From assembly GCA_025354165.1 (NCBI GenBank), contig JANXNI010000052.1, positions 62,001-126,000 of the forward strand: a stretch of DNA of 64,000 nucleotides, in the 5' to 3' direction. Shown piece after piece: positions 1 through 64,000 of the stretch. Below the pieces are notes generated by a model. The model did not search any database, was not told the DNA's origin, and worked only from the letters and a program-made list of their open reading frames with translations. Position numbers and translations under genes: made by a program. The first letter of the stretch is position 1; every line of letters starts with the position of its first letter. The stretch is from Burkholderiales bacterium. GTDB lineage: Bacteria; Pseudomonadota; Gammaproteobacteria; Burkholderiales; Casimicrobiaceae.

Positions 1-109
1 TTTGCCTGAAATCGTTATTGTTGTTGGGCTAGTGCGACGTTTAGGCGATTATCGGTAATTGCACTTTTTTGAATCTAGCCCAACTCGAATGGGGTTTTCA
101 GTAAAAAGC
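1..109. repeat. 112-bp dyad-symmetric element, copy 1 (3 nt cut by the window edge)
   Basis: Seen in sequence: a left arm (1-24, the first 3 nt lie outside the window), 6-mer TGGGCT (25-30), a 46-nt core (31-76) with ATCGGT at core positions 21-26, 6-mer AGCCCA (77-82) and a 27-nt right arm (83-109) ending AAAAAGC. Four other copies in the window have the same spacing to the base. It lies upstream of the fic gene. The family is not one I recognise; the role is unknown. Confidence 0.8.
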
Positions 110-193
110 TGCCTATGTCAGGCGCGTGTACACAGTCTCGCGTTTGTCTATACATGAGACTCCATACGTGTTAACGAATCGCCAATTTCTATA

Positions 194-211
194 CACGTGA
201 AACTTCACGTG
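194..211. promoter_or_regulatory. Perfect palindrome upstream of fic-hsdR
   Basis: CACGTGAA and TTCACGTG are separated by two bases, an 18-bp perfect inverted repeat ending 54 bp before the chosen fic start. The surrounding 110-240 region is AT-richer than the genes and holds further CATACGTG-like half sites. It may be an operator for the Fic/restriction operon, but no regulator gene is visible and the function is inferred from position only. Confidence 0.4.
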
Positions 212-265
212 ATAAGCTAAACGCTGTTTTCTTATCACTTGGCAGCCGATTTTTCGGATCAGACA

Positions 266-1348
266 ATGAACGCGCTGGACATTCCCACGAGCGAGCAGCT
301 TGACGTAAAGCCGGTTTGGCAGGCACTGGCCGAGGCACATCGTCATCTGGCGGAGCTGAAAGGTTTGTGCGAGTCGCTGCCGAACAGCGCGTTGTTGATC
401 GATACGCTTTCGCTTCAAGAAGCCAAAGACAGCTCGGAAATTGAAAACATCATCACCACGCATGATGAGCTGTACGCGTACGAGCCCGAGAGCGCGTCCG
501 CGTCTGGCAGCGCCGCAAAAGAAGTGCAAAACTATGTCGCCGCGCTGCGCGTGGGGTTTGCCGATGTGCAAGAGAGCGGGCTGATTCGGTTGTCCACGAT
601 TTTGGCGGTGCAGGAAGCCGTTGAATTAAACGACGCGGGGTTACGCAAGGTGCCGGGCACGGTGCTGCGCAATCAGAGCACGAACGAGGTGGTGTACGAG
701 CCACCGCAGGATGCGGTGTTGATCGAACAGTTGATGTCGGCGCTGGTGAATTTCATCCATGCCGATCCCGACTTTGACGGGCTTGATCCGCTGCTGCGCA
801 TGGCGATCACGCATCATCAGTTCGAGTCCATTCATCCGTTCTACGACGGTAACGGGCGAACGGGGCGGATTCTCAATTTGCTGATGTTGCAACGCGATGG
901 GTTGCTCAATATGCCTGTGCTGTATTTAAGCCGCTACATCACGCAGACCAAGGCGCAGTATTACCAGCTGCTGCAATCTACGCGCGTCTCGGGCGACTGG
1001 GTGCCGTGGTGTGTGTACGTGCTCAGGGGCGTGGCGGCGACGGCAAAAAGCGAGATCGGGCTGATCAAAAACATGCGCGATTTGATGCAGCAGACGAAGC
1101 ACACACTACGTGACACGCTGCCCAAAATCTATAGTCAGGAGCTGATGAACAATCTGTTCCGCTATCCGTATACCAAGATCGAATTTGTAGAAAGGGAGCT
1201 AGGCGTCTCGCGAATTACAGCCGCTAAATATCTGGACGCACTGACCGAACACGGATTCGTTGAGAAACAAAAAAAGGGGCGCACCAACTTTTATATCAAT
1301 CGACCGTTGTTCAATTTACTGACGCAAATTCGCCTTGACAATGAATGA
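266..1348 (+). CDS. Fic family protein (probable AMP transferase, class II)
   Basis: Fic enzymes usually move AMP from ATP to a hydroxyl side chain of a target protein. The full catalytic motif HPFYDGNGRTGR is present (residues 199-210 counted from the upstream TTG at 239; subtract 9 for the ATG at 266). An N-terminal SSEIEN (65-70 in the same numbering) matches the inhibitory motif [S/T]xxxE[G/N] of self-inhibited class II Fic proteins. The C-terminal 100 residues look like a winged helix (VSRITAAKYLDAL). The stop overlaps the start of hsdR by 8 nt, so the two are probably co-translated. Fic genes are known within type I restriction loci; whether this one controls the restriction enzyme or hits a separate target cannot be told. 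Neither start has a clear ribosome binding site; ATG 266 is preferred to TTG 239. Confidence 0.9.
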   Translation: MNALDIPTSEQLDVKPVWQALAEAHRHLAELKGLCESLPNSALLIDTLSLQEAKDSSEIENIITTHDELYAYEPESASASGSAAKEVQNYVAALRVGFADVQESGLIRLSTILAVQEAVELNDAGLRKVPGTVLRNQSTNEVVYEPPQDAVLIEQLMSALVNFIHADPDFDGLDPLLRMAITHHQFESIHPFYDGNGRTGRILNLLMLQRDGLLNMPVLYLSRYITQTKAQYYQLLQSTRVSGDWVPWCVYVLRGVAATAKSEIGLIKNMRDLMQQTKHTLRDTLPKIYSQELMNNLFRYPYTKIEFVERELGVSRITAAKYLDALTEHGFVEKQKKGRTNFYINRPLFNLLTQIRLDNE

Positions 1349-3728
1349 AGCTGAAACCCGCGCCGAGCACATTGACCTCGCGCTAGCCGCAGCAGGCTGG
1401 GGCGTGGTCGAGGGCAGCCGCATCCGGCGCGAATATCAAATCACTGCGGGGCGCATTGAAGGGCGCGGCAAACGCGGGGTCGCGCTGACGGCGGACTACG
1501 TGCTGGAATATCGCAATGTGAAGCTTGCTGTGGTCGAGGCCAAACCTTGGGATGCGCCGCTGACGGAGGGCGTGGGTCAAGCGAAAAATTACGCTCACAA
1601 ATTGGCGATTCGATTCACGTATTCGACGAACGGTCAGGGCGTTTACGGCATCGACATGGAAACCGGCCAAGAGGGCCAGCAGCCGGGTTTTCCAACGCCA
1701 GACGAGCTCTGGAATTTGACCTTTGCCGAGGCGAACGCGTGGCGTGATCGGTTTGCGGCGGTGCCGTTTCCGGACAAGAGCGGAACGTGGACGATTCGCT
1801 TCTATCAGGAGCTGGCGGTCAATCGCGTCCTTGATGCCATCAGCGAGGGGCGTGATCGCGTGTTGCTGACGTTAGCGACGGGAACGGGCAAGACGTCGAT
1901 TGCGTTTCAGATTGCGTGGAAGCTGTTTCAGGCGCGCTGGAATCTGGCGGATTGGCGCGCGAACGCGGAGCCGTCGCGACGGCCCCGGATTTTGTTTTTG
2001 GCGGATCGCAACGGGTTGGCCAATCAGGCGTTTAACGACTTCACTTCGTTTACTGCGTTCTTTGATGATGCATTGGCGCGGATCACGCCGGAGGACATTC
2101 GCAAGAAAGGCAAAGTACCGAAGAACGCGAGCGTTTTCTTCACCATCTTTCAGACGTTTATGAGTGGGCCGACGGACACATCCTCCGCTCGTGGTGAGCT
2201 TGTCGAACCACCCGTACCACTGGCGCAGTCGTGTTACTTCGGCGAGTATCCGCCAGACTTTTTCGACCTGATCGTGATCGACGAATGTCATCGCGGTGGC
2301 GCGAAAGATGAGAGCAATTGGCGCGGGATTCTTGAGTATTTTTCACCTGCGGTGCAGCTCGGTTTGACGGCGACACCGAAGCGAAAAATTAACGTAGACA
2401 CTTACGCTTATTTCGGCGAACCGGTGTTTACCTATTCGCTGAAGGAAGGCATCAACGACGGGTTCCTGACGCCGTTTCGCGTCAGGCAAATTGCGACGAC
2501 GATTGATGATTACACCTACACGCCGGATGACGCAGTTGTTGAGGGCGAAGTGGTGCCGGGCAAGCGCTACGTGGAGTCGGAATTTAATCGCCTGATCATC
2601 ATCCCGGAGCGCGAGGCGCATCGCGTGAAGACGTTTATGGAGCAGATTGATCAACGCGAGAAAACGCTGGTGTTCTGCGCGACGCAGGCGCACGCGCTGA
2701 TGGTGCGTGACCTGATCAACCAGATGAAGAGCAGCAAAGACCCGAATTACTGCGTGCGCGTCGCGGCGGACGATGGCGCATTGGGCGACGAGAACTTGCG
2801 CGCGTTTCAGGATAATGAAAAAACTATTCCGACGATCTTGACGACTTCACAAATGCTCTCGACGGGCGTCGACGCGCGGAACGTCCGCAACATCGTGCTG
2901 ATGCGCCCAGTGAATTCGATGATCGAGTTCAAGCAGATCATTGGGCGTGGCACGCGGCTGTACGACGGCAAAGATTACTTCACGATTTACGATTTTGTGC
3001 GCGCGCATCATCATTTCAACGACGTGGAATGGGATGGCGAGCCGATTTCGCCAGAGCCCGCCGCTACGCCAATTGCCACGCTTCCGGACGCCACCCTTAT
3101 TCACACAGAGGAAGAAGAGTCCACCACGCCATATCAGGCGCGACCGAAGGTGAAAGTAGAGCTCGCTGACGGCAAGGCACGCGCAATACAGCACATGATG
3201 GCCACGAGCTTCTGGCACCCGGACGGCACGCCGATGTCTGCACAGCAATTCATGGAAATGTTGTTTGGCAAGCTGCCCGAATTTTTCTGTGATGAGGACG
3301 AGTTGAGAGCTATCTGGAGTGCGCCCGAGACACGACGCCAACTGCTCGAAGGTTTGGCGGAGAAGGGTTTCGGGCGCGATCAGTTAGCTGAAATGCAGAA
3401 AATCATCAGCGCTGAAAACAGCGAACTTTTCGATGTGCTCTCATACGTCGCGTTCGCAACGGAACCTGAAAGTCGCGCAGACCGGGCCAGACGTGCTCGA
3501 CTAGCCGTGGCAAAAAATTTCAATGATCGTCAACGGGCGTTCGTAAATTTCGTGCTCGATCAGTACGAGCGTCAGGGCGTTGACGAGCTGGACCTGGGCA
3601 AGTTGTCACCCTTGCTCCGACTTCGATACGGCGACGCGATATCTGAGGCGATTGACGACCTTGGTGACGCGTCAACGGTACGACGCGTGTTTGTTGGGTT
3701 TCAACCGGCACTTTACGAGCGCCGTTAA
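1341..3728 (+). CDS. hsdR: Type I restriction enzyme R subunit (EcoEI-type HsdR)
   Basis: The motor and nuclease subunit of a type I restriction system: it translocates DNA with ATP and cuts it when the partner HsdMS complex finds an unmodified site. From ATG 1341 there is an N-terminal nuclease domain with D52 and ExK (E66, K68), a Walker A ATGTGKTS (about 179-186), DECH box, TATPK motif III, the helicase C domain with IIGRGTRLYDG, and a C-terminal EcoEI_R_C-type domain. The ATG overlaps the fic stop; a TTG two codons upstream (1335) is the alternative. HsdM and HsdS are not in the window and would be expected upstream of position 1. A palindromic repeat is inserted in frame at 2185-2213, between helicase motifs, giving a SSARGELVEP peptide; the reading frame stays open. 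Confidence 0.92.
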   Translation: MNEAETRAEHIDLALAAAGWGVVEGSRIRREYQITAGRIEGRGKRGVALTADYVLEYRNVKLAVVEAKPWDAPLTEGVGQAKNYAHKLAIRFTYSTNGQGVYGIDMETGQEGQQPGFPTPDELWNLTFAEANAWRDRFAAVPFPDKSGTWTIRFYQELAVNRVLDAISEGRDRVLLTLATGTGKTSIAFQIAWKLFQARWNLADWRANAEPSRRPRILFLADRNGLANQAFNDFTSFTAFFDDALARITPEDIRKKGKVPKNASVFFTIFQTFMSGPTDTSSARGELVEPPVPLAQSCYFGEYPPDFFDLIVIDECHRGGAKDESNWRGILEYFSPAVQLGLTATPKRKINVDTYAYFGEPVFTYSLKEGINDGFLTPFRVRQIATTIDDYTYTPDDAVVEGEVVPGKRYVESEFNRLIIIPEREAHRVKTFMEQIDQREKTLVFCATQAHALMVRDLINQMKSSKDPNYCVRVAADDGALGDENLRAFQDNEKTIPTILTTSQMLSTGVDARNVRNIVLMRPVNSMIEFKQIIGRGTRLYDGKDYFTIYDFVRAHHHFNDVEWDGEPISPEPAATPIATLPDATLIHTEEEESTTPYQARPKVKVELADGKARAIQHMMATSFWHPDGTPMSAQQFMEMLFGKLPEFFCDEDELRAIWSAPETRRQLLEGLAEKGFGRDQLAEMQKIISAENSELFDVLSYVAFATEPESRADRARRARLAVAKNFNDRQRAFVNFVLDQYERQGVDELDLGKLSPLLRLRYGDAISEAIDDLGDASTVRRVFVGFQPALYERR
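2185..2213. repeat. Short palindromic repeat inside hsdR
   Basis: The CGTGGTGAGCTTGTCGAACC core matches a dispersed repeat common in many proteobacterial genomes, usually between genes (known from general experience, not searched here). Here it is translated as ARGELVEPP at about residues 283-291 of HsdR. A degenerate second copy lies at 28819-28847 upstream of dnaX. Confidence 0.7.
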
Positions 3729-3877
3729 CTATAGAGATTAAGATCGTAGCCGAGCCGGCCAGAGTGATTGACAAGGCCAAACAAAAATCCCGATACTGCC
3801 GTCCTCGTAAGAATCGTAGGCGATGAAAGAGTGCGCGTCGTCAAGTTGCCTTCAATAGCCTCGGCTATGCTGTGCTT

Positions 3878-4795
3878 ATGAAGTCAGCCATTTTGCAGCC
3901 TGCAAGTTCGCCCGCTTTAAGGGGCGAGCGCATCGAATTTGATTCAACCGCAGGACGCCTTTCGTACTATCGCAGCGCGCCAAACGGCGCGCTCGAAAGC
4001 GCTGCTCCGATGCTGCTCATTCACAGCATGAACGCGTCAGGCAGTGCTGCCGAAATGCGCCCGCTATTTGAGCATTACGCCACCACGCGCGCGGTGTACG
4101 CGCTTGATCTGCCAGGCTTTGGCAGTTCAGACCGCAGTGACCGCGTGTACTTGCCGCGACTCATGACCGACGCGGTGCATGCGATGGCCGCGCGTATTCG
4201 TGCCGAGCATCAGGGCGCGCAGGTTGACGCACTCGCACTATCGTTGGGCTGCGAATTTTTAGCTCGCGCCGCGACGGAATCGCCTGCTGATTACAAAAGC
4301 GTGGCATTGGTTAGCCCAACCGGATTCAATGGAAAAAAGCCTCGCCTCGGGCCACCCGAAAGTCTTGTCGGATCGTTTCGTGCGCACAGGGTACTAGCGT
4401 GGTCGGGCTGGAGCGACGGACTGTTTCGCCAGCTCACGCGTCCCGGCGTGATCCGATTTTTTCTGGAGAAAACGTGGGGGTCAAAGCAGATTGACGAGAC
4501 GTTGTTTCAGTACGATGTTGCGATCGTTCTGCAACCGGGGGCCAAGAACGCGCCGCTGTACTTTTTGTCTGCGCTCCTGTTCAGCGCCGACATCATGCGT
4601 GTGTATGACGCGCTGAAAATGCCGACGTGGCTGGTTCACGGGGTGCGCGGCGACTTCGTCGACTACGGCCTGAAATCGCGATTTGCGAATGCGGCGAATT
4701 GGACGATGGACGTGATGACCACAGGCGCGATTCCTTACTTTGAGGTGCCGGAGGAATTTTTTGCCCGCTGTGACGCGTTTTTGAAGCGTTCGTAA
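3878..4795 (+). CDS. Alpha/beta-fold hydrolase family protein, atypical active site
   Basis: The fold is indicated by LLIHSMNASGSA near the N-terminus (oxyanion region), DLPGFGSSDR and the nucleophile elbow LALSLGCEFLAR, followed by a late HGVRGDFVDY acid loop. Substrate unknown. Two active-site features are off: the elbow reads A-L-S-L-G rather than G-x-S-x-G, and the C-terminal segment TTGAIPYFEVPEEF, where a His is normally found, has none. It may therefore be a weak or non-catalytic member. ATG 3878 was chosen over GTG 3872 two codons upstream. It stands alone, 49 bp before the CinA-like gene. Confidence 0.75.
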   Translation: MKSAILQPASSPALRGERIEFDSTAGRLSYYRSAPNGALESAAPMLLIHSMNASGSAAEMRPLFEHYATTRAVYALDLPGFGSSDRSDRVYLPRLMTDAVHAMAARIRAEHQGAQVDALALSLGCEFLARAATESPADYKSVALVSPTGFNGKKPRLGPPESLVGSFRAHRVLAWSGWSDGLFRQLTRPGVIRFFLEKTWGSKQIDETLFQYDVAIVLQPGAKNAPLYFLSALLFSADIMRVYDALKMPTWLVHGVRGDFVDYGLKSRFANAANWTMDVMTTGAIPYFEVPEEFFARCDAFLKRS

Positions 4796-4844
4796 TGCGG
4801 GCCTTCATATTGGCCTAAGGGTAACTTTCGCTATCCTTCGCGCC

Positions 4845-5660
4845 ATGCAGACAAATCAACAGACCCAATTCGGCGTAATCATCGTCGGAGACGAAATTCT
4901 CTCGGGTAAACGCACCGACAAGCATCTCGCGAAGGTCATTGAACTGCTCGCGGCGCGTGGATTGCCACTGGCCTGGGCCGAGTATGTCGGCGACGATCCG
5001 GCGCGCATCACGGCGGCGTTGCAGCGCGCAATTGCGTCAGGCGATGTGGTGTTCTCAACCGGCGGCATCGGCGCAACGCCAGACGACCACACGCGTCAAT
5101 GCGCCGCCGCCGCGCTGGGCGTGCCCCTGGCGTTGCATCCGGAGGCGGAGGTGTTCATCCGCGAGCGCATGAAGGATGTTGCGCGCGAAGCGGGTTTGCC
5201 TTACGAGCCCGACCGCGCGGACAACGTGCATCGGCTCAACATGGGCGTGTTTCCCGAAGGCGCGACGATCATTCCGAATCCGTTTAACAAGATTGCCGGG
5301 TTCTCGGTAGGCGACGTGCATTTTGTGCCCGGCTTTCCAGTGATGGCGTGGCCGATGATGGAATGGGTGCTCGACACCAAATATTCGCACCTGTTTCGCC
5401 GAGATGCCTACGTCGAAAAATCGGTGATTGTGTTCGGCGCGATGGAGGCGACACTCACGCCACTGATGGAGGCGATTGAGCGCGATCATGCGGGCGTGAA
5501 GGTGTTCAGTCTGCCGAGTGTCGATCACCCGACATACGGTCGCCACATTGATCTTGGTGTGAAAGGCGCGCCGGATGTGGTCGATGCTGCTTATCGTCAG
5601 TTACGGGACGGGCTTGAAACATTTGGCTGCAAAACCGGCCCAGAGTTGACGCGTTCCTAG
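4845..5660 (+). CDS. CinA-like molybdopterin-binding domain protein
   Basis: The protein starts GVIIVGDEILSGKRTDKH and has STGGIGATPDDHTR, the signature of the MoaB/Mog-type domain that forms the N-terminal half of CinA (competence/damage-inducible protein A). At 271 residues it lacks the C-terminal nicotinamide-nucleotide amidase domain of full-length CinA. In other bacteria this domain is linked to pyrophosphatase activity on ADP-ribose-like nucleotides; activity here is inferred only. The ATG follows closely on the hydrolase gene in the same direction. Confidence 0.85.
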   Translation: MQTNQQTQFGVIIVGDEILSGKRTDKHLAKVIELLAARGLPLAWAEYVGDDPARITAALQRAIASGDVVFSTGGIGATPDDHTRQCAAAALGVPLALHPEAEVFIRERMKDVAREAGLPYEPDRADNVHRLNMGVFPEGATIIPNPFNKIAGFSVGDVHFVPGFPVMAWPMMEWVLDTKYSHLFRRDAYVEKSVIVFGAMEATLTPLMEAIERDHAGVKVFSLPSVDHPTYGRHIDLGVKGAPDVVDAAYRQLRDGLETFGCKTGPELTRS

Positions 5661-5891
5661 ATTCCGCCAAGACTCCATCACATCCGCGTGAAGGCCCCGG
5701 ACGCCAATCTTGACAGGATTGACGGCAGATTTGTCGGCGTTTAGCGACAACTGGCTGTCGATTGACCCGTCTGGCCTCACAATCATTGCGCTCCGCACCT
5801 TGAAAAACTGCATTCGCCCTTAAAATCGTATGGAAGTGTGGCTGCGATGCTCCGTCTGTTACGGAAATATGCGGTTGCAGGAGTCGTTTGC

Positions 5892-7841
5892 TTGAATAAC
5901 ATGCTCAAAAATATCGGTATCTGGGTCGTGATCGGCCTTGTCGTGCTGACCGTCGTACAACAGTTCGACAAGTCGAGCCGTAAAAGTGATGCCGTGGCGT
6001 ATTCGAACTTTATCGAAGAGGTTCGCGGTGGCAAAGTGAGCGAAGTCACTATTGAAGGCCGTAACGTCGAATACCGCACTGCCGATAGCAAAAAGGCGAC
6101 CTATATCCCCGGCGGCTATGACAAAGATCTAATCAACGATCTGCTCAAGAACAACGTTAAATTTTCTGGTAAACCGGAAGAGCAGCAATCGTTTTTGAGT
6201 TCTGTCCTGTTCTCGTTCGGCCCGATCCTTTTGTTGATCGGTGCTTGGGTGTTCATGATGCGCCAGATGCAGGGCGGCGGCAAAGGTGGCGCATTCAGCT
6301 TCGGAAAGAGTCGCGCCAAGATGGTGGACGAGACGAACAATACGGTCACGTTCGCTGACGTTGCCGGTTGCGACGAGGCAAAGGAAGAAGTCACGGAGAT
6401 CGTTGACTTTTTGAAAGACCCTAGCAAGTTTCAAAAACTGGGCGGCAAGATTCCGCGCGGCGTATTGCTCGTGGGTTCGCCGGGTACCGGTAAAACCTTG
6501 CTCGCCAAAGCGATTGCGGGCGAAGCGAAAGTGCCGTTCTTTGCGATTTCCGGCTCCGATTTCGTCGAGATGTTCGTTGGCGTGGGCGCGGCCCGTGTCC
6601 GCGACATGTTCGATCAGGCGAAGAAAAGTGCACCTTGCATCATCTTTATCGATGAGATCGACGCGGTCGGTCGTCAACGTGGCGCTGGCCTCGGCGGTGG
6701 TAATGACGAACGCGAGCAAACGCTGAACCAGATGCTCGTAGAGATGGACGGTTTTGAGGGCTCGCAAGGCGTGATCGTGGTCGCCGCGACCAACCGTCCT
6801 GACGTGCTTGACCCTGCACTTCTGCGTCCGGGTCGCTTTGATCGCCAGGTCGTCGTGCCGCTGCCAGACATTCGTGGCCGCGAACAAATTCTGCAAGTGC
6901 ATATGCGCAAGGTGCCGATTGCGGCAGATGTGAACGCGCATGTCATTGCTCGTGGTTGTCCGGGCTTGTCTGGCGCTGACATCGCAAATCTCGTCAACGA
7001 GGCGGCGCTGTTTGCCGCACGCAGCAACAAGCGTCTGGTCGACATGGACGACTTTGAGCGCGCTAAAGACAAGATTTACATGGGTGCCGAGCGCAAATCG
7101 ATGGTGCTCTCCGATGAGGAAAAGCGCGCCACGGCGTATCACGAGTCGGGCCACGCGATTATCGCGACGATCATGCCGAAAGCTGATCCGGTGCACAAGG
7201 TCACGATCATCCCACGCGGTCGCGCTTTGGGCGTGACGTGGCAGTTGCCGGCGCGTGATCGCATCTCGATGTACAAAGATCAGATGCTGACGGAAATTTC
7301 GGTGTTGTTTGGTGGGCGTATTGCCGAGGACTTGTTCGTCAAGAACATTTCGACCGGCGCATCAAATGACTTCGAGCGCGCCACGAAAATTGCCCGCGAT
7401 ATGGTGACCCGTTACGGTATGAGTGATCTGCTCGGCCCAATGGTTTACGCTGAAAATGAAGGTGAAGTGTTTCTCGGTCGCAGCGTGACGCAGACACAAA
7501 ACGTTTCGAACGAAACGCTGCAAAAAGTGGATATGGAGATTCGCCGCATCATCGACGAGCAGTACGCCGTATCGACGAAGATCCTGCAAGACTACGCGCC
7601 GCAAGTGGAGGCGATGACTGCCGCGCTGATGGAATACGAAACCATCGACGCGGATCAAATCTCTGACATCATGGCTGGTCGTACAGTTCGCGCGATCAAG
7701 TCTTACAACACGCCTACCGGAAAGGGCGACGATTCATCGGCGGGAACCGCTGCGCCGGTATCGCCTGACGGTGGTGAGGGTAAGGTTGATGCAACTACGC
7801 CTGCAGCAGTTTCTCCGAAAGCTGCTCCCGAGTCACTGTGA
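5892..7841 (+). CDS. ftsH: ATP-dependent zinc metalloprotease FtsH
   Basis: Inner-membrane AAA+ protease that extracts and degrades membrane and regulatory proteins. Visible are an N-terminal membrane segment ([13 protein letters not shown]), a periplasmic domain, a second membrane segment ([20 protein letters not shown]), Walker A GSPGTGKT (about 195-202), the second region of homology [20 protein letters not shown], and the zinc site HESGH (417-421). The start is taken as TTG 5892 because AGGAG at 5879-5883 lies 8 nt upstream and the resulting MNNMLKN matches FtsH N-termini; ATG 5901 is the alternative. The C-terminus is a low-complexity tail. A terminator hairpin follows at 7944. Confidence 0.97.
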
Positions 7842-7875
7842 ACGGGGTCAACTTCAGCCTGATGCTGAATGTGAT

Positions 7876-8514
7876 TTGCTAGCCCCACCGCACACGGGTG
7901 AGACGAAGCCCGCGAACCAACGACCAGGCAGGACTCATCAAAGCCGACGCAAGATTGCGTCGGTTTTTGTTTTTTTGCTCTGTGCCTTTTCAGTTCCCTC
8001 TGTGGCTTCGGCAGAAAGCATCGCTGACGCAGGTGATTTGACGGACTTCATCGTCAATATCGCGCGCTATACGTTTTGGCCAGGCGATTTAACGAACAAG
8101 GGACTGACGGTCTGCTTCGCGCATGGCGGCTCGCTCGTGGCTCCTGGCGCATCGGCAACCGCTGCGATTTCGGGCGATATGCCACGCGAAGTGCGCCGAC
8201 TCCCCGTAATGTGGCGACAGATTACAGCGCCTACGCAAGTGCCCGGTTGCAATATTGTCTGGCTGCATGCTGACGTTCGACCGGCGCCGCGCGAATGGCT
8301 TTCAGCGTTGCATGACAGGCCTGTTTTGACACTCAGTAACTATGCTGATTTTACCGCCGACGGTGGCATCATTGGTGCGTACCGGTTGGCAGGCGAGTGG
8401 CGTTTTGAAGTGAGTCTGGAAGCCTTACAGCGCTCGCATTTGAGCATTTCAGCCGTAGCCTTACGCTTGAGCCAAAGGCCTCATCCTACGGGGCTTGTTG
8501 GAGCGCAGCGGTGA
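7876..8514 (+). CDS. YfiR-family periplasmic protein (DUF4154)
   Basis: A YfiR-type protein: after a signal peptide (VFVFLLCAFSVPSVASA) comes the domain ADAGDLTDFIVNIARYTFWP typical of DUF4154. In Pseudomonas, YfiR binds the periplasmic part of the diguanylate cyclase YfiN and holds it inactive. The order here (YfiR, GGDEF protein, OmpA lipoprotein) supports the same role. The stop overlaps the next start (GTGA). The start is uncertain: no ATG lies in frame before the signal peptide, candidates are TTG 7876, GTG 7771 (inside ftsH) or ATT 7954, and none has a clear ribosome binding site. The signal-peptide codons coincide with the ftsH terminator. Confidence 0.8.
   Translation: MLAPPHTGETKPANQRPGRTHQSRRKIASVFVFLLCAFSVPSVASAESIADAGDLTDFIVNIARYTFWPGDLTNKGLTVCFAHGGSLVAPGASATAAISGDMPREVRRLPVMWRQITAPTQVPGCNIVWLHADVRPAPREWLSALHDRPVLTLSNYADFTADGGIIGAYRLAGEWRFEVSLEALQRSHLSISAVALRLSQRPHPTGLVGAQR
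7944..7977 (+). terminator. Rho-independent terminator after ftsH
   Basis: CCGACGCAA and TTGCGTCGG form a strong stem with a minimal loop, followed by a T-rich run (7964-7977). It lies 102 bp after the ftsH stop and inside the reading frame that encodes the signal peptide of the next gene. Confidence 0.85.
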
Positions 8515-9896
8515 GCGGTGGTCTGCGTTCCTTTCTTTCGAATTATTCGCTGGCGCGACGCGCGACGCTGGCGACTGTGTCAACGTTGGTTGCGATGCTC
8601 TTGCTGGCCGGAGTTGCGCTCGCTTCGCTATTTTTGAAGGGACAGATTGACGAGAGTCGTGCGTCTGCCCTTACGCAGGCCAACGTGGCCTCAAGCACCA
8701 TGTCGGCCGCGATGCGTTTTGGCGGCGACGAAGTGATCGCCGAAGCGCTTCGCATGTTTGACACTGGTGCCGGGCACGACTCAGTTGCGGTGTACGACCG
8801 TTTGGGGCGTCTTCGAGCGGAGATGCTTGCACCGGGAGAAGCCAACTTTCCGCAAGAAATCGTCACCCTGAAAGCGTGGGGCAATGGGATCGTTGAAGCG
8901 AAGCCAGTGCAATACGTATTGCGGGATGACCAGAGTCGTGACGGCAGGGCGGCGCTTGGCACGCTGGTGGTTAATCCCAACCAGCGATTGTTGCGCGACG
9001 GCGTGTCGCGTGCATTGATGATTCTGGGCGTCGTTCTGGTGATTACGACAGTGGCCGGCGGCTTGGTGGCGAAAGCGTTGAGCCGCGCACTGCTGAGGCC
9101 TATTGAGGAGCTGTCGGAGTGGGCCGAAGAGGTCAGCGCATCGAGAAATTTACTGGCTCGCGCCCCGCGGGGTGGCGGGCGCGAGGTCAATCGCTTGACA
9201 TCGAGTTTTGAGGCATTAATTGTTCAAGTGGTTGAACAAAATAGCGAACTAAAGCGCAAACAATACGAACTCAGAGCGTCCAACGCGCACCTGGAATCCA
9301 TCGCGTTTTCCGACGCACTGACGGGATTGCCAAACCGCGTGATGTTTGAAACCACATTGAATGCGTCGCTGGCGAAAGCCAACAGCTCGGGGACACCGCT
9401 GGCGATACTATTCATTGACCTCGATGACTTTAAGGCAATCAACGACACACATGGCCGGGTCCAGGGTGACGCGGCTTTGCAGGCGACCGCTTCGCGCGTG
9501 CGTAGAGCCTTGCGAAGCTCGGACTTTCTGGCGCGTCTGGCAGACGACGAATTTGTGGTGTTGACGCCCAATCTCGCGAGCGTTACCGACGCGGTGAAGC
9601 TGGGCGAGCGCTTGACTGTGTGGCTCGGCATCGCGTTACCGGAGGACGAATGGGCACACCCGGTGCGGGCGAGTATTGGCGTGGCGGTGTTCCCGGATCA
9701 CGGCCACGATGTCACAAACCTCATGCAGGCAGCCGATTGGGCGATGTACAACGCAAAGGCACTGCCTCAGGATGAATCGATTCGGGTCGCCGCGTCGGTA
9801 CCAGCGTCGAAGCGTACGTCTGTGCTCAAATCTGAAGCGTCCAACGTTATCGCAATGCCTGCTTACGGGCGTAAAGCACCCGGCGGAAAATCATGA
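8511..9896 (+). CDS. YfiN-like membrane GGDEF protein with degenerate active site
   Basis: Two membrane segments (about 22-42 and 168-190) flank a periplasmic domain of about 125 residues, then a HAMP segment and a C-terminal GGDEF domain (about 260-425), the layout of Pseudomonas YfiN/TpbB. GGDEF enzymes make cyclic di-GMP from two GTP. Here the signature reads ADDEF (344-348), so both glycines are replaced, and HGRVQGD stands where HGHxxGD is usual. The inhibitory I-site RSSD (335-338) is intact, five residues upstream as in active enzymes. The protein may be catalytically weak or act as a cyclic di-GMP sensor. GTG start overlaps yfiR; stop overlaps yfiB (ATGA). Confidence 0.88.
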   Translation: MSGGLRSFLSNYSLARRATLATVSTLVAMLLLAGVALASLFLKGQIDESRASALTQANVASSTMSAAMRFGGDEVIAEALRMFDTGAGHDSVAVYDRLGRLRAEMLAPGEANFPQEIVTLKAWGNGIVEAKPVQYVLRDDQSRDGRAALGTLVVNPNQRLLRDGVSRALMILGVVLVITTVAGGLVAKALSRALLRPIEELSEWAEEVSASRNLLARAPRGGGREVNRLTSSFEALIVQVVEQNSELKRKQYELRASNAHLESIAFSDALTGLPNRVMFETTLNASLAKANSSGTPLAILFIDLDDFKAINDTHGRVQGDAALQATASRVRRALRSSDFLARLADDEFVVLTPNLASVTDAVKLGERLTVWLGIALPEDEWAHPVRASIGVAVFPDHGHDVTNLMQAADWAMYNAKALPQDESIRVAASVPASKRTSVLKSEASNVIAMPAYGRKAPGGKS

Positions 9897-10417
9897 CAAT
9901 TCACAATCGTTCGTTTGTTCATCAAACCCTGCGCACCATCGTCGCCGCCTTCGCCGTAGCGTTGCTTGGCGGATGCGCCAGTGCACCGCCGCCCGCTCCG
10001 CCGCCGCCCGCAGTGCAACCGACGCTCACGAGCAAACTAATTGATTTGGGTTTCGAGAAGACCGATGAAGGCTATGTGCTGAATTTGCCCGGCCCGCTGT
10101 TGTTCGATACCGGCAGTGACGTGCTCAGCGAAAACGCCAGAGTAGTTATCGGCAAGCTGGCTAACGATCTTCATAGTCTTGAAATCAAGAAGCTGCGTTT
10201 GTTTGGTCATACCGACAATGTGGGTTCAGCTGAGTTCAATCGGACGCTATCGACGAAGCGCGCCGAATCAGTTGCGCAAGCAATCAGTCAACACGGTTTT
10301 TCTGAAGAAAATCTGGAGCGTCGCGGCTTCGGTTTTGACCGTCCGCTCGCCGGAAACGATACGGCAGAAGGCCGTGCCAAAAATCGCCGCGTCGCGGTGA
10401 TCGTTCCGTTTGAATAG
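9893..10417 (+). CDS. YfiB-like OmpA-domain lipoprotein
   Basis: An outer-membrane lipoprotein: signal peptide with lipobox LLGGC, a Pro/Ala-rich linker (PPPAPPPP), then an OmpA C-terminal peptidoglycan-binding domain (LFGHTDNVGSAEFN, LSTKRAESVAQ, ending GRAKNRRVAVIV). In the YfiBNR system this protein is thought to sequester YfiR and so release YfiN. It starts with an ATGA overlap on the GGDEF gene, so all three are translationally coupled. Confidence 0.9.
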   Translation: MTIHNRSFVHQTLRTIVAAFAVALLGGCASAPPPAPPPPAVQPTLTSKLIDLGFEKTDEGYVLNLPGPLLFDTGSDVLSENARVVIGKLANDLHSLEIKKLRLFGHTDNVGSAEFNRTLSTKRAESVAQAISQHGFSEENLERRGFGFDRPLAGNDTAEGRAKNRRVAVIVPFE

Positions 10418-10430
10418 CGCCCTTAAGCTG

Positions 10431-10853
10431 CTAGAGCGGCGGTGCGTTGGTAGCCGCGTATGTTGCTAAAAACGATTCGAGGCCCACTCGCTCAAACTCC
10501 TCCGCACGCCATTCCAGCGGCTCCAGTGTTTCCGGTTTGAGTGTGAGGTACGCCTCTGCGGCGAGCGCCACGCCCTCTGCGGCGACTGCGATAGAGACGC
10601 GCGCGTAATCGCTGGTTTCAAAGTGATCCAACCGTGCAATATCTCTCGCTGAAACGTCGAAGTACACGCGCCCGATTAGGCTGGCTGCGTTCGGATTGAC
10701 GATTAGCGCTGGATATTTTTCACCTCGAATCTGGAGCCGCTGAAAACCGTGAATCGTGCCTTCGCTGCTGCGGTAGCGGCCCTGCACAACGCGATTCCAG
10801 ACAACAGGAAACATTAGCGATCCGTAAGTGAAAACGTTCCACGTGTCAGTCAC
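10431..10853 (-). CDS. Gamma-glutamylcyclotransferase (AIG2-like) family protein
   Basis: The N-terminal FTYGSLMFP is the substrate-binding YGSL signature of the gamma-glutamylcyclotransferase/AIG2 fold, followed by GTIHGFQRLQIRGEKYPALI and the catalytic-type Glu region (DHFETSDYARV). Family members cleave gamma-glutamyl amines to 5-oxoproline; the substrate here is unknown. GTG 10853 is preferred as start (overlapping the hpnE stop); the frame is open further up to ATG 10892. It is the last gene of the minus-strand hpn operon. Confidence 0.75.
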   Translation of the reverse strand: MTDTWNVFTYGSLMFPVVWNRVVQGRYRSSEGTIHGFQRLQIRGEKYPALIVNPNAASLIGRVYFDVSARDIARLDHFETSDYARVSIAVAAEGVALAAEAYLTLKPETLEPLEWRAEEFERVGLESFLATYAATNAPPL

Positions 10854-12153
10854 GATTGAACTCCGAAATGATTTTCTGTGCCGCGCGCTCACCCGAAATC
10901 ACCGCGGCCTCGAGCGTTGCCGGAAGCTCCGGCACGCACCAATCGCCAGCGAAAAATAGTCGCCCGCTGCGCTTTGGAAGGTCAGTCAGGATTCGACATT
11001 GCTGCGGAGTACATGAATAAGTAGCCCGCTTTTCGGTCACGACGAATTGCCATGTCGGAGTCGGCAGCGCGTAGCTTTTACCGATCTGTGAAAGCGTCGC
11101 GTTGAGTAAGGACGATTCATCGCCTGAACGGTGATCCGCGCTGATTACAACACTTGCTCGCCAGTGACCATTAGCGAGCGGATGCCAGAACACCCACTGC
11201 CCCGGCGATCCATCTAGCATGCGCATCGGCGCTTGATCGTTCAACCCGAGACCCACGTAAGCAAAATCAAAATGCAGCGTGGTGATTGGCTCATAGATGA
11301 GCGTTCGCAAAGACTCGACGGCTGTATACGCAGTCGGGATTTCCGACAGCAGGCGCGGCAAATGTTGTGGCCCAGTTGCCATGATGAGGAAGTCGAATGC
11401 TTGTGTGCTCTCGTCGCGGCACGTCACGGACGCGTTGGACGTAGACATTGAGACCGACGTGACGTAAGTGCTTTGGTTGACTTCACCGCCAAGCGAACGC
11501 ACTGCGTCAAGCGCTGGCTCAGGCAGCAACGCCGTCAAGTTAACACGCGGAATGATGAGATCACTGCCGCGCGCATCGCCAGTGAACGAGCGTTTCAGCA
11601 CCTCAGCAAAGACACTGGCACTTGCGACGTTTGGGGGGGTATTCAGTGCCGCGATACAGAGGGGCTCCCACAGTATTTGACGCACGCGAGGGGGTTGTTC
11701 TTCGACCAATTGCGAAACCGTTGTGGCAGCACTAACCGACCCACTACGCAGGTGTCGCGCCGCCCACGAAGTTGCCGCAACTTTTTCAGAGAAATTGAGC
11801 CCCTTAGCGGTGACGATTGCTGCCAATAAATGCAGCGGCGCCGGCAACTTCGGCGCGACAAGCGAAAGTGCCTGAACCGCTTTCGGCGCTGATTGCAGCA
11901 TGAGCGGCAAGCGCAGATAAGGTGACACGCCCGCTGCGTGAAGACTGTCAATCATCGCCAGTGATCGCTCGTAGGCACCAAGCAACAAGTGCTGTCCGTT
12001 GTCAAACATGTGGCCTGACTTTTCGATAACTCGCGCACGTCCGCCAGCGACACTGTTCGCCTCAAACACCGTGACGTGAATGCCAGCGCGAGCGAGCACC
12101 AGTGCAGCGCTTGCTCCCGCCCATCCAGCGCCAATGACCGCAACGCGCATCAT
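10846..12153 (-). CDS. hpnE: HpnE, hydroxysqualene dehydroxylase (FAD-dependent)
   Basis: A flavoprotein of the amine oxidase/phytoene desaturase fold that reduces hydroxysqualene to squalene. The N-terminal VIGAGWAGASAAL dinucleotide motif and the C-terminal FAGDWCVPELPATLEAAVISG are clear. It is third in hpnC-hpnD-hpnE; its start overlaps the hpnD stop by 4 nt (ATGA). The three enzymes convert farnesyl diphosphate to squalene, the precursor of hopanoids; no squalene-hopene cyclase gene lies in the window. Confidence 0.93.
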   Translation of the reverse strand: MMRVAVIGAGWAGASAALVLARAGIHVTVFEANSVAGGRARVIEKSGHMFDNGQHLLLGAYERSLAMIDSLHAAGVSPYLRLPLMLQSAPKAVQALSLVAPKLPAPLHLLAAIVTAKGLNFSEKVAATSWAARHLRSGSVSAATTVSQLVEEQPPRVRQILWEPLCIAALNTPPNVASASVFAEVLKRSFTGDARGSDLIIPRVNLTALLPEPALDAVRSLGGEVNQSTYVTSVSMSTSNASVTCRDESTQAFDFLIMATGPQHLPRLLSEIPTAYTAVESLRTLIYEPITTLHFDFAYVGLGLNDQAPMRMLDGSPGQWVFWHPLANGHWRASVVISADHRSGDESSLLNATLSQIGKSYALPTPTWQFVVTEKRATYSCTPQQCRILTDLPKRSGRLFFAGDWCVPELPATLEAAVISGERAAQKIISEFNRD

Positions 12154-12992
12154 GCGAAGGTCGCGGTTTTCCAGGCCAACCAGAGTTTACGGATTGGGGT
12201 CAATGCGACGCGATGCTCCATCACGCGGAAACCGTCGCGCTTGATCTCTTCAAGTAACGCCCGATAGATGGCGCCCATTGCCAGTCCGGGCCGTTGTGCC
12301 GTCCGATCTTCGCGCGGCAACACTGCATTCGCGCGATCAAAGCTTGCGATGGCGCGCTCATATTGAAACTGCATCATGCCGACGAAATCCCCCTCTGCGC
12401 GCCCTTGCAATAGTGAACTTCCGGGCACATCAAATTGCGCCAATTCGTTCTGCGGCAAATAGATTCGACCGCGACGCGCGTCCTCTCCGACGTCGCGAAT
12501 AATATTGGTCAGTTGCAGCGCCTCACCCAGCGCGCGCGCATAGCTGAGCGTTGCCGGATTATCTTGAGTCTTCATCCCAAAAATCCGGGCGCTCACTTCG
12601 CCAACAACGCCCGCCGCCTGATAGCAGTAGCGGCTCAGCTCTTCAAAATTCAGATAGCGATTTTTTTCGAGGTCCTGCTGCATGCCGTCGATCACGGTGT
12701 GAAACGCGGTCTGCGGCAAGTGCATTGTTGCAATGTGCGGCACCAGAGCTTTCGCAACGGGATGCTGCGCGCCACCGCGATACATGGTGTCGGTTTCGCG
12801 CCGCCAGTAGGCGAGCTTGGAGCGTGCGACATCGGGGTCGGTAGCGGCGTCCACGACATCGTCTACCTCGCGACAAAACGCATAAAAAGCCGTGATCGCG
12901 CGCCGCCGGTCGTCAGGTAGAAATCGGAACGCATAGTAAAAACTGGAGCCGGATTTGGCTGCTTTTTCCTGGCAGTATTGGTCGGGAGTCAT
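12150..12992 (-). CDS. hpnD: HpnD, presqualene diphosphate synthase
   Basis: Joins two farnesyl diphosphates to presqualene diphosphate. MTPDQYCQEKAAKSGSSFYY is the usual N-terminus of this family, which sets the start at 12992 rather than the longer open frame to 13040. Aspartate-rich motifs REVDDVVD and LTNIIRDVGEDARRGRIYLP are both present. The start overlaps the hpnC stop (ATGA) and the stop overlaps hpnE. Confidence 0.94.
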   Translation of the reverse strand: MTPDQYCQEKAAKSGSSFYYAFRFLPDDRRRAITAFYAFCREVDDVVDAATDPDVARSKLAYWRRETDTMYRGGAQHPVAKALVPHIATMHLPQTAFHTVIDGMQQDLEKNRYLNFEELSRYCYQAAGVVGEVSARIFGMKTQDNPATLSYARALGEALQLTNIIRDVGEDARRGRIYLPQNELAQFDVPGSSLLQGRAEGDFVGMMQFQYERAIASFDRANAVLPREDRTAQRPGLAMGAIYRALLEEIKRDGFRVMEHRVALTPIRKLWLAWKTATFA

Positions 12993-13825
12993 GAGGCGCG
13001 CTGTCTGGAGGCCCGAAACCACAAGCGGATGGCGTGGCAAAGTAGGGGAAAGCTATCGTACCAGCGGAGCTTCGGTCGCAGTGTTACGTCCCAGTCATTC
13101 GCGGCGATTTTGTCGAGGATGCGAAGCCCGCCCGCCATCGTGAACGCAATCTCAAGCCGGAAACGTCCCGATAGGCTCGTAAGCAATGGCGCGCCTGCCA
13201 ACAGCGTAGCGCGCGCTCGTTCACACTGCGCCTGCATCAACGCCTTGTGCAATGGGTGTGTGGGGAACTGATCGCTCGGCACGTTGTGCTGCGCAAACTC
13301 AACTCGGGGCACATAAATCCGGCCGCGCGATGCGTCGATGGCCGCGTCTTGCCAAAAATTGATGAGTTGCAATGCCGTACAGATATTGTCACTTGCGCTG
13401 AGCGCCTGAGCGTTGTTGACACCGACCAGAGCCAACATCAGTCGTCCGACAGGGCTGGCCGAACGTCGGCAGTAATCGAGAAGTTGCTCATACGACTCAT
13501 ACGATTGAATTATTAGATCCTGCCGGAACGCATCGAGCAGATCCCGAAACGGCTGGGCGGTGATCGCGCTAAAACCAGCGTCACGGATGATAGCGAGCCC
13601 GCGCACCGTTGGGGCGCTGGCTACCCTGTCACTAAACAGGCCGACCACGTCATCGTCCAATGCTGAGAGCGCGGCGATCCTTTCTTCAGTCCTCGCTTCG
13701 CCCTCATCGGCAATATCGTCGGCATGTCGGGCAAAGCGATAAATGGCGATGACGAATGGCCGTATCGCACTTGGCACAAGCACGGAGGCGACCGGGAAGT
13801 TCTCGTAATGCTCGTCAACGGTCAC
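12989..13825 (-). CDS. hpnC: HpnC, squalene/hydroxysqualene synthase
   Basis: Converts presqualene diphosphate to hydroxysqualene. The trans-isoprenyl synthase motifs HADDIADEGEA and ALQLINFWQDAAIDASRGRIYVP are visible. GTG 13825 starts the family N-terminus VDEHYENFPVAS. It is the first gene of the operon, 48 bp from the divergent tRNA-Leu gene. Confidence 0.92.
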   Translation of the reverse strand: MTVDEHYENFPVASVLVPSAIRPFVIAIYRFARHADDIADEGEARTEERIAALSALDDDVVGLFSDRVASAPTVRGLAIIRDAGFSAITAQPFRDLLDAFRQDLIIQSYESYEQLLDYCRRSASPVGRLMLALVGVNNAQALSASDNICTALQLINFWQDAAIDASRGRIYVPRVEFAQHNVPSDQFPTHPLHKALMQAQCERARATLLAGAPLLTSLSGRFRLEIAFTMAGGLRILDKIAANDWDVTLRPKLRWYDSFPLLCHAIRLWFRASRQRAS

Positions 13826-13873
13826 GTAGAGGCCACAAGTCCATAGGAAACGATAGCTATAATAGAAGGTTAA

Positions 13874-13958
13874 GCGAATGTGGCGGAATTGGTAGACGCA
13901 CTGGATTTAGGTTCCAGCGCCGAAAGGTGTGTGGGTTCGAGTCCCTCCATTCGCACCA
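13874..13958 (+). tRNA. tRNA-Leu (anticodon UAG)
   Basis: An 85-nt class II tRNA. The acceptor stem GCGAATG pairs with CATTCGC, discriminator A and encoded CCA follow. The anticodon stem CTGGA/TCCAG holds loop TTTAGGT with anticodon TAG; a short variable arm and the GGTTCGAGTCC T-arm follow. Confidence 0.97.
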
Positions 13959-14095
13959 AATTTAATGATTGCGGACTGTCCGGCGGCGCGCCTCTTACGC
14001 CGTCATTTTTTGCGTTTTGCGCAACAGGATAAGCCGTCTGGCGACAACTTTGAGCGAATACGAGCGTGAGCGCGTGTTCGGATGGAAATAAAAAT

Positions 14096-15403
14096 ATGTC
14101 CACGCAGATTGAGCAACTGAGCACGCTTGAGCGCCGCTTCACGATGACGATTCCGGTCGCCCAGATCGAATCGGAAACCGAAACCCGAATCAAGCGTCTC
14201 GCTCGTACGGTCAAGATGTCAGGTTTCCGGCCCGGCAAAGTGCCAGTCAAAATGGTGGCGTCAACTTACGGCCCGCAAGTGCGCTCAGAGGTCTTTTCGG
14301 ACGCCGTGAACAAGAGCTTTGGCGCTGTCGTTGATGAAAATCAGTTGCGGGTTGCGGGATACCCGCGCATTGAGCCCAAAGCTGACGCTGAGAACGTAAA
14401 TGACTATCAGTTTGTCGCCACGTTTGAAGTGTTCCCGGATGTGACCTTCGCCGATTTCACGGCACTCGAAATTGAGCGTCCGGTTGTAGAAGTGACCGAC
14501 GAAGATGTTGCCCGTACTCTAGAAACATTGCGCAAGCAGCGTGTTCGTTATGAAGCGAAAGACGAGGCGAGTGAAGAAGGTGATCGTCTGATCGTTGATT
14601 TCAACGGCGAAATTGATGGTGTCGCGTTTGACGGTGGATCCGCCAAAGATTTCACGATGATTCTTGGCGAGCGCCGCATGTTGCCTGAGTTTGAGGCGGC
14701 AGCGCAGGGCCTAAAAAAGGGCGAAAGCAAGACCTTCACGCTGGCATTCCCGGCGGACTATTTTGGCAAGGACGTCGCTGGTAAAACTGCCACGTTTATT
14801 CTTAACGCCAAAGAAGTTGCCCGCCCGATTCTGCCCACGATTGACACCGAATTCGCGAAAGCTTTTGGCATTGCCGATGGCAATATCGATGGACTGAAGA
14901 AAGAAGTGCGCGGAAATCTCGAGCTTGAGCGCAAGCGCCGCGTATTCCAGAAAATTCGCGATCAGGTATTTGCTGGATTGCGTTCGCATTCAACGCTTGA
15001 GGTGCCTAAGGCACTCATCGCTGCTGAAGCGGAGCGTATGGCAGCGGCCGCGACTGAGGATTACAAATCACGCGGCGGTAAGGCTGATGAAGCGATGTCG
15101 CCATCCACTTTTGAGCCAGCTGCCGCCGAACGCGTTGCCATGGGATTGATCGTGGGCGAACTGGTTCGTAGTAACAACTTGCAAGCATCGCCACAACAAG
15201 TGCGCGCGTTGCTCGATGAGCAGGCGCAAAGCTACGAGAAACCCGAGCAAGTGGTGGCGTGGTACTACCAGGATCAACGCCGCCTGTCGGAGTTCGAGGC
15301 AATTGCTCTGGAACAAAACGTGGTTGATCATGTGCTGAAAGTCGCGAAGACGAGTGACAAGCCGCAGCCGTTTGCCGACCTGATTGGTCAGCAGCCCGCC
15401 TAA
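14096..15403 (+). CDS. tig: Trigger factor
   Basis: Ribosome-bound chaperone and peptidyl-prolyl isomerase that meets nascent chains. The ribosome-docking signature is present (SGFRPGKVPVKMV, about residues 40-52), followed by the FKBP-like isomerase domain (EEGDRLIVDFNGEIDGVAF) and the helical C-terminal chaperone domain. ATG 14096 matches the family N-terminus; the open frame extends to GTG 14066. It begins the tig-clpP-clpX-lon block. Confidence 0.96.
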   Translation: MSTQIEQLSTLERRFTMTIPVAQIESETETRIKRLARTVKMSGFRPGKVPVKMVASTYGPQVRSEVFSDAVNKSFGAVVDENQLRVAGYPRIEPKADAENVNDYQFVATFEVFPDVTFADFTALEIERPVVEVTDEDVARTLETLRKQRVRYEAKDEASEEGDRLIVDFNGEIDGVAFDGGSAKDFTMILGERRMLPEFEAAAQGLKKGESKTFTLAFPADYFGKDVAGKTATFILNAKEVARPILPTIDTEFAKAFGIADGNIDGLKKEVRGNLELERKRRVFQKIRDQVFAGLRSHSTLEVPKALIAAEAERMAAAATEDYKSRGGKADEAMSPSTFEPAAAERVAMGLIVGELVRSNNLQASPQQVRALLDEQAQSYEKPEQVVAWYYQDQRRLSEFEAIALEQNVVDHVLKVAKTSDKPQPFADLIGQQPA

Positions 15404-15457
15404 TGCTGGGCTCCTGCTGATCTCGCGAGCTTCGCAGACAGACCTTCCTCAGCACCC

Positions 15458-15488
15458 CTTGAAATCGCACGGGTCACCACCACCCTTG
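15458..15488 (+). promoter_or_regulatory. Possible heat-shock (sigma-32) promoter before clpP
   Basis: CTTGAAA (15458-15464) is an exact sigma-32 -35 consensus; 16 bp later CACCCTTG is only a partial match to the CCCCATNT -10 element. It lies in the 214-bp tig-clpP gap. Heat-shock control of clpP is known in proteobacteria; the site itself is inferred. Confidence 0.35.
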
Positions 15489-15617
15489 TGCTTTGGGCGA
15501 GCTTGACGGAATCAGGTTCGTCCGGCCGCGATTAGTCGTGGATCACAAGACGTATCATGCGAACGAAGCGTGGCTCTTCCAATGAGCCACGAGCAAGCAC
15601 AAGCAAAAGGACTCATC

Positions 15618-16289
15618 ATGACGAACTGGAATCCCCCTAGCGCAATGGTTGGCGCGTTTGGCGAAACTTTCGGCAATGCCACGCCCCAGGGCCTGGGACT
15701 GGTGCCGATGGTCATTGAGCAGAGTGGTCGCGGCGAGCGCGCGTTCGACATCTACTCGCGCTTGCTGAAAGAACGAGTCATTTTCCTGGTCGGCCCCGTG
15801 ACCGACGAAACTGCCAATTTGATCGTGGCGCAATTGCTGTTTCTCGAATCGGAAAATCCGGATAAGGACATCAGCTTCTATATCAATTCGCCCGGTGGAT
15901 CGGTATCAGCCGGAATGGCGATTTTTGACACGATGCGATTCATCAAGCCTGACGTCAGCACGCTGTGCGTCGGCATGGCTGCGTCTATGGGGGCGTTCCT
16001 GCTCGCCGCAGGCGCTAAAGGCAAGCGCTTTGCGCTTCCGAATTCAACGGTGATGATTCACCAGCCATCCGGTGGCTTCTCGGGCCAGGTGTCAGACATC
16101 GAGCGTCACGCCAACTACATTGTGCGGCTGAAAAAGCGTTACAACCAGCACATGGCGGATTTCACGGGGCGTTCGATGGAAGAAGTCGACAAAGCGTCTG
16201 ACCGCGACAATTTCCTGAGCGCTGAAGAGGCCGTGGAATTCGGTATGGTGGATCGTGTACTGGCGTCTTCGCGCGCGGAAACCGCCTGA
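15618..16289 (+). CDS. clpP: ClpP, ATP-dependent protease proteolytic subunit
   Basis: Serine protease that forms the tetradecameric degradation chamber for ClpX or ClpA. Catalytic residues are visible: S123 in [10 protein letters not shown]148 in MIHQP and D197 in the DRDNF segment. ATG 15618 follows an AAAAGGA ribosome binding site by 7 nt; in-frame ATG codons at 15570 and 15582 lie upstream and would add up to 16 residues. It is followed by clpX in the same direction. Confidence 0.96.
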
Positions 16290-16429
16290 CGTTTCGCGAG
16301 TCGATCGGTCTCGGCGTTTGCAAACGACCATTTTGATGCCGTCTAGCGCGGTTTACTCAACTCCTTTGCCTTGCGCAAAGCGCTACACTGACACGAACGC
16401 GTGCCGGTCACGCTGATTAATTTACCCCT

Positions 16430-17686
16430 ATGGCCGAGAAGTCTACGAGCGACAAGCTCCTTTATTGTTCGTTTTGCGGCAAAAGCCAGCATGAAGTTCG
16501 CAAGCTGATTGCTGGCCCGTCTGTGTTCATCTGTGATGAGTGCATTGACCTGTGCAATGACATCATCAAGGAAGAGGTTCAGGCCGAAACCGTTGAGCGC
16601 GTCGGCTCCAAACGCTTGCCTACCCCGCATGAAATCAGGGAAAAACTTGATCAATATGTAATTGGTCAGGAGCATGCGAAAAAAATCCTTTCGGTGGCTG
16701 TTTACAACCACTTCAAGCGTATCGACGCGAATCTCAAAGACAACGACGTTGAGTTAGCCAAGAGCAACATTCTTTTAGTTGGGCCTACGGGTTCCGGCAA
16801 GACGCTGCTTGCACAGACACTTGCGCGCCTGCTGGACGTGCCGTTTGTGATCGCCGATGCGACGACCTTGACTGAGGCCGGCTACGTTGGCGAAGACGTA
16901 GAAAACATCATTCAAAAGCTTCTACAGACGTGCGAATACGACGTAGAGCGTGCGCAGCGCGGCATCGTCTACATCGACGAAATCGACAAGATTTCGCGCA
17001 AAGGAGAGAACCCATCAATCACGCGCGACGTTTCAGGTGAGGGCGTGCAGCAGGCGCTACTGAAGCTGATCGAAGGCACCAATGCTTCCGTGCCGCCGCA
17101 GGGCGGACGCAAGCACCCTAATCAGGAGTTCGTGACTGTCAATACGGCGAACATATTGTTCATCGTGGGTGGCGCGTTTGAAGGTCTGGATCGCGTTATC
17201 CGGCAACGCTCTGCGAAAACCGGTATCGGCTTCGGAGCCGAAGTGGTGTCACCCGATGATCGCAGCTCCATCAGCGCATTGTTGCGTGATACTGAGCCGG
17301 ATGATTTGATTCGATTCGGCCTGATCCCCGAGTTGGTGGGACGTTTGCCCGTGCTGGCGACCCTTGATGAACTGAATGAAGCTGCGTTGATCGACATTCT
17401 TGTGCGCCCGAAAAATGCGCTCATGAAGCAATATCAAAAGATGTTCCGGCTTGAGAATGTCGAGCTTGAAGTACGCGATAACGCGTTGGCAGCTATCGCC
17501 AAGCGCGCGATAAAACGCCGCACAGGCGCGCGCGGATTGCGATCTATTGTTGAATCCCTGCTACTTGACATCATGTATGACTTGCCGTCGCTCAATAACC
17601 TCGAACGCGTGGTTATTGACGAAAACACGGTTGAGACAAATTCCCGTCCCTTACTGATTTACAGCGAACCAAGCAAAGCTGCCTGA
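16430..17686 (+). CDS. clpX: ClpX, ATPase and unfoldase subunit of Clp protease
   Basis: AAA+ unfoldase that feeds tagged substrates into ClpP. The N-terminal zinc-binding domain has C13, C16, C35 and C38; Walker A GPTGSGKT lies at 118-125, Walker [10 protein letters not shown] follows, and the IGF-type loop (TGIGFGAEV) needed for ClpP docking is present. The full length (418) is normal for the family. It lies 140 bp after clpP. Confidence 0.97.
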
Positions 17687-17702
17687 GTCATCTCAGCCGC
17701 AG

Positions 17703-17731
17703 GTGCAATGTTCGATTCGAGCACATTGCAC
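17703..17731 (+). other. Inverted repeat in the clpX-lon gap
   Basis: GTGCAATGT (17703-17711) and ACATTGCAC (17723-17731) form a perfect 9-bp stem with an 11-nt loop. No T-run follows, so it is not a typical terminator; it may be an operator or an mRNA hairpin before lon. Its role is unknown. Confidence 0.5.
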
Positions 17732-17768
17732 GCATTGCGCGGTTCGCACGATGATATGAAAGTTCGCC

Positions 17769-20204
17769 ATGTCCGACATTAGCGCTGACGTCCCCAACAT
17801 CTTGTCCTATCCGCTGTTGCCGCTACGCGACGTTGTCGTGTTTCCGCACATGGTCATCCCTCTTTTTGTGGGCCGTCCCAAATCTATCAAAGCGCTCGAA
17901 GTCGCGATGGAAAGCGGTAAACACATCCTTCTGGTCGCGCAGAAATCTGCTGCCAAGGACGACCCATCGCCTGAGGATTTGTACGATACGGGCTGCGTCG
18001 CGACGGTTCTGCAAATGCTCAAACTGCCCGACGGTACTGTCAAGGTATTGGTCGAAGGATTGCATCGCGCGCTGCTGACCGCGCTGACCAACAACGGTGA
18101 GTTTTTCTCCGCCGAAGCTCAACCTATCGCATCCAGCGAAGAAGGCCCCGCTGAGGTTGAAGCGCTGCGCCGCGCGCTTCTCGCGAACTTCGATCAGTTT
18201 GTCAAACTCAACAAGAAAATCCCCGCAGAAATTCTCACGTCAATGGCGGGAATCGACGACGGTGGTCGCTTGGCTGACTCCATCGCTGCGCACCTTCCGT
18301 TGAAGCTTGAGCAAAAACAAGAAGTGCTGGAGCTGCCCTCGGTCGCCAAACGGATCGAGCACTTGATGGGCTTGATTGAGGCAGAAATCGACATTCTGCA
18401 AGTCGAAAAGCGCATCCGCGGTCGCGTTAAGCGTCAGATGGAAAAGAGCCAGCGCGAGTATTACCTGAATGAACAGGTTAAGGCCATTCAGAAAGAACTT
18501 GGCGATGGCGAAGATCAGGCTGAGATTGAAGAAATCTCGAAGAAAATAAAAGCGGCGGGCATGTCGAAAGAGGCTCTGGATAAGGCTGAAGCTGAGCTTA
18601 AAAAACTCAAGATGATGTCGCCGATGTCGGCAGAAGCAACCGTCATTCGCAACTACCTGGATGTGCTTACAGGCTTGCCGTGGAAAAAAAAGAGCAAGGT
18701 GTCCAAGGACTTGAACCGGGCTATCGATATCCTCGAAGCAGATCACTATGGCCTCGAAAAAGTCAAAGAGCGGATCACGGAATACCTCGCTGTGCACCAG
18801 CGCGTCGACAAGGTCAAAGCACCGATTCTTTGCCTCGTTGGGCCACCCGGTGTAGGTAAGACTTCACTCGGGCAATCGATCGCCCGTGCGACCAATCGCA
18901 AATACGTGCGTATGTCGCTAGGTGGCGTGCGCGACGAATCTGAAATTCGTGGTCATCGCCGGACTTACATCGGCTCGCTCCCGGGTAAAGTGTTGACTAA
19001 TTTGTCAAAAGTCGGCGTCCGCAACCCGCTCTTTCTGCTCGACGAAATTGACAAAATGGGCCAGGACTTCCGTGGTGATCCTGCGTCGGCGCTGCTTGAA
19101 GTGCTCGATCCCGAACAGAATCACACCTTCTCCGACCATTACGTTGAGGTTGACTTCGATCTCTCCGACGTGATGTTTGTCGCGACCGCGAACAGCTACA
19201 ACCTCCCGGCGCCGTTGCTGGACCGGATGGAAGTTATTCGGCTCTCAGGTTATACGGAGGATGAAAAAGTAAAAATCGCACAGAAATATTTGCTGCCGAA
19301 GCAGATTAAAAACAACGGGGTAAAGCCCGGTGAAATCGATGTCGTCGAAGACGCGATTCGCGATATCGTTCGCTACTACACGCGAGAGGCTGGTGTGCGC
19401 TCGCTTGAGCGCGAAATATCCAAACTGTGCCGCAAGACTATTAAGCAAACGATGACGCAAGCGAAGGTTCCTGGCAATAAGCAGGTAACCGCGGGTGTAG
19501 TCATCTCAGCCGCAAATCTGGCCGACTATTTGGGCGTGCGTAAATTCTCTTTCGGCATGGCTGAAAAAACAAACCAGATCGGTCAGGTCAATGGTTTGGC
19601 ATGGACCGAAGTCGGTGGAGATTTGCTCACCGTAGAGGCGGTCGCTCTGCCCGGCAAAGGCACGGTGCGTCAGACTGGAAAATTGGGCGACGTCATGCAG
19701 GAATCAGTAGCCGCCGCCGTTTCCGTGGTGCGCTCACGGGCGAAGCAACTCGGTATTAAGGCCGATTTCTATGAGAAGCACGATCTGCATTTGCACTTCC
19801 CGGAAGGCGCCGTGCCGAAGGATGGCCCTAGCGCGGGTATCGCTATCACTACGGCCATCGTATCGACCCTGACGGGCATTCCTGTGCGTGCAAACGTCGG
19901 TATGACCGGCGAGATTACGTTGCGTGGCGAAGTCCTACCGATCGGCGGACTTAAGGAAAAGCTGCTGGCTGCGCATCGCGGCGGCTTAACGCTCATTTTG
20001 ATACCCGAACAAAACATTAAAGATCTCACGGAAATCCCGGACAACATTAAGAATGTTCTAGAGATTCGGCCGGTCAAATGGATCGATGAAGTGTTATCCG
20101 CTGCACTCGAACATGCGCCGATTCCACTGGGTGACGAGGTGCCCGTGCCCGTAGCCGCGCAGAAAGATGCGGTTACTGGTACAGATGTTGTCGTCACACA
20201 TTAG
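17769..20204 (+). CDS. lon: Lon protease
   Basis: Homohexameric ATP-dependent serine protease for misfolded and regulatory proteins. Visible are the N-terminal LON substrate domain (LPLRDVVVFPHMVIPLFVGR), a coiled-coil segment, Walker A GPPGVGKT, Walker B FLLDEIDK, and the C-terminal protease domain with catalytic S688 in DGPSAGIA and the Lys of IGGLKEKLLAA. Length 811 is normal. It is the last of the tig-clpP-clpX-lon protease block. Confidence 0.97.
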   Translation: MSDISADVPNILSYPLLPLRDVVVFPHMVIPLFVGRPKSIKALEVAMESGKHILLVAQKSAAKDDPSPEDLYDTGCVATVLQMLKLPDGTVKVLVEGLHRALLTALTNNGEFFSAEAQPIASSEEGPAEVEALRRALLANFDQFVKLNKKIPAEILTSMAGIDDGGRLADSIAAHLPLKLEQKQEVLELPSVAKRIEHLMGLIEAEIDILQVEKRIRGRVKRQMEKSQREYYLNEQVKAIQKELGDGEDQAEIEEISKKIKAAGMSKEALDKAEAELKKLKMMSPMSAEATVIRNYLDVLTGLPWKKKSKVSKDLNRAIDILEADHYGLEKVKERITEYLAVHQRVDKVKAPILCLVGPPGVGKTSLGQSIARATNRKYVRMSLGGVRDESEIRGHRRTYIGSLPGKVLTNLSKVGVRNPLFLLDEIDKMGQDFRGDPASALLEVLDPEQNHTFSDHYVEVDFDLSDVMFVATANSYNLPAPLLDRMEVIRLSGYTEDEKVKIAQKYLLPKQIKNNGVKPGEIDVVEDAIRDIVRYYTREAGVRSLEREISKLCRKTIKQTMTQAKVPGNKQVTAGVVISAANLADYLGVRKFSFGMAEKTNQIGQVNGLAWTEVGGDLLTVEAVALPGKGTVRQTGKLGDVMQESVAAAVSVVRSRAKQLGIKADFYEKHDLHLHFPEGAVPKDGPSAGIAITTAIVSTLTGIPVRANVGMTGEITLRGEVLPIGGLKEKLLAAHRGGLTLILIPEQNIKDLTEIPDNIKNVLEIRPVKWIDEVLSAALEHAPIPLGDEVPVPVAAQKDAVTGTDVVVTH

Positions 20205-20363
20205 GCCGAGCCAATCAGGCAGCGGCGCGGCGCGGGTTTCGTAGTAGACTCGCGCCCTACGATTTCAAACCATGTCTATGTCGTGCCGTGTCGTTAAACC
20301 GATTGGCGGATGAGACGAATATCTTGAACTAGTCCAAACAATTGCTGAAAGGGGACAAACAAT

Positions 20364-20636
20364 ATGAATAAAGCAGAACTGATCGAGAGCATCGCCAAGA
20401 GCGCTGACGTTTCGAAGGCGGCGGCAACACGAGCACTCGACGCCACTATCAAGGCCGTTTCGATCGCTTTGAAAAAAGGTGATGTAGTTACCCTCGTTGG
20501 TTTCGGTAGCTTTTATGTCGGCAAACGTACTGCCCGTACCGGTCGTAATCCACGCACGGGTGCCGCAATCAAGATCAAGGCAGCGAAAGTTCCAAAGTTC
20601 CGCGCTGGCAAAGCTTTGAAAGATGCGATAAACTAA
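20364..20636 (+). CDS. hupB: HU family DNA-binding protein
   Basis: Small histone-like protein that bends and compacts DNA. The 90-residue length, the N-terminal [21 protein letters not shown] and the DNA-binding arm [14 protein letters not shown] are standard for HU-beta. A strong AAAGGGG ribosome binding site precedes the ATG. The position directly after lon is common in proteobacteria. Confidence 0.96.
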
Positions 20637-20645
20637 TGGGCTTGC

Positions 20646-20679
20646 TTGGATGAATTAATTAACGAGTTAATTCTTCCAA
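20646..20679 (+). other. AT-rich hairpin after hupB
   Basis: TTGGATGAATTAA (20646-20658) and TTAATTCTTCCAA (20667-20679) pair over 13 bp with one mismatch around an 8-nt loop, starting 10 nt after the hupB stop. There is no following T-run. It could end or stabilise the hupB transcript. Confidence 0.55.
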
Positions 20680-20722
20680 CCGCTGAGTTTTGGGATTCCT
20701 AACCGATTCCAGAGTTCCAAGC

Positions 20723-20798
20723 GGGTGCTTAGCTCAGTTGGTAGAGCGTCGCCCTTACAAGGCGAATGTCGGGGGTTCGAGCCCCTCAGCACCCACCA
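20723..20798 (+). tRNA. tRNA-Val (anticodon UAC)
   Basis: A 76-nt tRNA: GGGTGCT pairs with AGCACCC, discriminator A and encoded CCA follow. Anticodon stem TCGCC/GGCGA holds loop CTTACAA with anticodon TAC. It lies between hupB and tRNA-Asp. Confidence 0.97.
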
Positions 20799-20832
20799 AA
20801 TGACATGAGCGCGAAAGCGTAAGTAGTTCATA

Positions 20833-20909
20833 GGAGTGGTAGTTCAGTTGGTTAGAATACCGGCCTGTCACGCCGGGGGTCGCGGGTTCGAGTCCCGTCC
20901 ACTCCGCCA
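20833..20909 (+). tRNA. tRNA-Asp (anticodon GUC)
   Basis: A 77-nt tRNA: GGAGTGG pairs with CCACTCC, discriminator G and encoded CCA follow. The anticodon loop CTGTCAC gives GTC. A terminator hairpin follows 16 nt later. Confidence 0.97.
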
Positions 20910-20925
20910 ACAAAAAGACACAATC

Positions 20926-20952
20926 AAGGCGAACGATAGTTCGCCTTTTTTG
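20926..20952 (+). terminator. Rho-independent terminator after tRNA-Asp
   Basis: AAGGCGAAC and GTTCGCCTT form a 9-bp stem around GATA, followed by a run of T. It ends the tRNA-Val/tRNA-Asp transcript before ppiD. Confidence 0.9.
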
Positions 20953-21067
20953 TATCTGATGTCCTAGTTGAGTCTGGCACCGAATGCCACAACGCGGGGC
21001 GAGCTTCCGAGGCAACGGTTAAGTCCCTGCCAGCATCGCACCGCAACACCGTAACGAAGAGAAAAGC

Positions 21068-23026
21068 ATGTTTGATTTCGTCCACAAGAACAAACGAATC
21101 GTTCAGTTCATCCTTGCATTGATGGTGTTGCCGTTTGCGTTTGTCGGGGTAGACAGCTACGTGCGCAATATGAGCAGCGATAAAGATGTTGCGACGGTTG
21201 GCGGGCAAAGCATCACGCCACAAGATTTCGAGAACGCGCTACGCTCACAGCAAGAACGTATGCGCCAAATGCTGGGTAAAAATTTTGATCCTACGATGTT
21301 TGACAACCCGGAAGTTCGCCAACAGGTGCTCGATGGTCTGGTTAATCAACGCTTGCTGGCTGCATCGGGTCAGGAGCTGAAACTCACCGCGCCGGATGCG
21401 CTTTTGCAAAAGACCATTCTCGAAATCCCTGATTTTCAGGATGGCGGAAAATTCTCCCCAGCAAAATACGATGAGGTGCTCAAGCTCAATGGCTTGAATC
21501 GCATGAGCTACGAACAGCGGCTGCGTGGCGATCTCGCACAGCAGCCCATTCAGGACGCGCTTTCTCGCAGTAATCTCACAAGCACCGCTCAGGTTGGCTT
21601 GTTCCAGCGTTTGACCGAACAGGCGAGGGAGATTCAGGTCGCCGCTATTGACGTAAACACGTTCATGCCGCTGGCTAAAGTCGAAGACGCACAGATCAAA
21701 GCAGAATACGAAAAGAGCCCCGATTCGTATCGCGCGCCGGAGCAGGTGAAGATCGAGTATGTGATGCTCAATCAGACTGCGTTCATGGCAAGCGCTGTGG
21801 TGACACCAGAAGAGCTAAAGGCTGAGTACGATAAGCGCCTCAAGGAATTCTCGGCCCCAGAAGAACGCCGCGCCAGCCATATCTTGTTGTCGGTAGAAAA
21901 AGATGAAAAGGGACAACCGAAAACTGCCTCGAAGGACGCTGCGAAGGCGGAGGCTGAGGCCATCATCAAACAAGTCGGCACGTCGGCTGAAAAATTTGCT
22001 GAGCTCGCCAAAACAAAATCGAAGGATCCGGGTTCCGCTGCGCAGGGCGGCGATCTGGGATTCTTCGGACGCGGTCAGATGGTGAAACCATTCGAGGACG
22101 CCGTTTACTCGATGAAGCCGGGCGAGATACGCGGCCCGATTGAATCAGACTTTGGTTTTCACATCATTCGTTTGACCGAAGTAAAAGCGGAGCGCACGCG
22201 CCCACTCGACGAAGTCCGCGCGCAGATCGAATCTGAACTCAAACAACAAAAGGCCAATAAACTCTTTGCCGAGAACGCGGAGAAATTTCAGAACCGCGTT
22301 TACGAGCAAGGCGACAGCTACGCAAAGATTGCTGAAGAGTTGAAGCTTGAGGTCAAAAAAACCGACTGGCTGACGCGCGCACAAGTGCAGGCCATCGCGG
22401 CTGGTAACCAGAAATTTGCGCAGACCGTATTTGCTCCCGCCAACGTCGCGGCCAAGAAAAATTCGGAAGCGATCGACCTCGGCAACAACAGCCTGATCTC
22501 GGCACGGGTGCTCGAATACAAACCTTCCGCGGTGCGCCCGCTAGAAGATGTACGTGCCCAAATCAGCTTGCAATTGCAACGCAAATTGGCGGGTGAACTG
22601 GCTGCCAAGGCCGGTGCAGAAAAGGTCGCAGCGATTTCCGCTGGCAAAGACGCAGGCCTGACGTTTGGCCCGGCACAAAAGCTCACACGTCAGGCTCCGC
22701 TGCCAAACGTCAATCAAGCGCTGGCGAAGGGCGTTTTTGCCGCTGACGTTAGCAAGGGGCCAGCGGTTGTGGGTGGCCCTAACGATGCCGGTGGTTATGC
22801 CGTTGCCAAAGTGTTGAAGGTTATCGAGCCTGAAGCTGCAGACGCCGAAAAATTGAAATCTCTTGGCCAGCGGTTGGCTGGTCAAGGCGGCGCAGATCTG
22901 AGCAACGCTTATCTCGTTGCTTTAAAAGAGCGCATCAAGGTCGAGATCAAAAATAATGCCATTCCTGCGGCCCCCGACAAATCTGAAAAATCAGATAAAG
23001 CGGGCGGCGGCAAGTCGCCCGGCTAA
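21068..23026 (+). CDS. ppiD: PpiD-type periplasmic peptidyl-prolyl isomerase (SurA-N/PpiC domains)
   Basis: Membrane-anchored periplasmic folding chaperone. The N-terminus has one membrane anchor (RIVQFILALMVLPFAFVGV), then a SurA-like chaperone domain, and a parvulin domain in the middle (RRASHILLSVEKDE, GGDLGFFGRGQMVKPFEDAV, ESDFGFHIIRL). At 652 residues it has the usual PpiD length. ATG 21068 is preceded by GAAGAG. The Lys/Ser-rich end is low complexity. Confidence 0.92.
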   Translation: MFDFVHKNKRIVQFILALMVLPFAFVGVDSYVRNMSSDKDVATVGGQSITPQDFENALRSQQERMRQMLGKNFDPTMFDNPEVRQQVLDGLVNQRLLAASGQELKLTAPDALLQKTILEIPDFQDGGKFSPAKYDEVLKLNGLNRMSYEQRLRGDLAQQPIQDALSRSNLTSTAQVGLFQRLTEQAREIQVAAIDVNTFMPLAKVEDAQIKAEYEKSPDSYRAPEQVKIEYVMLNQTAFMASAVVTPEELKAEYDKRLKEFSAPEERRASHILLSVEKDEKGQPKTASKDAAKAEAEAIIKQVGTSAEKFAELAKTKSKDPGSAAQGGDLGFFGRGQMVKPFEDAVYSMKPGEIRGPIESDFGFHIIRLTEVKAERTRPLDEVRAQIESELKQQKANKLFAENAEKFQNRVYEQGDSYAKIAEELKLEVKKTDWLTRAQVQAIAAGNQKFAQTVFAPANVAAKKNSEAIDLGNNSLISARVLEYKPSAVRPLEDVRAQISLQLQRKLAGELAAKAGAEKVAAISAGKDAGLTFGPAQKLTRQAPLPNVNQALAKGVFAADVSKGPAVVGGPNDAGGYAVAKVLKVIEPEAADAEKLKSLGQRLAGQGGADLSNAYLVALKERIKVEIKNNAIPAAPDKSEKSDKAGGGKSPG

Positions 23027-23106
23027 CTCGCCTTAACTTACTGTGCGCGCTCCGAGCTGACCTGGATCGCGCGCCGTGCGTAAAATAGCGCTTTTGGGAA
23101 TTTCAC

Positions 23107-24576
23107 ATGCGCATTCGCGCCAAAGCCCTTACCTTTGACGACGTTCTGCTCGTCCCCGGCCAGTCCAGTGTTCTGCCTCGCGATGTTGACCTCGCGACCC
23201 CACTCACCCGCTCCATCCGTCTGAATCTGCCGCTGCTGTCGGCTGCGATGGATACGGTGACCGAATCGCGTCTCGCGATCGCGATGGCGCAAGCTGGCGG
23301 CGTTGGCGTCATTCATAAAAATTTCACGGCAAAGCTGCAAGCCCTTGAGGTGAGCCGCGTGAAACGATTTGAATCGGGCGTGCTTAAGGATCCCATCACC
23401 GTCCCGCCGACCTTGCCGGTGCGCGACGTGCTCGCCATTACTCGCGAGCATCGTGTATCCGGTCTGCCAGTCGTTGAAGGCAATAAAGTCGTAGGTATCG
23501 TCACCAATCGCGACCTGCGTTTTGAGCCGGAACTCGACCAACCCGTTTCTGCGATCATGACGCCCGCGTCGAAGCTGGTGACCGTGCGCGAAGGCGAAAG
23601 CATCGAAGTGGCGAAAGCGCTGATGCACAAGCACCGCCTTGAGCGCGTGCTGGTCGTTAACGAGAAATTTGAGTTGCGCGGTCTTATCACCGTCAAAGAT
23701 ATCCTCAAGTCCACCGAGCACCCGCTTGCCTGCAAGGATCAGTTTGGTCGCTTGCGTGTCGGCGCGGCTGTTGGCGTTGCCGAAGGCACCGAAGAGCGTG
23801 TTGAATTGCTATTGGCGGCTGGTGCGGATTTCCTTGTCATCGACACGGCTCACGGTCACTCCAAAGGCGTAATTGATCGCGTTCGTTGGGCCAAACAAAA
23901 TTATCCTGACGCCCAAATCATCGCAGGCAACATCGCCACGGCTGAGGCCGCACGCGCGCTGGCGGATGCAGGGGCTGATGCAGTCAAGGTCGGTATCGGC
24001 CCAGGCGCTATTTGCACCACGCGTATCGTGACTGGCGTTGGTGTGCCCCAGATTACCGCGATTGCCGACGTCGCCAAGGGCTTGGCCGGCACGGACATTC
24101 CGCTGATCGCCGACGGTGGCATTCGTTATTCCGGTGACATCGCCAAGGCAATCGCAGCGGGTGCCCATTGCGTCATGCTGGGAAGTATGTTTGCGGGCAC
24201 CGAAGAAGCGCCGGGCGACATCGTATTGTTTCAGGGCCGCAGCTACAAAAGCTTCCGCGGCATGGGCAGTCTCGGCGCGATGCAACAAGGCAGCGCGGAT
24301 CGCTACTTTCAGGACAGCGCACCAAACAACCCGAACACCGCCAAACTGGTTCCGGAAGGCGTCGAAGCACAAGTGCCATTCAAAGGCAGCGTCGCCAACG
24401 TTATTTTCCAGATGGAGGGCGGTTTGCGCGCTTCCATGCACTACTGCGGCTGCATCACACTAGACGAGATGCGCACACGCGCAGAATTTTCAGAAATCAC
24501 CTCCGCTGGCATTCGTGAATCCCATGTTCACGATGTCAGCATCACGAAAGAAGCCCCGAACTACCATGTTGACTAG
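23107..24576 (+). CDS. guaB: IMP dehydrogenase
   Basis: Oxidises IMP to XMP with NAD, the committed step of GMP synthesis. The catalytic cysteine is C303 in GPGAICTTR; two CBS domains lie between about residues 90 and 205 ([20 protein letters not shown]), and [17 protein letters not shown] and GMGSLGAM mark the phosphate and flap regions. Length 489 is normal. guaA follows after one intervening gene. Confidence 0.97.
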
Positions 24577-25138
24577 TATTTCCCGCATTGCGCTCGTCGC
24601 GATCCTCGCTTGCACGACGCTCACCGCACAGGCCGATGAGCTCACACCTGCCAAACGTACGCAAATTAAAACTCTGCTCGAAGTCACAGGCATCAAGGCG
24701 ATCTCTGAACAGATCGCCAACAACACCGTGCAAAGCTGGGCACCCGGAATCAAGCAACTGGATCCCAAGTTCCCGGACAAAGGATTAGCGATTGCTCGGG
24801 ACGCTTTTCTGGCCAGTCTGAACACGAAAATCGACACACCGGGCGGATTAATTGAACAAGTGACGCTCGTTTATCACAATACGTTTAGCGGGCCGGAAAT
24901 CGCCGATTTGTTGAAGTTCTATCAAAGCCCGGTCGGTAAAAAACTGCTCGCGAATCAGGCGAAAGTTAACGGCGAAACGTTCCAGACCGCGATGAAATGG
25001 GCCGACTCCATGTCTGCTGACATCGACCAGCGAATCGAAGCTGGACTGAAAAAAGAAGGGCTCAAACTGCCTGAGCCACCGAAGACGGCACCCGGCGCAC
25101 CCGCCGCAGGTGGCACGCAACCTCCCGCCAAAAAATAG
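24566..25138 (+). CDS. DUF2059 domain secreted protein
   Basis: Begins with a signal peptide ([16 protein letters not shown]) and carries the DUF2059 core near the C-terminal half ([25 protein letters not shown]). Function of the family is not established. ATG 24566 overlaps the guaB stop by 11 nt, suggesting translational coupling; the open frame extends up to 24515 inside guaB. The C-terminus is Pro/Ala-rich. A terminator follows. Confidence 0.8.
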
Positions 25139-25149
25139 CGGCAATGAAC

Positions 25150-25172
25150 AAGGGGCCTCGCGGCCCCTTTGT
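25150..25172 (+). terminator. Hairpin terminator between the DUF2059 gene and guaA
   Basis: AAGGGGCC, loop TCGC, GGCCCCTT, then a short T-containing run (TTGTGTTT). The stem is strong but the T-run is weak. It separates guaB-DUF2059 from guaA. Confidence 0.7.
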
Positions 25173-25212
25173 GTTTCAGCCCCAGCTTTTTAACGTACTT
25201 AGCGAGATCACC

Positions 25213-26793
25213 ATGGCACGCGGCATCCTCATTCTTGATTTTGGTTCGCAGGTTACGCAGCTCATCGCACGCCGAGTGCGTGAAATGGGCGTGTACTGCG
25301 AGCTGCATCCGAACGACGTGTCGGACGAGTTCATTCGCGAATACAACCCCGAAGGCATCATCCTCTCGGGCAGTCACGCCAGCACCTATGAAGCGCATGA
25401 TTTGCGTGCGCCCGCCGCCGTCTTCACGCAGGGCGTTCCCGTGCTTGGCATCTGCTACGGCATGTTCACCATGACCGTGCAACTGGGCGGCAAAGTGGAG
25501 GCCAGCGATCATCGTGAATTCGGTCATGCCGAAGTTCGCGCACGCGGCCATACGCGGTTTCTGGAAGGCATTGAAGACGCGAAGAACGAAGACGGGCACG
25601 GCCTTTTGCATGTCTGGATGAGTCACGGCGACAAAGTCACTGAGATGCCGCCAGGATTTAAGCTCATGGCTTCCACGCTGAGTTGTCCTGTCGCCGGTAT
25701 GGCCGATGAAGTGCGCAATTTTTACGGCGTGCAATTTCACCCCGAAGTGACGCACAGCAAACAAGGCACAGCGATGTTGCGTCGTTTTGTGCTGGACATT
25801 TGCGCCGCCGAGCCGTCATGGACAATGCCGAATTACATCGACACGGCGGTCGCGAAAATTCGCGAGGCAGTTGGCAAGGATGAGGTGATACTGGGTCTCT
25901 CCGGTGGCGTTGATTCCAGCGTTGCTGCGGCGCTAATCCACCGGGCGATTGGTCCACAACTCACCTGTGTATTCGTTGATCATGGACTGTTGCGCTTAAA
26001 CGAGGGCGCGATGGTGATGGACATGTTCGCGCGCAATTTAGGCGTAAAAGTCATCGCCGTTGACGCCAGCGAGCAATTCCTCGGTCACCTCAAGGGTGTG
26101 ACTGACCCCGAGGCCAAACGCAAAATTATCGGCCGCGAATTCGTTGAAGTGTTTCAGGCAGAAGCGAAAAAACTGCCCGCTGCGAAGTGGTTAGCGCAAG
26201 GCACGATTTATCCCGACGTGATCGAAAGTGCGGGCGCAAAAACCAAAAAAGCCAACACGATCAAGAGTCATCATAATGTGGGGGGATTGCCGGAAACGCT
26301 CAATCTGAAACTGCTCGAACCGCTGCGTGAATTGTTCAAGGATGAAGTTCGCGAACTCGGCGTCGCGCTTGGTCTGCCGCGTGAAATGGTCTATCGTCAT
26401 CCATTTCCCGGCCCCGGTTTGGGTGTGCGAATTCTGGGCGAAGTGACGCGTCCAGCTGCTGATTTGTTGCGTCGCGCAGATGCGATTTTTATTGAAGAAT
26501 TGCGCAACACCAAAGACTCCGAAGGCCGGAGCTGGTACGACCTCACCGCGCAAGCCTTCGCAGTGTTCCTTCCAGTGAAAAGCGTCGGCGTCATGGGCGA
26601 TGGCCGCACGTACGAAAACGTGGTGGCATTGCGCGCCGTACAAACCACCGATTTCATGACCGCGCATTGGGCAGAACTGCCGCATTCGCTGCTCGGTAAA
26701 GTCTCGAACCGCATCATCAACGAAGTGCGTGGTTTTAACCGCGTGGTCTACGATATTTCAGGAAAACCACCGGCCACGATTGAGTGGGAATAG
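25213..26793 (+). CDS. guaA: GMP synthase (glutamine-hydrolysing)
   Basis: Aminates XMP to GMP. The class I glutaminase domain has the nucleophile C81 in LGICYG and the His/Glu of VQFHPEV; the ATP pyrophosphatase P-loop [12 protein letters not shown] follows, and the C-terminal dimerisation domain ends KPPATIEWE as in other GuaA. ATG 25213 gives the standard N-terminus [12 protein letters not shown]; the open frame extends upstream to 25144 through the terminator and is not used. Confidence 0.97.
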
Positions 26794-26842
26794 CGCATCT
26801 CCGCGATTTTCAGCGCGCTCTTTCGCAGATAGAAGTTGATCA

Positions 26843-26954
26843 GCTTTTTCATGAAACGACCACCACGTAGGGGCCGTGCGCGTTTTATGGCGATTGTCGA
26901 TTTTTACGAAAATGAGGGTGCAGCCCCTGATTAGCGGGCATTTCAGATAAAAGC
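26843..26954. repeat. 112-bp dyad-symmetric element, copy 2
   Basis: Left arm 26843-26869 (GCTTTTTC...), GGGGCC 26870-26875, 46-nt core 26876-26921 with GTCGAT at core positions 21-26, AGCCCC 26922-26927, right arm 26928-26954 (...ATAAAAGC). It fills the guaA-mltF gap between two convergent genes. Confidence 0.85.
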
Positions 26955-27043
26955 TGAAAATAATTGGGAGTCAGAAACGCCCTTGCGACGGCAGACGTTT
27001 TTTTAAAAGTTTTACTAATTTGCGCAGCTCATTCCGCCGTCTT

Positions 27044-28474
27044 TTAATTCGACGCAGCTCGCAGTTTCGGTTGATAAGGCGCTTCCAGCCGCAGCAACAC
27101 ATCGTAGTAAGCGCGCACTGACTCGACGTAATCCACCGGCATGCCGCAGCGGCAAGGCCCTGTCTTGAACTGCGCGGCAATTTCCGGCTTTATCAGAAGC
27201 GGCAAATGACGCCGCACATCGGGCCACATATCCGGATTCTTCCTGGCGCGCTGCGTCAGAATGCGAGCGTTCTCCACGTGCGCCAGGCCGATGTTGTAGG
27301 CAGCGAGCGCAAACCAGGTTTTGTCCGGTTCCTGAATGCGCGCCGCGAGGCCATTTCGTTTCAATTCCATCAGGTAGCGCGCTCCTCCCAAAATCGACGA
27401 ACGCGGATCAAGCCGATCCACGTTGTAGCGCCGCGCTGTATCTTCGGTGAATTGCATGATGCCGCGCACGCCGGTCTCGGAGGTCGCGTCGGTCTCCCAA
27501 TGCGATTCCTGATATGACACCGCCGCCAGCAACCGCCATTCGATGCCGTAGGTTTCCTGCGCCTGCTGAAACCACGTACGGTATCGCGGCAGCACGGTGT
27601 TCACGCGTTCGCTGAACACCTCGATATCGACCGGACTGATTTTTTGCGGAAATCCGAAATAGCGATCGAGAACCCGCGCGATTTGCCCGTCCCGCGTGAT
27701 GCGCGTCAGGAACGCATTCGCGCTGTCACGCACGGCCGTTGCATCGTGCGCAAACAGCCAGACACGGGACATTGCGGGTTGCACGACGAAGGCCCGCTGC
27801 GCGTCGTAATGAAAATGCCGACTCGCGTTGAAGGTGTCCTCTTCAACGATGGCGTATTGCACCTCGTCGTCACCCACAGCCGAGATCAGCGATTCATCGT
27901 CGTTCTTCGTATCCTCGACGAACGAAATCGTCGGGTTCTTCCGCCGCAGTTCGGTCATGCGCGGATGCGTGTAGATACGCGAACTCACAACCACACGCTT
28001 CGGAAACACCTCGGCTAACGATTTTGGCGTGAATTTCTGCGGCGAATTGAGCAGGACCCAGGCACTTTCCTGGTACCGCGCTTTGGTTGCAATCTCGGTG
28101 GTGCTCAGTCCATCGACCGTGTTGCCCATCGCCACCACGTCCACCTCGCCGCGTAACAGGGCGAGCCGCGCAGCATCGGGCGTGGCGAATGTTTTGATCT
28201 CAAGCGGGGTGTTTTGCGTTTTTGCAAATGCACTGATGAGGTCGTACTCAAGCCCCGCCAATTCACCGTTCGGATCGGTGTAATAAATCGTTGGATGCAC
28301 CATCAGTGCGGCGCGCAGCGGCGGTTTCGATGCGCCGTTTAAATCGTTCACGGGCGGCGAGGTAGAACTCACCGCGCGCGTCTCGACCCACGTCAAAATT
28401 TTGACGGGCAGCAACAGGGCGGCGATCGCAGCCAATACGGCAAGGACGACCGCGACAACGCGGAACCGGGGCAT
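27044..28474 (-). CDS. mltF: Membrane-bound lytic transglycosylase F-like protein
   Basis: Cuts peptidoglycan glycan strands with formation of 1,6-anhydro ends. The N-terminus has a membrane anchor or signal (VVAVVLAVLAAIAALLL), then a periplasmic solute-binding (SBP_bac_3) domain, then an SLT domain with the catalytic Glu in AVSYQESHW and the motif GVRGIMQFTEDTA. The two-domain order and length of 476 fit MltF. The C-terminal 40 residues include CRCG, of unknown meaning. Confidence 0.92.
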   Translation of the reverse strand: MPRFRVVAVVLAVLAAIAALLLPVKILTWVETRAVSSTSPPVNDLNGASKPPLRAALMVHPTIYYTDPNGELAGLEYDLISAFAKTQNTPLEIKTFATPDAARLALLRGEVDVVAMGNTVDGLSTTEIATKARYQESAWVLLNSPQKFTPKSLAEVFPKRVVVSSRIYTHPRMTELRRKNPTISFVEDTKNDDESLISAVGDDEVQYAIVEEDTFNASRHFHYDAQRAFVVQPAMSRVWLFAHDATAVRDSANAFLTRITRDGQIARVLDRYFGFPQKISPVDIEVFSERVNTVLPRYRTWFQQAQETYGIEWRLLAAVSYQESHWETDATSETGVRGIMQFTEDTARRYNVDRLDPRSSILGGARYLMELKRNGLAARIQEPDKTWFALAAYNIGLAHVENARILTQRARKNPDMWPDVRRHLPLLIKPEIAAQFKTGPCRCGMPVDYVESVRAYYDVLLRLEAPYQPKLRAASN

Positions 28475-28530
28475 CAGGTGGGGTAGGGCTTCAGGCGCAG
28501 GGATTCAGGGCTTTGGAGTATACGAGGCCC

Positions 28531-28536
28531 TATAAT
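28531..28536 (+). promoter_or_regulatory. Consensus -10 element of ffs
   Basis: An exact TATAAT lies 8 bp upstream of the SRP RNA 5' end. No good -35 hexamer is seen at the usual distance (TTGGAG at 28513 is too close). Confidence 0.6.
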
Positions 28537-28543
28537 CACAAGT

Positions 28544-28640
28544 GGTGGGTCGCCCCGCATGTCTAACTTGTGAATCTGGTCAGGTCCGGAAGGAAGCAGC
28601 CACAGCGAGCCAAGCAGTGCCGGGGGAACGGCTCACCACC
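28544..28640 (+). ncRNA. ffs: Signal recognition particle RNA, 4.5S type
   Basis: The conserved hairpin GGTCAGGTCCGGAAGGAAGC (Ffh-binding loop) followed by AGCCA is present in the middle, and the ends GGTGG and CCACC pair. Length of about 97 nt fits the small bacterial SRP RNA. The ffs-dnaX neighbourhood is common in proteobacteria. Confidence 0.95.
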
Positions 28641-28818
28641 TACTCTCCGGCGTGGCGATATGGGCGAATCGCTGCGTTGAGTTTTCCGCGCGGAACTCGC
28701 CTACCACTTGAGGTATGGCTCGTCCCGCTCGAAAAACTCGCCTTGCGCTTCATCCCATCTCGCCACGCTGCACGTTGGGCGGGATGTCACCTCAACCCGA
28801 ACCGCTCTCCTCATGCTC

Positions 28819-28847
28819 CGCCGTCCGTGGTGAGCCGTCGAACCACT
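28819..28847. repeat. Degenerate copy of the hsdR repeat, upstream of dnaX
   Basis: CCGTGGTGAGCCGTCGAACCAC matches the repeat at 2185-2213 apart from a 2-nt shortening in the centre. It lies in the ffs-dnaX gap, just upstream of a TTGCGG/TACAAT pair (28851 and 28872, 15-bp spacer) that could be the dnaX promoter. The rest of 28641-28904 shows no gene. Confidence 0.55.
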
Positions 28848-28904
28848 TGGTTGCGGAAGTCCCACCCCTCCTACAATTGATCCAGTTTCTCACCGGCTCA
28901 ATTC

Positions 28905-30590
28905 GTGTCCGCCTCCCTCGCTCTCGCCCGAAAATACCGCCCGCGTAACTTCTCCGAATTGATGGGGCAGGAGCATGTGGTGCGCGCGCTTTCTCATGCG
29001 TTAACCACCGGGCGTCTGCATCAGGCGTATCTGCTGACCGGTACACGCGGAGTCGGCAAAACGACCATCGCCCGCATCCTCGCGAAAACGCTGAATTGCG
29101 AAACGGGCGTCACGCCAACACCCTGCGGTGTTTGTCAGACTTGTCTGGATATTGATGCCGGCCGTTTTCCTGATCTTTTAGAGTTGGATGCGGCGTCGAA
29201 TACCGGCGTCGACAACATGCGCGAAATCATCGACAACGCGCGTTACGCGCCGACCGCTGGGCGCTACAAGGTGTACCTCATCGACGAGGTACACATGCTG
29301 TCGAAGAGCGCATTCAACTCAATGCTGAAGACGCTTGAAGAACCACCCGAGCATGTGAAGTTTGTACTCGCCACGACCGATCCGCAGAAGATTCCGGTGA
29401 CCGTGTTGTCGCGCTGTTTGCAATTTGCGCTGAAGCAATTTCCGCCTGAGCGCGTGGCCGAGCAATTGCATAAAGTATTGACCGCCGAGAACGTGCCGTT
29501 CGATACGCCCGCGCTGCGCTTGATTGGTGAAGCGGCGCAGGGCTCGATGCGCGACGCGCTCTCGATCACCGATCAGGCGATTGCGTTTGGTCATGGCAAA
29601 GTCGAAGAGCAACAGGTTCGCCAGATGCTCGGCAACGTGGATCGCGATTTCGTCTGGCGGGTGCTGGATGCGGTGGTGGCGCGTGATGCAACGGCGCTCG
29701 CGGCTGAGGTTGAGCGATGTTTCGAGCAGGCGCTTGCGGCGGACGATGCCCTTGCGCAACTCGCCCGTGCGCTGCATCGCATTGCGCTCGTTCAGGCGGT
29801 ATCAGCAAGCGTCGACGCCGACGATCCTGACCACGCGCACATCACGCGCATTGCTGCCGCCCTAACCGCCGAAGAAATCCAGCTCTATTATCAAATCGCG
29901 CTGCATGGTCGTGATGATCTGAGGCTTGCGCCCGATGAGCAGACAGCGCTGATGATGACGTTTTTGCGGCTGCTGGCGTTTGCGCCAACGAATGGCAATG
30001 AGCCCGTGCGAGAGGCTGCGCCGAGAGCGGGTTCTACTCCCCTCCCCCCTCGTGGGGGAGGGGTTGGGGGAGAGGGGGCTGGTAGCACCAGAACCACGGT
30101 TGCTGCTACGCCACCATCCCCCTCTCCCCAACCCTCCCCCTCCAAGGCGGAGGGGGCCAAACCGACGCCTGCTACCGGCGCGAACGATCAGGCTGAACCG
30201 CCCACCCAACGCGAATTCGATGGCGACTGGCTACGGCTCGTCACCGCCCTCCCGCTCGCCGCCGTGGCCCGCGAACTGGCCCGTCACAGCACCCTCATTA
30301 GCTGGGACAAAAGCCTGATCAAACTGGCCTTGCCGCAAGACAAGCGTCCGCTCGCCACGCAAAAAGAACGCCTCGCGGGCACGCTGTCGGAATACTTCGG
30401 TCGCCCGCTCAAACTGGAGATCGAACTCACCGACAACGCGGGCGAATCTGTAGCCGTGCGCGACAAGCAGGTCAAGGACGAAAAGCAGACCGCCGCCGAG
30501 ATCGCCTTCATGGCTGATCCTGCCGTGCAGGTGTTGCTCACCGAGGGGCAGGGCCGCATTCGGGCGGGTAGCATTCAGGCCAATGACTAA
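28905..30590 (+). CDS. dnaX: DNA polymerase III subunit gamma/tau with a repeat-derived linker
   Basis: Clamp-loader ATPase that opens the sliding clamp and couples the polymerases. Walker A GTRGVGKT (46-53), zinc-module cysteines C65, C74, C77 and C80, Walker B VYLIDEVHML and the SRC-type arginine finger (LSRCLQF) are clear. GTG 28905 gives the family N-terminus. Residues 379-418 are encoded by a 120-bp GC-rich repeat (30039-30158) that sits in the linker between the collar and the tau C-terminal domain. No A AAA AAG frameshift signal was found, so separate gamma production is not evident. ybaB and recR follow. Confidence 0.95.
   Translation: MSASLALARKYRPRNFSELMGQEHVVRALSHALTTGRLHQAYLLTGTRGVGKTTIARILAKTLNCETGVTPTPCGVCQTCLDIDAGRFPDLLELDAASNTGVDNMREIIDNARYAPTAGRYKVYLIDEVHMLSKSAFNSMLKTLEEPPEHVKFVLATTDPQKIPVTVLSRCLQFALKQFPPERVAEQLHKVLTAENVPFDTPALRLIGEAAQGSMRDALSITDQAIAFGHGKVEEQQVRQMLGNVDRDFVWRVLDAVVARDATALAAEVERCFEQALAADDALAQLARALHRIALVQAVSASVDADDPDHAHITRIAAALTAEEIQLYYQIALHGRDDLRLAPDEQTALMMTFLRLLAFAPTNGNEPVREAAPRAGSTPLPPRGGGVGGEGAGSTRTTVAATPPSPSPQPSPSKAEGAKPTPATGANDQAEPPTQREFDGDWLRLVTALPLAAVARELARHSTLISWDKSLIKLALPQDKRPLATQKERLAGTLSEYFGRPLKLEIELTDNAGESVAVRDKQVKDEKQTAAEIAFMADPAVQVLLTEGQGRIRAGSIQAND
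30039..30158. repeat. 120-bp GC-rich composite repeat inside dnaX
   Basis: Two inverted GC-rich halves (CCCCTCCCCCCTCGTGGGGG at the left, GGCGGAGGGGGCC at the right) flank a centre with CCACGGTTGCTG. The same 120-bp unit, same orientation on the plus strand, occurs at 33656-33775. Length is a multiple of three and the dnaX frame stays open (40 codons, Pro/Gly/Ser-rich). Confidence 0.85.
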
Positions 30591-30608
30591 CGATTCAGGA
30601 GACACACA

Positions 30609-30935
30609 ATGCTAGGTAAAGGCGGAATGGCGGGCCTCATGCAGCAAGCTCAGCGCATGCAGGAAAACATGAAAAAAGCGCAGGACGAAATCGCCGCGAT
30701 GGAAGTCGAAGGTCAGGCGGGCGCAGGCATGGTCAAGATCACCATGACCGGCAAGCACGACTGCAAACGCGTGCAGATTGACGCAGGCGTGATGGATGAC
30801 AAAGACATGCTCGAAGACCTGATAACTGCTGCGATCAATGACGCGTCGCGCAAGATTGAGCAGACGAGTGCTGCCAAGATGGGAGCGCTCGGGGCGGGGA
30901 TGAATTTGCCGCCTGGGATGAAACTCCCGTTTTGA
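30609..30935 (+). CDS. ybaB: YbaB/EbfC family nucleoid-associated protein
   Basis: Small DNA-binding protein. Length 108, the N-terminal [21 protein letters not shown] helix and [16 protein letters not shown] are typical of YbaB. It lies 18 nt after dnaX, with recR following after a palindromic repeat. The role is DNA compaction or recombination-linked in other species; inferred here. Confidence 0.93.
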
Positions 30936-30985
30936 GCCCAACATAAAGGGCGAACGGTTCGATAGCAGATGCCATTCACACTCCT

Positions 30986-31104
30986 ATGCCGTCATCCTCG
31001 CGAAAGCGGGGATCCAGCTCGTGCACACAGCGCGCAGCGCTCACTTCCCCCGGTTCGTTCCAGCCACCTTTCTGGATTCCCGCCTGCGGCGAGAATGACG
31101 GCAT
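30986..31104. repeat. 119-bp inverted-repeat element upstream of recR
   Basis: Ends ATGCCGTCATCCTCGC and GCGAGAATGACGGCAT are inverted with one mismatch over 16 bp; further in, GGGGATCCAG and CTGGATTCCC continue the inversion. This GTCATTCTCGC...GGATTCC type is a dispersed repeat seen in many proteobacteria. It sits between ybaB and recR. A half copy is at 35803-35829. Confidence 0.8.
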
Positions 31105-31119
31105 GAGGGATAGCGCATC

Positions 31120-31707
31120 GTGACCCCCGTCTCCTTCAAAGTCCTGATCGACGCGCTAAAACAGCTGCCCGGCATCGGCCCGCGTGCAGCCCAACGCATC
31201 GCGTTCGAGCTCGTACAACACAAACGCGACGCCGCGTTAGGCCTCGCGAAAGCGCTCGAAGGCGCGCTCGAAAAACTCGGGCACTGCGAGCGCTGCAACA
31301 CGCTCTCGGAAGAGCCGCTGTGCAGCCTCTGCTCGTCCAAACGACGCGACCCATCGATCCTCTGCGTCATCGAAACGCCGTCCGACCAGATCACGCTTGA
31401 GCAGTCCGGCGCGTTCAGCGGGCTCTACTTCGTACTCATGGGTCGCCTGTCCCCGCTCGACGGCGTCGGCCCCGCGCAAATTCACCTCGAAAAACTCGTC
31501 AACCGCGCCACCGACGGCACCGTCAAAGAAGTCATCCTCGCCACCAACTTCACCAACGAAGGCGAAGTGACCGCGCACGTCATCACCGAACTGCTGGAAC
31601 CGCAAGGCGTGAAGGTTTCGCGGCTCGCGCGGGGGATTCCGATTGGTAGTGAACTGGAATATGTGGATGCGGCTACGGTCGCGCAGGCGGTTCGGGAGAG
31701 GAGGTGA
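31120..31707 (+). CDS. recR: Recombination mediator RecR
   Basis: Works with RecF and RecO to load RecA on gapped DNA. The helix-hairpin-helix ([17 protein letters not shown]), the C4 zinc finger (C56, C59, C68, C71) and the Toprim domain ([18 protein letters not shown]) are present. GTG 31120 starts 15 nt after the repeat element; dnaX-ybaB-recR is a conserved order. Confidence 0.96.
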
Positions 31708-31711
31708 GTCA

Positions 31712-32008
31712 ATGGCTAAGAGACGCATCCTGATCGGACGCAAATTTGCTTGGGCGTACTTCGCTCTCGTAGTTGCGGCGACCGCGTGGGCTTGGTACAT
31801 CGACATCAAGTTGATTGACTCAAGCCGAGAGCACTTACTGCCGGATCTTGTGCATTTCGTAGCTGCGCTCCCGAGTTCGATCAGCGTTCTTTTTCTGTCC
31901 GGATTTTGGCCGAATTTCTTTGATCTACCCTTTGTGCAATTGAGTTGGGTCACACTCTGTGGCTTTCTTCAAGCGGGAACGCTCTTTTGGCTATCGGAGT
32001 CAGCTTAG
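31712..32008 (+). CDS. Small membrane protein, possibly SCO4225-like
   Basis: About 98 residues from ATG 31712, 4 nt after recR. Three hydrophobic segments are seen (FAWAYFALVVAATAWAWYI, VAALPSSISVLFLSG, LSWVTLCGFLQAGTLFWL). The middle PDLVHFVAALPSSISV resembles the SCO4225-type membrane family; the function is unknown. The frame is open upstream to 31643 within recR. Confidence 0.6.
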   Translation: MAKRRILIGRKFAWAYFALVVAATAWAWYIDIKLIDSSREHLLPDLVHFVAALPSSISVLFLSGFWPNFFDLPFVQLSWVTLCGFLQAGTLFWLSESA

Positions 32009-32041
32009 AGTCGTAGGGTGCGCATCAGAATGCGCGTAAGG

Positions 32042-32126
32042 GCCGTAGGGCGGAACGCTTGCGGTTCCGCCGAACGCGGTTGCGTGCCACCGATGGCGGA
32101 ACCCCTCCGGGTATCCGCCCTACGGC
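32042..32126. repeat. 85-bp inverted repeat of the GTAGGGCGGA type
   Basis: GCCGTAGGGCGGA (32042-32054) and TCCGCCCTACGGC (32114-32126) are perfect inverted ends; an inner GGTTCCGCC/GGCGGAACC pair extends the structure. A further small hairpin TGCGCAT/ATGCGCG lies just left (32019-32036). Its right end overlaps the left end of a 112-bp element by 2 nt. Confidence 0.8.
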
Positions 32127-32236
32127 TTCTTCGTGTAATCGCGACTGTGTTTGGGCTAAAGGCGAATAACGACTGATATCGATAAATGCCATTTTGCATA
32201 TCTATCCCCCGTTCAACGGTCATTTCAGCGCAAAGC
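32125..32236. repeat. 112-bp dyad-symmetric element, copy 3
   Basis: Left arm 32125-32151, TGGGCT 32152-32157, 46-nt core 32158-32203 with ATCGAT at core positions 21-26, ATCCCC 32204-32209, right arm 32210-32236 ending CGCAAAGC. The right arm overlaps the 3' end of rsmA and supplies its stop codon. Confidence 0.8.
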
Positions 32237-33049
32237 TGTTGACGCCTTCTTTCCAAATACCCAATCCGAAATCGCCATAAATTCCTCGCACGTCAATTCC
32301 TCGGCGCGGGCTTGCGGATTGACGCTGATTTCGGTCCACGCCTCGGGCGTCATCCATGCGCCGAGGCTCTTTCTGAGCATCTTCCTGCGTTGCGTGAAGG
32401 CGGTGGTGACGATTTGTGCGAACAGGGTTTCGTCTTGGGGTTGCAACCGTTCCGTGCCCAATGGCGTGAGCCGCACGATGCTTGAATCGACCGCTGGCAC
32501 CGGTTTGAACGCGGTGGGCGGCACGTCGAAACACTTCTCGATTTTGAAGCGATATTGCAGCATCACCGAGAGCCGTCCGCGCTCGCCGTCGCCCGCAGCG
32601 GCGGCCATGCGATCCACGACTTCTTTTTGCAGCATGAAGGTCAGGTCGCTGATGCGCGATTCAAATTCGCAGAGCCGAAACAGGATCGGCGTGGAGATGT
32701 TGTAGGGCAGGTTGCCCACGACGCGCAGAGGCGAAGGCAGCGTTGCGAAGTCAAATTCCATCGCGTCGGCCTGATGCACGCGCAACTTGCTATCGTCGAA
32801 TTCGTGCGTCAGCCGCGCCACCAGATCGCGGTCGATTTCGATGGCATCGATGCTGCCGTTCAGTCCCATCGCATGGATGAGTTTGCGCGTGATCGCCGCC
32901 TGCCCCGGCCCGATTTCCACGATGTGTTGACCGGGCTGCGGATCAATCGCCTCAACGATGCGATTGATGATCGATTGATCGACGAGGAAGTTTTGACCGA
33001 AGCGCTTGCGGGCGCGGTGCGCTGTGGGGTGTTTCGCGAATTCACTCAT
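32225..33049 (-). CDS. rsmA: 16S rRNA dimethyladenosine transferase RsmA (KsgA)
   Basis: Dimethylates two adjacent adenosines near the 3' end of 16S rRNA during 30S maturation. RKRFGQNFLVDQSIINRIV, the SAM-binding IVEIGPGQAAITRKL and catalytic NLPYNIS are clear. Its start overlaps the stop of the upstream DUF3445 gene (ATGA). The last codons (STALR and stop) are part of a 112-bp repeat element, so the natural C-terminus has been set by the insertion. Confidence 0.95.
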   Translation of the reverse strand: MSEFAKHPTAHRARKRFGQNFLVDQSIINRIVEAIDPQPGQHIVEIGPGQAAITRKLIHAMGLNGSIDAIEIDRDLVARLTHEFDDSKLRVHQADAMEFDFATLPSPLRVVGNLPYNISTPILFRLCEFESRISDLTFMLQKEVVDRMAAAAGDGERGRLSVMLQYRFKIEKCFDVPPTAFKPVPAVDSSIVRLTPLGTERLQPQDETLFAQIVTTAFTQRRKMLRKSLGAWMTPEAWTEISVNPQARAEELTCEEFMAISDWVFGKKASTALR

Positions 33050-34005
33050 TCGAAATGATCCAGTTCAGCGAGAAGTCGCGGCATCGCGTTGGTCATGCCG
33101 CGATAGGCGATGACCTCGGGCGTCATGGAGCGTAGTGATGCCGCGAGCGCCTGGGCGCGCGTGGCGACAACGCCACCCGACCCAACGACCGCCTCAGGGC
33201 GAACGGAGAGGGGTAGGCGCAGAACGTCAACTAATGGACTCATCATCACGCGAATAAAAAACACCGCGCGCTGAAATTGCGGCAATGGCAATGTGGTTTG
33301 CCTCTCAACGCGGAAGAAGAGGTTCGGCAACAACGGCGACATATCGCGCAGCGCCCCCGTCCACCACGCCTGATTTTTCTCCGGGTGTTGATCCAGACTT
33401 GCGCTCGGCACGATGAGCCAGACGTGACGCAGCATCGGCTGCTTCATGAACGCCATCGTCATGATGCTTTGGCCGACGGCGAGGAGTGTTTGATTGTCGG
33501 CAACGGGCGCGTGAATCGCGGCGAAGTCCAACCCCAATTTCTCGCGCGGATCCCAGCGTGAGGGGAAACAGACCGAGAGGTATTCGGTGCGCAGTGCGTC
33601 GGCTTCTTGTTTCAGGATTACGAAGTCTTCTTGCATAGCAAGAGCAACGTCCGATCCCCTCTCCCCTTGCGGGAGAGGGCTAGGGTGAGGGGTATGTTTC
33701 AGCGGGGAGCCACGGTTGCTGGAACTGCCACCTTCCCCCTCACCCCAACCCTCTCCCGCGAGGGGAGAGGGGGCCAAACCCGAGATCGCTGCGAGAGCGT
33801 CTTCATTCGGCGAGCCCACCATCGCACGCTCGCGATGGGTAGCGATCACTTGCCCGCGCTCTCGCCGATAAACCTCAGCTAACTCATCGCGCAACAACCA
33901 AGCAGGCGCATCCGCGTCCAGCTTCTCCAGATTCGGGCGCATGCGAAACGGCGTGGTCACGGGCCAAGGCATCGCGCTTGCGGGCGTTAGCCAATCAGGC
34001 TGCAT
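33046..34005 (-). CDS. DUF3445 protein (heme-dependent oxidative N-demethylase-like) with repeat insert
   Basis: The second half carries the DUF3445 pattern: EDFVILKQEADALRTEYLSV, CFPSRWDPREKLGLDFAAIHAPV and RVERQTTLPLPQ. Family members include a heme-containing dimethylamine demethylase; activity here is only inferred. Residues 77-117 (GLAPSPLAGEGWGEG to QGERG) are encoded by the 120-bp repeat at 33656-33775, which splits the region before EDFVIL but keeps the frame. It may be a tolerated loop or may damage the protein. Start and stop couple it to rsmA downstream and the exonuclease gene upstream. Confidence 0.8.
   Translation of the reverse strand: MQPDWLTPASAMPWPVTTPFRMRPNLEKLDADAPAWLLRDELAEVYRRERGQVIATHRERAMVGSPNEDALAAISGLAPSPLAGEGWGEGEGGSSSNRGSPLKHTPHPSPLPQGERGSDVALAMQEDFVILKQEADALRTEYLSVCFPSRWDPREKLGLDFAAIHAPVADNQTLLAVGQSIMTMAFMKQPMLRHVWLIVPSASLDQHPEKNQAWWTGALRDMSPLLPNLFFRVERQTTLPLPQFQRAVFFIRVMMSPLVDVLRLPLSVRPEAVVGSGGVVATRAQALAASLRSMTPEVIAYRGMTNAMPRLLAELDHFE
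33656..33775. repeat. 120-bp GC-rich composite repeat inside the DUF3445 gene
   Basis: Same 120-bp unit as 30039-30158, same plus-strand orientation, with the shared centre GCCACGGTTGCTG and shared end GAGAGGGGGCCAAAC. The host gene is on the minus strand, so it is read in the opposite direction from the dnaX copy. The two are roughly three-quarters identical by eye. Confidence 0.85.
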
Positions 34006-34008
34006 GGT

Positions 34009-34788
34009 TTACTGCGGCCACGCGGCTAGATATTCTTTCCAGTGCGTGCCGTCGTGCGCCGCGAGTTTGTCGCGCAACAGCGCAAGCTCGGCTGCGTATT
34101 CCGCCTTATCGAGATCGCCACGCATTGCCAGAAAGCGCAGGAATAGCAGGTAGGTGTTCGCCACATCGGTCTCGCAGTAAGCGCGAATCTCGGCGATTTC
34201 GCCGCGCTGAAATGCGGGCCAGACCTGGCTGCCGTCCATGCCCAGTTTTCCAGGGAAACCAGCGAGTTTCGCCATCGTGTCGAGCGGCGCGCTGGCGCGC
34301 GGTTGGTACATTGCGAGGAAGTCCATCAGGTCGAGATGGCGCTCCTTGTAGCGGTTCAGGTAATGGTCGAAATTGAACGCGCGGTCGTTGGCACCGGTCT
34401 CTAAAAATCGCGACGCGGTGACGCCGACGATGAGACCGCGCTGCATGAGTACCGGTAGATCAAATCCACCACCATTCCAGCTTACAAGCTGCGGCGTTCT
34501 GCGCTCGATCAGTTCGAAAAATTTCTGGATGATTGTGGTTTCGTCATCGGTTGGCTCGCCTAACGACCATATCGCGAGTTTGTCCGCGCCTTCGCGAAAT
34601 GCGCACGAGATGGCGCACACGCGTTGCAGGTGATGCGGCAAAAATTCTGTGCCGTTCTTCAGGCGCTGCTGCGCGAACGCCCATAGCGCCACTTCATCGT
34701 CTGTGAGCGACGCAGGTAAATCATGAAGACGGCGAATCCCCGGTACGTCGGGGATCGATTCGATGTCGAATATGAGGGTGGGCAGCAT
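34009..34788 (-). CDS. Predicted 3'-5' exonuclease (PolB-exonuclease-like)
   Basis: DEDD-type exonuclease motifs are in order: FDIESIPD (Exo I), SWNGGGFDLPVL (Exo II), and CETDVANTYLL with an upstream Tyr in IRAYCETD (Exo III). It is the stand-alone protein family related to the proofreading domain of DNA polymerase B. Its substrate is unknown. It is 3 nt from the DUF3445 gene, the upstream member of a minus-strand operon with rsmA. Confidence 0.88.
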   Translation of the reverse strand: MLPTLIFDIESIPDVPGIRRLHDLPASLTDDEVALWAFAQQRLKNGTEFLPHHLQRVCAISCAFREGADKLAIWSLGEPTDDETTIIQKFFELIERRTPQLVSWNGGGFDLPVLMQRGLIVGVTASRFLETGANDRAFNFDHYLNRYKERHLDLMDFLAMYQPRASAPLDTMAKLAGFPGKLGMDGSQVWPAFQRGEIAEIRAYCETDVANTYLLFLRFLAMRGDLDKAEYAAELALLRDKLAAHDGTHWKEYLAAWPQ

Positions 34789-34797
34789 GGCTACATT

Positions 34798-34862
34798 GTA
34801 GGAGCGGCTCTGCCGCGATCCCCCCGTCGCAAACGCTTATCGCGGCCAAGGCCGATCCCACA
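34798..34862. repeat. 65-bp inverted repeat of the TGTAGGAGCGGC type
   Basis: TGTAGGAGCGGCTCTGCCGC at the left and TCGCGGCCAAGGCCGATCCC followed by ACA at the right are inverted relative to each other. This unit type is widely dispersed in proteobacteria. It lies between cysM and the exonuclease gene. Confidence 0.75.
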
Positions 34863-34867
34863 GGTTG

Positions 34868-35776
34868 CTAGCCGGGAAACACACCTGTCGACAAATAGCG
34901 ATCCCCACGATCACACACGATGAACACGAAGGTGCCGTTCTCAACGCCTTTCGCGAGGCGCAACGTGATTGCCAGCGCACCCGCCGCGCTGATGCCGCAG
35001 AAAATGCCTTCCTGCACGGCCATTTGTCGCGCCATTTCTTCGGCATCGGCCTGCGACACTTCTTCAACCAAATCAACGCGCGCTTTTTTGAAGATGGCGG
35101 GGCGATACGCTTCCGGCCATTTGCGAATGCCAGCGATGCTTGATCCGTCGGTCGGCTGCGCGCCAACGATCACGATCTTTTCGTTCTGTTCCTTGAGGTA
35201 ATTCGAGATACCGGTGATGGTGCCGGTGGTGCCCATTGCGCTCACGAAATGAGTCACCTGGCCGTTCGTCTGCCGCCAGATTTCCGGCCCGGTGCCCACG
35301 TAATGCGCGAGTGGATTGTCTGGGTTAGCGAACTGGTCGAGCACTCGGCCTTTGCCTTGTTGCTCCATCTCCACGGCGAGATCGCGCGCGCCTTCGATGC
35401 CTTTTTCTTTCGAAACCAGCACCAGTTCAGCGCCATACGCCTTCATCGCCTGACGTCGCTCAACCGACTGGTTCTCGGGCATGATCAGCAGCATCTTGTA
35501 GCCGCGCATGGCCGCGACCATCGCGAGCGCAATCCCCGTGTTGCCGGAGGTCGCCTCAATGAGCGTGTCGCCTGGCTTGATGGTGCCGCGCTTTTCCGCT
35601 TCCACAATCATCGAATACGCCGGGCGATCTTTCACGCTGCCCGCCGGGTTGTTGCCTTCCAGTTTGCCGAGGATGACGGTGCTCTCAGGCACGCCGTACA
35701 TGGCGGGTAGACGTTGCAAGCGAACGAGCGGGGTGTTGCCGATGGTGGAGTCGATGGTGGGGTAGGAGGTACTCAT
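34868..35776 (-). CDS. cysM: Cysteine synthase B (CysM)
   Basis: PLP enzyme that makes cysteine from O-acetylserine and sulfide or thiosulfate. The PLP lysine is in GSVKDRPAY; EATSGNTGIALAM binds the cofactor and substrate carboxylate. ATG 35776 (MSTSYPTIDSTIGNTPL) was chosen over 35797. Chain length near 300 and the basic GITGISNYLKEQNEKI region favour CysM over CysK. Confidence 0.92.
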   Translation of the reverse strand: MSTSYPTIDSTIGNTPLVRLQRLPAMYGVPESTVILGKLEGNNPAGSVKDRPAYSMIVEAEKRGTIKPGDTLIEATSGNTGIALAMVAAMRGYKMLLIMPENQSVERRQAMKAYGAELVLVSKEKGIEGARDLAVEMEQQGKGRVLDQFANPDNPLAHYVGTGPEIWRQTNGQVTHFVSAMGTTGTITGISNYLKEQNEKIVIVGAQPTDGSSIAGIRKWPEAYRPAIFKKARVDLVEEVSQADAEEMARQMAVQEGIFCGISAAGALAITLRLAKGVENGTFVFIVCDRGDRYLSTGVFPG

Positions 35777-35802
35777 CAAGTGGCTGCCGGTGGTCACATT
35801 GT

Positions 35803-35829
35803 GGATTCCCGCCTGCGGCGAGAATGACG
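35803..35829. repeat. Half copy of the recR-upstream repeat
   Basis: GGATTCCCGCCTGCGGCGAG followed by AATGACG equals the right half of the element at 30986-31104. No left half is present. It lies upstream of cysM. Confidence 0.7.
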
Positions 35830-35854
35830 ACGATTTGATTATCCCGCACCAAAG

Positions 35855-35880
35855 AAAAACCCCGCCGAAGCGGGGTTTTT
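35855..35880 (-). terminator. Terminator after the ComEA-like gene
   Basis: AAAAACCCCGCC, GAA, GCGGGGTTTTT: a GC stem bounded by A and T runs, so it can work in both directions. It lies 20 bp beyond the stop of the minus-strand ComEA-like gene. Confidence 0.9.
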
Positions 35881-35899
35881 CAGGACTGACCGGGAGAGC

Positions 35900-36616
35900 T
35901 TAGGGCTTCTTCGGGGCGTCGTCTTTTTTGGCGGCATCTTTAGCTGGAGCTTCCTTTGCTTTGGCAGCATCCGCTTTTTTCTTGGCAGCTTCGTCTTTTT
36001 TGGCTTTGGCGTCAGCTTCTTTTTTTGCTTTGGCCTCGTCAGCCTTGGCTTTCTTGTCAGCGGCTTTCTTGGCTGCGGCTTCTGATTTGGCTTTTTTGGC
36101 TTCTTCTTTTTTCGCTTTGTCAGCAGCAGCCTTTTCGTCTTTGCTCATTGGCTTGTCAGCAGCTTTTGGCGCGGCAGCAGCAGCAGCAGCAGGTGCAGCG
36201 GCTTTAGGCGCTTCTTTTGTTGCAGCAGCGGCTGGAGCGGCCATCTTGCCCGCATCAGCTTTCGGAGCGGCGGCAGCACCGGCGGCAGCGGCTGGGGCAG
36301 CAGCTTTGCCAGCGTCAGCTTTAGGCGTGTCTTTTTTGGCTTCGGTTTTCCAGTCGATTTTGGTCGGGCCAGAAGTCGAAATCTTGTCTTTCATTCCGAC
36401 GAAGTTTTTGTCGCCAATGCCTTCTACCTTGATCAGGTCTTCATTCGACTTGAATGGGCCATTTTTGGCGCGGTAGTCGATGATCGCTTTGGCGCGGACT
36501 GGACCAACTTCTGGCAGCGCTTCGAGTTCAGACTGGGTTGCGGTGTTGATGTTGACGGCAGCGAATGCCGAGCCAGCCAGCAGGAATGCTGCGAGCAGTG
36601 CGTAGATTTTGTTCAT
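35900..36616 (-). CDS. ComEA-like helix-hairpin-helix protein with a histone-H1-like tail
   Basis: Signal peptide MNKIYALLAAFLLAGSAFA, then one helix-hairpin-helix domain of the ComEA type (VNINTATQSELEALPEVG, IIDYRAKNGPF, IKVEGIGDKNF). ComEA binds incoming DNA in the periplasm during natural transformation. Unlike usual short ComEA homologues (about 100 residues), residues from about 100 on form a tail of roughly 140 residues made of Lys, Ala, Pro, Asp and Glu, with AAPAAAA and KKADAAKAK-type repeats that look like bacterial histone-H1-like proteins. The start at 36616 sets the signal peptide; the frame is open up to 36718. It is bounded by its own terminator. Confidence 0.85.
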   Translation of the reverse strand: MNKIYALLAAFLLAGSAFAAVNINTATQSELEALPEVGPVRAKAIIDYRAKNGPFKSNEDLIKVEGIGDKNFVGMKDKISTSGPTKIDWKTEAKKDTPKADAGKAAAPAAAAGAAAAPKADAGKMAAPAAAATKEAPKAAAPAAAAAAAPKAADKPMSKDEKAAADKAKKEEAKKAKSEAAAKKAADKKAKADEAKAKKEADAKAKKDEAAKKKADAAKAKEAPAKDAAKKDDAPKKP

Positions 36617-36805
36617 AATTTTTGTGTCTCTCCGTGGAAATTCCGGCTTGCCGGTGGGTGACGATTCAAACTGGCTTGTCGCGCTACTTGGGATAACGCG
36701 CCCTGTGCAGCAAAACACCGCCAGTCATGGTGTGCCGCTTAAACGCGCAAATTGTAGCGGGGGTTGACAAATCTGAGCATTCACTCAGTCAGCCTGCGAC
36801 AGCCG

Positions 36806-37903
36806 TCAGATGAGGTGCCGCGAAACCCTGGGCGCTACGGCTGTCAACAGCTCGTAGCCAATCGTTCCCGCCGCCGCCGCGACTTCGTCCACAGGCAGTT
36901 GCGTGCCCCACAACTCAACCGGCGTGCCGACTCGCGCCAGTTCAATATCCGTCACGTCGACCGTGATTTTGTCCATCGAGACGCGGCCGACCACGCGGGT
37001 ACGCTGTCCGGCGACCAGTATTGGCGTGCCGGTGCCAGCGCTTCTTGGATAACCGTCGGCGTAGCCGCAGGCGACGACCGCAACGCGCTCGTTTTTGCTG
37101 GCGACGTAGGTTGCGCCGTAACCTACCCGTTCGCCCGCTTTGAGCGATTGCACGCCGATGATTTCGGTGGTGAATGCCATGGCAGGTTTGAGTTTTAGTG
37201 AGGCGGCGCTGCGGGTTACATGCGAAAACGGCGTTGCGCCATAGAGCATGATGCCGGGGCGAACAGAGTCGGTGCCGGTCTCCGCGCGCTCGTTTGATCC
37301 GACGCGGTCAAAATCGAAACAGGCCGCCGAATTCGCCACGGATCGCGCAAATGGCAATCCCGCTGTGGCGTGAACAAACGCGCGGAGTGCCTCAAGATGC
37401 CCGTCGCGTTCATCGGCGCTGGCGAAATGTGTCATCAGCGTAATGTCGCCCACGCCGGAATTGAGCACCAGACGGGTGGCGACGTCGCGCGCGCGCTCGA
37501 CGCGAAAACCGAGACGGTTCATGCCAGTGTTGAACTTCAAGTAGATATCGAGCTTGCGCGCGAGCGGTGTGGCTTCAAATTCGCTTAATTGTTCGTCGGA
37601 ATGAATCACGCAGGCGAGGCGATGCTCGGCGGCGGCGTGCCAGTCGACAGCGGCGTAGCAACCTTCGAGCAACAGGATTGGCTTTTTCCAGCCCATTTCA
37701 CGCAGACGAATCGCGTTTTCAATTTCAATCAGCGCCAGTCCGTCGGCGGCGGCGAACGCCTGCATGGCGGCGGCGATGCCGTGTCCGTAAGCATCAGCCT
37801 TGATCACCGCCCACGTCTGCGCACCGTGCGTTAACTGTTGCACAAGTGCGAGGTTGTGCGTCATTGCGGCGCGGTCAATGGTGGCTACGAGCGGTCTTGG
37901 CAT
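36806..37903 (-). CDS. alr: Alanine racemase
   Basis: PLP enzyme making D-alanine for peptidoglycan. The PLP lysine is K35 in VIKADAYGHG; the catalytic Tyr is in VGYGATYVA. ATG 37903 (MPRPLVATIDRAA) is the family start; ATG and TTG alternatives lie a few codons upstream to 37921. It is divergent from lplT, a common betaproteobacterial pairing. Confidence 0.95.
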   Translation of the reverse strand: MPRPLVATIDRAAMTHNLALVQQLTHGAQTWAVIKADAYGHGIAAAMQAFAAADGLALIEIENAIRLREMGWKKPILLLEGCYAAVDWHAAAEHRLACVIHSDEQLSEFEATPLARKLDIYLKFNTGMNRLGFRVERARDVATRLVLNSGVGDITLMTHFASADERDGHLEALRAFVHATAGLPFARSVANSAACFDFDRVGSNERAETGTDSVRPGIMLYGATPFSHVTRSAASLKLKPAMAFTTEIIGVQSLKAGERVGYGATYVASKNERVAVVACGYADGYPRSAGTGTPILVAGQRTRVVGRVSMDKITVDVTDIELARVGTPVELWGTQLPVDEVAAAAGTIGYELLTAVAPRVSRHLI

Positions 37904-38070
37904 GGTGCATTGCGTCATCAAGCGATATCGGGGCCTATGCTACTCTCCGATTCGAGATTGATTGACGGCTCGTATCGCGAAAATAAACGTCGTGCGTGCG
38001 ATGCGGATTCTGAGGGGGAACCGCAGGCAGCCCGTCGACGGCAACCAGAAAAACAGGAGACGAGTAGCGC

Positions 38071-39345
38071 ATGCAGCGCGGGTTTTACACGATCATGGCG
38101 GCGCAGTTTTTCAGCTCGCTCGCCGATAACGCGCTGTTTGTCGCTGCGTATCAATTGCTTCGCTACGACGGCGCGCCGAGCTGGCAGGGCGCGGCCTTGG
38201 TGCCGTTGTTCGCGTTTTTCTATGTCGTACTGGCTCCGTTCGTGGGCGCGTTTGCGGATCGTTTCCCCAAAGGTCGCGTGATGTTCACGTCGAACCTGAT
38301 CAAAGTGGTCGGCTGCCTGCTGCTCTTGTTCGGTACTCATCCGTTGATGGCGTACGCCGTCGTTGGGCTCGGCGCGGCGGCGTATTCGCCCGCGAAGTAC
38401 GGCATCCTCACTGAGCTTTTGCCGCCATCGCAACTGGTCAAGGCTAACGGCTGGATTGAGGGCTTGACCATTATGTCGATCATCATGGGCAACGTGCTGG
38501 GCGGCGTGCTGGTCGGGCCAAAGGTCGGCGACTGGTTGCTTGATCTTGATTTTCCGATGCTGGATTTTGATATTGCCACTGCGCCGGAGGCAGCAATTGC
38601 CTGCATGATCGCGGTGTACGTGGTGGCGGCGGCGTTTAACCTGCGCATTCCGCACACCGGTGTTGCCATGCAACCGATCCCGACCGCGACGCATTTATTG
38701 CCCGATTTCTGGCATTGCAACACGCGTTTGTGGCGCGACAAACTGGGCCAGATTTCGCTCGCGACGACGACGTTGTTTTGGGGCGCGGCCGGCAACCTGA
38801 AAGTGATCGTGATCGCGTGGGCGGCCACTGCGCTGTCGTACAGCGTGACCGAGTCGACCACTTTGGTGGGTGTCGTCGGCATCGGCACGGCGGCGGGAGC
38901 GGTGTATGCGTCGATGCGCGCCTCGCTTGATCGAGCGACCAACGTGATCCCCCTCGGCATCGGCATGGGCGTTGCCGTCGCCTGCATGGTTTTCATTCAC
39001 CATCTGTGGATCGCGGTGCCGTTCCTGATTTTTCTGGGTGCGATTGGCGGTTATCTCGTGGTGCCAATGAACGCGTTGTTGCAACATCGTGGTCACATGT
39101 TGATGGGCGCGGGGCGCTCGATTGCCGTGCAAAACTTCAACGAACAGCTGGCGATCCTGTTGCTAGGCGGTTTCTACACGCTGATGACCAGCCTGGAGCT
39201 GTCGATTTTCGCGTCGGTCGCGACGTTCGGTTTGTTGGTGGCGGCGTTTATGTACCTGATCGGCCGTTGGCACAAATCAAACCTCGTACATCACAAAGCG
39301 GAATTGGACCGGTTGCTCGCGATTGCCAAGAGCGACAAACATTAG
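38071..39345 (+). CDS. lplT: Lysophospholipid transporter LplT
   Basis: Major-facilitator protein with about 12 membrane segments that flips lysophospholipids across the inner membrane. FYTIMAAQFFSSLADNALFV and FADRFPKGRVMFTSNLIKVVG are family signatures. ATG 38071 is 10-15 nt after an ACAGGAGA ribosome binding site. Unlike many relatives it has no acyltransferase fusion. Confidence 0.9.
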   Translation: MQRGFYTIMAAQFFSSLADNALFVAAYQLLRYDGAPSWQGAALVPLFAFFYVVLAPFVGAFADRFPKGRVMFTSNLIKVVGCLLLLFGTHPLMAYAVVGLGAAAYSPAKYGILTELLPPSQLVKANGWIEGLTIMSIIMGNVLGGVLVGPKVGDWLLDLDFPMLDFDIATAPEAAIACMIAVYVVAAAFNLRIPHTGVAMQPIPTATHLLPDFWHCNTRLWRDKLGQISLATTTLFWGAAGNLKVIVIAWAATALSYSVTESTTLVGVVGIGTAAGAVYASMRASLDRATNVIPLGIGMGVAVACMVFIHHLWIAVPFLIFLGAIGGYLVVPMNALLQHRGHMLMGAGRSIAVQNFNEQLAILLLGGFYTLMTSLELSIFASVATFGLLVAAFMYLIGRWHKSNLVHHKAELDRLLAIAKSDKH

Positions 39346-39355
39346 TCCGCTATCA

Positions 39356-39467
39356 GCTTTTGGCTAAAAGCACACCGGCATAGGGGCTAACAGTTAATTA
39401 GGGTGAAAGTCGATATTTGAAGTAATTATCGGGTAGCCCCGGTGCAACGGGCGTTTCAGCGAAAAGC
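39356..39467. repeat. 112-bp dyad-symmetric element, copy 4
   Basis: Left arm 39356-39382 (GCTTTTGGC...), GGGGCT 39383-39388, 46-nt core 39389-39434 with GTCGAT at core positions 21-26, AGCCCC 39435-39440, right arm 39441-39467 (...GCGAAAAGC). It fills the gap between the convergent lplT and ROK kinase genes. Confidence 0.85.
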
Positions 39468-39495
39468 TGTTATCTGAGTTTGTCGGAAAAAAGCC

Positions 39496-40392
39496 TCACC
39501 AAAGCCAAGCCGCACCGCGCACGCCGCCCGAATCGCCATGTACGTTCGGTGAAATTTTGGTCTCTACAAATTCGCTGAAAACGTAGCGCGGCAACAGTTT
39601 CGGCACATTGTCATACAGCCGCGTGATGTTCGACACGCCGCCGCCGAGCACGATGACGTCCGGGTCGATCACGTTGATGATTGTGGCTAAAGCCCGCGCC
39701 AGACGGTCTTCTACGCGCCGCAGATACATCTCCGCGATCTCGTCTCCGGCGTCCGCGCGTTTGACGATTTCGCTGGTGATGACGCCGCTATCGCCGAAAT
39801 GCGCTGCGATGCCGGGGCCTGACAGCCACGTCTCGATGCAGCCCAATTTTCCGCAGTAACAGCGCGTGCCGGGAAACTCATCGGCGGCAGGCCAGGGCAG
39901 CGGATTGTGTCCCCATTCGCCTGCAATCGCGTGCAATCCATTGACGATTTTTCCGTCGACAACGATGCCGCCGCCGACGCCGGTGCCAAGGATCACGCCG
40001 AAGACAATCTGGGCACCTTTTCCCGCACCGTCGACTGCCTCGGACAGCGCAAAACAATTGGCGTCATTGGCTATTCGCACCTCACGCTTGAGCCGCGATT
40101 CGAGCGCCTGTTTGACTGGTTGTCCGTTGAGCATGACCGTGTTCGAGCCCCGCAGCAGCCCGGTCTTCGGCGACAGCGAACCCGGCGTGCCGATGCCGAC
40201 AGACCCTGTCGCATTGAGCGAAACCTCGCAACGCTCGACCAGTCCGGTGATCGCATCGTAGATCGCATCGGCCGTGAGCTTGGGCGTGGGCACTCGCTCA
40301 CGCCAGACAACCGCACCGTTATCGGCCAGCGCCACGGCCTCAATTTTGGTGCCGCCGAGGTCGACACCGATGCGAAATTTTTCTGTGTTCAT
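39496..40392 (-). CDS. ROK-family sugar kinase (fructokinase-like)
   Basis: Phosphorylates a hexose or amino sugar with ATP. The phosphate loop RIGVDLGGTKIEA, GTGVGGGIVVDG, the ROK zinc-site cluster EWGHNPLP...CYCGKLGCIETWLSG are present. The exact sugar cannot be read; fructokinase or N-acetylglucosamine kinase are both possible. ATG 40392 gives the right N-terminus; the longer frame to 40539 adds an Arg-rich stretch that is not real. Confidence 0.88.
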   Translation of the reverse strand: MNTEKFRIGVDLGGTKIEAVALADNGAVVWRERVPTPKLTADAIYDAITGLVERCEVSLNATGSVGIGTPGSLSPKTGLLRGSNTVMLNGQPVKQALESRLKREVRIANDANCFALSEAVDGAGKGAQIVFGVILGTGVGGGIVVDGKIVNGLHAIAGEWGHNPLPWPAADEFPGTRCYCGKLGCIETWLSGPGIAAHFGDSGVITSEIVKRADAGDEIAEMYLRRVEDRLARALATIINVIDPDVIVLGGGVSNITRLYDNVPKLLPRYVFSEFVETKISPNVHGDSGGVRGAAWLW

Positions 40393-40477
40393 GACCGAAA
40401 TGCTACTTGCGGCGGCGGCGGCTAGGGCAGGGCGCGTACTTCCGCAAAGGCGCGCCCGTACTACTTGCGCATTGCGC

Positions 40478-41155
40478 TTACGCCGTGACCGTCGCCCCGG
40501 TCGGCAGCAGACACACCGCGCCCGTCCCCGCCAATCCACAATATCCGTCCGGGTTTTTGGCGAGATATTGCTGGTGATACTCCTCTGCGTAGAAGAAATG
40601 CGGCGTGGCTTCGCCCGGCATCCCGCCCAGAATTTCGGTGGTGATTTTGCCCAGGCCGCGTGCGCTCAGTGCCGCTTGAAACTGCGCTTTGGTGGTTTCA
40701 ACCGCGGCGCGCTGTTCGGGCGTGTAGCAATAGATGGCTGATCGATACTGGCTACCCATGTCGTTCCCCTGACGCATGCCCTGTGTCGGGTCATGCGCTT
40801 CCCAGAACACCTTTAGCAATTGCTCGTAACTTACTTTGCCCGGGTCATACACAACCAGCACCATCTCGGTGTGGCCAGTGCGCCCGGTGCAGGTTTCCTG
40901 ATAGGTCGGGTTCTGCGTGAACCCCCCGGCGTAACCCACGGCCGTGGAATACACACCCGGCTGTTCCCAGAACTCGCGCTCCGCACCCCAGAAGCAGCCC
41001 ATTGCGAACTGTGCGAGCTGCAAGCCCTCGGGGAACGGCGCGACGATGTCGTTGCCGTTAGCGAAGTGTTTGCGCGATACCGTGATCGGCTCAGTACGTC
41101 CCGGCAGCGCTTCGGACGCGCTCACCATCGATGTTGATTTTCCGAAAAATCCCAT
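40478..41155 (-). CDS. msrA: Peptide methionine sulfoxide reductase MsrA
   Basis: Reduces methionine-S-sulfoxide in proteins. The catalytic C54 is in [36 protein letters not shown] and [11 protein letters not shown] follow as in the family. Extra Cys near the C-terminus (GYCGLAG, GAVCLLP) would serve recycling. Its length is 225. Confidence 0.95.
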
Positions 41156-41260
41156 AACTCAGCTCCGTATAAAAATGCACCGTTCCTATTAGTGTGTGGC
41201 CATAGCGCGAGCTTACAATCGTTGCAACAAAAATATTGAATATCTACGGGAGCGGTCGAT

Positions 41261-41719
41261 ATGGACAAACGCGCGGCCACGATTGCCGGCCTCATTGCAG
41301 CGATCTTAAGCCTGCTGCTGGGCATGGGCGTTTTGCAGTTGTTGCATGACAACGCGTTCGGCCTCCCGCGTCTGCTGGCGACCATCGTGCTCGGGCGTGA
41401 CGCGCTTGATCCGGATTTGACGCCAAACAGCACCGCATTCGTCGTCGGAGCAGCGGCGCACCTCGTGCTCGGTCTCGTCTTCGCGTTCGTAATTTCGTTC
41501 ACGCTGCACCGCTGGGGCTTCTGGGTCGGGCTGATTGGCGGCGGTCTGTTCGGCCTCGCGCTGTACGCGATCAACACCTACACCATGAGCGCATTTTTTC
41601 CGGAGTTCTATCATTACAGAAGCTGGTTTATGGTGGGTTTGCATGTGGTGTTTGGCGCGCTCTGTGGCGGCATTTATGAATCGCTGGAACGGGATCGCCG
41701 TTCCATGTATCGTCGCTAG
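41261..41719 (+). CDS. Hypothetical membrane protein
   Basis: 152 residues with about four hydrophobic segments (ATIAGLIAAILSLLLGMGVL, AAAHLVLGLVFAFVI, WGFWVGLIGGGLFGLALYAI, MVGLHVVFGALCGGIY). No family recognised. It is 15 bp upstream of the M48 peptidase gene in the same direction, so they are probably co-transcribed. Confidence 0.7.
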   Translation: MDKRAATIAGLIAAILSLLLGMGVLQLLHDNAFGLPRLLATIVLGRDALDPDLTPNSTAFVVGAAAHLVLGLVFAFVISFTLHRWGFWVGLIGGGLFGLALYAINTYTMSAFFPEFYHYRSWFMVGLHVVFGALCGGIYESLERDRRSMYRR

Positions 41720-41734
41720 GGAGGCACACGAATC

Positions 41735-42526
41735 ATGAACAAAATTCAACTCGTCATCGCACTCATCGTCGCGGCGTTTTCACTTTTCTCGTATTTCGGT
41801 TCTTCGTCAGTGAATCAGATCACGGGCGAGAAACAGCACATTGGTGGCATGTCGCAAAAACAAGAAGTGGCGATGGGTCTGCAATCGGCCCCGCAGATGG
41901 CGCAGCAGATGGGCGGCCTGTCGCAGGACGCTCGTGCGCGCGAGTTAGTGTCGCAGGTAGGGGCGAAAGTTGTTGCGCAGTCGGTCGCTGCCAAATCCGG
42001 CTATCCGTTCAAATTTCACACGCTTGCCGACCCGCGTACGGTTAACGCTTTTGCGTTGCCGGGCGGGCAGATCTTCATCACGATGTCATTGCTGTCAAAA
42101 CTGGAGACTGAAGGTCAACTCGCAGGCGTGCTTGGGCATGAGGTTGGCCATGTGCTCGCCCGCCACAGCGCCGAGCACATCGCCAAAGATCAGCTCACAC
42201 AAGGCCTCACCGGCGCGTTCGCGATGGGCTCCGGCTCGATGAATGCCGCGCAAATCGGGCAGATGGTCGGCCAGATGACGATGCTCAAATACGGCCGCGA
42301 TGACGAGCTGGAAGCCGATGGGCTGGGCCTGCGCCTGATGTCGGAAGCGGGATACGATCCGCGTGCGATGATTCGCGTGATGCAGATTCTGGAGAAAGCC
42401 TCGGGCGGCTCGCGCAATCCGGAGTTCCAAAGCTCACACCCTAGCCCGCCACACCGGATTGAAGAAATTAACGCCAAGCTGAAAAAAGCGTTTCCGAACG
42501 GCATTCCCGCGGGCCTCACGCCCTAA
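41735..42526 (+). CDS. M48 family metallopeptidase
   Basis: Secreted or membrane-anchored zinc protease: N-terminal hydrophobic anchor (IQLVIALIVAAFSLFSYF), HEVGH zinc motif (H135, E136, H139) and the third ligand Glu in DELEADGLGLRLM. HTLADPRTVNAFALPGGQI is the usual M48 strand region. The likely setting is envelope protein quality control, as for YcaL/LoiP/BepA relatives. Confidence 0.9.
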   Translation: MNKIQLVIALIVAAFSLFSYFGSSSVNQITGEKQHIGGMSQKQEVAMGLQSAPQMAQQMGGLSQDARARELVSQVGAKVVAQSVAAKSGYPFKFHTLADPRTVNAFALPGGQIFITMSLLSKLETEGQLAGVLGHEVGHVLARHSAEHIAKDQLTQGLTGAFAMGSGSMNAAQIGQMVGQMTMLKYGRDDELEADGLGLRLMSEAGYDPRAMIRVMQILEKASGGSRNPEFQSSHPSPPHRIEEINAKLKKAFPNGIPAGLTP

Positions 42527-42548
42527 TTTAGTCCGTTCCGGCGCAGCT

Positions 42549-43577
42549 TTGCACTTCCTTCGAGATTTTCCGCTCGCTGCGTTCAACACGTTCGGTGTCG
42601 CCGCGACAGCGCGGCAATTCGCCACGGTGTCGACCGAGGCGGCGCTGATGGACTGGTGTGCGCGCAACGGCCAGGCAACGCCACCTTTTTTACTCGGCGG
42701 CGGCAGCAATTTATTGCTCACGCGAGACATCGAAGCCCCGGTGCTGCAAATCGCGCTACGCGGCGCGCGCATCGTGTTCGACGAGGGCAATACGGCGCTG
42801 GTGGAAGCGATGGCCGGTGAGCCGTGGCACGCGTTTGTGTTGTGGACCCTGGCGAAAGGTTTAAGTGGGCTGGAAAACCTGTCGCTGATTCCGGGCTTTG
42901 TCGGCGCCGCACCGGTGCAAAACGTCGGTGCTTATGGCGTTGAAACGGCCGACCTGCTCGACAGCGTCACCGCGATTGATACGCGTACTGGTGAGCATCG
43001 CGAATTTCGCAACCGTGACTGTCAGTTTGGCTATCGCGATAGCGTGTTCAAGCGCCTGCACGAAGGTCAGCGCGACCAATACGCCATCCTGCGGGTGCGC
43101 TTCCGGTTGTCGAGAAATTTCACGCCACACATCGATTACGGCGATGTCAAAACAGAGTTACAACGGGCGGGCATTTCAGCGCCCACCGCATTGGACGTAT
43201 CGCGCGCCGTGATCGCTATTCGTTCGAGCAAGTTACCCGATCCTGCTGTTATCGGCAACGCCGGAAGTTTCTTCAAAAACCCGGTGCTCGATGCACAAAC
43301 CGCCAGTGCATTGAAAGAGAAATTCCCTGATATGCCGCAGTATCGGGGGAAAGACGGCGTGAAGATTGCGGCCGGCTGGCTGATCGAACAGGCGGGCTGG
43401 AAAGGCCGTCGTTTGTCGCCAGCCAGCGCGGCGGGCGTGCACGAAAAACACGCGCTGGTGATCGTCAATCGTGGCTGGGCGACCGGGGCCGAAATCTGGG
43501 CATTGGCGCAGGCAGTTCAGGCTGACGTCGCCGAGAAATTCGGCATCACGTTGGAACCGGAACCACGCGTGGTTTGA
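42549..43577 (+). CDS. murB: UDP-N-acetylenolpyruvoylglucosamine reductase MurB
   Basis: FAD enzyme that makes UDP-N-acetylmuramic acid. FNTFGVAATARQ, the FAD loop LGGGSNLLLT, SLIPGFVGAAPVQNVGAYG, FGYRDSVFK and the catalytic Ser in GNAGSFFKNP are present. The start is TTG 42549; no ATG lies nearby in frame and the family N-terminus requires this region. Confidence 0.95.
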   Translation: MHFLRDFPLAAFNTFGVAATARQFATVSTEAALMDWCARNGQATPPFLLGGGSNLLLTRDIEAPVLQIALRGARIVFDEGNTALVEAMAGEPWHAFVLWTLAKGLSGLENLSLIPGFVGAAPVQNVGAYGVETADLLDSVTAIDTRTGEHREFRNRDCQFGYRDSVFKRLHEGQRDQYAILRVRFRLSRNFTPHIDYGDVKTELQRAGISAPTALDVSRAVIAIRSSKLPDPAVIGNAGSFFKNPVLDAQTASALKEKFPDMPQYRGKDGVKIAAGWLIEQAGWKGRRLSPASAAGVHEKHALVIVNRGWATGAEIWALAQAVQADVAEKFGITLEPEPRVV

Positions 43578-43617
43578 TGCCGCGCTCGCGGGTTCCGCCG
43601 CTCCTGCAAAGGCGCAC

Positions 43618-44352
43618 TTACCAAATCCCCAGCGCCGCCATCTGCGCTGCTGCCTGTGGCGACCAGCCGCGATTAGCCATTGGGCTGGCGGGGCTCGGAT
43701 GCAGCACGGTGCCAATTTTCAAATTCGGAAAATCATTCGCCAGCGCCGCGCGAGCCTGATTTTCGGCAAACTTTCCGACGCCAATGACCCATTCGGGATT
43801 TAGCGCTACAACGCATTCGCGAAGATGGTCATCACACGCTTGGTACAACGGTTTCGTCTCCGATTTATGGAGCTTGTCGGGTGTCACATTGCGCGCCTTG
43901 TCGAAAAATGCAAGCGGGCAATAATTCAGGACGAAATGATCGGCGAAAAAATCTTCTGCATGTGGAAATCGCTCAGAGAAAAGCGCCCACAAGCGCTGCC
44001 CCGAAACCTCCGATCGTGCACACGAAAACCCTTCAACGGGACGCGATGGATTGGGCGTTTTCGGTTGCGACACGGGCGCGTCAATCTTCATCCAGTCGCG
44101 CACCGCGCTGACTTCGCCGAATGGCACGCCCACCTGCGCCATGCCAAACGGGCCCGGATTCATGCCGAGAAAGACCACGCGCTTTTTGCCAGCACCGAAT
44201 TTGCGCAAGTACTGCTCGTGCGGGGCCCAGGCGTAATCAAGCGGGTTTAACGTATGCGTGACGGGCGAAGAAAAGTGAAGTGCATCAACGGTAGCGCTCA
44301 GCTGGCGCGCCGCAGCAATCAACGCATCCGTCGTCACGCCGCCTTTGGCCAC
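43618..44352 (-). CDS. SMUG1-like uracil-DNA glycosylase family protein
   Basis: Removes uracil or oxidised pyrimidines from DNA. FLGMNPGPFGMAQVGVPFGE is the SMUG1 motif A (with the Asn and the GMNPGP loop) and TVLHPSPASPMANRGW is the His-containing motif B. It overlaps the thioesterase stop by 19 nt and is last in the yajQ-led minus-strand cluster. Confidence 0.9.
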   Translation of the reverse strand: MAKGGVTTDALIAAARQLSATVDALHFSSPVTHTLNPLDYAWAPHEQYLRKFGAGKKRVVFLGMNPGPFGMAQVGVPFGEVSAVRDWMKIDAPVSQPKTPNPSRPVEGFSCARSEVSGQRLWALFSERFPHAEDFFADHFVLNYCPLAFFDKARNVTPDKLHKSETKPLYQACDDHLRECVVALNPEWVIGVGKFAENQARAALANDFPNLKIGTVLHPSPASPMANRGWSPQAAAQMAALGIW

Positions 44353-44774
44353 AACACCATCTGTGTGCAGCGAAACAGCGCGATCATTTTGTCAGTCTCT
44401 CGATGCTGCACCACCGCGTCCCACACCTGCGTGCTACGGCCCAGATGCTGGGGTCGCGCCTCGCAGTAAATGGTGCCGTCCAGCGCGGTGCCAAGATGGT
44501 TACTCTTGAGTTCGATAGTGGTGAAACCGCTGGCACCTTCAGGCAAATGCGACATGCAGCCGTAGCCGCAAATGGTGTCGGCCAGTGCAACGATAGTTGC
44601 CGCATGCAGGTAGCCGTTTGGTGCCAGCAGTTCATCTCGAACTTTCACCTCGGCAATGAGCAAACCTTCTTCAACCGCGAGCAGTTCAACCCCGATCAGT
44701 CCCGGCAGTTTGCCGACACCGTGATCCTGCATCGACGCGACGGTGAAACCCGTTCGCAAATGCTTTTTCGTCAT
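44334..44774 (-). CDS. PaaI-family hotdog thioesterase
   Basis: A single hotdog domain: GLIGVELLAVEEGLLIAEV, LLAPNGYLHAATIVALADTICGYG (substrate and catalytic region) and GFTTIELKSNHL. It probably hydrolyses acyl-CoA thioesters; the acyl group is unknown. It lies 2 nt after the outer-membrane protein gene. Confidence 0.85.
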   Translation of the reverse strand: MTKKHLRTGFTVASMQDHGVGKLPGLIGVELLAVEEGLLIAEVKVRDELLAPNGYLHAATIVALADTICGYGCMSHLPEGASGFTTIELKSNHLGTALDGTIYCEARPQHLGRSTQVWDAVVQHRETDKMIALFRCTQMVLWPKAA

Positions 44775-44776
44775 GC

Positions 44777-45346
44777 CTAAAACTGGTACCCGACGGCGAA
44801 CATCAGCGCGTTGCCACCGAGTAAGATGGTCTCAATCGTTGCGCCTTTAAAGCGAAAACCGAGCGACGGAATGATTCCCGGCGCGACGCCTGCTTTGTTG
44901 AAGGGAATCTTGTCGCGGTACTTGCCTTTGTAGCCGTGCAGCAGGCCGGCTGTGACCTTGACGTAGACGTAGTCGTTTACGTCCCAGCGTTGGCCCCAAT
45001 ACACCCACTGCGACGGTTGACCAAACGAATTGCGCAGAACCGCTGCACCAAACAGCGTCTTGTCCGCTCCCCAGACGCGGTCGTAGTTCGACTGGATTTC
45101 GAGGTTCACCATGCGGTTGTGATCGACGTGCTCTGCGCTGTAACTACGGTGCTTTGTATACACCCCGTACTGGATCGAAAACGTGTCGCCATCGCGCAGC
45201 CACGTATCAGCCGTGCGACCGTCGTCGGACGCGGCGCTCATAGCTCCCATGGGCGCTGCTGGCGAAGTCTGCGCAATCGCAGTGCCGGTCGCGAGTGTTC
45301 CAACCAACGCAACGACGGTCGCAATATGGAAAAAAAACTTCATCAA
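44777..45346 (-). CDS. Small outer-membrane beta-barrel protein (PagP-like look)
   Basis: A signal peptide (VVALVGTLATGTAIA) is followed by alternating strands and a C-terminal aromatic residue (FAVGYQF), typical of outer-membrane barrels. NSFGQPSQWVYWGQRW, VTAGLLHGYKGKY and IIPSLGFRF resemble the PagP/PagL-sized eight-strand barrels. No catalytic residue could be assigned with confidence; function unknown. It directly abuts the lipoprotein gene. Confidence 0.7.
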   Translation of the reverse strand: MMKFFFHIATVVALVGTLATGTAIAQTSPAAPMGAMSAASDDGRTADTWLRDGDTFSIQYGVYTKHRSYSAEHVDHNRMVNLEIQSNYDRVWGADKTLFGAAVLRNSFGQPSQWVYWGQRWDVNDYVYVKVTAGLLHGYKGKYRDKIPFNKAGVAPGIIPSLGFRFKGATIETILLGGNALMFAVGYQF

Positions 45347-45553
45347 TCAATCAACTTTCTTGGTCGGTTCGTCAGCGGGGTCGGCGGCGTTACGTATGGC
45401 TTCGGCCTTTTTCATCGCACTATCGATGTCGGCTTTGACTTTATCAATCGTATTTTCTTTAGTCGGAAACGGGTTTGCCGGCGGCGCTGGAGGCTTGCAG
45501 CCGCCCAGTGCGATTGACACAGCGCCAAGCAGAATAAGCGCCAGCGCCTTCAC
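45347..45553 (-). CDS. Small lipoprotein
   Basis: 68 residues: signal with lipobox IALGGC, then a Pro-rich linker and a charged helix (IDKVKADIDSAMKKAEAIRNA). It is 1 nt after yajQ and abuts the barrel protein gene. Function unknown. Confidence 0.75.
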   Translation of the reverse strand: MKALALILLGAVSIALGGCKPPAPPANPFPTKENTIDKVKADIDSAMKKAEAIRNAADPADEPTKKVD

Positions 45554-45554
45554 G

Positions 45555-46046
45555 CTAGTCCCGGAAATTGTTGAACTGCAACGGCAGCTCGGTGATGTCT
45601 TTTTTGATCAGCGCCATCGCGGCCTGCAGGTTGTCTTTTTTGTCGCCCGTCACGCGCACGGACGTGCCCTGAATCGAGCCACTGACTTTGAGCTTGCTCT
45701 CTTTCAAAAGCTTGACGACTTTCTTTGCCAGCTCGGTTTCCAGACCTTCTTTGAGCGTATCCACGCGCTTCATTTTGTCGCCACCGATTTTCTCCGGTTT
45801 GCCTTTTTCGATGGAGCGCGAATCGACGCTGCGCTTGGCGAATTTATTGAGCAACACGTCGTCGACCTGACCCAATTTGAAGTCATCGTCGGCGAATACC
45901 GTCATCGTCTTGTCTTTTTCGTTCAGCTCAACGCGTGAGTCCGAACCTTTGAAGTCAAAGCGCGTGGTGATCTCTTTGTTCGCCTGATCCAGCGCGTTTT
46001 TGATTTCAACCCAGTTCAAGTCGGAGACGGTGTCGAATGAAGGCAT
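45555..46046 (-). CDS. yajQ: YajQ family cyclic di-GMP-binding protein
   Basis: Two ferredoxin-like domains. [20 protein letters not shown] and [21 protein letters not shown] are standard. Members bind cyclic di-GMP and adjust transcription with partners in Xanthomonas and Pseudomonas. The start was set at 46046 by the family N-terminus, with the open frame reaching 46070. Confidence 0.93.
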
Positions 46047-46118
46047 GGCAATCGTCGCAAAAGCAGTCAATCCGCAAGTGTAAGCGGTGGGCGCGCCTCA
46101 GGGCGTTTGGGCCCAGCG

Positions 46119-46826
46119 TCACGGTCGGCGCTTGTCCGCAACAATCTGCCCGTCGGCCAGCGTGACCTGACGATCGCAGGTTGACGCCAGATGCGCGTCG
46201 TGGGTGACGATCAGGAACGAGGTGCCAAAGTCCTGATTAAATTTGCGCAGCATGACAAAAATATCGGCCGCCGTTTTCGTGTCGAGATTGCCCGTGGGCT
46301 CGTCCGCCAGCACCAGCGCCGGTTTCATCGACAATGCACGGGCGATGGCGACGCGCTGCTGCATGCCACCTGAGAGCTCAGACGGCTTCTTGTTTTCAGC
46401 GCTCGCGAGCCCGACCGACGCCAGCAAAGCCCGGGCGTGAGCGCGCGTTTCGTCGGTGCTGCCCTGACCGTTGACTAGCTGCGGCATCAGGATGTTTTCG
46501 AGTGCACTGAAGGCCGGCAACAGGTGATGAAACTGGAACACAAAGCCGAGACTCGCCGCGCGCAGTCGCGTCAGGTGATCATCGTCGCTGTAACTGACCG
46601 GATGGCCGGCAATTTCGACCGTGCCAGCAGTGGGCGCTTCGAGCAATCCGATGATATTGAGCAGCGTGCTTTTGCCGGAACCCGAGGGCCCGATCAGCGC
46701 GGTGAATTCGCCGTTGGCCACGGTCAAATTGATGCCGTGCAGAATTTCTGCCTCGACCGGTTTTCCGATGTTGTACGACTTGCGAATGCCCGCGAGCCGC
46801 AACACATTTCCGGAGGCGGTCGTCAT
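46119..46826 (-). CDS. LolD/MacB-type ABC transporter ATPase
   Basis: Walker [13 protein letters not shown] signature [14 protein letters not shown], Walker [13 protein letters not shown] and switch His in VTHDAHLA. The sequence is of the LolD type. Its start overlaps the stop of the permease gene (ATGA). With the adaptor and permease it forms a three-part export pump or lipoprotein-type releaser. Confidence 0.92.
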
Positions 46827-48049
46827 GCCCGCATCGCCAGCGCTGGGTCAAGCCTTGCGGCGCGCCGGGCTGGGGCAATCGCCGCGAACACACCGCAAAC
46901 GGTGGCCGTGATGCAGGCGTAGAGCAACAGCGACCATGTCACTACGATCGGAAACAGCGCGTTGCCATCGGCGCCGCGCACCAGTGTCGAAAACAGAAAC
47001 GCCATCAACATCGACAACAGCGCGCCAAGGATCGATCCCACCAGACCCACCAGCGATCCCTGCAACAGAAATACCCGCAGCATCTGTCCGCGCGAGGCGC
47101 CCATCGCACGCAGGATGCCGATCTCGCGGGTTTTTTGCACGACTGCGACGACCAGGACGCTCGCGATCCCAAGCATCACCACAATCGATACGAAGACGCG
47201 AATGGTGACGGTGGAGGCCGACTGCGCGTTGAGCGCGCTCAAGAGCTGGCTGTTGCTGCTCATCCAGCTCTCGACCGTCAGCGGCGTCACCCGCGAAACG
47301 TTTCTTGCGACGTTGTCCGCGTCGAACACATCGCGAACGCGCAGGTCAATCGAGGTCACGCCGCCAGGCAGGCCGAGAAAGTTTTGCGCCACATGTAGCG
47401 GCAGATACACCGCGCGGCGGCTCAGGTCCCGGTTGCCCAGATCCAGTGTGCCGACAATCTGGAAGCGATCACCGTCATTCGCGCTCGCGCTGCCGTTTGA
47501 AATCGTGATGCGGTCGCCAACGCTGGCACCCAAATCGTGGGCGAGTTCGGTGCCGACCAGCACTTCACCGGCTTCCAGCCGGAGTTTGCCCGTCACCAGC
47601 TTGTTCGACAGATCGACAATGCGGTCATAGCGCGGCAAATCGACGCCAAACACAGTCACTGCATTGCGCCCTTCGCCGCGAATGGCAATCGCCGCGCCCG
47701 ATGCCATCGGCGATACCGCCACCACGCCGGGAACGTCCTCGTAGGCGCTGATGACCTGCTGCCAGTTATCGATAGAGCGCACCTTTCGCGGCGCGACCTG
47801 CAGCGTGGCGATATTGGCCGTGCCCGCGCTTTCGTTGACCTGAATTCGGGCAACCGGTTCGATGGGCTTTGCCACGATATGCGCCTGCGCGCCGAGTGTG
47901 CGGTTGATGGTGTTGGCTTGCAGACCTGTCACCAGCGCTGAAATGAATACGACCACGGCAACGCCGACCATGACGCCGCCGACAATCAGCGCCGATTGCG
48001 TACGCCCTTCGCGCAAAAACCGCAGCGCCAGCAAAAGCTCAAAACGCAT
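46823..48049 (-). CDS. LolC/LolE-MacB-type ABC transporter permease
   Basis: An N-terminal membrane segment (ALIVGGVMVGVAVVVFISAL), a large periplasmic MacB_PCD domain and a C-terminal FtsX domain with three segments (IVVMLGIASVLVVAVV, GLVGSILGALLSMLMAFLF, LLLYACITATVCGVFAAI). ATG 48049 is chosen over TTG 48052. It sits between the adaptor and the ATPase. Confidence 0.9.
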   Translation of the reverse strand: MRFELLLALRFLREGRTQSALIVGGVMVGVAVVVFISALVTGLQANTINRTLGAQAHIVAKPIEPVARIQVNESAGTANIATLQVAPRKVRSIDNWQQVISAYEDVPGVVAVSPMASGAAIAIRGEGRNAVTVFGVDLPRYDRIVDLSNKLVTGKLRLEAGEVLVGTELAHDLGASVGDRITISNGSASANDGDRFQIVGTLDLGNRDLSRRAVYLPLHVAQNFLGLPGGVTSIDLRVRDVFDADNVARNVSRVTPLTVESWMSSNSQLLSALNAQSASTVTIRVFVSIVVMLGIASVLVVAVVQKTREIGILRAMGASRGQMLRVFLLQGSLVGLVGSILGALLSMLMAFLFSTLVRGADGNALFPIVVTWSLLLYACITATVCGVFAAIAPARRAARLDPALAMRA

Positions 48050-48073
48050 CAACAGTGTCCGTAGCGCTTCGCA

Positions 48074-49345
48074 TTACATCCCCGGCATCGGCACGCCCGC
48101 AGCGTTCGGGCGTGCCGACGAAATATCGGGTGCAGCGACCGTGTGCACGCGCTGTCCCGCGCGAATGCGATCATCGAGTACCACTTGCGCGCCTTCGCTC
48201 AATCCGGACACAATTTCAATTCGCTGCAACGAGCGCACGCCGACGCGCACGTCCTGTTCTTTCGCGACGCCGTCGGCCACGGTCAGCACAAACAAGCGCT
48301 CGCCCGCCTCGCGCAATGCGCTTGCTGGAATGGTCAACACATTGGTTTTCTTCGCTGCCACGACTTCCACTGAAACCGTCATATCGTCGCGCAAAATCGG
48401 CGGCGGTTTGGACACGCGCAGCCGCGCCTCGACGGTGCCACGCGTCACGTCCACGGACGGTGCGAGATAAATCAATTCTGCTTCAAATTTGTCGTCGGGA
48501 AATGCGTCGGCCGAGGCCACAGCGCGCATGCCTTCACGCAACAGGCTCAGGTTCTTTTCGTCAATCTGGGCGATTAGCCGCGTCTCGCCGGTCGTTGCTA
48601 ACGTCAGCAATTTGCGGCCCGGCTGGGCCACGTCACCCACCTCTACCGTGCGGGCGATCACGCGACCATCGGACGGCGCGGTGATACTGGTTTGCTCAAG
48701 CTTCGCTTTGACAATTTGTACGGCTGCCTGCGCCTCGATGAGGCGCGCCTGAATCGTCTGCGCTTCGGCACCGCCTTTCGTATTGGCGGTCGCCTGCGAG
48801 CTGGCTTGGGCGAATGCGGCGCGAGCGCTGGCGACGGCGCGCTCAGCGTCCTGAAGTTTGGCGTCGCCGAGAAAACCCTGCGCATGCAACTTGCGCGTCC
48901 GCTCAAGCTCCGCAATCGCAAAATCCAGCGTCGAGCGACTCTGCGCCATGCCTTGCGTTGCCACCGGGCCGGAGAGTTCGAACTGTGACTTCAGACGTGC
49001 CTGAGCGGTCGCCAGCGCCGCTTGCGCCTGCTGCAACTGCGCGCGCAGATCGTCGTCATCCAGTGCCACCAGAATTTGCCCCAGCTTGTCGACGTCGCCC
49101 TCGCGCACCAGCACTTTGTCCACGCGCGCCGTCAGCGTGCTCGCCAGATCAGTCCGCGCGACGCTCGCCACGCGCGACGAAAACACCAGCGAATGCTGAA
49201 TCGGGCCAGACGTGACGATGATCACCTCGGCCGCTTTGCCACGCCATGAGTAAACGCCCGCAGCGATTGCCGCCAGGACGAGCGCCAGAATGAACCAGAT
49301 CCACGACTTTGGGCGACCCGTGCTCGCCGATTTCCACCACGTCAT
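48074..49345 (-). CDS. MacA/HlyD-type periplasmic adaptor
   Basis: An N-terminal anchor (WIWFILALVLAAIAAGVYS), then split biotinyl-lipoyl halves around a long coiled-coil hairpin rich in Ala/Gln (LQQAQAALATAQARLKSQ), then beta-barrel and membrane-proximal domains. It should bridge the inner-membrane pump to an outer-membrane channel. No TolC-type gene is in the window. ATG 49345 is used; GTG 49354 is the alternative. Confidence 0.9.
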   Translation of the reverse strand: MTWWKSASTGRPKSWIWFILALVLAAIAAGVYSWRGKAAEVIIVTSGPIQHSLVFSSRVASVARTDLASTLTARVDKVLVREGDVDKLGQILVALDDDDLRAQLQQAQAALATAQARLKSQFELSGPVATQGMAQSRSTLDFAIAELERTRKLHAQGFLGDAKLQDAERAVASARAAFAQASSQATANTKGGAEAQTIQARLIEAQAAVQIVKAKLEQTSITAPSDGRVIARTVEVGDVAQPGRKLLTLATTGETRLIAQIDEKNLSLLREGMRAVASADAFPDDKFEAELIYLAPSVDVTRGTVEARLRVSKPPPILRDDMTVSVEVVAAKKTNVLTIPASALREAGERLFVLTVADGVAKEQDVRVGVRSLQRIEIVSGLSEGAQVVLDDRIRAGQRVHTVAAPDISSARPNAAGVPMPGM

Positions 49346-49392
49346 AAAGGACACATGCTTCCATTGAACCGACGCAGCTTAACGCCGCCGCG

Positions 49393-49671
49393 CTAACTGT
49401 CGTTTGATCTAACGCCAAACAAATCGTCAAAAGCGTCTGCAACGCCCGATTTCGCGACCTTGCCCGTGCGCTTGCCGGAGAAACTTTCCTCGATCTTGTC
49501 TTCGAAAAAACTGTTTGGCGACGGCGACGAGATCAGCTGGCGATAAAGCTCGGGCGAAACGGCCTTGTATTCGTAAACATCCCCGTTCACAAACTCAATC
49601 TCCATCAAGCGCAAACCCTCGTCATAGCCCGCTGCGCGAAGCTTGCTGGATTTGAGCGGTTTGCGATTCAT
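49393..49671 (-). CDS. KTSC domain protein
   Basis: 92 residues. SSKLRAAGYDEGLRLMEIEF, GDVYEYKAVSPELYRQLI and SPNSFFEDKI follow the KTSC domain (often fused to, or near, RNA or DNA processing proteins). The function is unknown. It is monocistronic with a 112-bp element upstream. Confidence 0.8.
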   Translation of the reverse strand: MNRKPLKSSKLRAAGYDEGLRLMEIEFVNGDVYEYKAVSPELYRQLISSPSPNSFFEDKIEESFSGKRTGKVAKSGVADAFDDLFGVRSNDS

Positions 49672-49715
49672 GGGGAGATTATGCAGGGGTTTGACGCGAG
49701 ACGGTTAGGTAATTG

Positions 49716-49827
49716 GCTTTTTGCTGAAATGACCATTGCATTGGGGCTGAAGCGGAAAAAGCGATAAAGTCGATAAACGAGGTTTTGGCGATATAGCCCC
49801 TGAGCAGCCGTCATTCCGTAAAAAAGC
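49716..49827. repeat. 112-bp dyad-symmetric element, copy 5
   Basis: Left arm 49716-49742, GGGGCT 49743-49748, 46-nt core 49749-49794 with GTCGAT at core positions 21-26, AGCCCC 49795-49800, right arm 49801-49827 (...TAAAAAAGC). It occupies most of the gap between the KTSC gene and the HAD gene; the rest of 49672-49956 shows no gene. Confidence 0.85.
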
Positions 49828-49956
49828 TGAAGAAATTTCTACTCGTGGCGAATCGCAAAATCGGCAACCAAGCGACCATTCGTACTCCCCGTAGGGGGTT
49901 TTCAACCCACCACAAATTGATACCCACCATCGTGGATTGCCACGCTTAACCACGCC

Positions 49957-50661
49957 CTACCTTCCGCGTAATGCACCCAGCAGTTCACGCAGATCGGCAA
50001 CTTCCGCGACGCCGGAACGCAGCGCAGTCGCCCCAAATCGATTGAACCAAACCGGCCGGATCCCCGCGTTCATCGCGCCTTCGATGTCTGTAGACCAACT
50101 ATCGCCAACGTGCACGACCTGCGCCGCGCTAACGCCTAGTCGATCCAGTGCAATGTGAAAGAGCCGCGCGTCCGGCTTGTTTATCCCGTGATCAGCCGAC
50201 ACCACAATATCGGCAAACGCGTCGACCAAACCAAGCCGCTCCAGCTTGCCAATTTGCTCGGCGCGCGTGTTGTTCGAGACAATCGACAACGTATATCCCG
50301 CCTCTCTCAGCGACGCCACGGCTTCAATCGCGCCGGGCACAGCGCGCTCGTGGCGCAGGTAATTTTCACGTTGCGCATTTGCAAGCTGATCGCTTTGTGA
50401 AGCGTCTCCACCGAAGTGCGAAATGATTCGCGCCCAGCGTTCACTCCGCGCGTCGTCGCCTGTGCGTGCACCTCGCGCAACGTCGAGGTGCAACAGTTCC
50501 AGCCAATGACGGTGTTGAATTTCAACGCTGTCAGCGCCTGCGGCAAACAGCGCATCGTCGAGCGAGATCGTCTCTTCAATGGCCTTGCGCGACGCGTACT
50601 GATGGTCATACAGCGTGTCATCGAGATCGAGCAGGATGGCGCGGGGCGACCTATCACTCAC
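49957..50661 (-). CDS. HAD-superfamily hydrolase (YjjG-like)
   Basis: Motif I LLDLDDTLYDH, motif II SIVSNN, motif III with the Lys of GINKPDARLF and motif IV VHVGDSWSTDIEGA are all present, with a helical cap of the YjjG type (nucleotidase or small phosphate ester). GTG 50661 overlaps the stop of the PIN gene (GTGA), so it is translated with the toxin-antitoxin pair. Confidence 0.88.
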   Translation of the reverse strand: MSDRSPRAILLDLDDTLYDHQYASRKAIEETISLDDALFAAGADSVEIQHRHWLELLHLDVARGARTGDDARSERWARIISHFGGDASQSDQLANAQRENYLRHERAVPGAIEAVASLREAGYTLSIVSNNTRAEQIGKLERLGLVDAFADIVVSADHGINKPDARLFHIALDRLGVSAAQVVHVGDSWSTDIEGAMNAGIRPVWFNRFGATALRSGVAEVADLRELLGALRGR

Positions 50662-51113
50662 GTTGAACGTCGCGCGCTGCGCGCAGCCGGTCCGAGCACA
50701 TTCTTCAATCGTCCTTTTCCTGGCAAGCGATAAATGTCGAAATCGCTGTCAATCGACGCGATGTCCGTGATGCCTGTCTCAATCGACAGCGCCACCAGCG
50801 ACGCGTCGGCTAAATCCATCGGCAGGTCGTGATATTTCTGTGTGTAAACGAGCATGCTTCGCACGTGCTCAACGTGCATGTGGCGTACGTCCAGTCCGCC
50901 GCTTTCGATCCACTGCAAGAGCGAGCGCTGCGCGTTCGCCGTGTTGGAAAGCATGTAAGCGCACTCGGTGAGCACGGGCCAAGTGCTCACTAAATGGCCA
51001 CGAAATCCTTCGAAAAACCGCCTACACAGGACATGATCCGCGTCACGCGGATTAAACAGCGCGATCAGCGGACCGGCGTCGATCAGTGCGGCGTTTGGCG
51101 TGACGTTCGGCAT
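50658..51113 (-). CDS. PIN-domain toxin (VapC-like)
   Basis: PIN-fold ribonuclease. AALIDAGPLIALFN holds the first catalytic Asp, LADASLVALSIETG the later acidic residue and IASIDSDFDIYRLPG the last. It overlaps the end of the antitoxin frame by about 62 nt, unusually long for a VapBC pair, but ATG 51113 is required by the PIN N-terminus. Confidence 0.85.
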   Translation of the reverse strand: MPNVTPNAALIDAGPLIALFNPRDADHVLCRRFFEGFRGHLVSTWPVLTECAYMLSNTANAQRSLLQWIESGGLDVRHMHVEHVRSMLVYTQKYHDLPMDLADASLVALSIETGITDIASIDSDFDIYRLPGKGRLKNVLGPAARSARRST

Positions 51114-51369
51114 AGTAGTCGCTCAAGTGTTTTTTACGATCACGCGCCTGTAACACAGGCAAATCCGGATCTGCCTGAGCGCTCTCAACCTCCAGCGCTA
51201 ACACCAGGTCTTTTACGCTATCCCAGACAGTTGGTTTGGGTAGCGCTTGCTTCGCCAAATACTCTGCGAGTGCAAGTTTCACCACATCGCTCTTGGTCTG
51301 CTTCGTCTGTACGCAGTATTGCGCCAGTGCTTCCGAAACGCGATGGTCGGTGCGTACGGTTAATGTCAT
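51052..51369 (-). CDS. Ribbon-helix-helix antitoxin (VapB-like)
   Basis: The N-terminal TLTVRTDHRVSEALAQYCVQ and TKSDVVKLALAEYLAKQA form a ribbon-helix-helix; the C-terminus is charged (KKHLSDYYAERHAKRR) and would wrap the toxin. A GGAGG ribosome binding site lies just upstream of the ATG. The operator palindrome at 51383-51404 fits autorepression. Confidence 0.82.
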   Translation of the reverse strand: MTLTVRTDHRVSEALAQYCVQTKQTKSDVVKLALAEYLAKQALPKPTVWDSVKDLVLALEVESAQADPDLPVLQARDRKKHLSDYYAERHAKRRTDRRRSADRAV

Positions 51370-51382
51370 AACGCCTCCGAGG

Positions 51383-51404
51383 TGTAATACAGGATCGTAT
51401 TACA
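51383..51404 (-). promoter_or_regulatory. Palindromic operator of the vapBC-like operon
   Basis: TGTAATAC, six bases, GTATTACA: a perfect inverted repeat 14 bp before the antitoxin ATG. On the minus strand TAATAC can act as -10 with TTGCAA (51427-51422) as -35 at 19 bp. Antitoxin binding here would give the usual feedback. Confidence 0.7.
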
Positions 51405-51436
51405 GCATTTTTCGATGGAGTTTGCAACCGCAAGTT

Positions 51437-51506
51437 CGTAGGCTGGGTTGTGAAAACCCAGCGCGCTTGGTGCGGACCGGAGTGCTAGGTCGCGACCCAG
51501 CCTACG
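51437..51506. repeat. 70-bp inverted repeat of the GTAGGCTGGGT type
   Basis: CGTAGGCTGGGT (51437-51448) and ACCCAGCCTACG (51495-51506) are perfect inverted ends; inner GGGTTGTGAAAACCC adds a hairpin. It separates the toxin-antitoxin operon from the lipoprotein gene. The unit type is widely dispersed in proteobacteria. Confidence 0.8.
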
Positions 51507-51508
51507 GG

Positions 51509-53492
<1,984 letters not shown>

Positions 53493-54512
53493 TTAAAGCG
53501 GCGGCAAGATCACTTTATCAATGACGTGGATCACGCCGTTGGAGTTCAGAACATCCGTCGCAGTGATGTTTGCCACGCGGTTACGACCGTCCGTAATCGC
53601 GACACCCGTTGCAGTCGCCTGAATCACAAAGGTTTTGCCTTGCACCGTGGTGATCGGCGTGTTGAGCGCAATGTCTGCCTTTAACACGCGTGCGCCAACG
53701 ACGTGATACGTAAGCACGGAGCGCAGCAAGGCTTTATTGGCGGGCGTAAGCAAATCTGGGCCAGTCGCGGCAGCGTTGCCGGTCAGCTCTTTTGACAGCG
53801 CGTCAAAGGCCGCGTTCGTCGGTGCGAATACGGTGAACGGGCCGGTTCCGGAGAGTGTTGCGACCAGGTCGCCGTCGTTGCTGGCAAATTGCAGTGCCGC
53901 GACCAGACTGGTGAATTCGGGCGCTGAGGCAATCGCGGTTTGCACGATGGTTTTATCCGCTGGCAGAAGCACTGCGTCGATCAGATGCACCACGCCGTTG
54001 CTGGCGATGATGTCGGTTGCCGTGATGTTGGCTTTGCGATTGCGACCGTCAGTGATCACCGGCTTGCCGCTTACCACATCAATCTTGAAGAAGCCACCGC
54101 CTGCGGGCGTGATTGCCTTGCCAAACGGAATGTCGGCAGCTTTCACTACGCTAGTGAGGACGTGATATTGCAACACTGCTTTGACCAGCGCTTTGTTGGC
54201 GGGCACGAGGATGTCTGGGCCTTTCGCATTGGTGTTGCCGGTCAGCGTTTGCGCGAGTTTGTCGAACGCGGCGTTGGTGGGCGCGAAGACGGTCAAGGTT
54301 CCGGCTCCGCCTAACAAATTCACCAGGTCGTTGTTATCGCTGGCAAATTGCACAGCAGCGACGAGGGACGACAAGTCGGGTGTGGCCTGCGCGGTGGCCA
54401 GAATGGAGGATGGCGTAACTGGCGTCGGTTCGGGAGTATCCGAACCGCAAGCAGCGAGCAGGGATGTCGCGGTCAATGCGGCGAAGTAGCGGAGGAACGT
54501 TGGCAGTTTCAT
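53493..54512 (-). CDS. Lipoprotein with two fasciclin (FAS1) domains
   Basis: A signal with lipobox SLLAAC, then two FAS1 domains (about 45-195 and 200-340), each with the H1 (TVFAPTNAAFD) and H2 ([26 protein letters not shown]) motifs. Surface-exposed; FAS1 domains serve adhesion or ligand binding. Start at ATG 54512 rather than 54524. Probably duplicated from, or together with, the single-domain gene next to it. Confidence 0.9.
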   Translation of the reverse strand: MKLPTFLRYFAALTATSLLAACGSDTPEPTPVTPSSILATAQATPDLSSLVAAVQFASDNNDLVNLLGGAGTLTVFAPTNAAFDKLAQTLTGNTNAKGPDILVPANKALVKAVLQYHVLTSVVKAADIPFGKAITPAGGGFFKIDVVSGKPVITDGRNRKANITATDIIASNGVVHLIDAVLLPADKTIVQTAIASAPEFTSLVAALQFASNDGDLVATLSGTGPFTVFAPTNAAFDALSKELTGNAAATGPDLLTPANKALLRSVLTYHVVGARVLKADIALNTPITTVQGKTFVIQATATGVAITDGRNRVANITATDVLNSNGVIHVIDKVILPPL

Positions 54513-54552
54513 CAGGTGCTCCAAAACAAGAGAGGACGCTAAAAAAAGCGAT

Positions 54553-54589
54553 AAAAAAACTCCAGCATCGTTCGACCGATACCGGAGTT
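54553..54589 (-). terminator. Terminator after the single-FAS1 gene
   Basis: On the minus strand AACTCC...GGAGTT with an inner ATCG/CGAT pair is followed by a T-run (TTTTTTT). It lies 18 bp after the stop of the FAS1 gene at 54607 and separates it from the two-domain gene. Confidence 0.85.
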
Positions 54590-54606
54590 GATGGAATGCC
54601 GCCGAA

Positions 54607-55086
54607 TTATTTCGGCAGCAACACGGTGTCGATCACGTGAATCACGCCGTTCGAAGCTTTCACATCTGCGGTGGTGACTTTCGCGCCGTTGACGGTCACG
54701 CCCATTGCGTCAGCTTTCACGTCGAGCGATTGGCCGTTGACCGTCGGAACCATGCCGGTTTTCACGTCTTTGGCCATCACTTCGGCGGAAACGACGTGAT
54801 ACGTCAGGATCGCCTTCAGTTTGGGAATATCCTTCAACAGGGCGTCAACCGTGCCTGCTGGCAGCTTGGCGAACGCAGCATCTGTGGGCGCGAACACGGT
54901 AAATGGGCCCTTGCTCGACAAGGTGTCAGCAAGACCTGCTGCTTTGATTGCCGTGACGAGGGTTTTGAAATTGCCGTTGGCGACAGCGACGTCAACGATG
55001 GTGCCAGTAGCCGCGAAGGAGGCACCGGACATCAGGGCAACGCTGACAAAGCCAGCAATAACGGACTTGAGGGGACGAAAAATCAT
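54607..55086 (-). CDS. Secreted single fasciclin (FAS1) domain protein
   Basis: Signal peptide ([18 protein letters not shown]) and one FAS1 domain with [14 protein letters not shown] and [22 protein letters not shown] ribosome binding site precedes the ATG. It is divergent from the TetR gene and probably controlled by it, given palindromes in the shared gap. Confidence 0.92.
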
Positions 55087-55167
55087 GATTAAACTCCTAA
55101 AATGAATAAATGGTCACAAAACTACTGATTGGTCTGAATGGGCCTTGAGCGCCTTAATGCACACTGA

Positions 55168-55196
55168 TTAGTAAATAATTGAACTCAGTAGTTCAA
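55168..55196 (-). promoter_or_regulatory. FAS1 gene promoter with overlapping palindrome
   Basis: On the minus strand TTGAAC (-35), 17 bp, TACTAA (-10). The -35 lies within the perfect inverted repeat TTGAACT-CAGT-AGTTCAA (55179-55196). The placement is that expected of a repressor operator. Confidence 0.55.
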
Positions 55197-55207
55197 ATTA
55201 TTACCAG

Positions 55208-55220
55208 AAAGTTCAACTTT
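55208..55220. promoter_or_regulatory. Second AGTTCAA palindrome at the TetR start
   Basis: AAAGTT-C-AACTTT is a perfect palindrome that overlaps the TTG start of the TetR gene and shares the AGTTCAA half site with the palindrome at 55179-55196. It fits autoregulation. Confidence 0.5.
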
Positions 55221-55842
55221 GGCAACCCCCTATCGTTTGCGCCAGTTAGAAATGCGTGAAGAAGCCATCCTCGACGCGGCGCATCAGCTGCTAGGCAAGC
55301 TAGGCTACGAAGACATGACGATGGATGTGGTGGCCGCTGAGGTCGGCATCGCCAAAGCCAGTCTTTACAAGCACTTCCCGTCGAAAGAGAAGCTCGCCGC
55401 ACGCACCATGACGCGGCTTTTTGAACGCACCATCACGCGGCTTTTGGCACTAGCAGCCGAGCTGCCCGCTGTCGAAAAACTGCGGCTGATGCTGGAATGG
55501 GTGCTGCAAGAGCGCCTGAAAGGCAGCATTCCACACTTGCCGTCGACCAACGGCGCGCTGGAGCACTCGCTGATGACCGATGAGATTTATCTGGCGGCGC
55601 TGTTCACGCTGAATGCCGCCTTGTCATCGCTGGTCGATCAGGCCAAAGCCGACGGTGCGCTGTCACGCGAGCTGCCAACCGACTACATCGTCACCGCGAT
55701 TTACGCGCGCTCGTGCGATCCGACGCTCGACTATATGCAACGCGGCAACAGCTACTCCGGCGAGGAGATTGTGCAGCACATGTTGCATGCATTTTTTGTT
55801 GGCGTTGCCGCGCCTGCCTACCCCGTCGCGCCTTTCGCGTAG
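55219..55842 (+). CDS. TetR family transcriptional regulator
   Basis: N-terminal helix-turn-helix (REEAILDAAHQLLGKLGYED, VAAEVGIAKASLYKHFPSKE) and a C-terminal ligand domain that I cannot assign to a ligand. Start TTG 55219 has AGAAAG upstream; ATG 55252 is the alternative and would still keep the whole DNA-binding domain. Likely controls itself and the FAS1 gene. Confidence 0.9.
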   Translation: MATPYRLRQLEMREEAILDAAHQLLGKLGYEDMTMDVVAAEVGIAKASLYKHFPSKEKLAARTMTRLFERTITRLLALAAELPAVEKLRLMLEWVLQERLKGSIPHLPSTNGALEHSLMTDEIYLAALFTLNAALSSLVDQAKADGALSRELPTDYIVTAIYARSCDPTLDYMQRGNSYSGEEIVQHMLHAFFVGVAAPAYPVAPFA

Positions 55843-55883
55843 TCGTTTCCCGTTTTTACCTTGACGCATTGAGGTCACCGCAC

Positions 55884-56216
55884 ATGCAAGTTTTTATCGG
55901 CCTGTGGAAACCAAAACAGAACTGGCTGGCGCTCTCGCAGCCCGCTCGAACAGCGTATCTGAGCAAGGTGACCGCGCTCACGCGGCTACGCCTGGGCAGC
56001 AAAGCAGAAGCTGTCGCCTGGGGGCAAAACAACCACGATGCGACCACCGATCGTTATCAGTTTTTTTGCGTCTGGCGGTTTCCGACTGCGGCGATGGGGG
56101 ACGCCTATCTAACCGTGCTCGCCGAGAACGGCTGGAACGATTATTTTGAAACTGACAGTGTCCGCGGCGATCCAAAAACACCGTTTGACGTCATGACGCA
56201 GCACGTGCTTCTGTAG
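55884..56216 (+). CDS. Small conserved hypothetical protein (DUF6616-like)
   Basis: 110 residues from ATG 55884 (MQVFIGLWKPKQNWLALS). The fold may be a dimeric alpha-beta barrel (QFFCVWRFP, LENGWNDYF-type segments). I do not recognise a function. It converges on, and overlaps by 26 nt, the membrane protein gene on the other strand. Confidence 0.65.
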   Translation: MQVFIGLWKPKQNWLALSQPARTAYLSKVTALTRLRLGSKAEAVAWGQNNHDATTDRYQFFCVWRFPTAAMGDAYLTVLAENGWNDYFETDSVRGDPKTPFDVMTQHVLL

Positions 56217-56892
56217 TGGCGACCTCGCGGACCGCCTCGCTCCGACGCTCTTCCACGGCTTCGCGATTGATCGGCGGATGAGATGGTGCAGGCGCGACGG
56301 CAACGGCCGGTCGCTGTTTGTCCGTCATATTCCAGAACACGCGCGCTAGCCACACAGCGGCAATGCAGGCGGACGCGATCGTCAGGCACTGCCCGACCCA
56401 CTGCTGTTCGTCGAGACGATAAGAATTGCAAACACGCGCTGGTGCCGTCTCATAAAGCGAGCCGGCAATCGCCATCATCGGCAATACATTGCCCAGGAAA
56501 AAGCCTTGAACGATGACGCCAGCGCTGCGCCACGATAGGTGCAACGCTGAACCGCACAACAGCAGCGCTACAGATTTGACGATTTCGACATGCGCATCAA
56601 CCAATGCGAGGTCAAGCAGGCGCGGGATCATCGCCAGCGCCAGAACCAGCGCCGCAAACGTTAAGCCAGCTATGCCGTATGCGTTCCATTGTGCGATCTG
56701 CTCACGAGCCTTAGTCGATAGCGCTCCGGCGAGCAACATGCCGGTCAAAATTAGCGCTGGAAATTGCACAAGCATGTGCATCGACATTTGCGCCTCGAGC
56801 GCATGCCGGAGCGGCGGCGTGACAAGTGCGACGAGTGCGACGAGCCCAAAGACTGTGCCGTAACGATCAAACGCGCATTTCAACGCGTTCAT
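56191..56892 (-). CDS. Unrecognised membrane protein of the cbb3 cluster
   Basis: About six membrane segments and several His in or near them (SMHMLVQFP, VDAHVEIVKS, ALHLSWRS). The C-terminal 35 residues are charged and Ala-rich. It abuts the Sco gene and so belongs to the oxidase operon. It may assist copper or heme assembly, but that is inferred only from position. Confidence 0.7.
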   Translation of the reverse strand: MNALKCAFDRYGTVFGLVALVALVTPPLRHALEAQMSMHMLVQFPALILTGMLLAGALSTKAREQIAQWNAYGIAGLTFAALVLALAMIPRLLDLALVDAHVEIVKSVALLLCGSALHLSWRSAGVIVQGFFLGNVLPMMAIAGSLYETAPARVCNSYRLDEQQWVGQCLTIASACIAAVWLARVFWNMTDKQRPAVAVAPAPSHPPINREAVEERRSEAVREVATTEARAAS

Positions 56893-57554
56893 CAGCCCGC
56901 AGCTTTTTGCGAAGTGGGCACTGATTGCGTCGAAAGATACTGTGCATACGCTAGGGCCGCTTCCATCTCCGCGTAGTCGAAGATGCGCACCAGGCGACCG
57001 CGACTGTCGACAACCAACAGTGCTGCGTTGTGCTCGAAACCGCCCATGCCATCGGGAATGACGACAACATCAAAGCTGCCGAGTAAATTCGCAAGCCCTT
57101 CAGCGTTAATCGGCGCAGCGAACCGCCAGCGTGCGGGATCGGCATTCAGGCTTTTCCCGTACCCTGCCAACACGGCGGGCGTGTCGTGCCCGGGATCGAA
57201 GCTGATCGAAAGCAGCTGCACTCGCGGAGCCGCAGTGCTTTCCGGCCGAGGTAGCGCCGCCAGCGTTGACTGCATTTGCTGAAACGTACTGCCCAACGCT
57301 AGACACACGGTCGTGCAGCGGGTGTAAACGAAGTCGATGATGGTAACTTGCCCGTCGTGCTTGACTAACGCAGGCAACGAGGCATCAATCTCCGGACCAC
57401 GCAGCGCAACACTCGGCGCCGGTACTTCGGCGCGGGCGACGTGAAGCCTGCGCGCGCCTTCTGCTGTCCAGACGTTGAAGTCCAGCGTGAGCCATGAGCC
57501 GACCACGAACGCCGCAAGCGCCGCCAAAGCCGTGACGCTGGCCGTGCGCCACAT
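56892..57554 (-). CDS. SCO1/SenC family copper chaperone
   Basis: Thioredoxin-fold protein that delivers copper to a cytochrome oxidase. One N-terminal anchor (ALAALAAFVVGSWLTL), CxxxC (C80, C84 in YTRCTTVC) and the distal His in GGFEHNAALL. Its end overlaps the next gene and its start overlaps the cytochrome gene stop by 1 nt. Confidence 0.92.
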   Translation of the reverse strand: MWRTASVTALAALAAFVVGSWLTLDFNVWTAEGARRLHVARAEVPAPSVALRGPEIDASLPALVKHDGQVTIIDFVYTRCTTVCLALGSTFQQMQSTLAALPRPESTAAPRVQLLSISFDPGHDTPAVLAGYGKSLNADPARWRFAAPINAEGLANLLGSFDVVVIPDGMGGFEHNAALLVVDSRGRLVRIFDYAEMEAALAYAQYLSTQSVPTSQKAAG

Positions 57555-58228
57555 TACTTTGCAGCCGCCAGTGCCTTGAGTGCTGCGCCTCCATCAAATG
57601 GCGTATCACGCGTACTCACCTTACGTTCTGCCGTCACTGCGTCGGTGGTGACGGGTTTTGCCGTGTTTGACCATTGCGAACGGATGTGCGTTGCCACCGC
57701 GGCAAGCTCGGCATCGCTAAGTTGTTTGAACGCAGGCATCACGCCTTTGTAGGATGTGCCAAGCACTTCAATCTCGCCGCTAATTCCGTGCAGCAGAATG
57801 TTGATTACAGTACGCTCGTCACCTCGGACCCACTCTGAGCCATCGAGGGGAGGGAAGAGACCTGGCAAGCCTTTGCCCGTTGCCTGATGGCAAGCGACGC
57901 AGTTGCCATTAAAAAGCGCCTTGCCATCGGCTGCTGCCGTGGCTGCGCCGGGTGCGCCCGGCTTCGCAGCGCGAAGGTCCGCCACCGTACGCCGGTCGCC
58001 CAGCGTAGCATCGCCGAAAGGGTCGGACATCAGCACGTATCCGGCACCGAAAAGCACCATCACCAGCGTGACGGCGGCAGCAAGGAGCGGCATCGGTTGC
58101 ACCCGTTCCGACGGGTCGGCATTCTCCCGCTGCTGGGCGGGTGCATGACCCGGGGTTGCGGTCGATGCATGAGCTACTGGTGGTCCGATGGGGCCTGCGG
58201 GCGGCGTGGGTTTGGAGTCGATAGTCAT
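57554..58228 (-). CDS. Membrane-anchored mono-heme cytochrome c
   Basis: A Pro-rich cytoplasmic N-terminus, one membrane segment (LLAAAVTLVMVLFGAGYVL), a linker and a single class I cytochrome c domain with CVACH and the distal Met in GVMPAFKQL. It takes the place of CcoP in the operon, but it has one heme motif where CcoP has two. Confidence 0.9.
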   Translation of the reverse strand: MTIDSKPTPPAGPIGPPVAHASTATPGHAPAQQRENADPSERVQPMPLLAAAVTLVMVLFGAGYVLMSDPFGDATLGDRRTVADLRAAKPGAPGAATAAADGKALFNGNCVACHQATGKGLPGLFPPLDGSEWVRGDERTVINILLHGISGEIEVLGTSYKGVMPAFKQLSDAELAAVATHIRSQWSNTAKPVTTDAVTAERKVSTRDTPFDGGAALKALAAAK

Positions 58229-58246
58229 CGTGGTCTCCTCGGTTGC

Positions 58247-58837
58247 CTAAGGCGTATCCGGGGCAGGCAGCACCGGATAGGTGTGATCAAGCGCCTGTAG
58301 ATACTTCACCAGATCCAGCGCGTCTTGCGAAGCAACGACCACCTTGCCGACTGGCGCGTAGTTAGGCGGTAGCGCTACGGTCTGATCGCCCGTCTCGGCG
58401 GCGTCCTTCAGGCGGAACAAAAATGGATAGGCAGGCATGATCGACTCGGGCACATACGCACGCGGCTGATACAGGTGCCCCAAATGCCAGTCCTTGCTCG
58501 GCTGCCGTGCGCCGATGTTGAACAAATCGGGGCCTGTGCGCATCGTACCCAGCAGGTGCGGCTTGTCGTAGACATAATCGGCGGGCACAGAAGGCCTGCC
58601 CCAACCGCGCGAGAAGTCGGGAGCGAGGTTGCGATCACGTGGCTGCTGGCTATGGCAGTAGACGCAGCCGTTGGCGACATAGACGGCTCGTCCATTTAGC
58701 TGCTGTTCGGTGTAGGGCTTGAGTGCGGCCGGTGCCTTCAGGTCACGCACCTGGATGTAGGGCAGCACGACAAGCGCGGCGGTGGCGACCGCCAATGCCA
58801 CCATCGCACCCGAGGCAAGCTTAAGTTCATTTTCCAT
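58247..58837 (-). CDS. ccoO: Cytochrome c oxidase cbb3-type subunit II (CcoO)
   Basis: A single N-terminal membrane helix (AMVALAVATAALVVLPYI) and a mono-heme c domain with CVYCH (C58, C61, H62) and the Met in ESIMPAYPF. Carries electrons to the heme-copper centre of CcoN. Its ATG overlaps the ccoN stop by 11 nt. Confidence 0.94.
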   Translation of the reverse strand: MENELKLASGAMVALAVATAALVVLPYIQVRDLKAPAALKPYTEQQLNGRAVYVANGCVYCHSQQPRDRNLAPDFSRGWGRPSVPADYVYDKPHLLGTMRTGPDLFNIGARQPSKDWHLGHLYQPRAYVPESIMPAYPFLFRLKDAAETGDQTVALPPNYAPVGKVVVASQDALDLVKYLQALDHTYPVLPAPDTP

Positions 58838-60467
58838 GAGCTAACTCCTTCGTTTGCCAGAACAGTGCGGCACCGGTGCGGTGTGGGCCGAAGCGCAGGG
58901 CCATCGCAAAGAAATGGCCGACGAACACCAGGTGTCCGAGCGTCATCAACACGCCGCCGACGCTGCGCGACTTGAGCCACGGCACGGTTAACGTCATGGA
59001 TTCGTTGAACGAGCGTGCAGCATCGAGCATCGCCATGCCTTGCAGCCAGCCGCCGATACTGAGGCCGACAAAGTAGATTGCCATGCCCAGCGCGGCAAGC
59101 CAGAAATGCAGCGTGATAAGCCGTGGGTACGGCCACTCCCAGTCCAGCACTCGCGGCAGCATGAAATAGATGGCACCGAACATGACCATCGACACGAACG
59201 CATACATGCCAAGGTGAGCGTGGGCGACGGTGAAGTGGGTGAAGTGAGTCACTGCGTTGACGCTGCGTAACGCTTCAAATGATCCCTGAACGGACGACGC
59301 CAGATACATCAGCCCACCAAACATCATGAATCGCAGCGTCGGCGAATAACGCGCCAAATGCATCTGCCCTTTGAGCGTCCCCTTCATGTTGATCGTGAAG
59401 GCGATCACCGGGATGATCATCATCACGCTCTGCACGATTGACAGCGTCGTCAGCCAGCCGGGCACCGGCCCACCGATCAGGTGGTGGCCGCCGACCTGTC
59501 CGTAAAAGAAGGCGAGCGTCCAGAAGCCCAGTAGCGACAAGTTGTACGACACCACCGGTCGTCCGATGATCTTCGGTAGAAAGTAATAGATCGCACCGAC
59601 CGACACCGGTGTAAACCATAAGCCGAGCGCATTGTGACCGTACCACCAGTTGGTAGTGGCCTGTTGGACGCCCGTGTGTACGCCCGGCAGATTGGCTACA
59701 CCGAAAAGAACGGCGAACCAGAGCAGGGCCGCGACCATGTACCAGACGCTGACATAGAGATGTTCAACGCGGCGGTTGACCAGCGTATAGAGCGCCGACA
59801 GGATGACGAGTGCGAATCCCGCAAAAATAAAAATATCGATCTGCCACGGAATCTCTAAAAACTCCATACCGTCTGTCCACCCGGCGGCAATCGCGCCGAT
59901 GCCTGCGGTGATACCGGCGTTGATAAACGTGCCGCCGAGCATCGCCCAGATGGCGCCGTGCAGTCGAGTACGTAGCAGCCGCGGCAGCACCCAGAGAATC
60001 ACGGCAAGTGCCGCGTTGGACGACCACCCGTAGATCACTGCATTGAGGTGAATCGTCCGAATGCGGCCGAAGCCCAGCCACGCCTGCTGCACCAACCAAT
60101 CGGGCTCGTGCAACTTAATCGAGGAAATCAGGCCAGCGAGCGAACCAATCAGCAACCAGAAGCAGGCAAACGCGATGAACATGAAAACCGGGAAGGCGCT
60201 GGAACGATCCGCATCAACGCGATCCGCTATCTCTGCTGCGTCGACCGCCGATACGGCATCGGGGTGCGCTGCCGCTTGCATTTTGTGCTGCTCGTCGCCT
60301 GCGAGCGCGGGGTCATCGATTTTTCCGACTTCGCCGCGCGCAAAGATGACCGACGCAGCGGCGGGATTTTCGACCAGCAGTCCCTTTCGCAGTGACCAGA
60401 TGAACCCGAAAAGCCCGATGATCGAGAGCAGGAAGGCCCCTAAGAGACTCAGTATGGCGCTGTCCAT
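58827..60467 (-). CDS. ccoN: cbb3-type oxidase subunit I (CcoN) with CcoS-like N-terminal extension
   Basis: The heme-copper oxidase catalytic subunit, reducing O2 at low oxygen. After about residue 75 comes the usual CcoN body with 12 membrane helices and His ligands (IHLNAVIYGW, WWYGHNALGLWFTP, GGHHLIGGPVPGW, HFTVAHAHLGMYAF). The first 55 residues form an extra helix plus SLRKGLLVENPAAASVIFARGEVG, which looks like the small assembly protein CcoS, so the gene seems to be a CcoS-CcoN fusion. ATG 60467 overlaps the stop of a 15-codon leader frame; GTG 60476 is the alternative start. Confidence 0.9.
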   Translation of the reverse strand: MDSAILSLLGAFLLSIIGLFGFIWSLRKGLLVENPAAASVIFARGEVGKIDDPALAGDEQHKMQAAAHPDAVSAVDAAEIADRVDADRSSAFPVFMFIAFACFWLLIGSLAGLISSIKLHEPDWLVQQAWLGFGRIRTIHLNAVIYGWSSNAALAVILWVLPRLLRTRLHGAIWAMLGGTFINAGITAGIGAIAAGWTDGMEFLEIPWQIDIFIFAGFALVILSALYTLVNRRVEHLYVSVWYMVAALLWFAVLFGVANLPGVHTGVQQATTNWWYGHNALGLWFTPVSVGAIYYFLPKIIGRPVVSYNLSLLGFWTLAFFYGQVGGHHLIGGPVPGWLTTLSIVQSVMMIIPVIAFTINMKGTLKGQMHLARYSPTLRFMMFGGLMYLASSVQGSFEALRSVNAVTHFTHFTVAHAHLGMYAFVSMVMFGAIYFMLPRVLDWEWPYPRLITLHFWLAALGMAIYFVGLSIGGWLQGMAMLDAARSFNESMTLTVPWLKSRSVGGVLMTLGHLVFVGHFFAMALRFGPHRTGAALFWQTKELAHGK

Positions 60468-60514
60468 TATGGCCACCGCCCGGGTGCGCTAAGTGTCGTC
60501 ATTTCCAGACTCAT
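60467..60514 (-). CDS. Possible 15-codon leader ORF before ccoN
   Basis: ATG 60514 reads MSLEMTTLSAPGRWP and stops at TAA overlapping the ccoN ATG (TAATG). A perfect AGGAG (60525-60521 on the minus strand) is 6 nt upstream of this ATG, whereas ccoN has none of its own. That suggests ccoN is translated by coupling. Nothing is known of the peptide itself. Confidence 0.45.
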   Translation of the reverse strand: MSLEMTTLSAPGRWP

Positions 60515-60674
60515 CGCATGCTCCTAGATCAATACATTCGTAGTGTAGTACCGACGCTTCGCTTCGTTTCATGGGTGCGGTAATGGCACCTTGCCGCAGC
60601 GCGAACGCGCAAAAAATACGTGTTTATTCAAGCGGCGGTAGCGCGCAGGCCCGGCTTCAACAACACGCCGTCGC

Positions 60675-61133
60675 TCATGTCACGCCCTTACGATGCAGCG
60701 CGACTGTGTGGATCGAGGCGGTCGTGCATCCTGTGCGTGTCGGCAGGATATCCGCCAAAGTGAATTCGTCGAGGTGCGCCAGAAAACGCTGTAGCGCTCC
60801 GTCCAATACACCCGCCAATCCGCAGCTGCCAGTAATCACGCAAGCGTTGTTGGTTCCGAAACACTCGACCAGATCAAAGTCCGGTTCGACGCTGCGCACG
60901 AACGCACCCAGATTGATGTTTTCAGGGGACTGCGCCAATCGCATACCGCCGCCTTTGCCGCGAACGGTGGTGACCCAACCGCGCAGTCCAAGCTGGTGCG
61001 TAATCTTCATAAGATGCGCTTCTGAAATGGCATACGTCTCGGCGATTTCGGCAATCGTGCAAAGGCGGTCGGAGTGCTGCGCGACGTGCATCAGCAGTCG
61101 CATTGCATAGTCGGTCATCGTGGTTAAGCGCAT
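60675..61133 (-). CDS. nsrR: NsrR-like Rrf2 family nitric-oxide-sensing repressor
   Basis: Winged helix TTMTDYAMRLLMHVAQ and the three iron-sulfur cysteines C91, C98 and C104 in the NsrR arrangement (VECFGTNNACVI, SCGL). Binds a cluster that NO destroys, releasing target genes. ATG 61133 is taken as start; the longer frame reaches into nnrS. It is the last gene of the globin-nnrS-nsrR operon, preceded by an NsrR-like site, so it probably represses itself. Confidence 0.9.
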   Translation of the reverse strand: MRLTTMTDYAMRLLMHVAQHSDRLCTIAEIAETYAISEAHLMKITHQLGLRGWVTTVRGKGGGMRLAQSPENINLGAFVRSVEPDFDLVECFGTNNACVITGSCGLAGVLDGALQRFLAHLDEFTLADILPTRTGCTTASIHTVALHRKGVT

Positions 61134-61146
61134 CGCGAACTCCTGA

Positions 61147-62400
61147 TCATTGGCGAGTGCTCTGGCCGAGCGCAGCGTTCGCGCTCGGCGACACAATCGG
61201 CTTCGATAGGGGGGCGTAGATGCGAGCGCGAATCAACATGGGAAAGAAACGCCAAAGGTAGAGCGTGAATGCGAGCACCCAAGCTGCGGCTGACATTTGT
61301 AGTGCCCGCTGCGCAAATTCCGAAGGTAGCAGCGCCAGCAGGCGCAGCCCTGCGGCAGTGATCACCAGCACATAGGCGGTGACCATGCTCCCGTCTGTTC
61401 GCAGAGGCCGTCCGAGGTGACCCAGCGCGGTGCGCGTCACCATGCCGATAATCAACACCGAAAAGCCCGCCACCCCGATCACATGTACCGACCAGGCCGC
61501 GCGCTCGACCCATCCGGCTGCCTGGGCTGCGGCAACGAGTAGCCCCACGCCAAGCGAGCCGTAGCCCAAGTAGAGGATCCAAAGCAGCGGTTCGCGGCGT
61601 ACGGCCCAAGGTTTCCATGAGATTGTTTGCACCAGCGCGAGGAGGCCCGCAATTGCGAGGCTGATTGCCATGAACTCGGTGAGGTTTAGCAATCCGAAGG
61701 CGACGGCAAGCGCGCAGGCAGCCAACTGCCATTGGCCGCTTTGCGTGAGCATAGGAATCTGAAGGCCCGGCGTCGCACGCATCGCGAAGAAAGGGATGAC
61801 CCGGCGTGCCACTAAAAGGGCGACCAACGCCATGCAGAGAAGGCCGGTGCGCAGGCGCTCCATGACGAGCGCGTAATCACCTTGCCATACGGCAGCAAGG
61901 TACAAGCCGTCGATGATTCCGAGGCCGAGCACCAAGAGCGGTACGCCGTAGTTGCGCTGACTTCGCGTCTTGTAGATGCATCGACCCATCGCCAGCGCCG
62001 CCCACACGAAAAACGCGACTTCGCTGCACGCGCCGACCCCGAATGCACTCGGGTACGGCGCGAGATAGGCCAGACGTGCCATCACCCAGAGTGCAGCAAG
62101 GACGCCGAGGCGATGATCGCTCAATGGGTTGACGCCCGTCCAGGTGTTAACCGCTGTGAGCAGGAAACCAACGGCGATGGTGGCAATGAATCCCCACAAC
62201 ATTTCGTGAGCATGCCAAAGCACTCCCGAAAGCGGCCCGTTCAGCCATGAGGGGGCGTATACCCATAGCGCAATCGAGACTGCCGCCCATAGGCAGCCTC
62301 CGATATAAAGCGGGCGAAATGCCAGCTCCAGAAAGGCACGCCACTGCGGTGCAGCCAGCTTGCCGCGAGTCGGCTCCTCGATCTGCAGGTACTCAGTCAT
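61147..62400 (-). CDS. nnrS: NnrS family heme-copper membrane protein
   Basis: About 12 membrane segments with RPLYIGGCLWAAVSIALWVYAP, WHAHEMLWGFIATIAVGFLLTAV and NTWTG motifs of NnrS, which protects cells from nitric oxide and nitrosative stress. Its start overlaps the globin stop by 8 nt and nsrR follows after 13 nt. Confidence 0.93.
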   Translation of the reverse strand: MTEYLQIEEPTRGKLAAPQWRAFLELAFRPLYIGGCLWAAVSIALWVYAPSWLNGPLSGVLWHAHEMLWGFIATIAVGFLLTAVNTWTGVNPLSDHRLGVLAALWVMARLAYLAPYPSAFGVGACSEVAFFVWAALAMGRCIYKTRSQRNYGVPLLVLGLGIIDGLYLAAVWQGDYALVMERLRTGLLCMALVALLVARRVIPFFAMRATPGLQIPMLTQSGQWQLAACALAVAFGLLNLTEFMAISLAIAGLLALVQTISWKPWAVRREPLLWILYLGYGSLGVGLLVAAAQAAGWVERAAWSVHVIGVAGFSVLIIGMVTRTALGHLGRPLRTDGSMVTAYVLVITAAGLRLLALLPSEFAQRALQMSAAAWVLAFTLYLWRFFPMLIRARIYAPLSKPIVSPSANAALGQSTRQ

Positions 62401-62794
62401 GAGCTAACTCACCCGGCATTGCTTCAGGATGATGACTCACTTGATAGCCGTACCAAAGGCTTCGCGCAACCCGCTGTGCCATCGCGTTAGCCTGTTCGCG
62501 CATCACCGGATTGGGCTGTGCGGCGGTTGTCTTGCGAAAGAGTGTGAGCCAGCGCTGGAATAGTTCAGCGCTCAAGCCGGGCAGGGCGATGTGCTTGGGC
62601 ATGGGCGTGCCGGCGAAGCGGCCGGTGCGACGCAATAGTGATGACCAAAAATCGACAAGCTTCGCAAGATGCGAATCCCAATCGTGGATGTGACGGTCAA
62701 AGATCGGGCCCAACATCTCGTCGCGCCGTACGGATGAATAGAAGGTGTGCACGAGCTGCGCAATTTCTGCTTCGGTGCAGACGTTTTCGACCAT
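62393..62794 (-). CDS. Group III truncated hemoglobin
   Basis: A 2-on-2 globin of about 133 residues: LVHTFYSSVRRDEMLGPIF, the proximal His in MPKHIALPGL and WLTLFRKTTAAQ are typical of group III (Ctb type). Binds O2 and NO. ATG 62794 is chosen; the frame is open to 62824. It heads the NO operon, 43 bp downstream of an NsrR-like site. Confidence 0.9.
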   Translation of the reverse strand: MVENVCTEAEIAQLVHTFYSSVRRDEMLGPIFDRHIHDWDSHLAKLVDFWSSLLRRTGRFAGTPMPKHIALPGLSAELFQRWLTLFRKTTAAQPNPVMREQANAMAQRVARSLWYGYQVSHHPEAMPGELAHD

Positions 62795-62836
62795 GAGACC
62801 CTTCCTGTGGCAGGTGCCAGACAAACAGAAAAATTA

Positions 62837-62859
62837 AAGATTTATGTGCAATATATCTT
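62837..62859. promoter_or_regulatory. NsrR-type operator before the globin gene
   Basis: AAGATTTATGT, G, CAATATATCTT: the 11-1-11 inverted repeat layout of NsrR sites (AAGATGCATTT half-site consensus), with 8 of 11 half-site positions symmetric. It is in the gap just upstream of the operon that ends in nsrR. Confidence 0.7.
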
Positions 62860-63142
62860 ATAGCCACGTCGGCGGCGGGTTTCAGGTGCGGCGTTTAGAT
62901 GTGATCGAACCACTACGAAAAAATCTTGTCGCTCACGTATGAGCCTTTCACCGTGCAATCGATAGCCTTTGCAATGCTTGGCAAGAACACCGCATCGCCA
63001 TCATGCGCTAAAAAAACAAAAAAAATACCGCCCGGAGGCGGCGAGAGGGGAGGAGGAGGCGGCGGTTTACAACGTATTGACCGGAAGGTGCTACTGGTTT
63101 GCCTGTGGAGGAACTACTGCACCGGATTTGGGTAGACGAGCG
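62860..63142. other. Non-coding stretch, nothing recognised
   Basis: Between the globin operon promoter and the DUF1328 gene. It holds A-rich and GGAGG-rich low-complexity runs (63010-63065). Plus-strand open frames here (62926-63135, 62969-63193) have no recognised domain and an amino-acid make-up set by the purine-rich run, so no gene is called. Confidence 0.5.
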
Positions 63143-63301
63143 CTAGCGCCTCAGGCTAAACAAAAAAGTGACGGCGGCGACGATCAGGAATAGGTAGAAC
63201 AGAATCTTCGCAATGCCTGCTGCCCCGACGGCGATCCCCCCGAATCCAAATACTGCAGCGATGAGTGCGATGACCAAAAAAACTACGGCGTAATGCAACA
63301 T
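63143..63301 (-). CDS. DUF1328 small membrane protein
   Basis: 52 residues from ATG 63301: [23 protein letters not shown] and [16 protein letters not shown] form two membrane segments, the usual DUF1328 (YtjA) pattern. Often stress-induced; function unknown. The longer frame to 63337 is not needed. Confidence 0.88.
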
Positions 63302-63436
63302 GATTAACTCCCTGTTTATTGACGGCTGCCAAAGCAACGCGATAGAGAGAAGTTAATAAGGTAAGGTGCGCGCTGACATAGGCGCTGCGCGACACATTTA
63401 GTAGGTCAGCGTTGCGCCCGTTCTGTAGTCCGACGC

Positions 63437-64000
63437 CTACGTTGCGATGGCCGCGACTTTGGGGATCACCGCTTCGATTCGAGTGCCCGTTTGAGGACTT
63501 GAATTGACAGTGAGATTACCTCTCAGCGCGCCAATGCGGTGACGCATACCAGTGAGGCCGTGCGTACTTGCCGTTCGCGCCGAGACGTCGAAGCCCTGAC
63601 CGTTGTCCGACACCGACACTTCAACGTGGCCCGAGTATTCGTGCAGCGTTATCACCACTTCGCTGGCTTTGGCATACTTTGTAACGTTGGTAAGTGATTC
63701 CTGCACCAACCTGAAAATTGTCAATTCAGCTTCGTCCGACAGCTCAACATCCTCAACGTTAAGCGTGACCGCAATCTCGGATCTTTCGCGATAGTCGCGT
63801 GCCAAAACTTCTAGCGCCGCCGTCAGCCCCAGATTGGAAAGCGATGACGGCCGCAAGTCCTCAATGATGCGCCGTTTCAGCTTCACCACTTCGTTGATCG
63901 TCTCGTTCAAATGAGCTAATCGAGCGATCGCTTTATCGCTGCCGGGCGGCAGACTGCCCTTTGTGCGGGCAATGTCAAGTTTCGCAGCGGTGAGCATTGC
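63437..64000 (-). CDS. NarX/DegS-type sensor histidine kinase, C-terminal part (cut by window)
   Basis: The HisKA_3 dimerisation helix (LTAAKLDIARTKG, LRPSSLSNLGLTAALEVL) and the HATPase domain (ESLTNVTKYAKASEVVITL, VSDNGQGFD, GLTGMRHRIGALRGN) are seen. The phospho-acceptor His and any sensor domains lie beyond the right edge. The response regulator is not in the window. Confidence 0.9.
   Translation of the reverse strand, partial: AMLTAAKLDIARTKGSLPPGSDKAIARLAHLNETINEVVKLKRRIIEDLRPSSLSNLGLTAALEVLARDYRERSEIAVTLNVEDVELSDEAELTIFRLVQESLTNVTKYAKASEVVITLHEYSGHVEVSVSDNGQGFDVSARTASTHGLTGMRHRIGALRGNLTVNSSPQTGTRIEAVIPKVAAIAT

Follow-up and report, generated by a model that had tools for sequence, protein, structure and literature searches.

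A dispersed family of palindromic sites of about 118 bp, putatively read by a symmetric protein complex, in a genus of Burkholderiales

We found that the five copies of a symmetric element in the 64-kb window (the whole stretch of DNA analyzed here) are members of a family with roughly 350 copies per genome. The consensus site forms a nearly perfect palindrome, about 118 bp long, with TCGA at its center and conserved blocks at fixed offsets. We favor, with middling confidence, the view that each copy is a putative double-stranded DNA site for a symmetric multi-subunit complex, and that the sites together form a chromosome-wide network whose role is most likely architectural.

All five copies lie where the first-pass annotation had placed them (1-109, 26843-26954, 32125-32236, 39356-39467 and 49716-49827; no strand is assigned to these or to the parts of copy 5 below), and all five have the reported layout of a 27-nt arm, a 6-mer, a 46-nt core, a second 6-mer and a 27-nt arm. 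The opening three bases of copy 1 fall outside the window; in the contig, where the full copy begins at base 61998, they read GCT. As had been noted, the 6-mers differ among the copies (GGGGCT, TGGGCT and GGGGCC; AGCCCC, AGCCCA and ATCCCC), and the dyad is occupied by TCGA in four copies and by TCGG in copy 1. Copy 2 is flanked by the convergent genes guaA (25144-26793, + strand) and mltF (27044-28474, - strand), copy 3 by recR (31120-31707, + strand) and rsmA/ksgA (32225-33049, - strand), whose 3' end it overlaps over 12 bp, and copy 4 by the convergent lplT (38071-39345, + strand) and a gene for a ROK-family sugar kinase (39496-40539, - strand). The claim that copies lie between convergent genes or at gene ends stands for these three of the four full copies, whose flanking genes are all convergent; the remaining one, copy 5, is flanked by tandem genes. 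Copy 5 can be read from left to right as an end block GCTTTT (49716-49721), a left arm that contains a local dyad roughly 34 bp off center (49728-49749), a GGGGCT block (49743-49748) that together with the preceding arm is the dialect-specific part, TCGA at the exact center of symmetry (49770-49773; genome consensus AAAGTCGACTTT), a right arm that mirrors the left (49794-49815), an AGCCCC block (49795-49800) and an end block AAAAGC (49822-49827).

The geometry described by the first-pass annotation held up, but neither the exact length of 112 bp nor the absolute constancy of the spacing did. The conserved block extends to about 118 bp, with [A/T]CA preceding and its mirror following (about 26840-26957 in copy 2), and the genome consensus of the site ends is [A/T]CAGCTTTT and its mirror. 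A few copies have an arm that is off by 1 bp, and in one other genome, G005, the arm block lies 1 bp further out in most copies. The columns between the conserved blocks are near-random in base content, several of them carrying less than 0.1 bit (e.g., columns 37, 40 and 48 in the weight matrix, and 37, 40 and 47 in a separate comparison of 24 copies). A second dyad lies within each arm, some 34 bp away from the center; it is clear in two dialects and weak in G005 and in G000, the 4.72-Mb genome from which the window comes. A/T-rich positions near 4.5, 13, 23.5, 32, 44 and 53 bp from the center recur in four genomes, and the A/T profiles correlate at 0.53 to 0.85 across these genomes despite differing base motifs. 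These positions do not follow a clean helical period: half-elements fit 9.5-10 bp with an R2 of 0.20-0.35 and the flanks alone fit best at 7.25-7.5 bp. Fixed block offsets, nearly free bases between them and the symmetry of the site argue for the earlier suggestion of a protein that measures length, a protein that we infer. The view that no named family has this layout also stands, as none was found in Rfam at gathering thresholds or in our literature searches.

The genome-wide search that had been proposed returned hundreds of further copies. The pattern GGGGCT-N21-TCGA-N21-AGCCCC matched the 4.72-Mb genome 253 times with up to two mismatches, compared to 0 for the reversed pattern, and 355 times with up to three, compared to 21 for the reversed control; chance is therefore excluded. 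A symmetrized weight matrix, trained partly on the window copies themselves, recovered 4 of the window copies and a further 29 from a 361,871-bp contig, with scores of 40-123. These two regions yielded nothing in the score interval from 15 to 40, and the reversed sequence gave no score of 15 or more. The resulting 33 copies in 425,871 bp would scale to about 365 per genome. In one Burkholderiales genus, 16 of the 17 genomes carry sites; they were scanned with the G000 and G005 models only, since dialects differ and a one-motif test of all 17 was impossible. With these two models G015 has no sites and G020 only about 13, and the network is therefore not essential. (Entries L081 and L094 are apparently the same genome, G011, with identical coordinates, and were entered once.) Among other genomes of Burkholderiales, searched with one dialect, sites were found in 0 of 392. 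A phage origin gained no support from one exact 18-base pattern in the G000 dialect, which had 0 matches in viral contigs.

The arms of the sites occur in dialects that differ by species (GGGGCT, GGTCGTT and GCCTTAT), with 140 dialect matches in G013, 80 in G012 and 76 in G019 against a control of 0. Some sites nevertheless hold their position between species although the motif or dialect differs. Among undirected comparisons at conserved gene neighbors, a site was present in both species in 10, in one in 9 and in neither in 83; the ten both-species comparisons represent five distinct junctions, several pairs sharing a junction. A site lies beside lplT in all five genomes scanned there (the window and four other species). 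The position of copy 5 also has a site in G005 but not in G007, G012 or G018, and that of copy 3 has none in G005, G007 or G018. Site turnover between species is real, and G011, in which mltF and guaA are 57 bp apart with no site between them, possibly represents a loss. In four orthologous site pairs, identity was 56-86% at contact columns vs. 20-35% at low-information columns. No duplication of the flanks was noticed by eye around 24 copies.

Sites are seldom located within genes, the exception being G007, which has a weak motif and, for 11 of 35 sites, a center inside predicted coding sequence. Convergent gaps are enriched (31/112 sites vs. 64/400 gaps, p = 0.005) and divergent gaps depleted (19/112 sites vs. 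102/400 gaps, p = 0.04). Sites in tandem gaps are nearer the end of the upstream gene in 28 of 42 cases in G000, G005 and G006, and in 9 of 20 in G007. At a density of about one per 5-12 kb, the sites are spaced more evenly than a random choice of intergenic gaps: both nulls agree on this for three of four genomes, and one of the two for the fourth, G007 (P was 0.067 under the length-weighted null). The evenness in G005 is absent when its island is kept and null sites are allowed to share a gap (P = 0.93). This island, a conjugative-looking and foreign stretch of 105 kb, has no sites, and the top 98 sites of G005 show only a weak bias toward coordinate 1.

Two origins offered by the first-pass annotation, a folded RNA and a REP/MITE element moved by a transposase, fared poorly. 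A structured RNA acting at transcript 3' ends could account for the folding of two of the four full copies on both strands (z of -2.8 to -5.4) and of a third on one strand (z of -3.9; -1.45 on the other), but the fourth folds no better than shuffles, good folds may arise from the palindrome itself, and Rfam at gathering thresholds gave no match over any copy. Moreover, the complementarity of the two halves was 0.552 within a copy vs. 0.554 between copies (24 copies), base-pair covariation in the arms was not found in four genomes (z of -0.8 to 1.1), and the local arm dyad near -34 showed none in 16 copies of the GGTCGTT dialect (0.587 vs. 0.590). When about 100 local dyad positions were scanned per genome, within-copy pairing was somewhat in excess at two (G007 at -56.5, z of 4.4; G000 at -9, z of 2.4). 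We rejected a folded RNA because pairing is no higher within than between copies, and consider RNA acting at 3' ends exceedingly improbable. A REP/REPIN- or MITE-like mobile family with a partner transposase, aged and by now subject to purifying selection, is also unlikely. The size, palindromy, copy number and extragenic location of the sites are REPIN- and ERIC-like, sites are gained and lost between species, and at least one Y1 transposase domain was found in 15 of the 17 genus genomes. The expectation of a genome-encoded Y1 transposase was not borne out in G020, which carries sites but gave no Y1 match, nor by the single match in G000, which is interrupted by an in-frame stop. In addition, near-identical pairs are absent among the 33, 27, 21 and 35 copies compared in four genomes, where the best pair is 54-68% identical and the median 35-51%; the lack of G000 scores between 15 and 40 means that no decayed copies were seen in the scanned regions; some sites stay in place across dialects while the motif changes; and the G005 island is siteless. 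Movement by a Y1 transposase was rejected on copy divergence, conserved places and Y1 distribution. ERIC, NEMIS, YPAL and RPE elements are comparable in size, palindromy and intergenic location, but their copies are alike along their length, whereas the family described here keeps only blocks at fixed offsets. An excerpt of one report gives them as about 105-170 bp, palindromic or stem-loop forming and intergenic, and describes them as MITE-like elements that have terminal repeats and, in most cases, target duplications (PMC2229807). REPINs and BIMEs with their RAYT (Y1) transposase share hundreds of extragenic palindromic copies, symmetric ends and lineage-specific sequences with this family. 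However, the available part of the REPIN paper describes 16-mers that do not vary, compensatory changes as a common occurrence, and a neighboring RAYT (PMC3116915), whereas the present family has neither covariation nor near-identical copies and occurs in G020, where Y1 was not found.

Strong sites for DNA gyrase (or topoisomerase IV) would be wrapped, symmetric about a 4-bp center and about 120-130 bp long, and the E. coli gyrase motif is described, in the portion of the report available, as 130 bp, symmetric, with a periodic flank on either side of a central part (PMC6379681). Our sites have TCGA as their center of symmetry, stay conserved for about 60 bp to its left and right, carry A/T-rich positions at intervals as do the gyrase motif and strong sites of Mu and pSC101, and favor gene ends. 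An excerpt of another report states that cleavage specificity varies between species, with A preferred at -2 and G at -4 with C at +8, the preference for G being consistent across all enzymes (PMC12324340). In G000, 64% of sites have A at the former position (offset -4 in our numbering), but the latter (offset -6) is G in only 10% of cases in G000, 20-26% in G005, G006 and G007, and 6% in the GGTCGTT dialect. The flank period is likewise not 10-11 bp (R2 of 0.13-0.18 at 10.75 bp), and the annotated Mu cut site, the phase of which does not fit, ranks 1407 of 36,594 at its exact center and 480 at best nearby with the mean A/T profile (618-3585 and 217-1361 with single-genome profiles). GyrA, in an 864-aa frame, has the usual six C-terminal repeats. 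Size and symmetry fit, but with failures on period, Mu site and cleavage-domain preference gyrase was rejected as a candidate, and we regard it as highly improbable. A histone-wrapped site was also rejected, since the histone fold PF00808 was found in 0 of 64 genomes of the bacterial family (3 of 14 controls were positive, all archaea). Local action on transcription, in which a bound protein would serve at gene ends as an insulator, a terminator or a roadblock in both directions, or the site as the operator of a very broad regulator, seems rather unlikely to us. It agrees with the mostly extragenic placement, the bias for convergent over divergent gaps and the position of tandem sites closer to where the upstream gene ends (in G000, G005 and G006, not G007), and terminator-like hairpins at convergent ends are somewhat rarer beside a site (9/48 vs. 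20/60, p = 0.13). However, hairpins at tandem ends are commoner beside a site (17/41 vs. 39/162, p = 0.03, with a shuffled rate that is also higher there, 0.17 vs. 0.06), operators would be expected at promoters and yet divergent gaps are depleted, and even spacing over several kb is unexpected for local signals. It is very unlikely that the sites label DNA as self in the manner of DNA uptake sequences, e.g., for uptake or recombination: such sequences are short motifs of about 10-12 bp and more numerous, whereas this is a 118-bp compound palindrome. The species dialects and the siteless conjugative-looking island would suit such a mark, and genome-wide sites in lineage-specific dialects, used to find conjugative elements, are described for Neisseriaceae in the parts available of two reports (PMC3630211, PMC7371117). 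Breaks of gene order in convergent gaps are not enriched at sites (31/62 with a site vs. 25/49 without). A recombination site was rejected, though not fully, because the excess of breaks over all gaps (63/122 at sites vs. 185/574) is gone in convergent gaps and persists in tandem gaps (21/49 vs. 60/222, p = 0.04).

We therefore return to a symmetric protein complex as the preferred reading; its binding, the wrapping of DNA, the co-evolution of protein and sites and the architectural role are what we infer. Such a complex would engage about 118 bp of DNA, which it probably bends or wraps, and would contact the GTCGAC-type central palindrome, one dyad per arm about 34 bp out and the ends (AGCTTTT) about 54 bp out. 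Several hundred sites would make up a chromosome-wide network that is partly inherited in place. Any change in the protein's DNA-reading part would be followed by the sites, and species would therefore differ by dialect. The most likely role would be in chromosome architecture, with the sites as anchors or insulators set at intervals between transcription units. More tentatively, and with less confidence than in the network itself, the site may be the address of a sequence-specified chromatin particle, in which the putative complex wraps the 118-bp palindrome at several hundred spaced locations between transcription units, and protein and sites have switched together through at least three dialects within the genus while some sites stayed.

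The site families known to organize bacterial chromosomes are short. The matS, Noc and parS sites resemble the present family in being palindromic, dispersed and recognized by a protein of the host, but they measure 13-16 bp and are far fewer per genome. A 118-bp compound palindrome every 5-12 kb would call for a large complex that wraps DNA in a sequence-specific manner, and to our knowledge none comparable is known in any bacterium. The site itself offers a concrete handle for fishing out its candidate protein. The dialects would constitute a rare natural experiment, in which hundreds of sites apparently changed with their reader while some stayed put, so that the evolution of protein-DNA specificity may be followed directly.

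The five copies of the palindromic site reported in the first-pass annotation (window 1-109, 26843-26954, 32125-32236, 39356-39467 and 49716-49827; copies 1 to 5) were located where it had placed them, with the common geometry it described, and copy 1 is complete in the contig. When the host genome, G000 (4,717,919 bp in 97 contigs), was searched by pattern and by weight matrix, many further copies were found. The pattern GGGGCT-N21-TCGA-N21-AGCCCC gave 355 matches with up to 3 mismatches vs. 21 for the reversed pattern, and 253 vs. 0 with up to 2 mismatches. A symmetrised weight matrix identified 4 copies in the window and a further 29 across the 361,871 bp of contig C72, with scores of 40.5-123.2; no score in these two sequences fell between 15 and 40, and none reached 15 in reversed sequence. 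In G000 the centre is TCGA (consensus AAAGTCGACTTT), flanked by A/T at 4-5 and 12-15 bp from the centre, GGGGCT at 24-29 bp, TGCA at 32-35 bp, C at 39 bp, TGAAA at 43-47 bp, GCTTTT at 51-56 bp and [A/T]CA out to 59 bp, while several columns between these blocks are nearly random.

The window also carries other repeats. A second, unrelated dispersed repeat lies at 30056-30163 and 33656-33780, where a 54-nt stretch rich in CCCTCTCCCC is 85% alike and each adjoins an inverted copy. The 31-nt repeat TTCTGGATTCCCGCCTGCGGCGAGAATGACG occurs at 31070-31100 and 35799-35829 (97% alike, both apparently intergenic). On the minus strand, segments repeated in three copies across two neighbouring ORFs (53493-55086) suggest related domains in tandem, and an ORF with many short internal repeats (35900-36718) probably encodes a low-complexity stretch.

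Selection for a folded RNA had been one suggested reading, with base-pair covariation as its check. None was detected: half-to-half pairing in 24 copies was 0.552 within a copy vs. 0.554 between copies, and the corresponding values by genome were 0.516/0.507 in G000 (z 0.98) and, in three other members of the genus, 0.455/0.439 in G005 (z 1.1), 0.462/0.472 in G006 (z -0.8) and 0.351/0.348 in G007 (z 0.3). Every arm has its own dyad about 34 bp from the centre, of a strength that differs by genome and by dialect (the species-specific arm sequence). It is clear in the GGTCGTT dialect (0.59 paired, runner-up position 0.38) and in G006 (0.52, runner-up 0.39), slight in G007 (0.39 vs. 0.33 at 33.5) and G005 (0.35 vs. 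0.34 at the next distinct position), and ranks just third in G000 (0.37). At this dyad, the halves of one copy showed little or no excess of pairing (z -0.2 to 2.0); with about 100 positions scanned per genome, an excess appeared at two others, -56.5 in G007 (z 4.4) and -9 in G000 (z 2.4). A palindrome without compensatory change is as expected from a symmetric protein reading double-stranded DNA.

The GGGGCT dialect is shared by G000 and G016. The arm block of G005 (27 copies in 400 kb) lies mostly 1 bp farther from the centre. In 200 kb each, G006, whose arms read GCCTTAT-AAATAAGG, has 21 copies and G007, with a weak form of the motif, has 35. The GGTCGTT/AACGACC dialect gave 80, 140 and 76 matches in G012, G013 and G019, respectively, and 0 in the control. 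Across dialects the best-kept parts are the centre and the CTTT end block, although neither is strong in G007, and the A/T profiles of G000, G005, G006 and G007 correlate at 0.53-0.85 despite differing bases.

Sites were found in 16 of the 17 genomes of the genus, with four (G010, G011, G014 and G018) scanned in part, G008 counted on a single site and G009 on a single site together with 9 pattern matches vs. 1 in the control. In the two small-genome members (about 2.5 Mb each), few sites or none were found. G015 (2.6 Mb) gave no site by either the G005 or the G000 model (100 of 100 and 150 of 265 candidates scored) or in a 60-kb sample. With all first-look candidates scored, G020 (2.5 Mb) had about 13 distinct places by the G005 model and 8 by the G000 model, and a 77-kb sample of it had no site. 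Across the order, 399 genomes were searched with the G000 model; the 6 positives were all among the 7 members of this genus drawn, and 0 of the 392 others were positive. Being limited to a single dialect, with strict filters and 8 candidates scored per genome listed, the search could have overlooked a distant dialect. In the six other genera of the family the GGGGCT pattern was at control level. The eight close named relatives (MltF 68-85% identical) are MAGs, of which 4 carry the label Burkholderiales, 3 Betaproteobacteria and 1 Pseudomonadota; the genus is possibly Casimicrobium.

Individual sites can be followed between species. The site neighbouring lplT (copy 4) was present, in differing dialects, in all five genomes scanned there (G000, G005, G007, G012 and G018), and that at the mltF 3' end (copy 2) in 10 of 15, with no site within the 0.4-1.8 kb scanned in G005, G011, G012, G014 and G018. 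Copy 3 has no counterpart in G005, G007 or G018, and copy 5 has one in G005 but none in G007, G012 or G018. In all comparisons of conserved gene neighbours, a site occurred in both species in 10 (five distinct junctions), in one in 9 and in neither in 83; a weaker gene-3'-end test gave 7 in both, 9 and 11 in a single species and 52 in neither (p 0.03). In four orthologous site pairs, putative contact columns were 56-86% identical and low-information columns 20-35%, near random. Taken together, these in-place sites and column identities suggest that some sites stay put, keep mainly the bases that a putative reader contacts and are rewritten in the local dialect. The gyrA 3' end, with a nearby site in both G000 (C79:25313) and G007 (C15:466475), is possibly another conserved place. 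At about 31 kb of G012:C1, a local rearrangement joins neighbours that are separate in G000, and no site was detected at the break.

By the coding calls of a simple purpose-made gene finder, site centres fell inside predicted coding sequence in 0 of 29 cases in G000, 0 of 27 in G005, 1 of 21 in G006 and 11 of 35 in G007. Among gaps of at least 100 bp, convergent ones were enriched (31 of 112 sites vs. 64 of 400 gaps; p 0.005) and divergent ones depleted (19 of 112 vs. 102 of 400; p 0.04). Compared with sites placed in randomly drawn intergenic gaps (drawn uniformly or weighted by length, respectively), spacing was more even in G000 (CV 0.64 vs. 0.92 or 0.88; P 0.011, 0.027), G006 (0.47 vs. 0.88 or 0.77; P 0.002, 0.005) and G007 (0.65 vs. 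0.89 or 0.82; P 0.017, 0.067). G005 was likewise more even without its large hole (0.42 vs. 0.87 or 0.85; 0 of 4000 each), but not with the hole included. This site-free 105 kb (G005:C1 about 110-215 kb, L062-L067) looks like a conjugative element from its gene content: 8 of 9 large proteins scanned had Pfam matches, including TraC, TraG/D, Tn3 transposase, topoisomerase and PglZ. Its G+C equals that of the remaining sequence. It also carries genes for PglZ, a helicase, a methylase and HerA, which together are a possible defence system. The best 98 G005 sites among the matches scored (at most 150) lie all round the closed chromosome and are weakly biased towards coordinate 1, taken as the origin because of gene sizes there (by fifths 30, 19, 18, 19 and 12; KS p 0.04, chi-square p 0.07).

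Other identities for the site were weighed against these properties. If it were a DNA gyrase site, the A preference at -2 would be compatible, but the flank period, the test against the Mu gyrase site and the G preference at -4 all fail. Domains of the Y1 transposase (RAYT) expected as partner of REP/REPIN repeats occur in 15 of 17 genomes; G020 has none, however, and the single one in G000 has an internal stop. A search of 64 genomes of the family for a histone-fold gene was negative, and intrinsic terminators beside sites followed no clear pattern. The first-pass annotation knew of no named family with this layout, and none was found here: no Rfam family overlaps any copy at gathering thresholds, and nothing similar was found in the literature searched, which included PMC6379681, PMC12393610, PMC12324340, PMC3116915 and PMC2229807. 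Its length, compound symmetry and dialects match no family tested, and it is best placed, putatively, in the broad kind of dispersed chromosomal protein-binding sites. We propose that a symmetric protein complex would bend or wrap the DNA, with contacts at the centre, at the dyad of each arm and at either end. Because of the spacing of the sites, their placement between transcription units and their absence from the G005 island, we favor a probable role in chromosome architecture.
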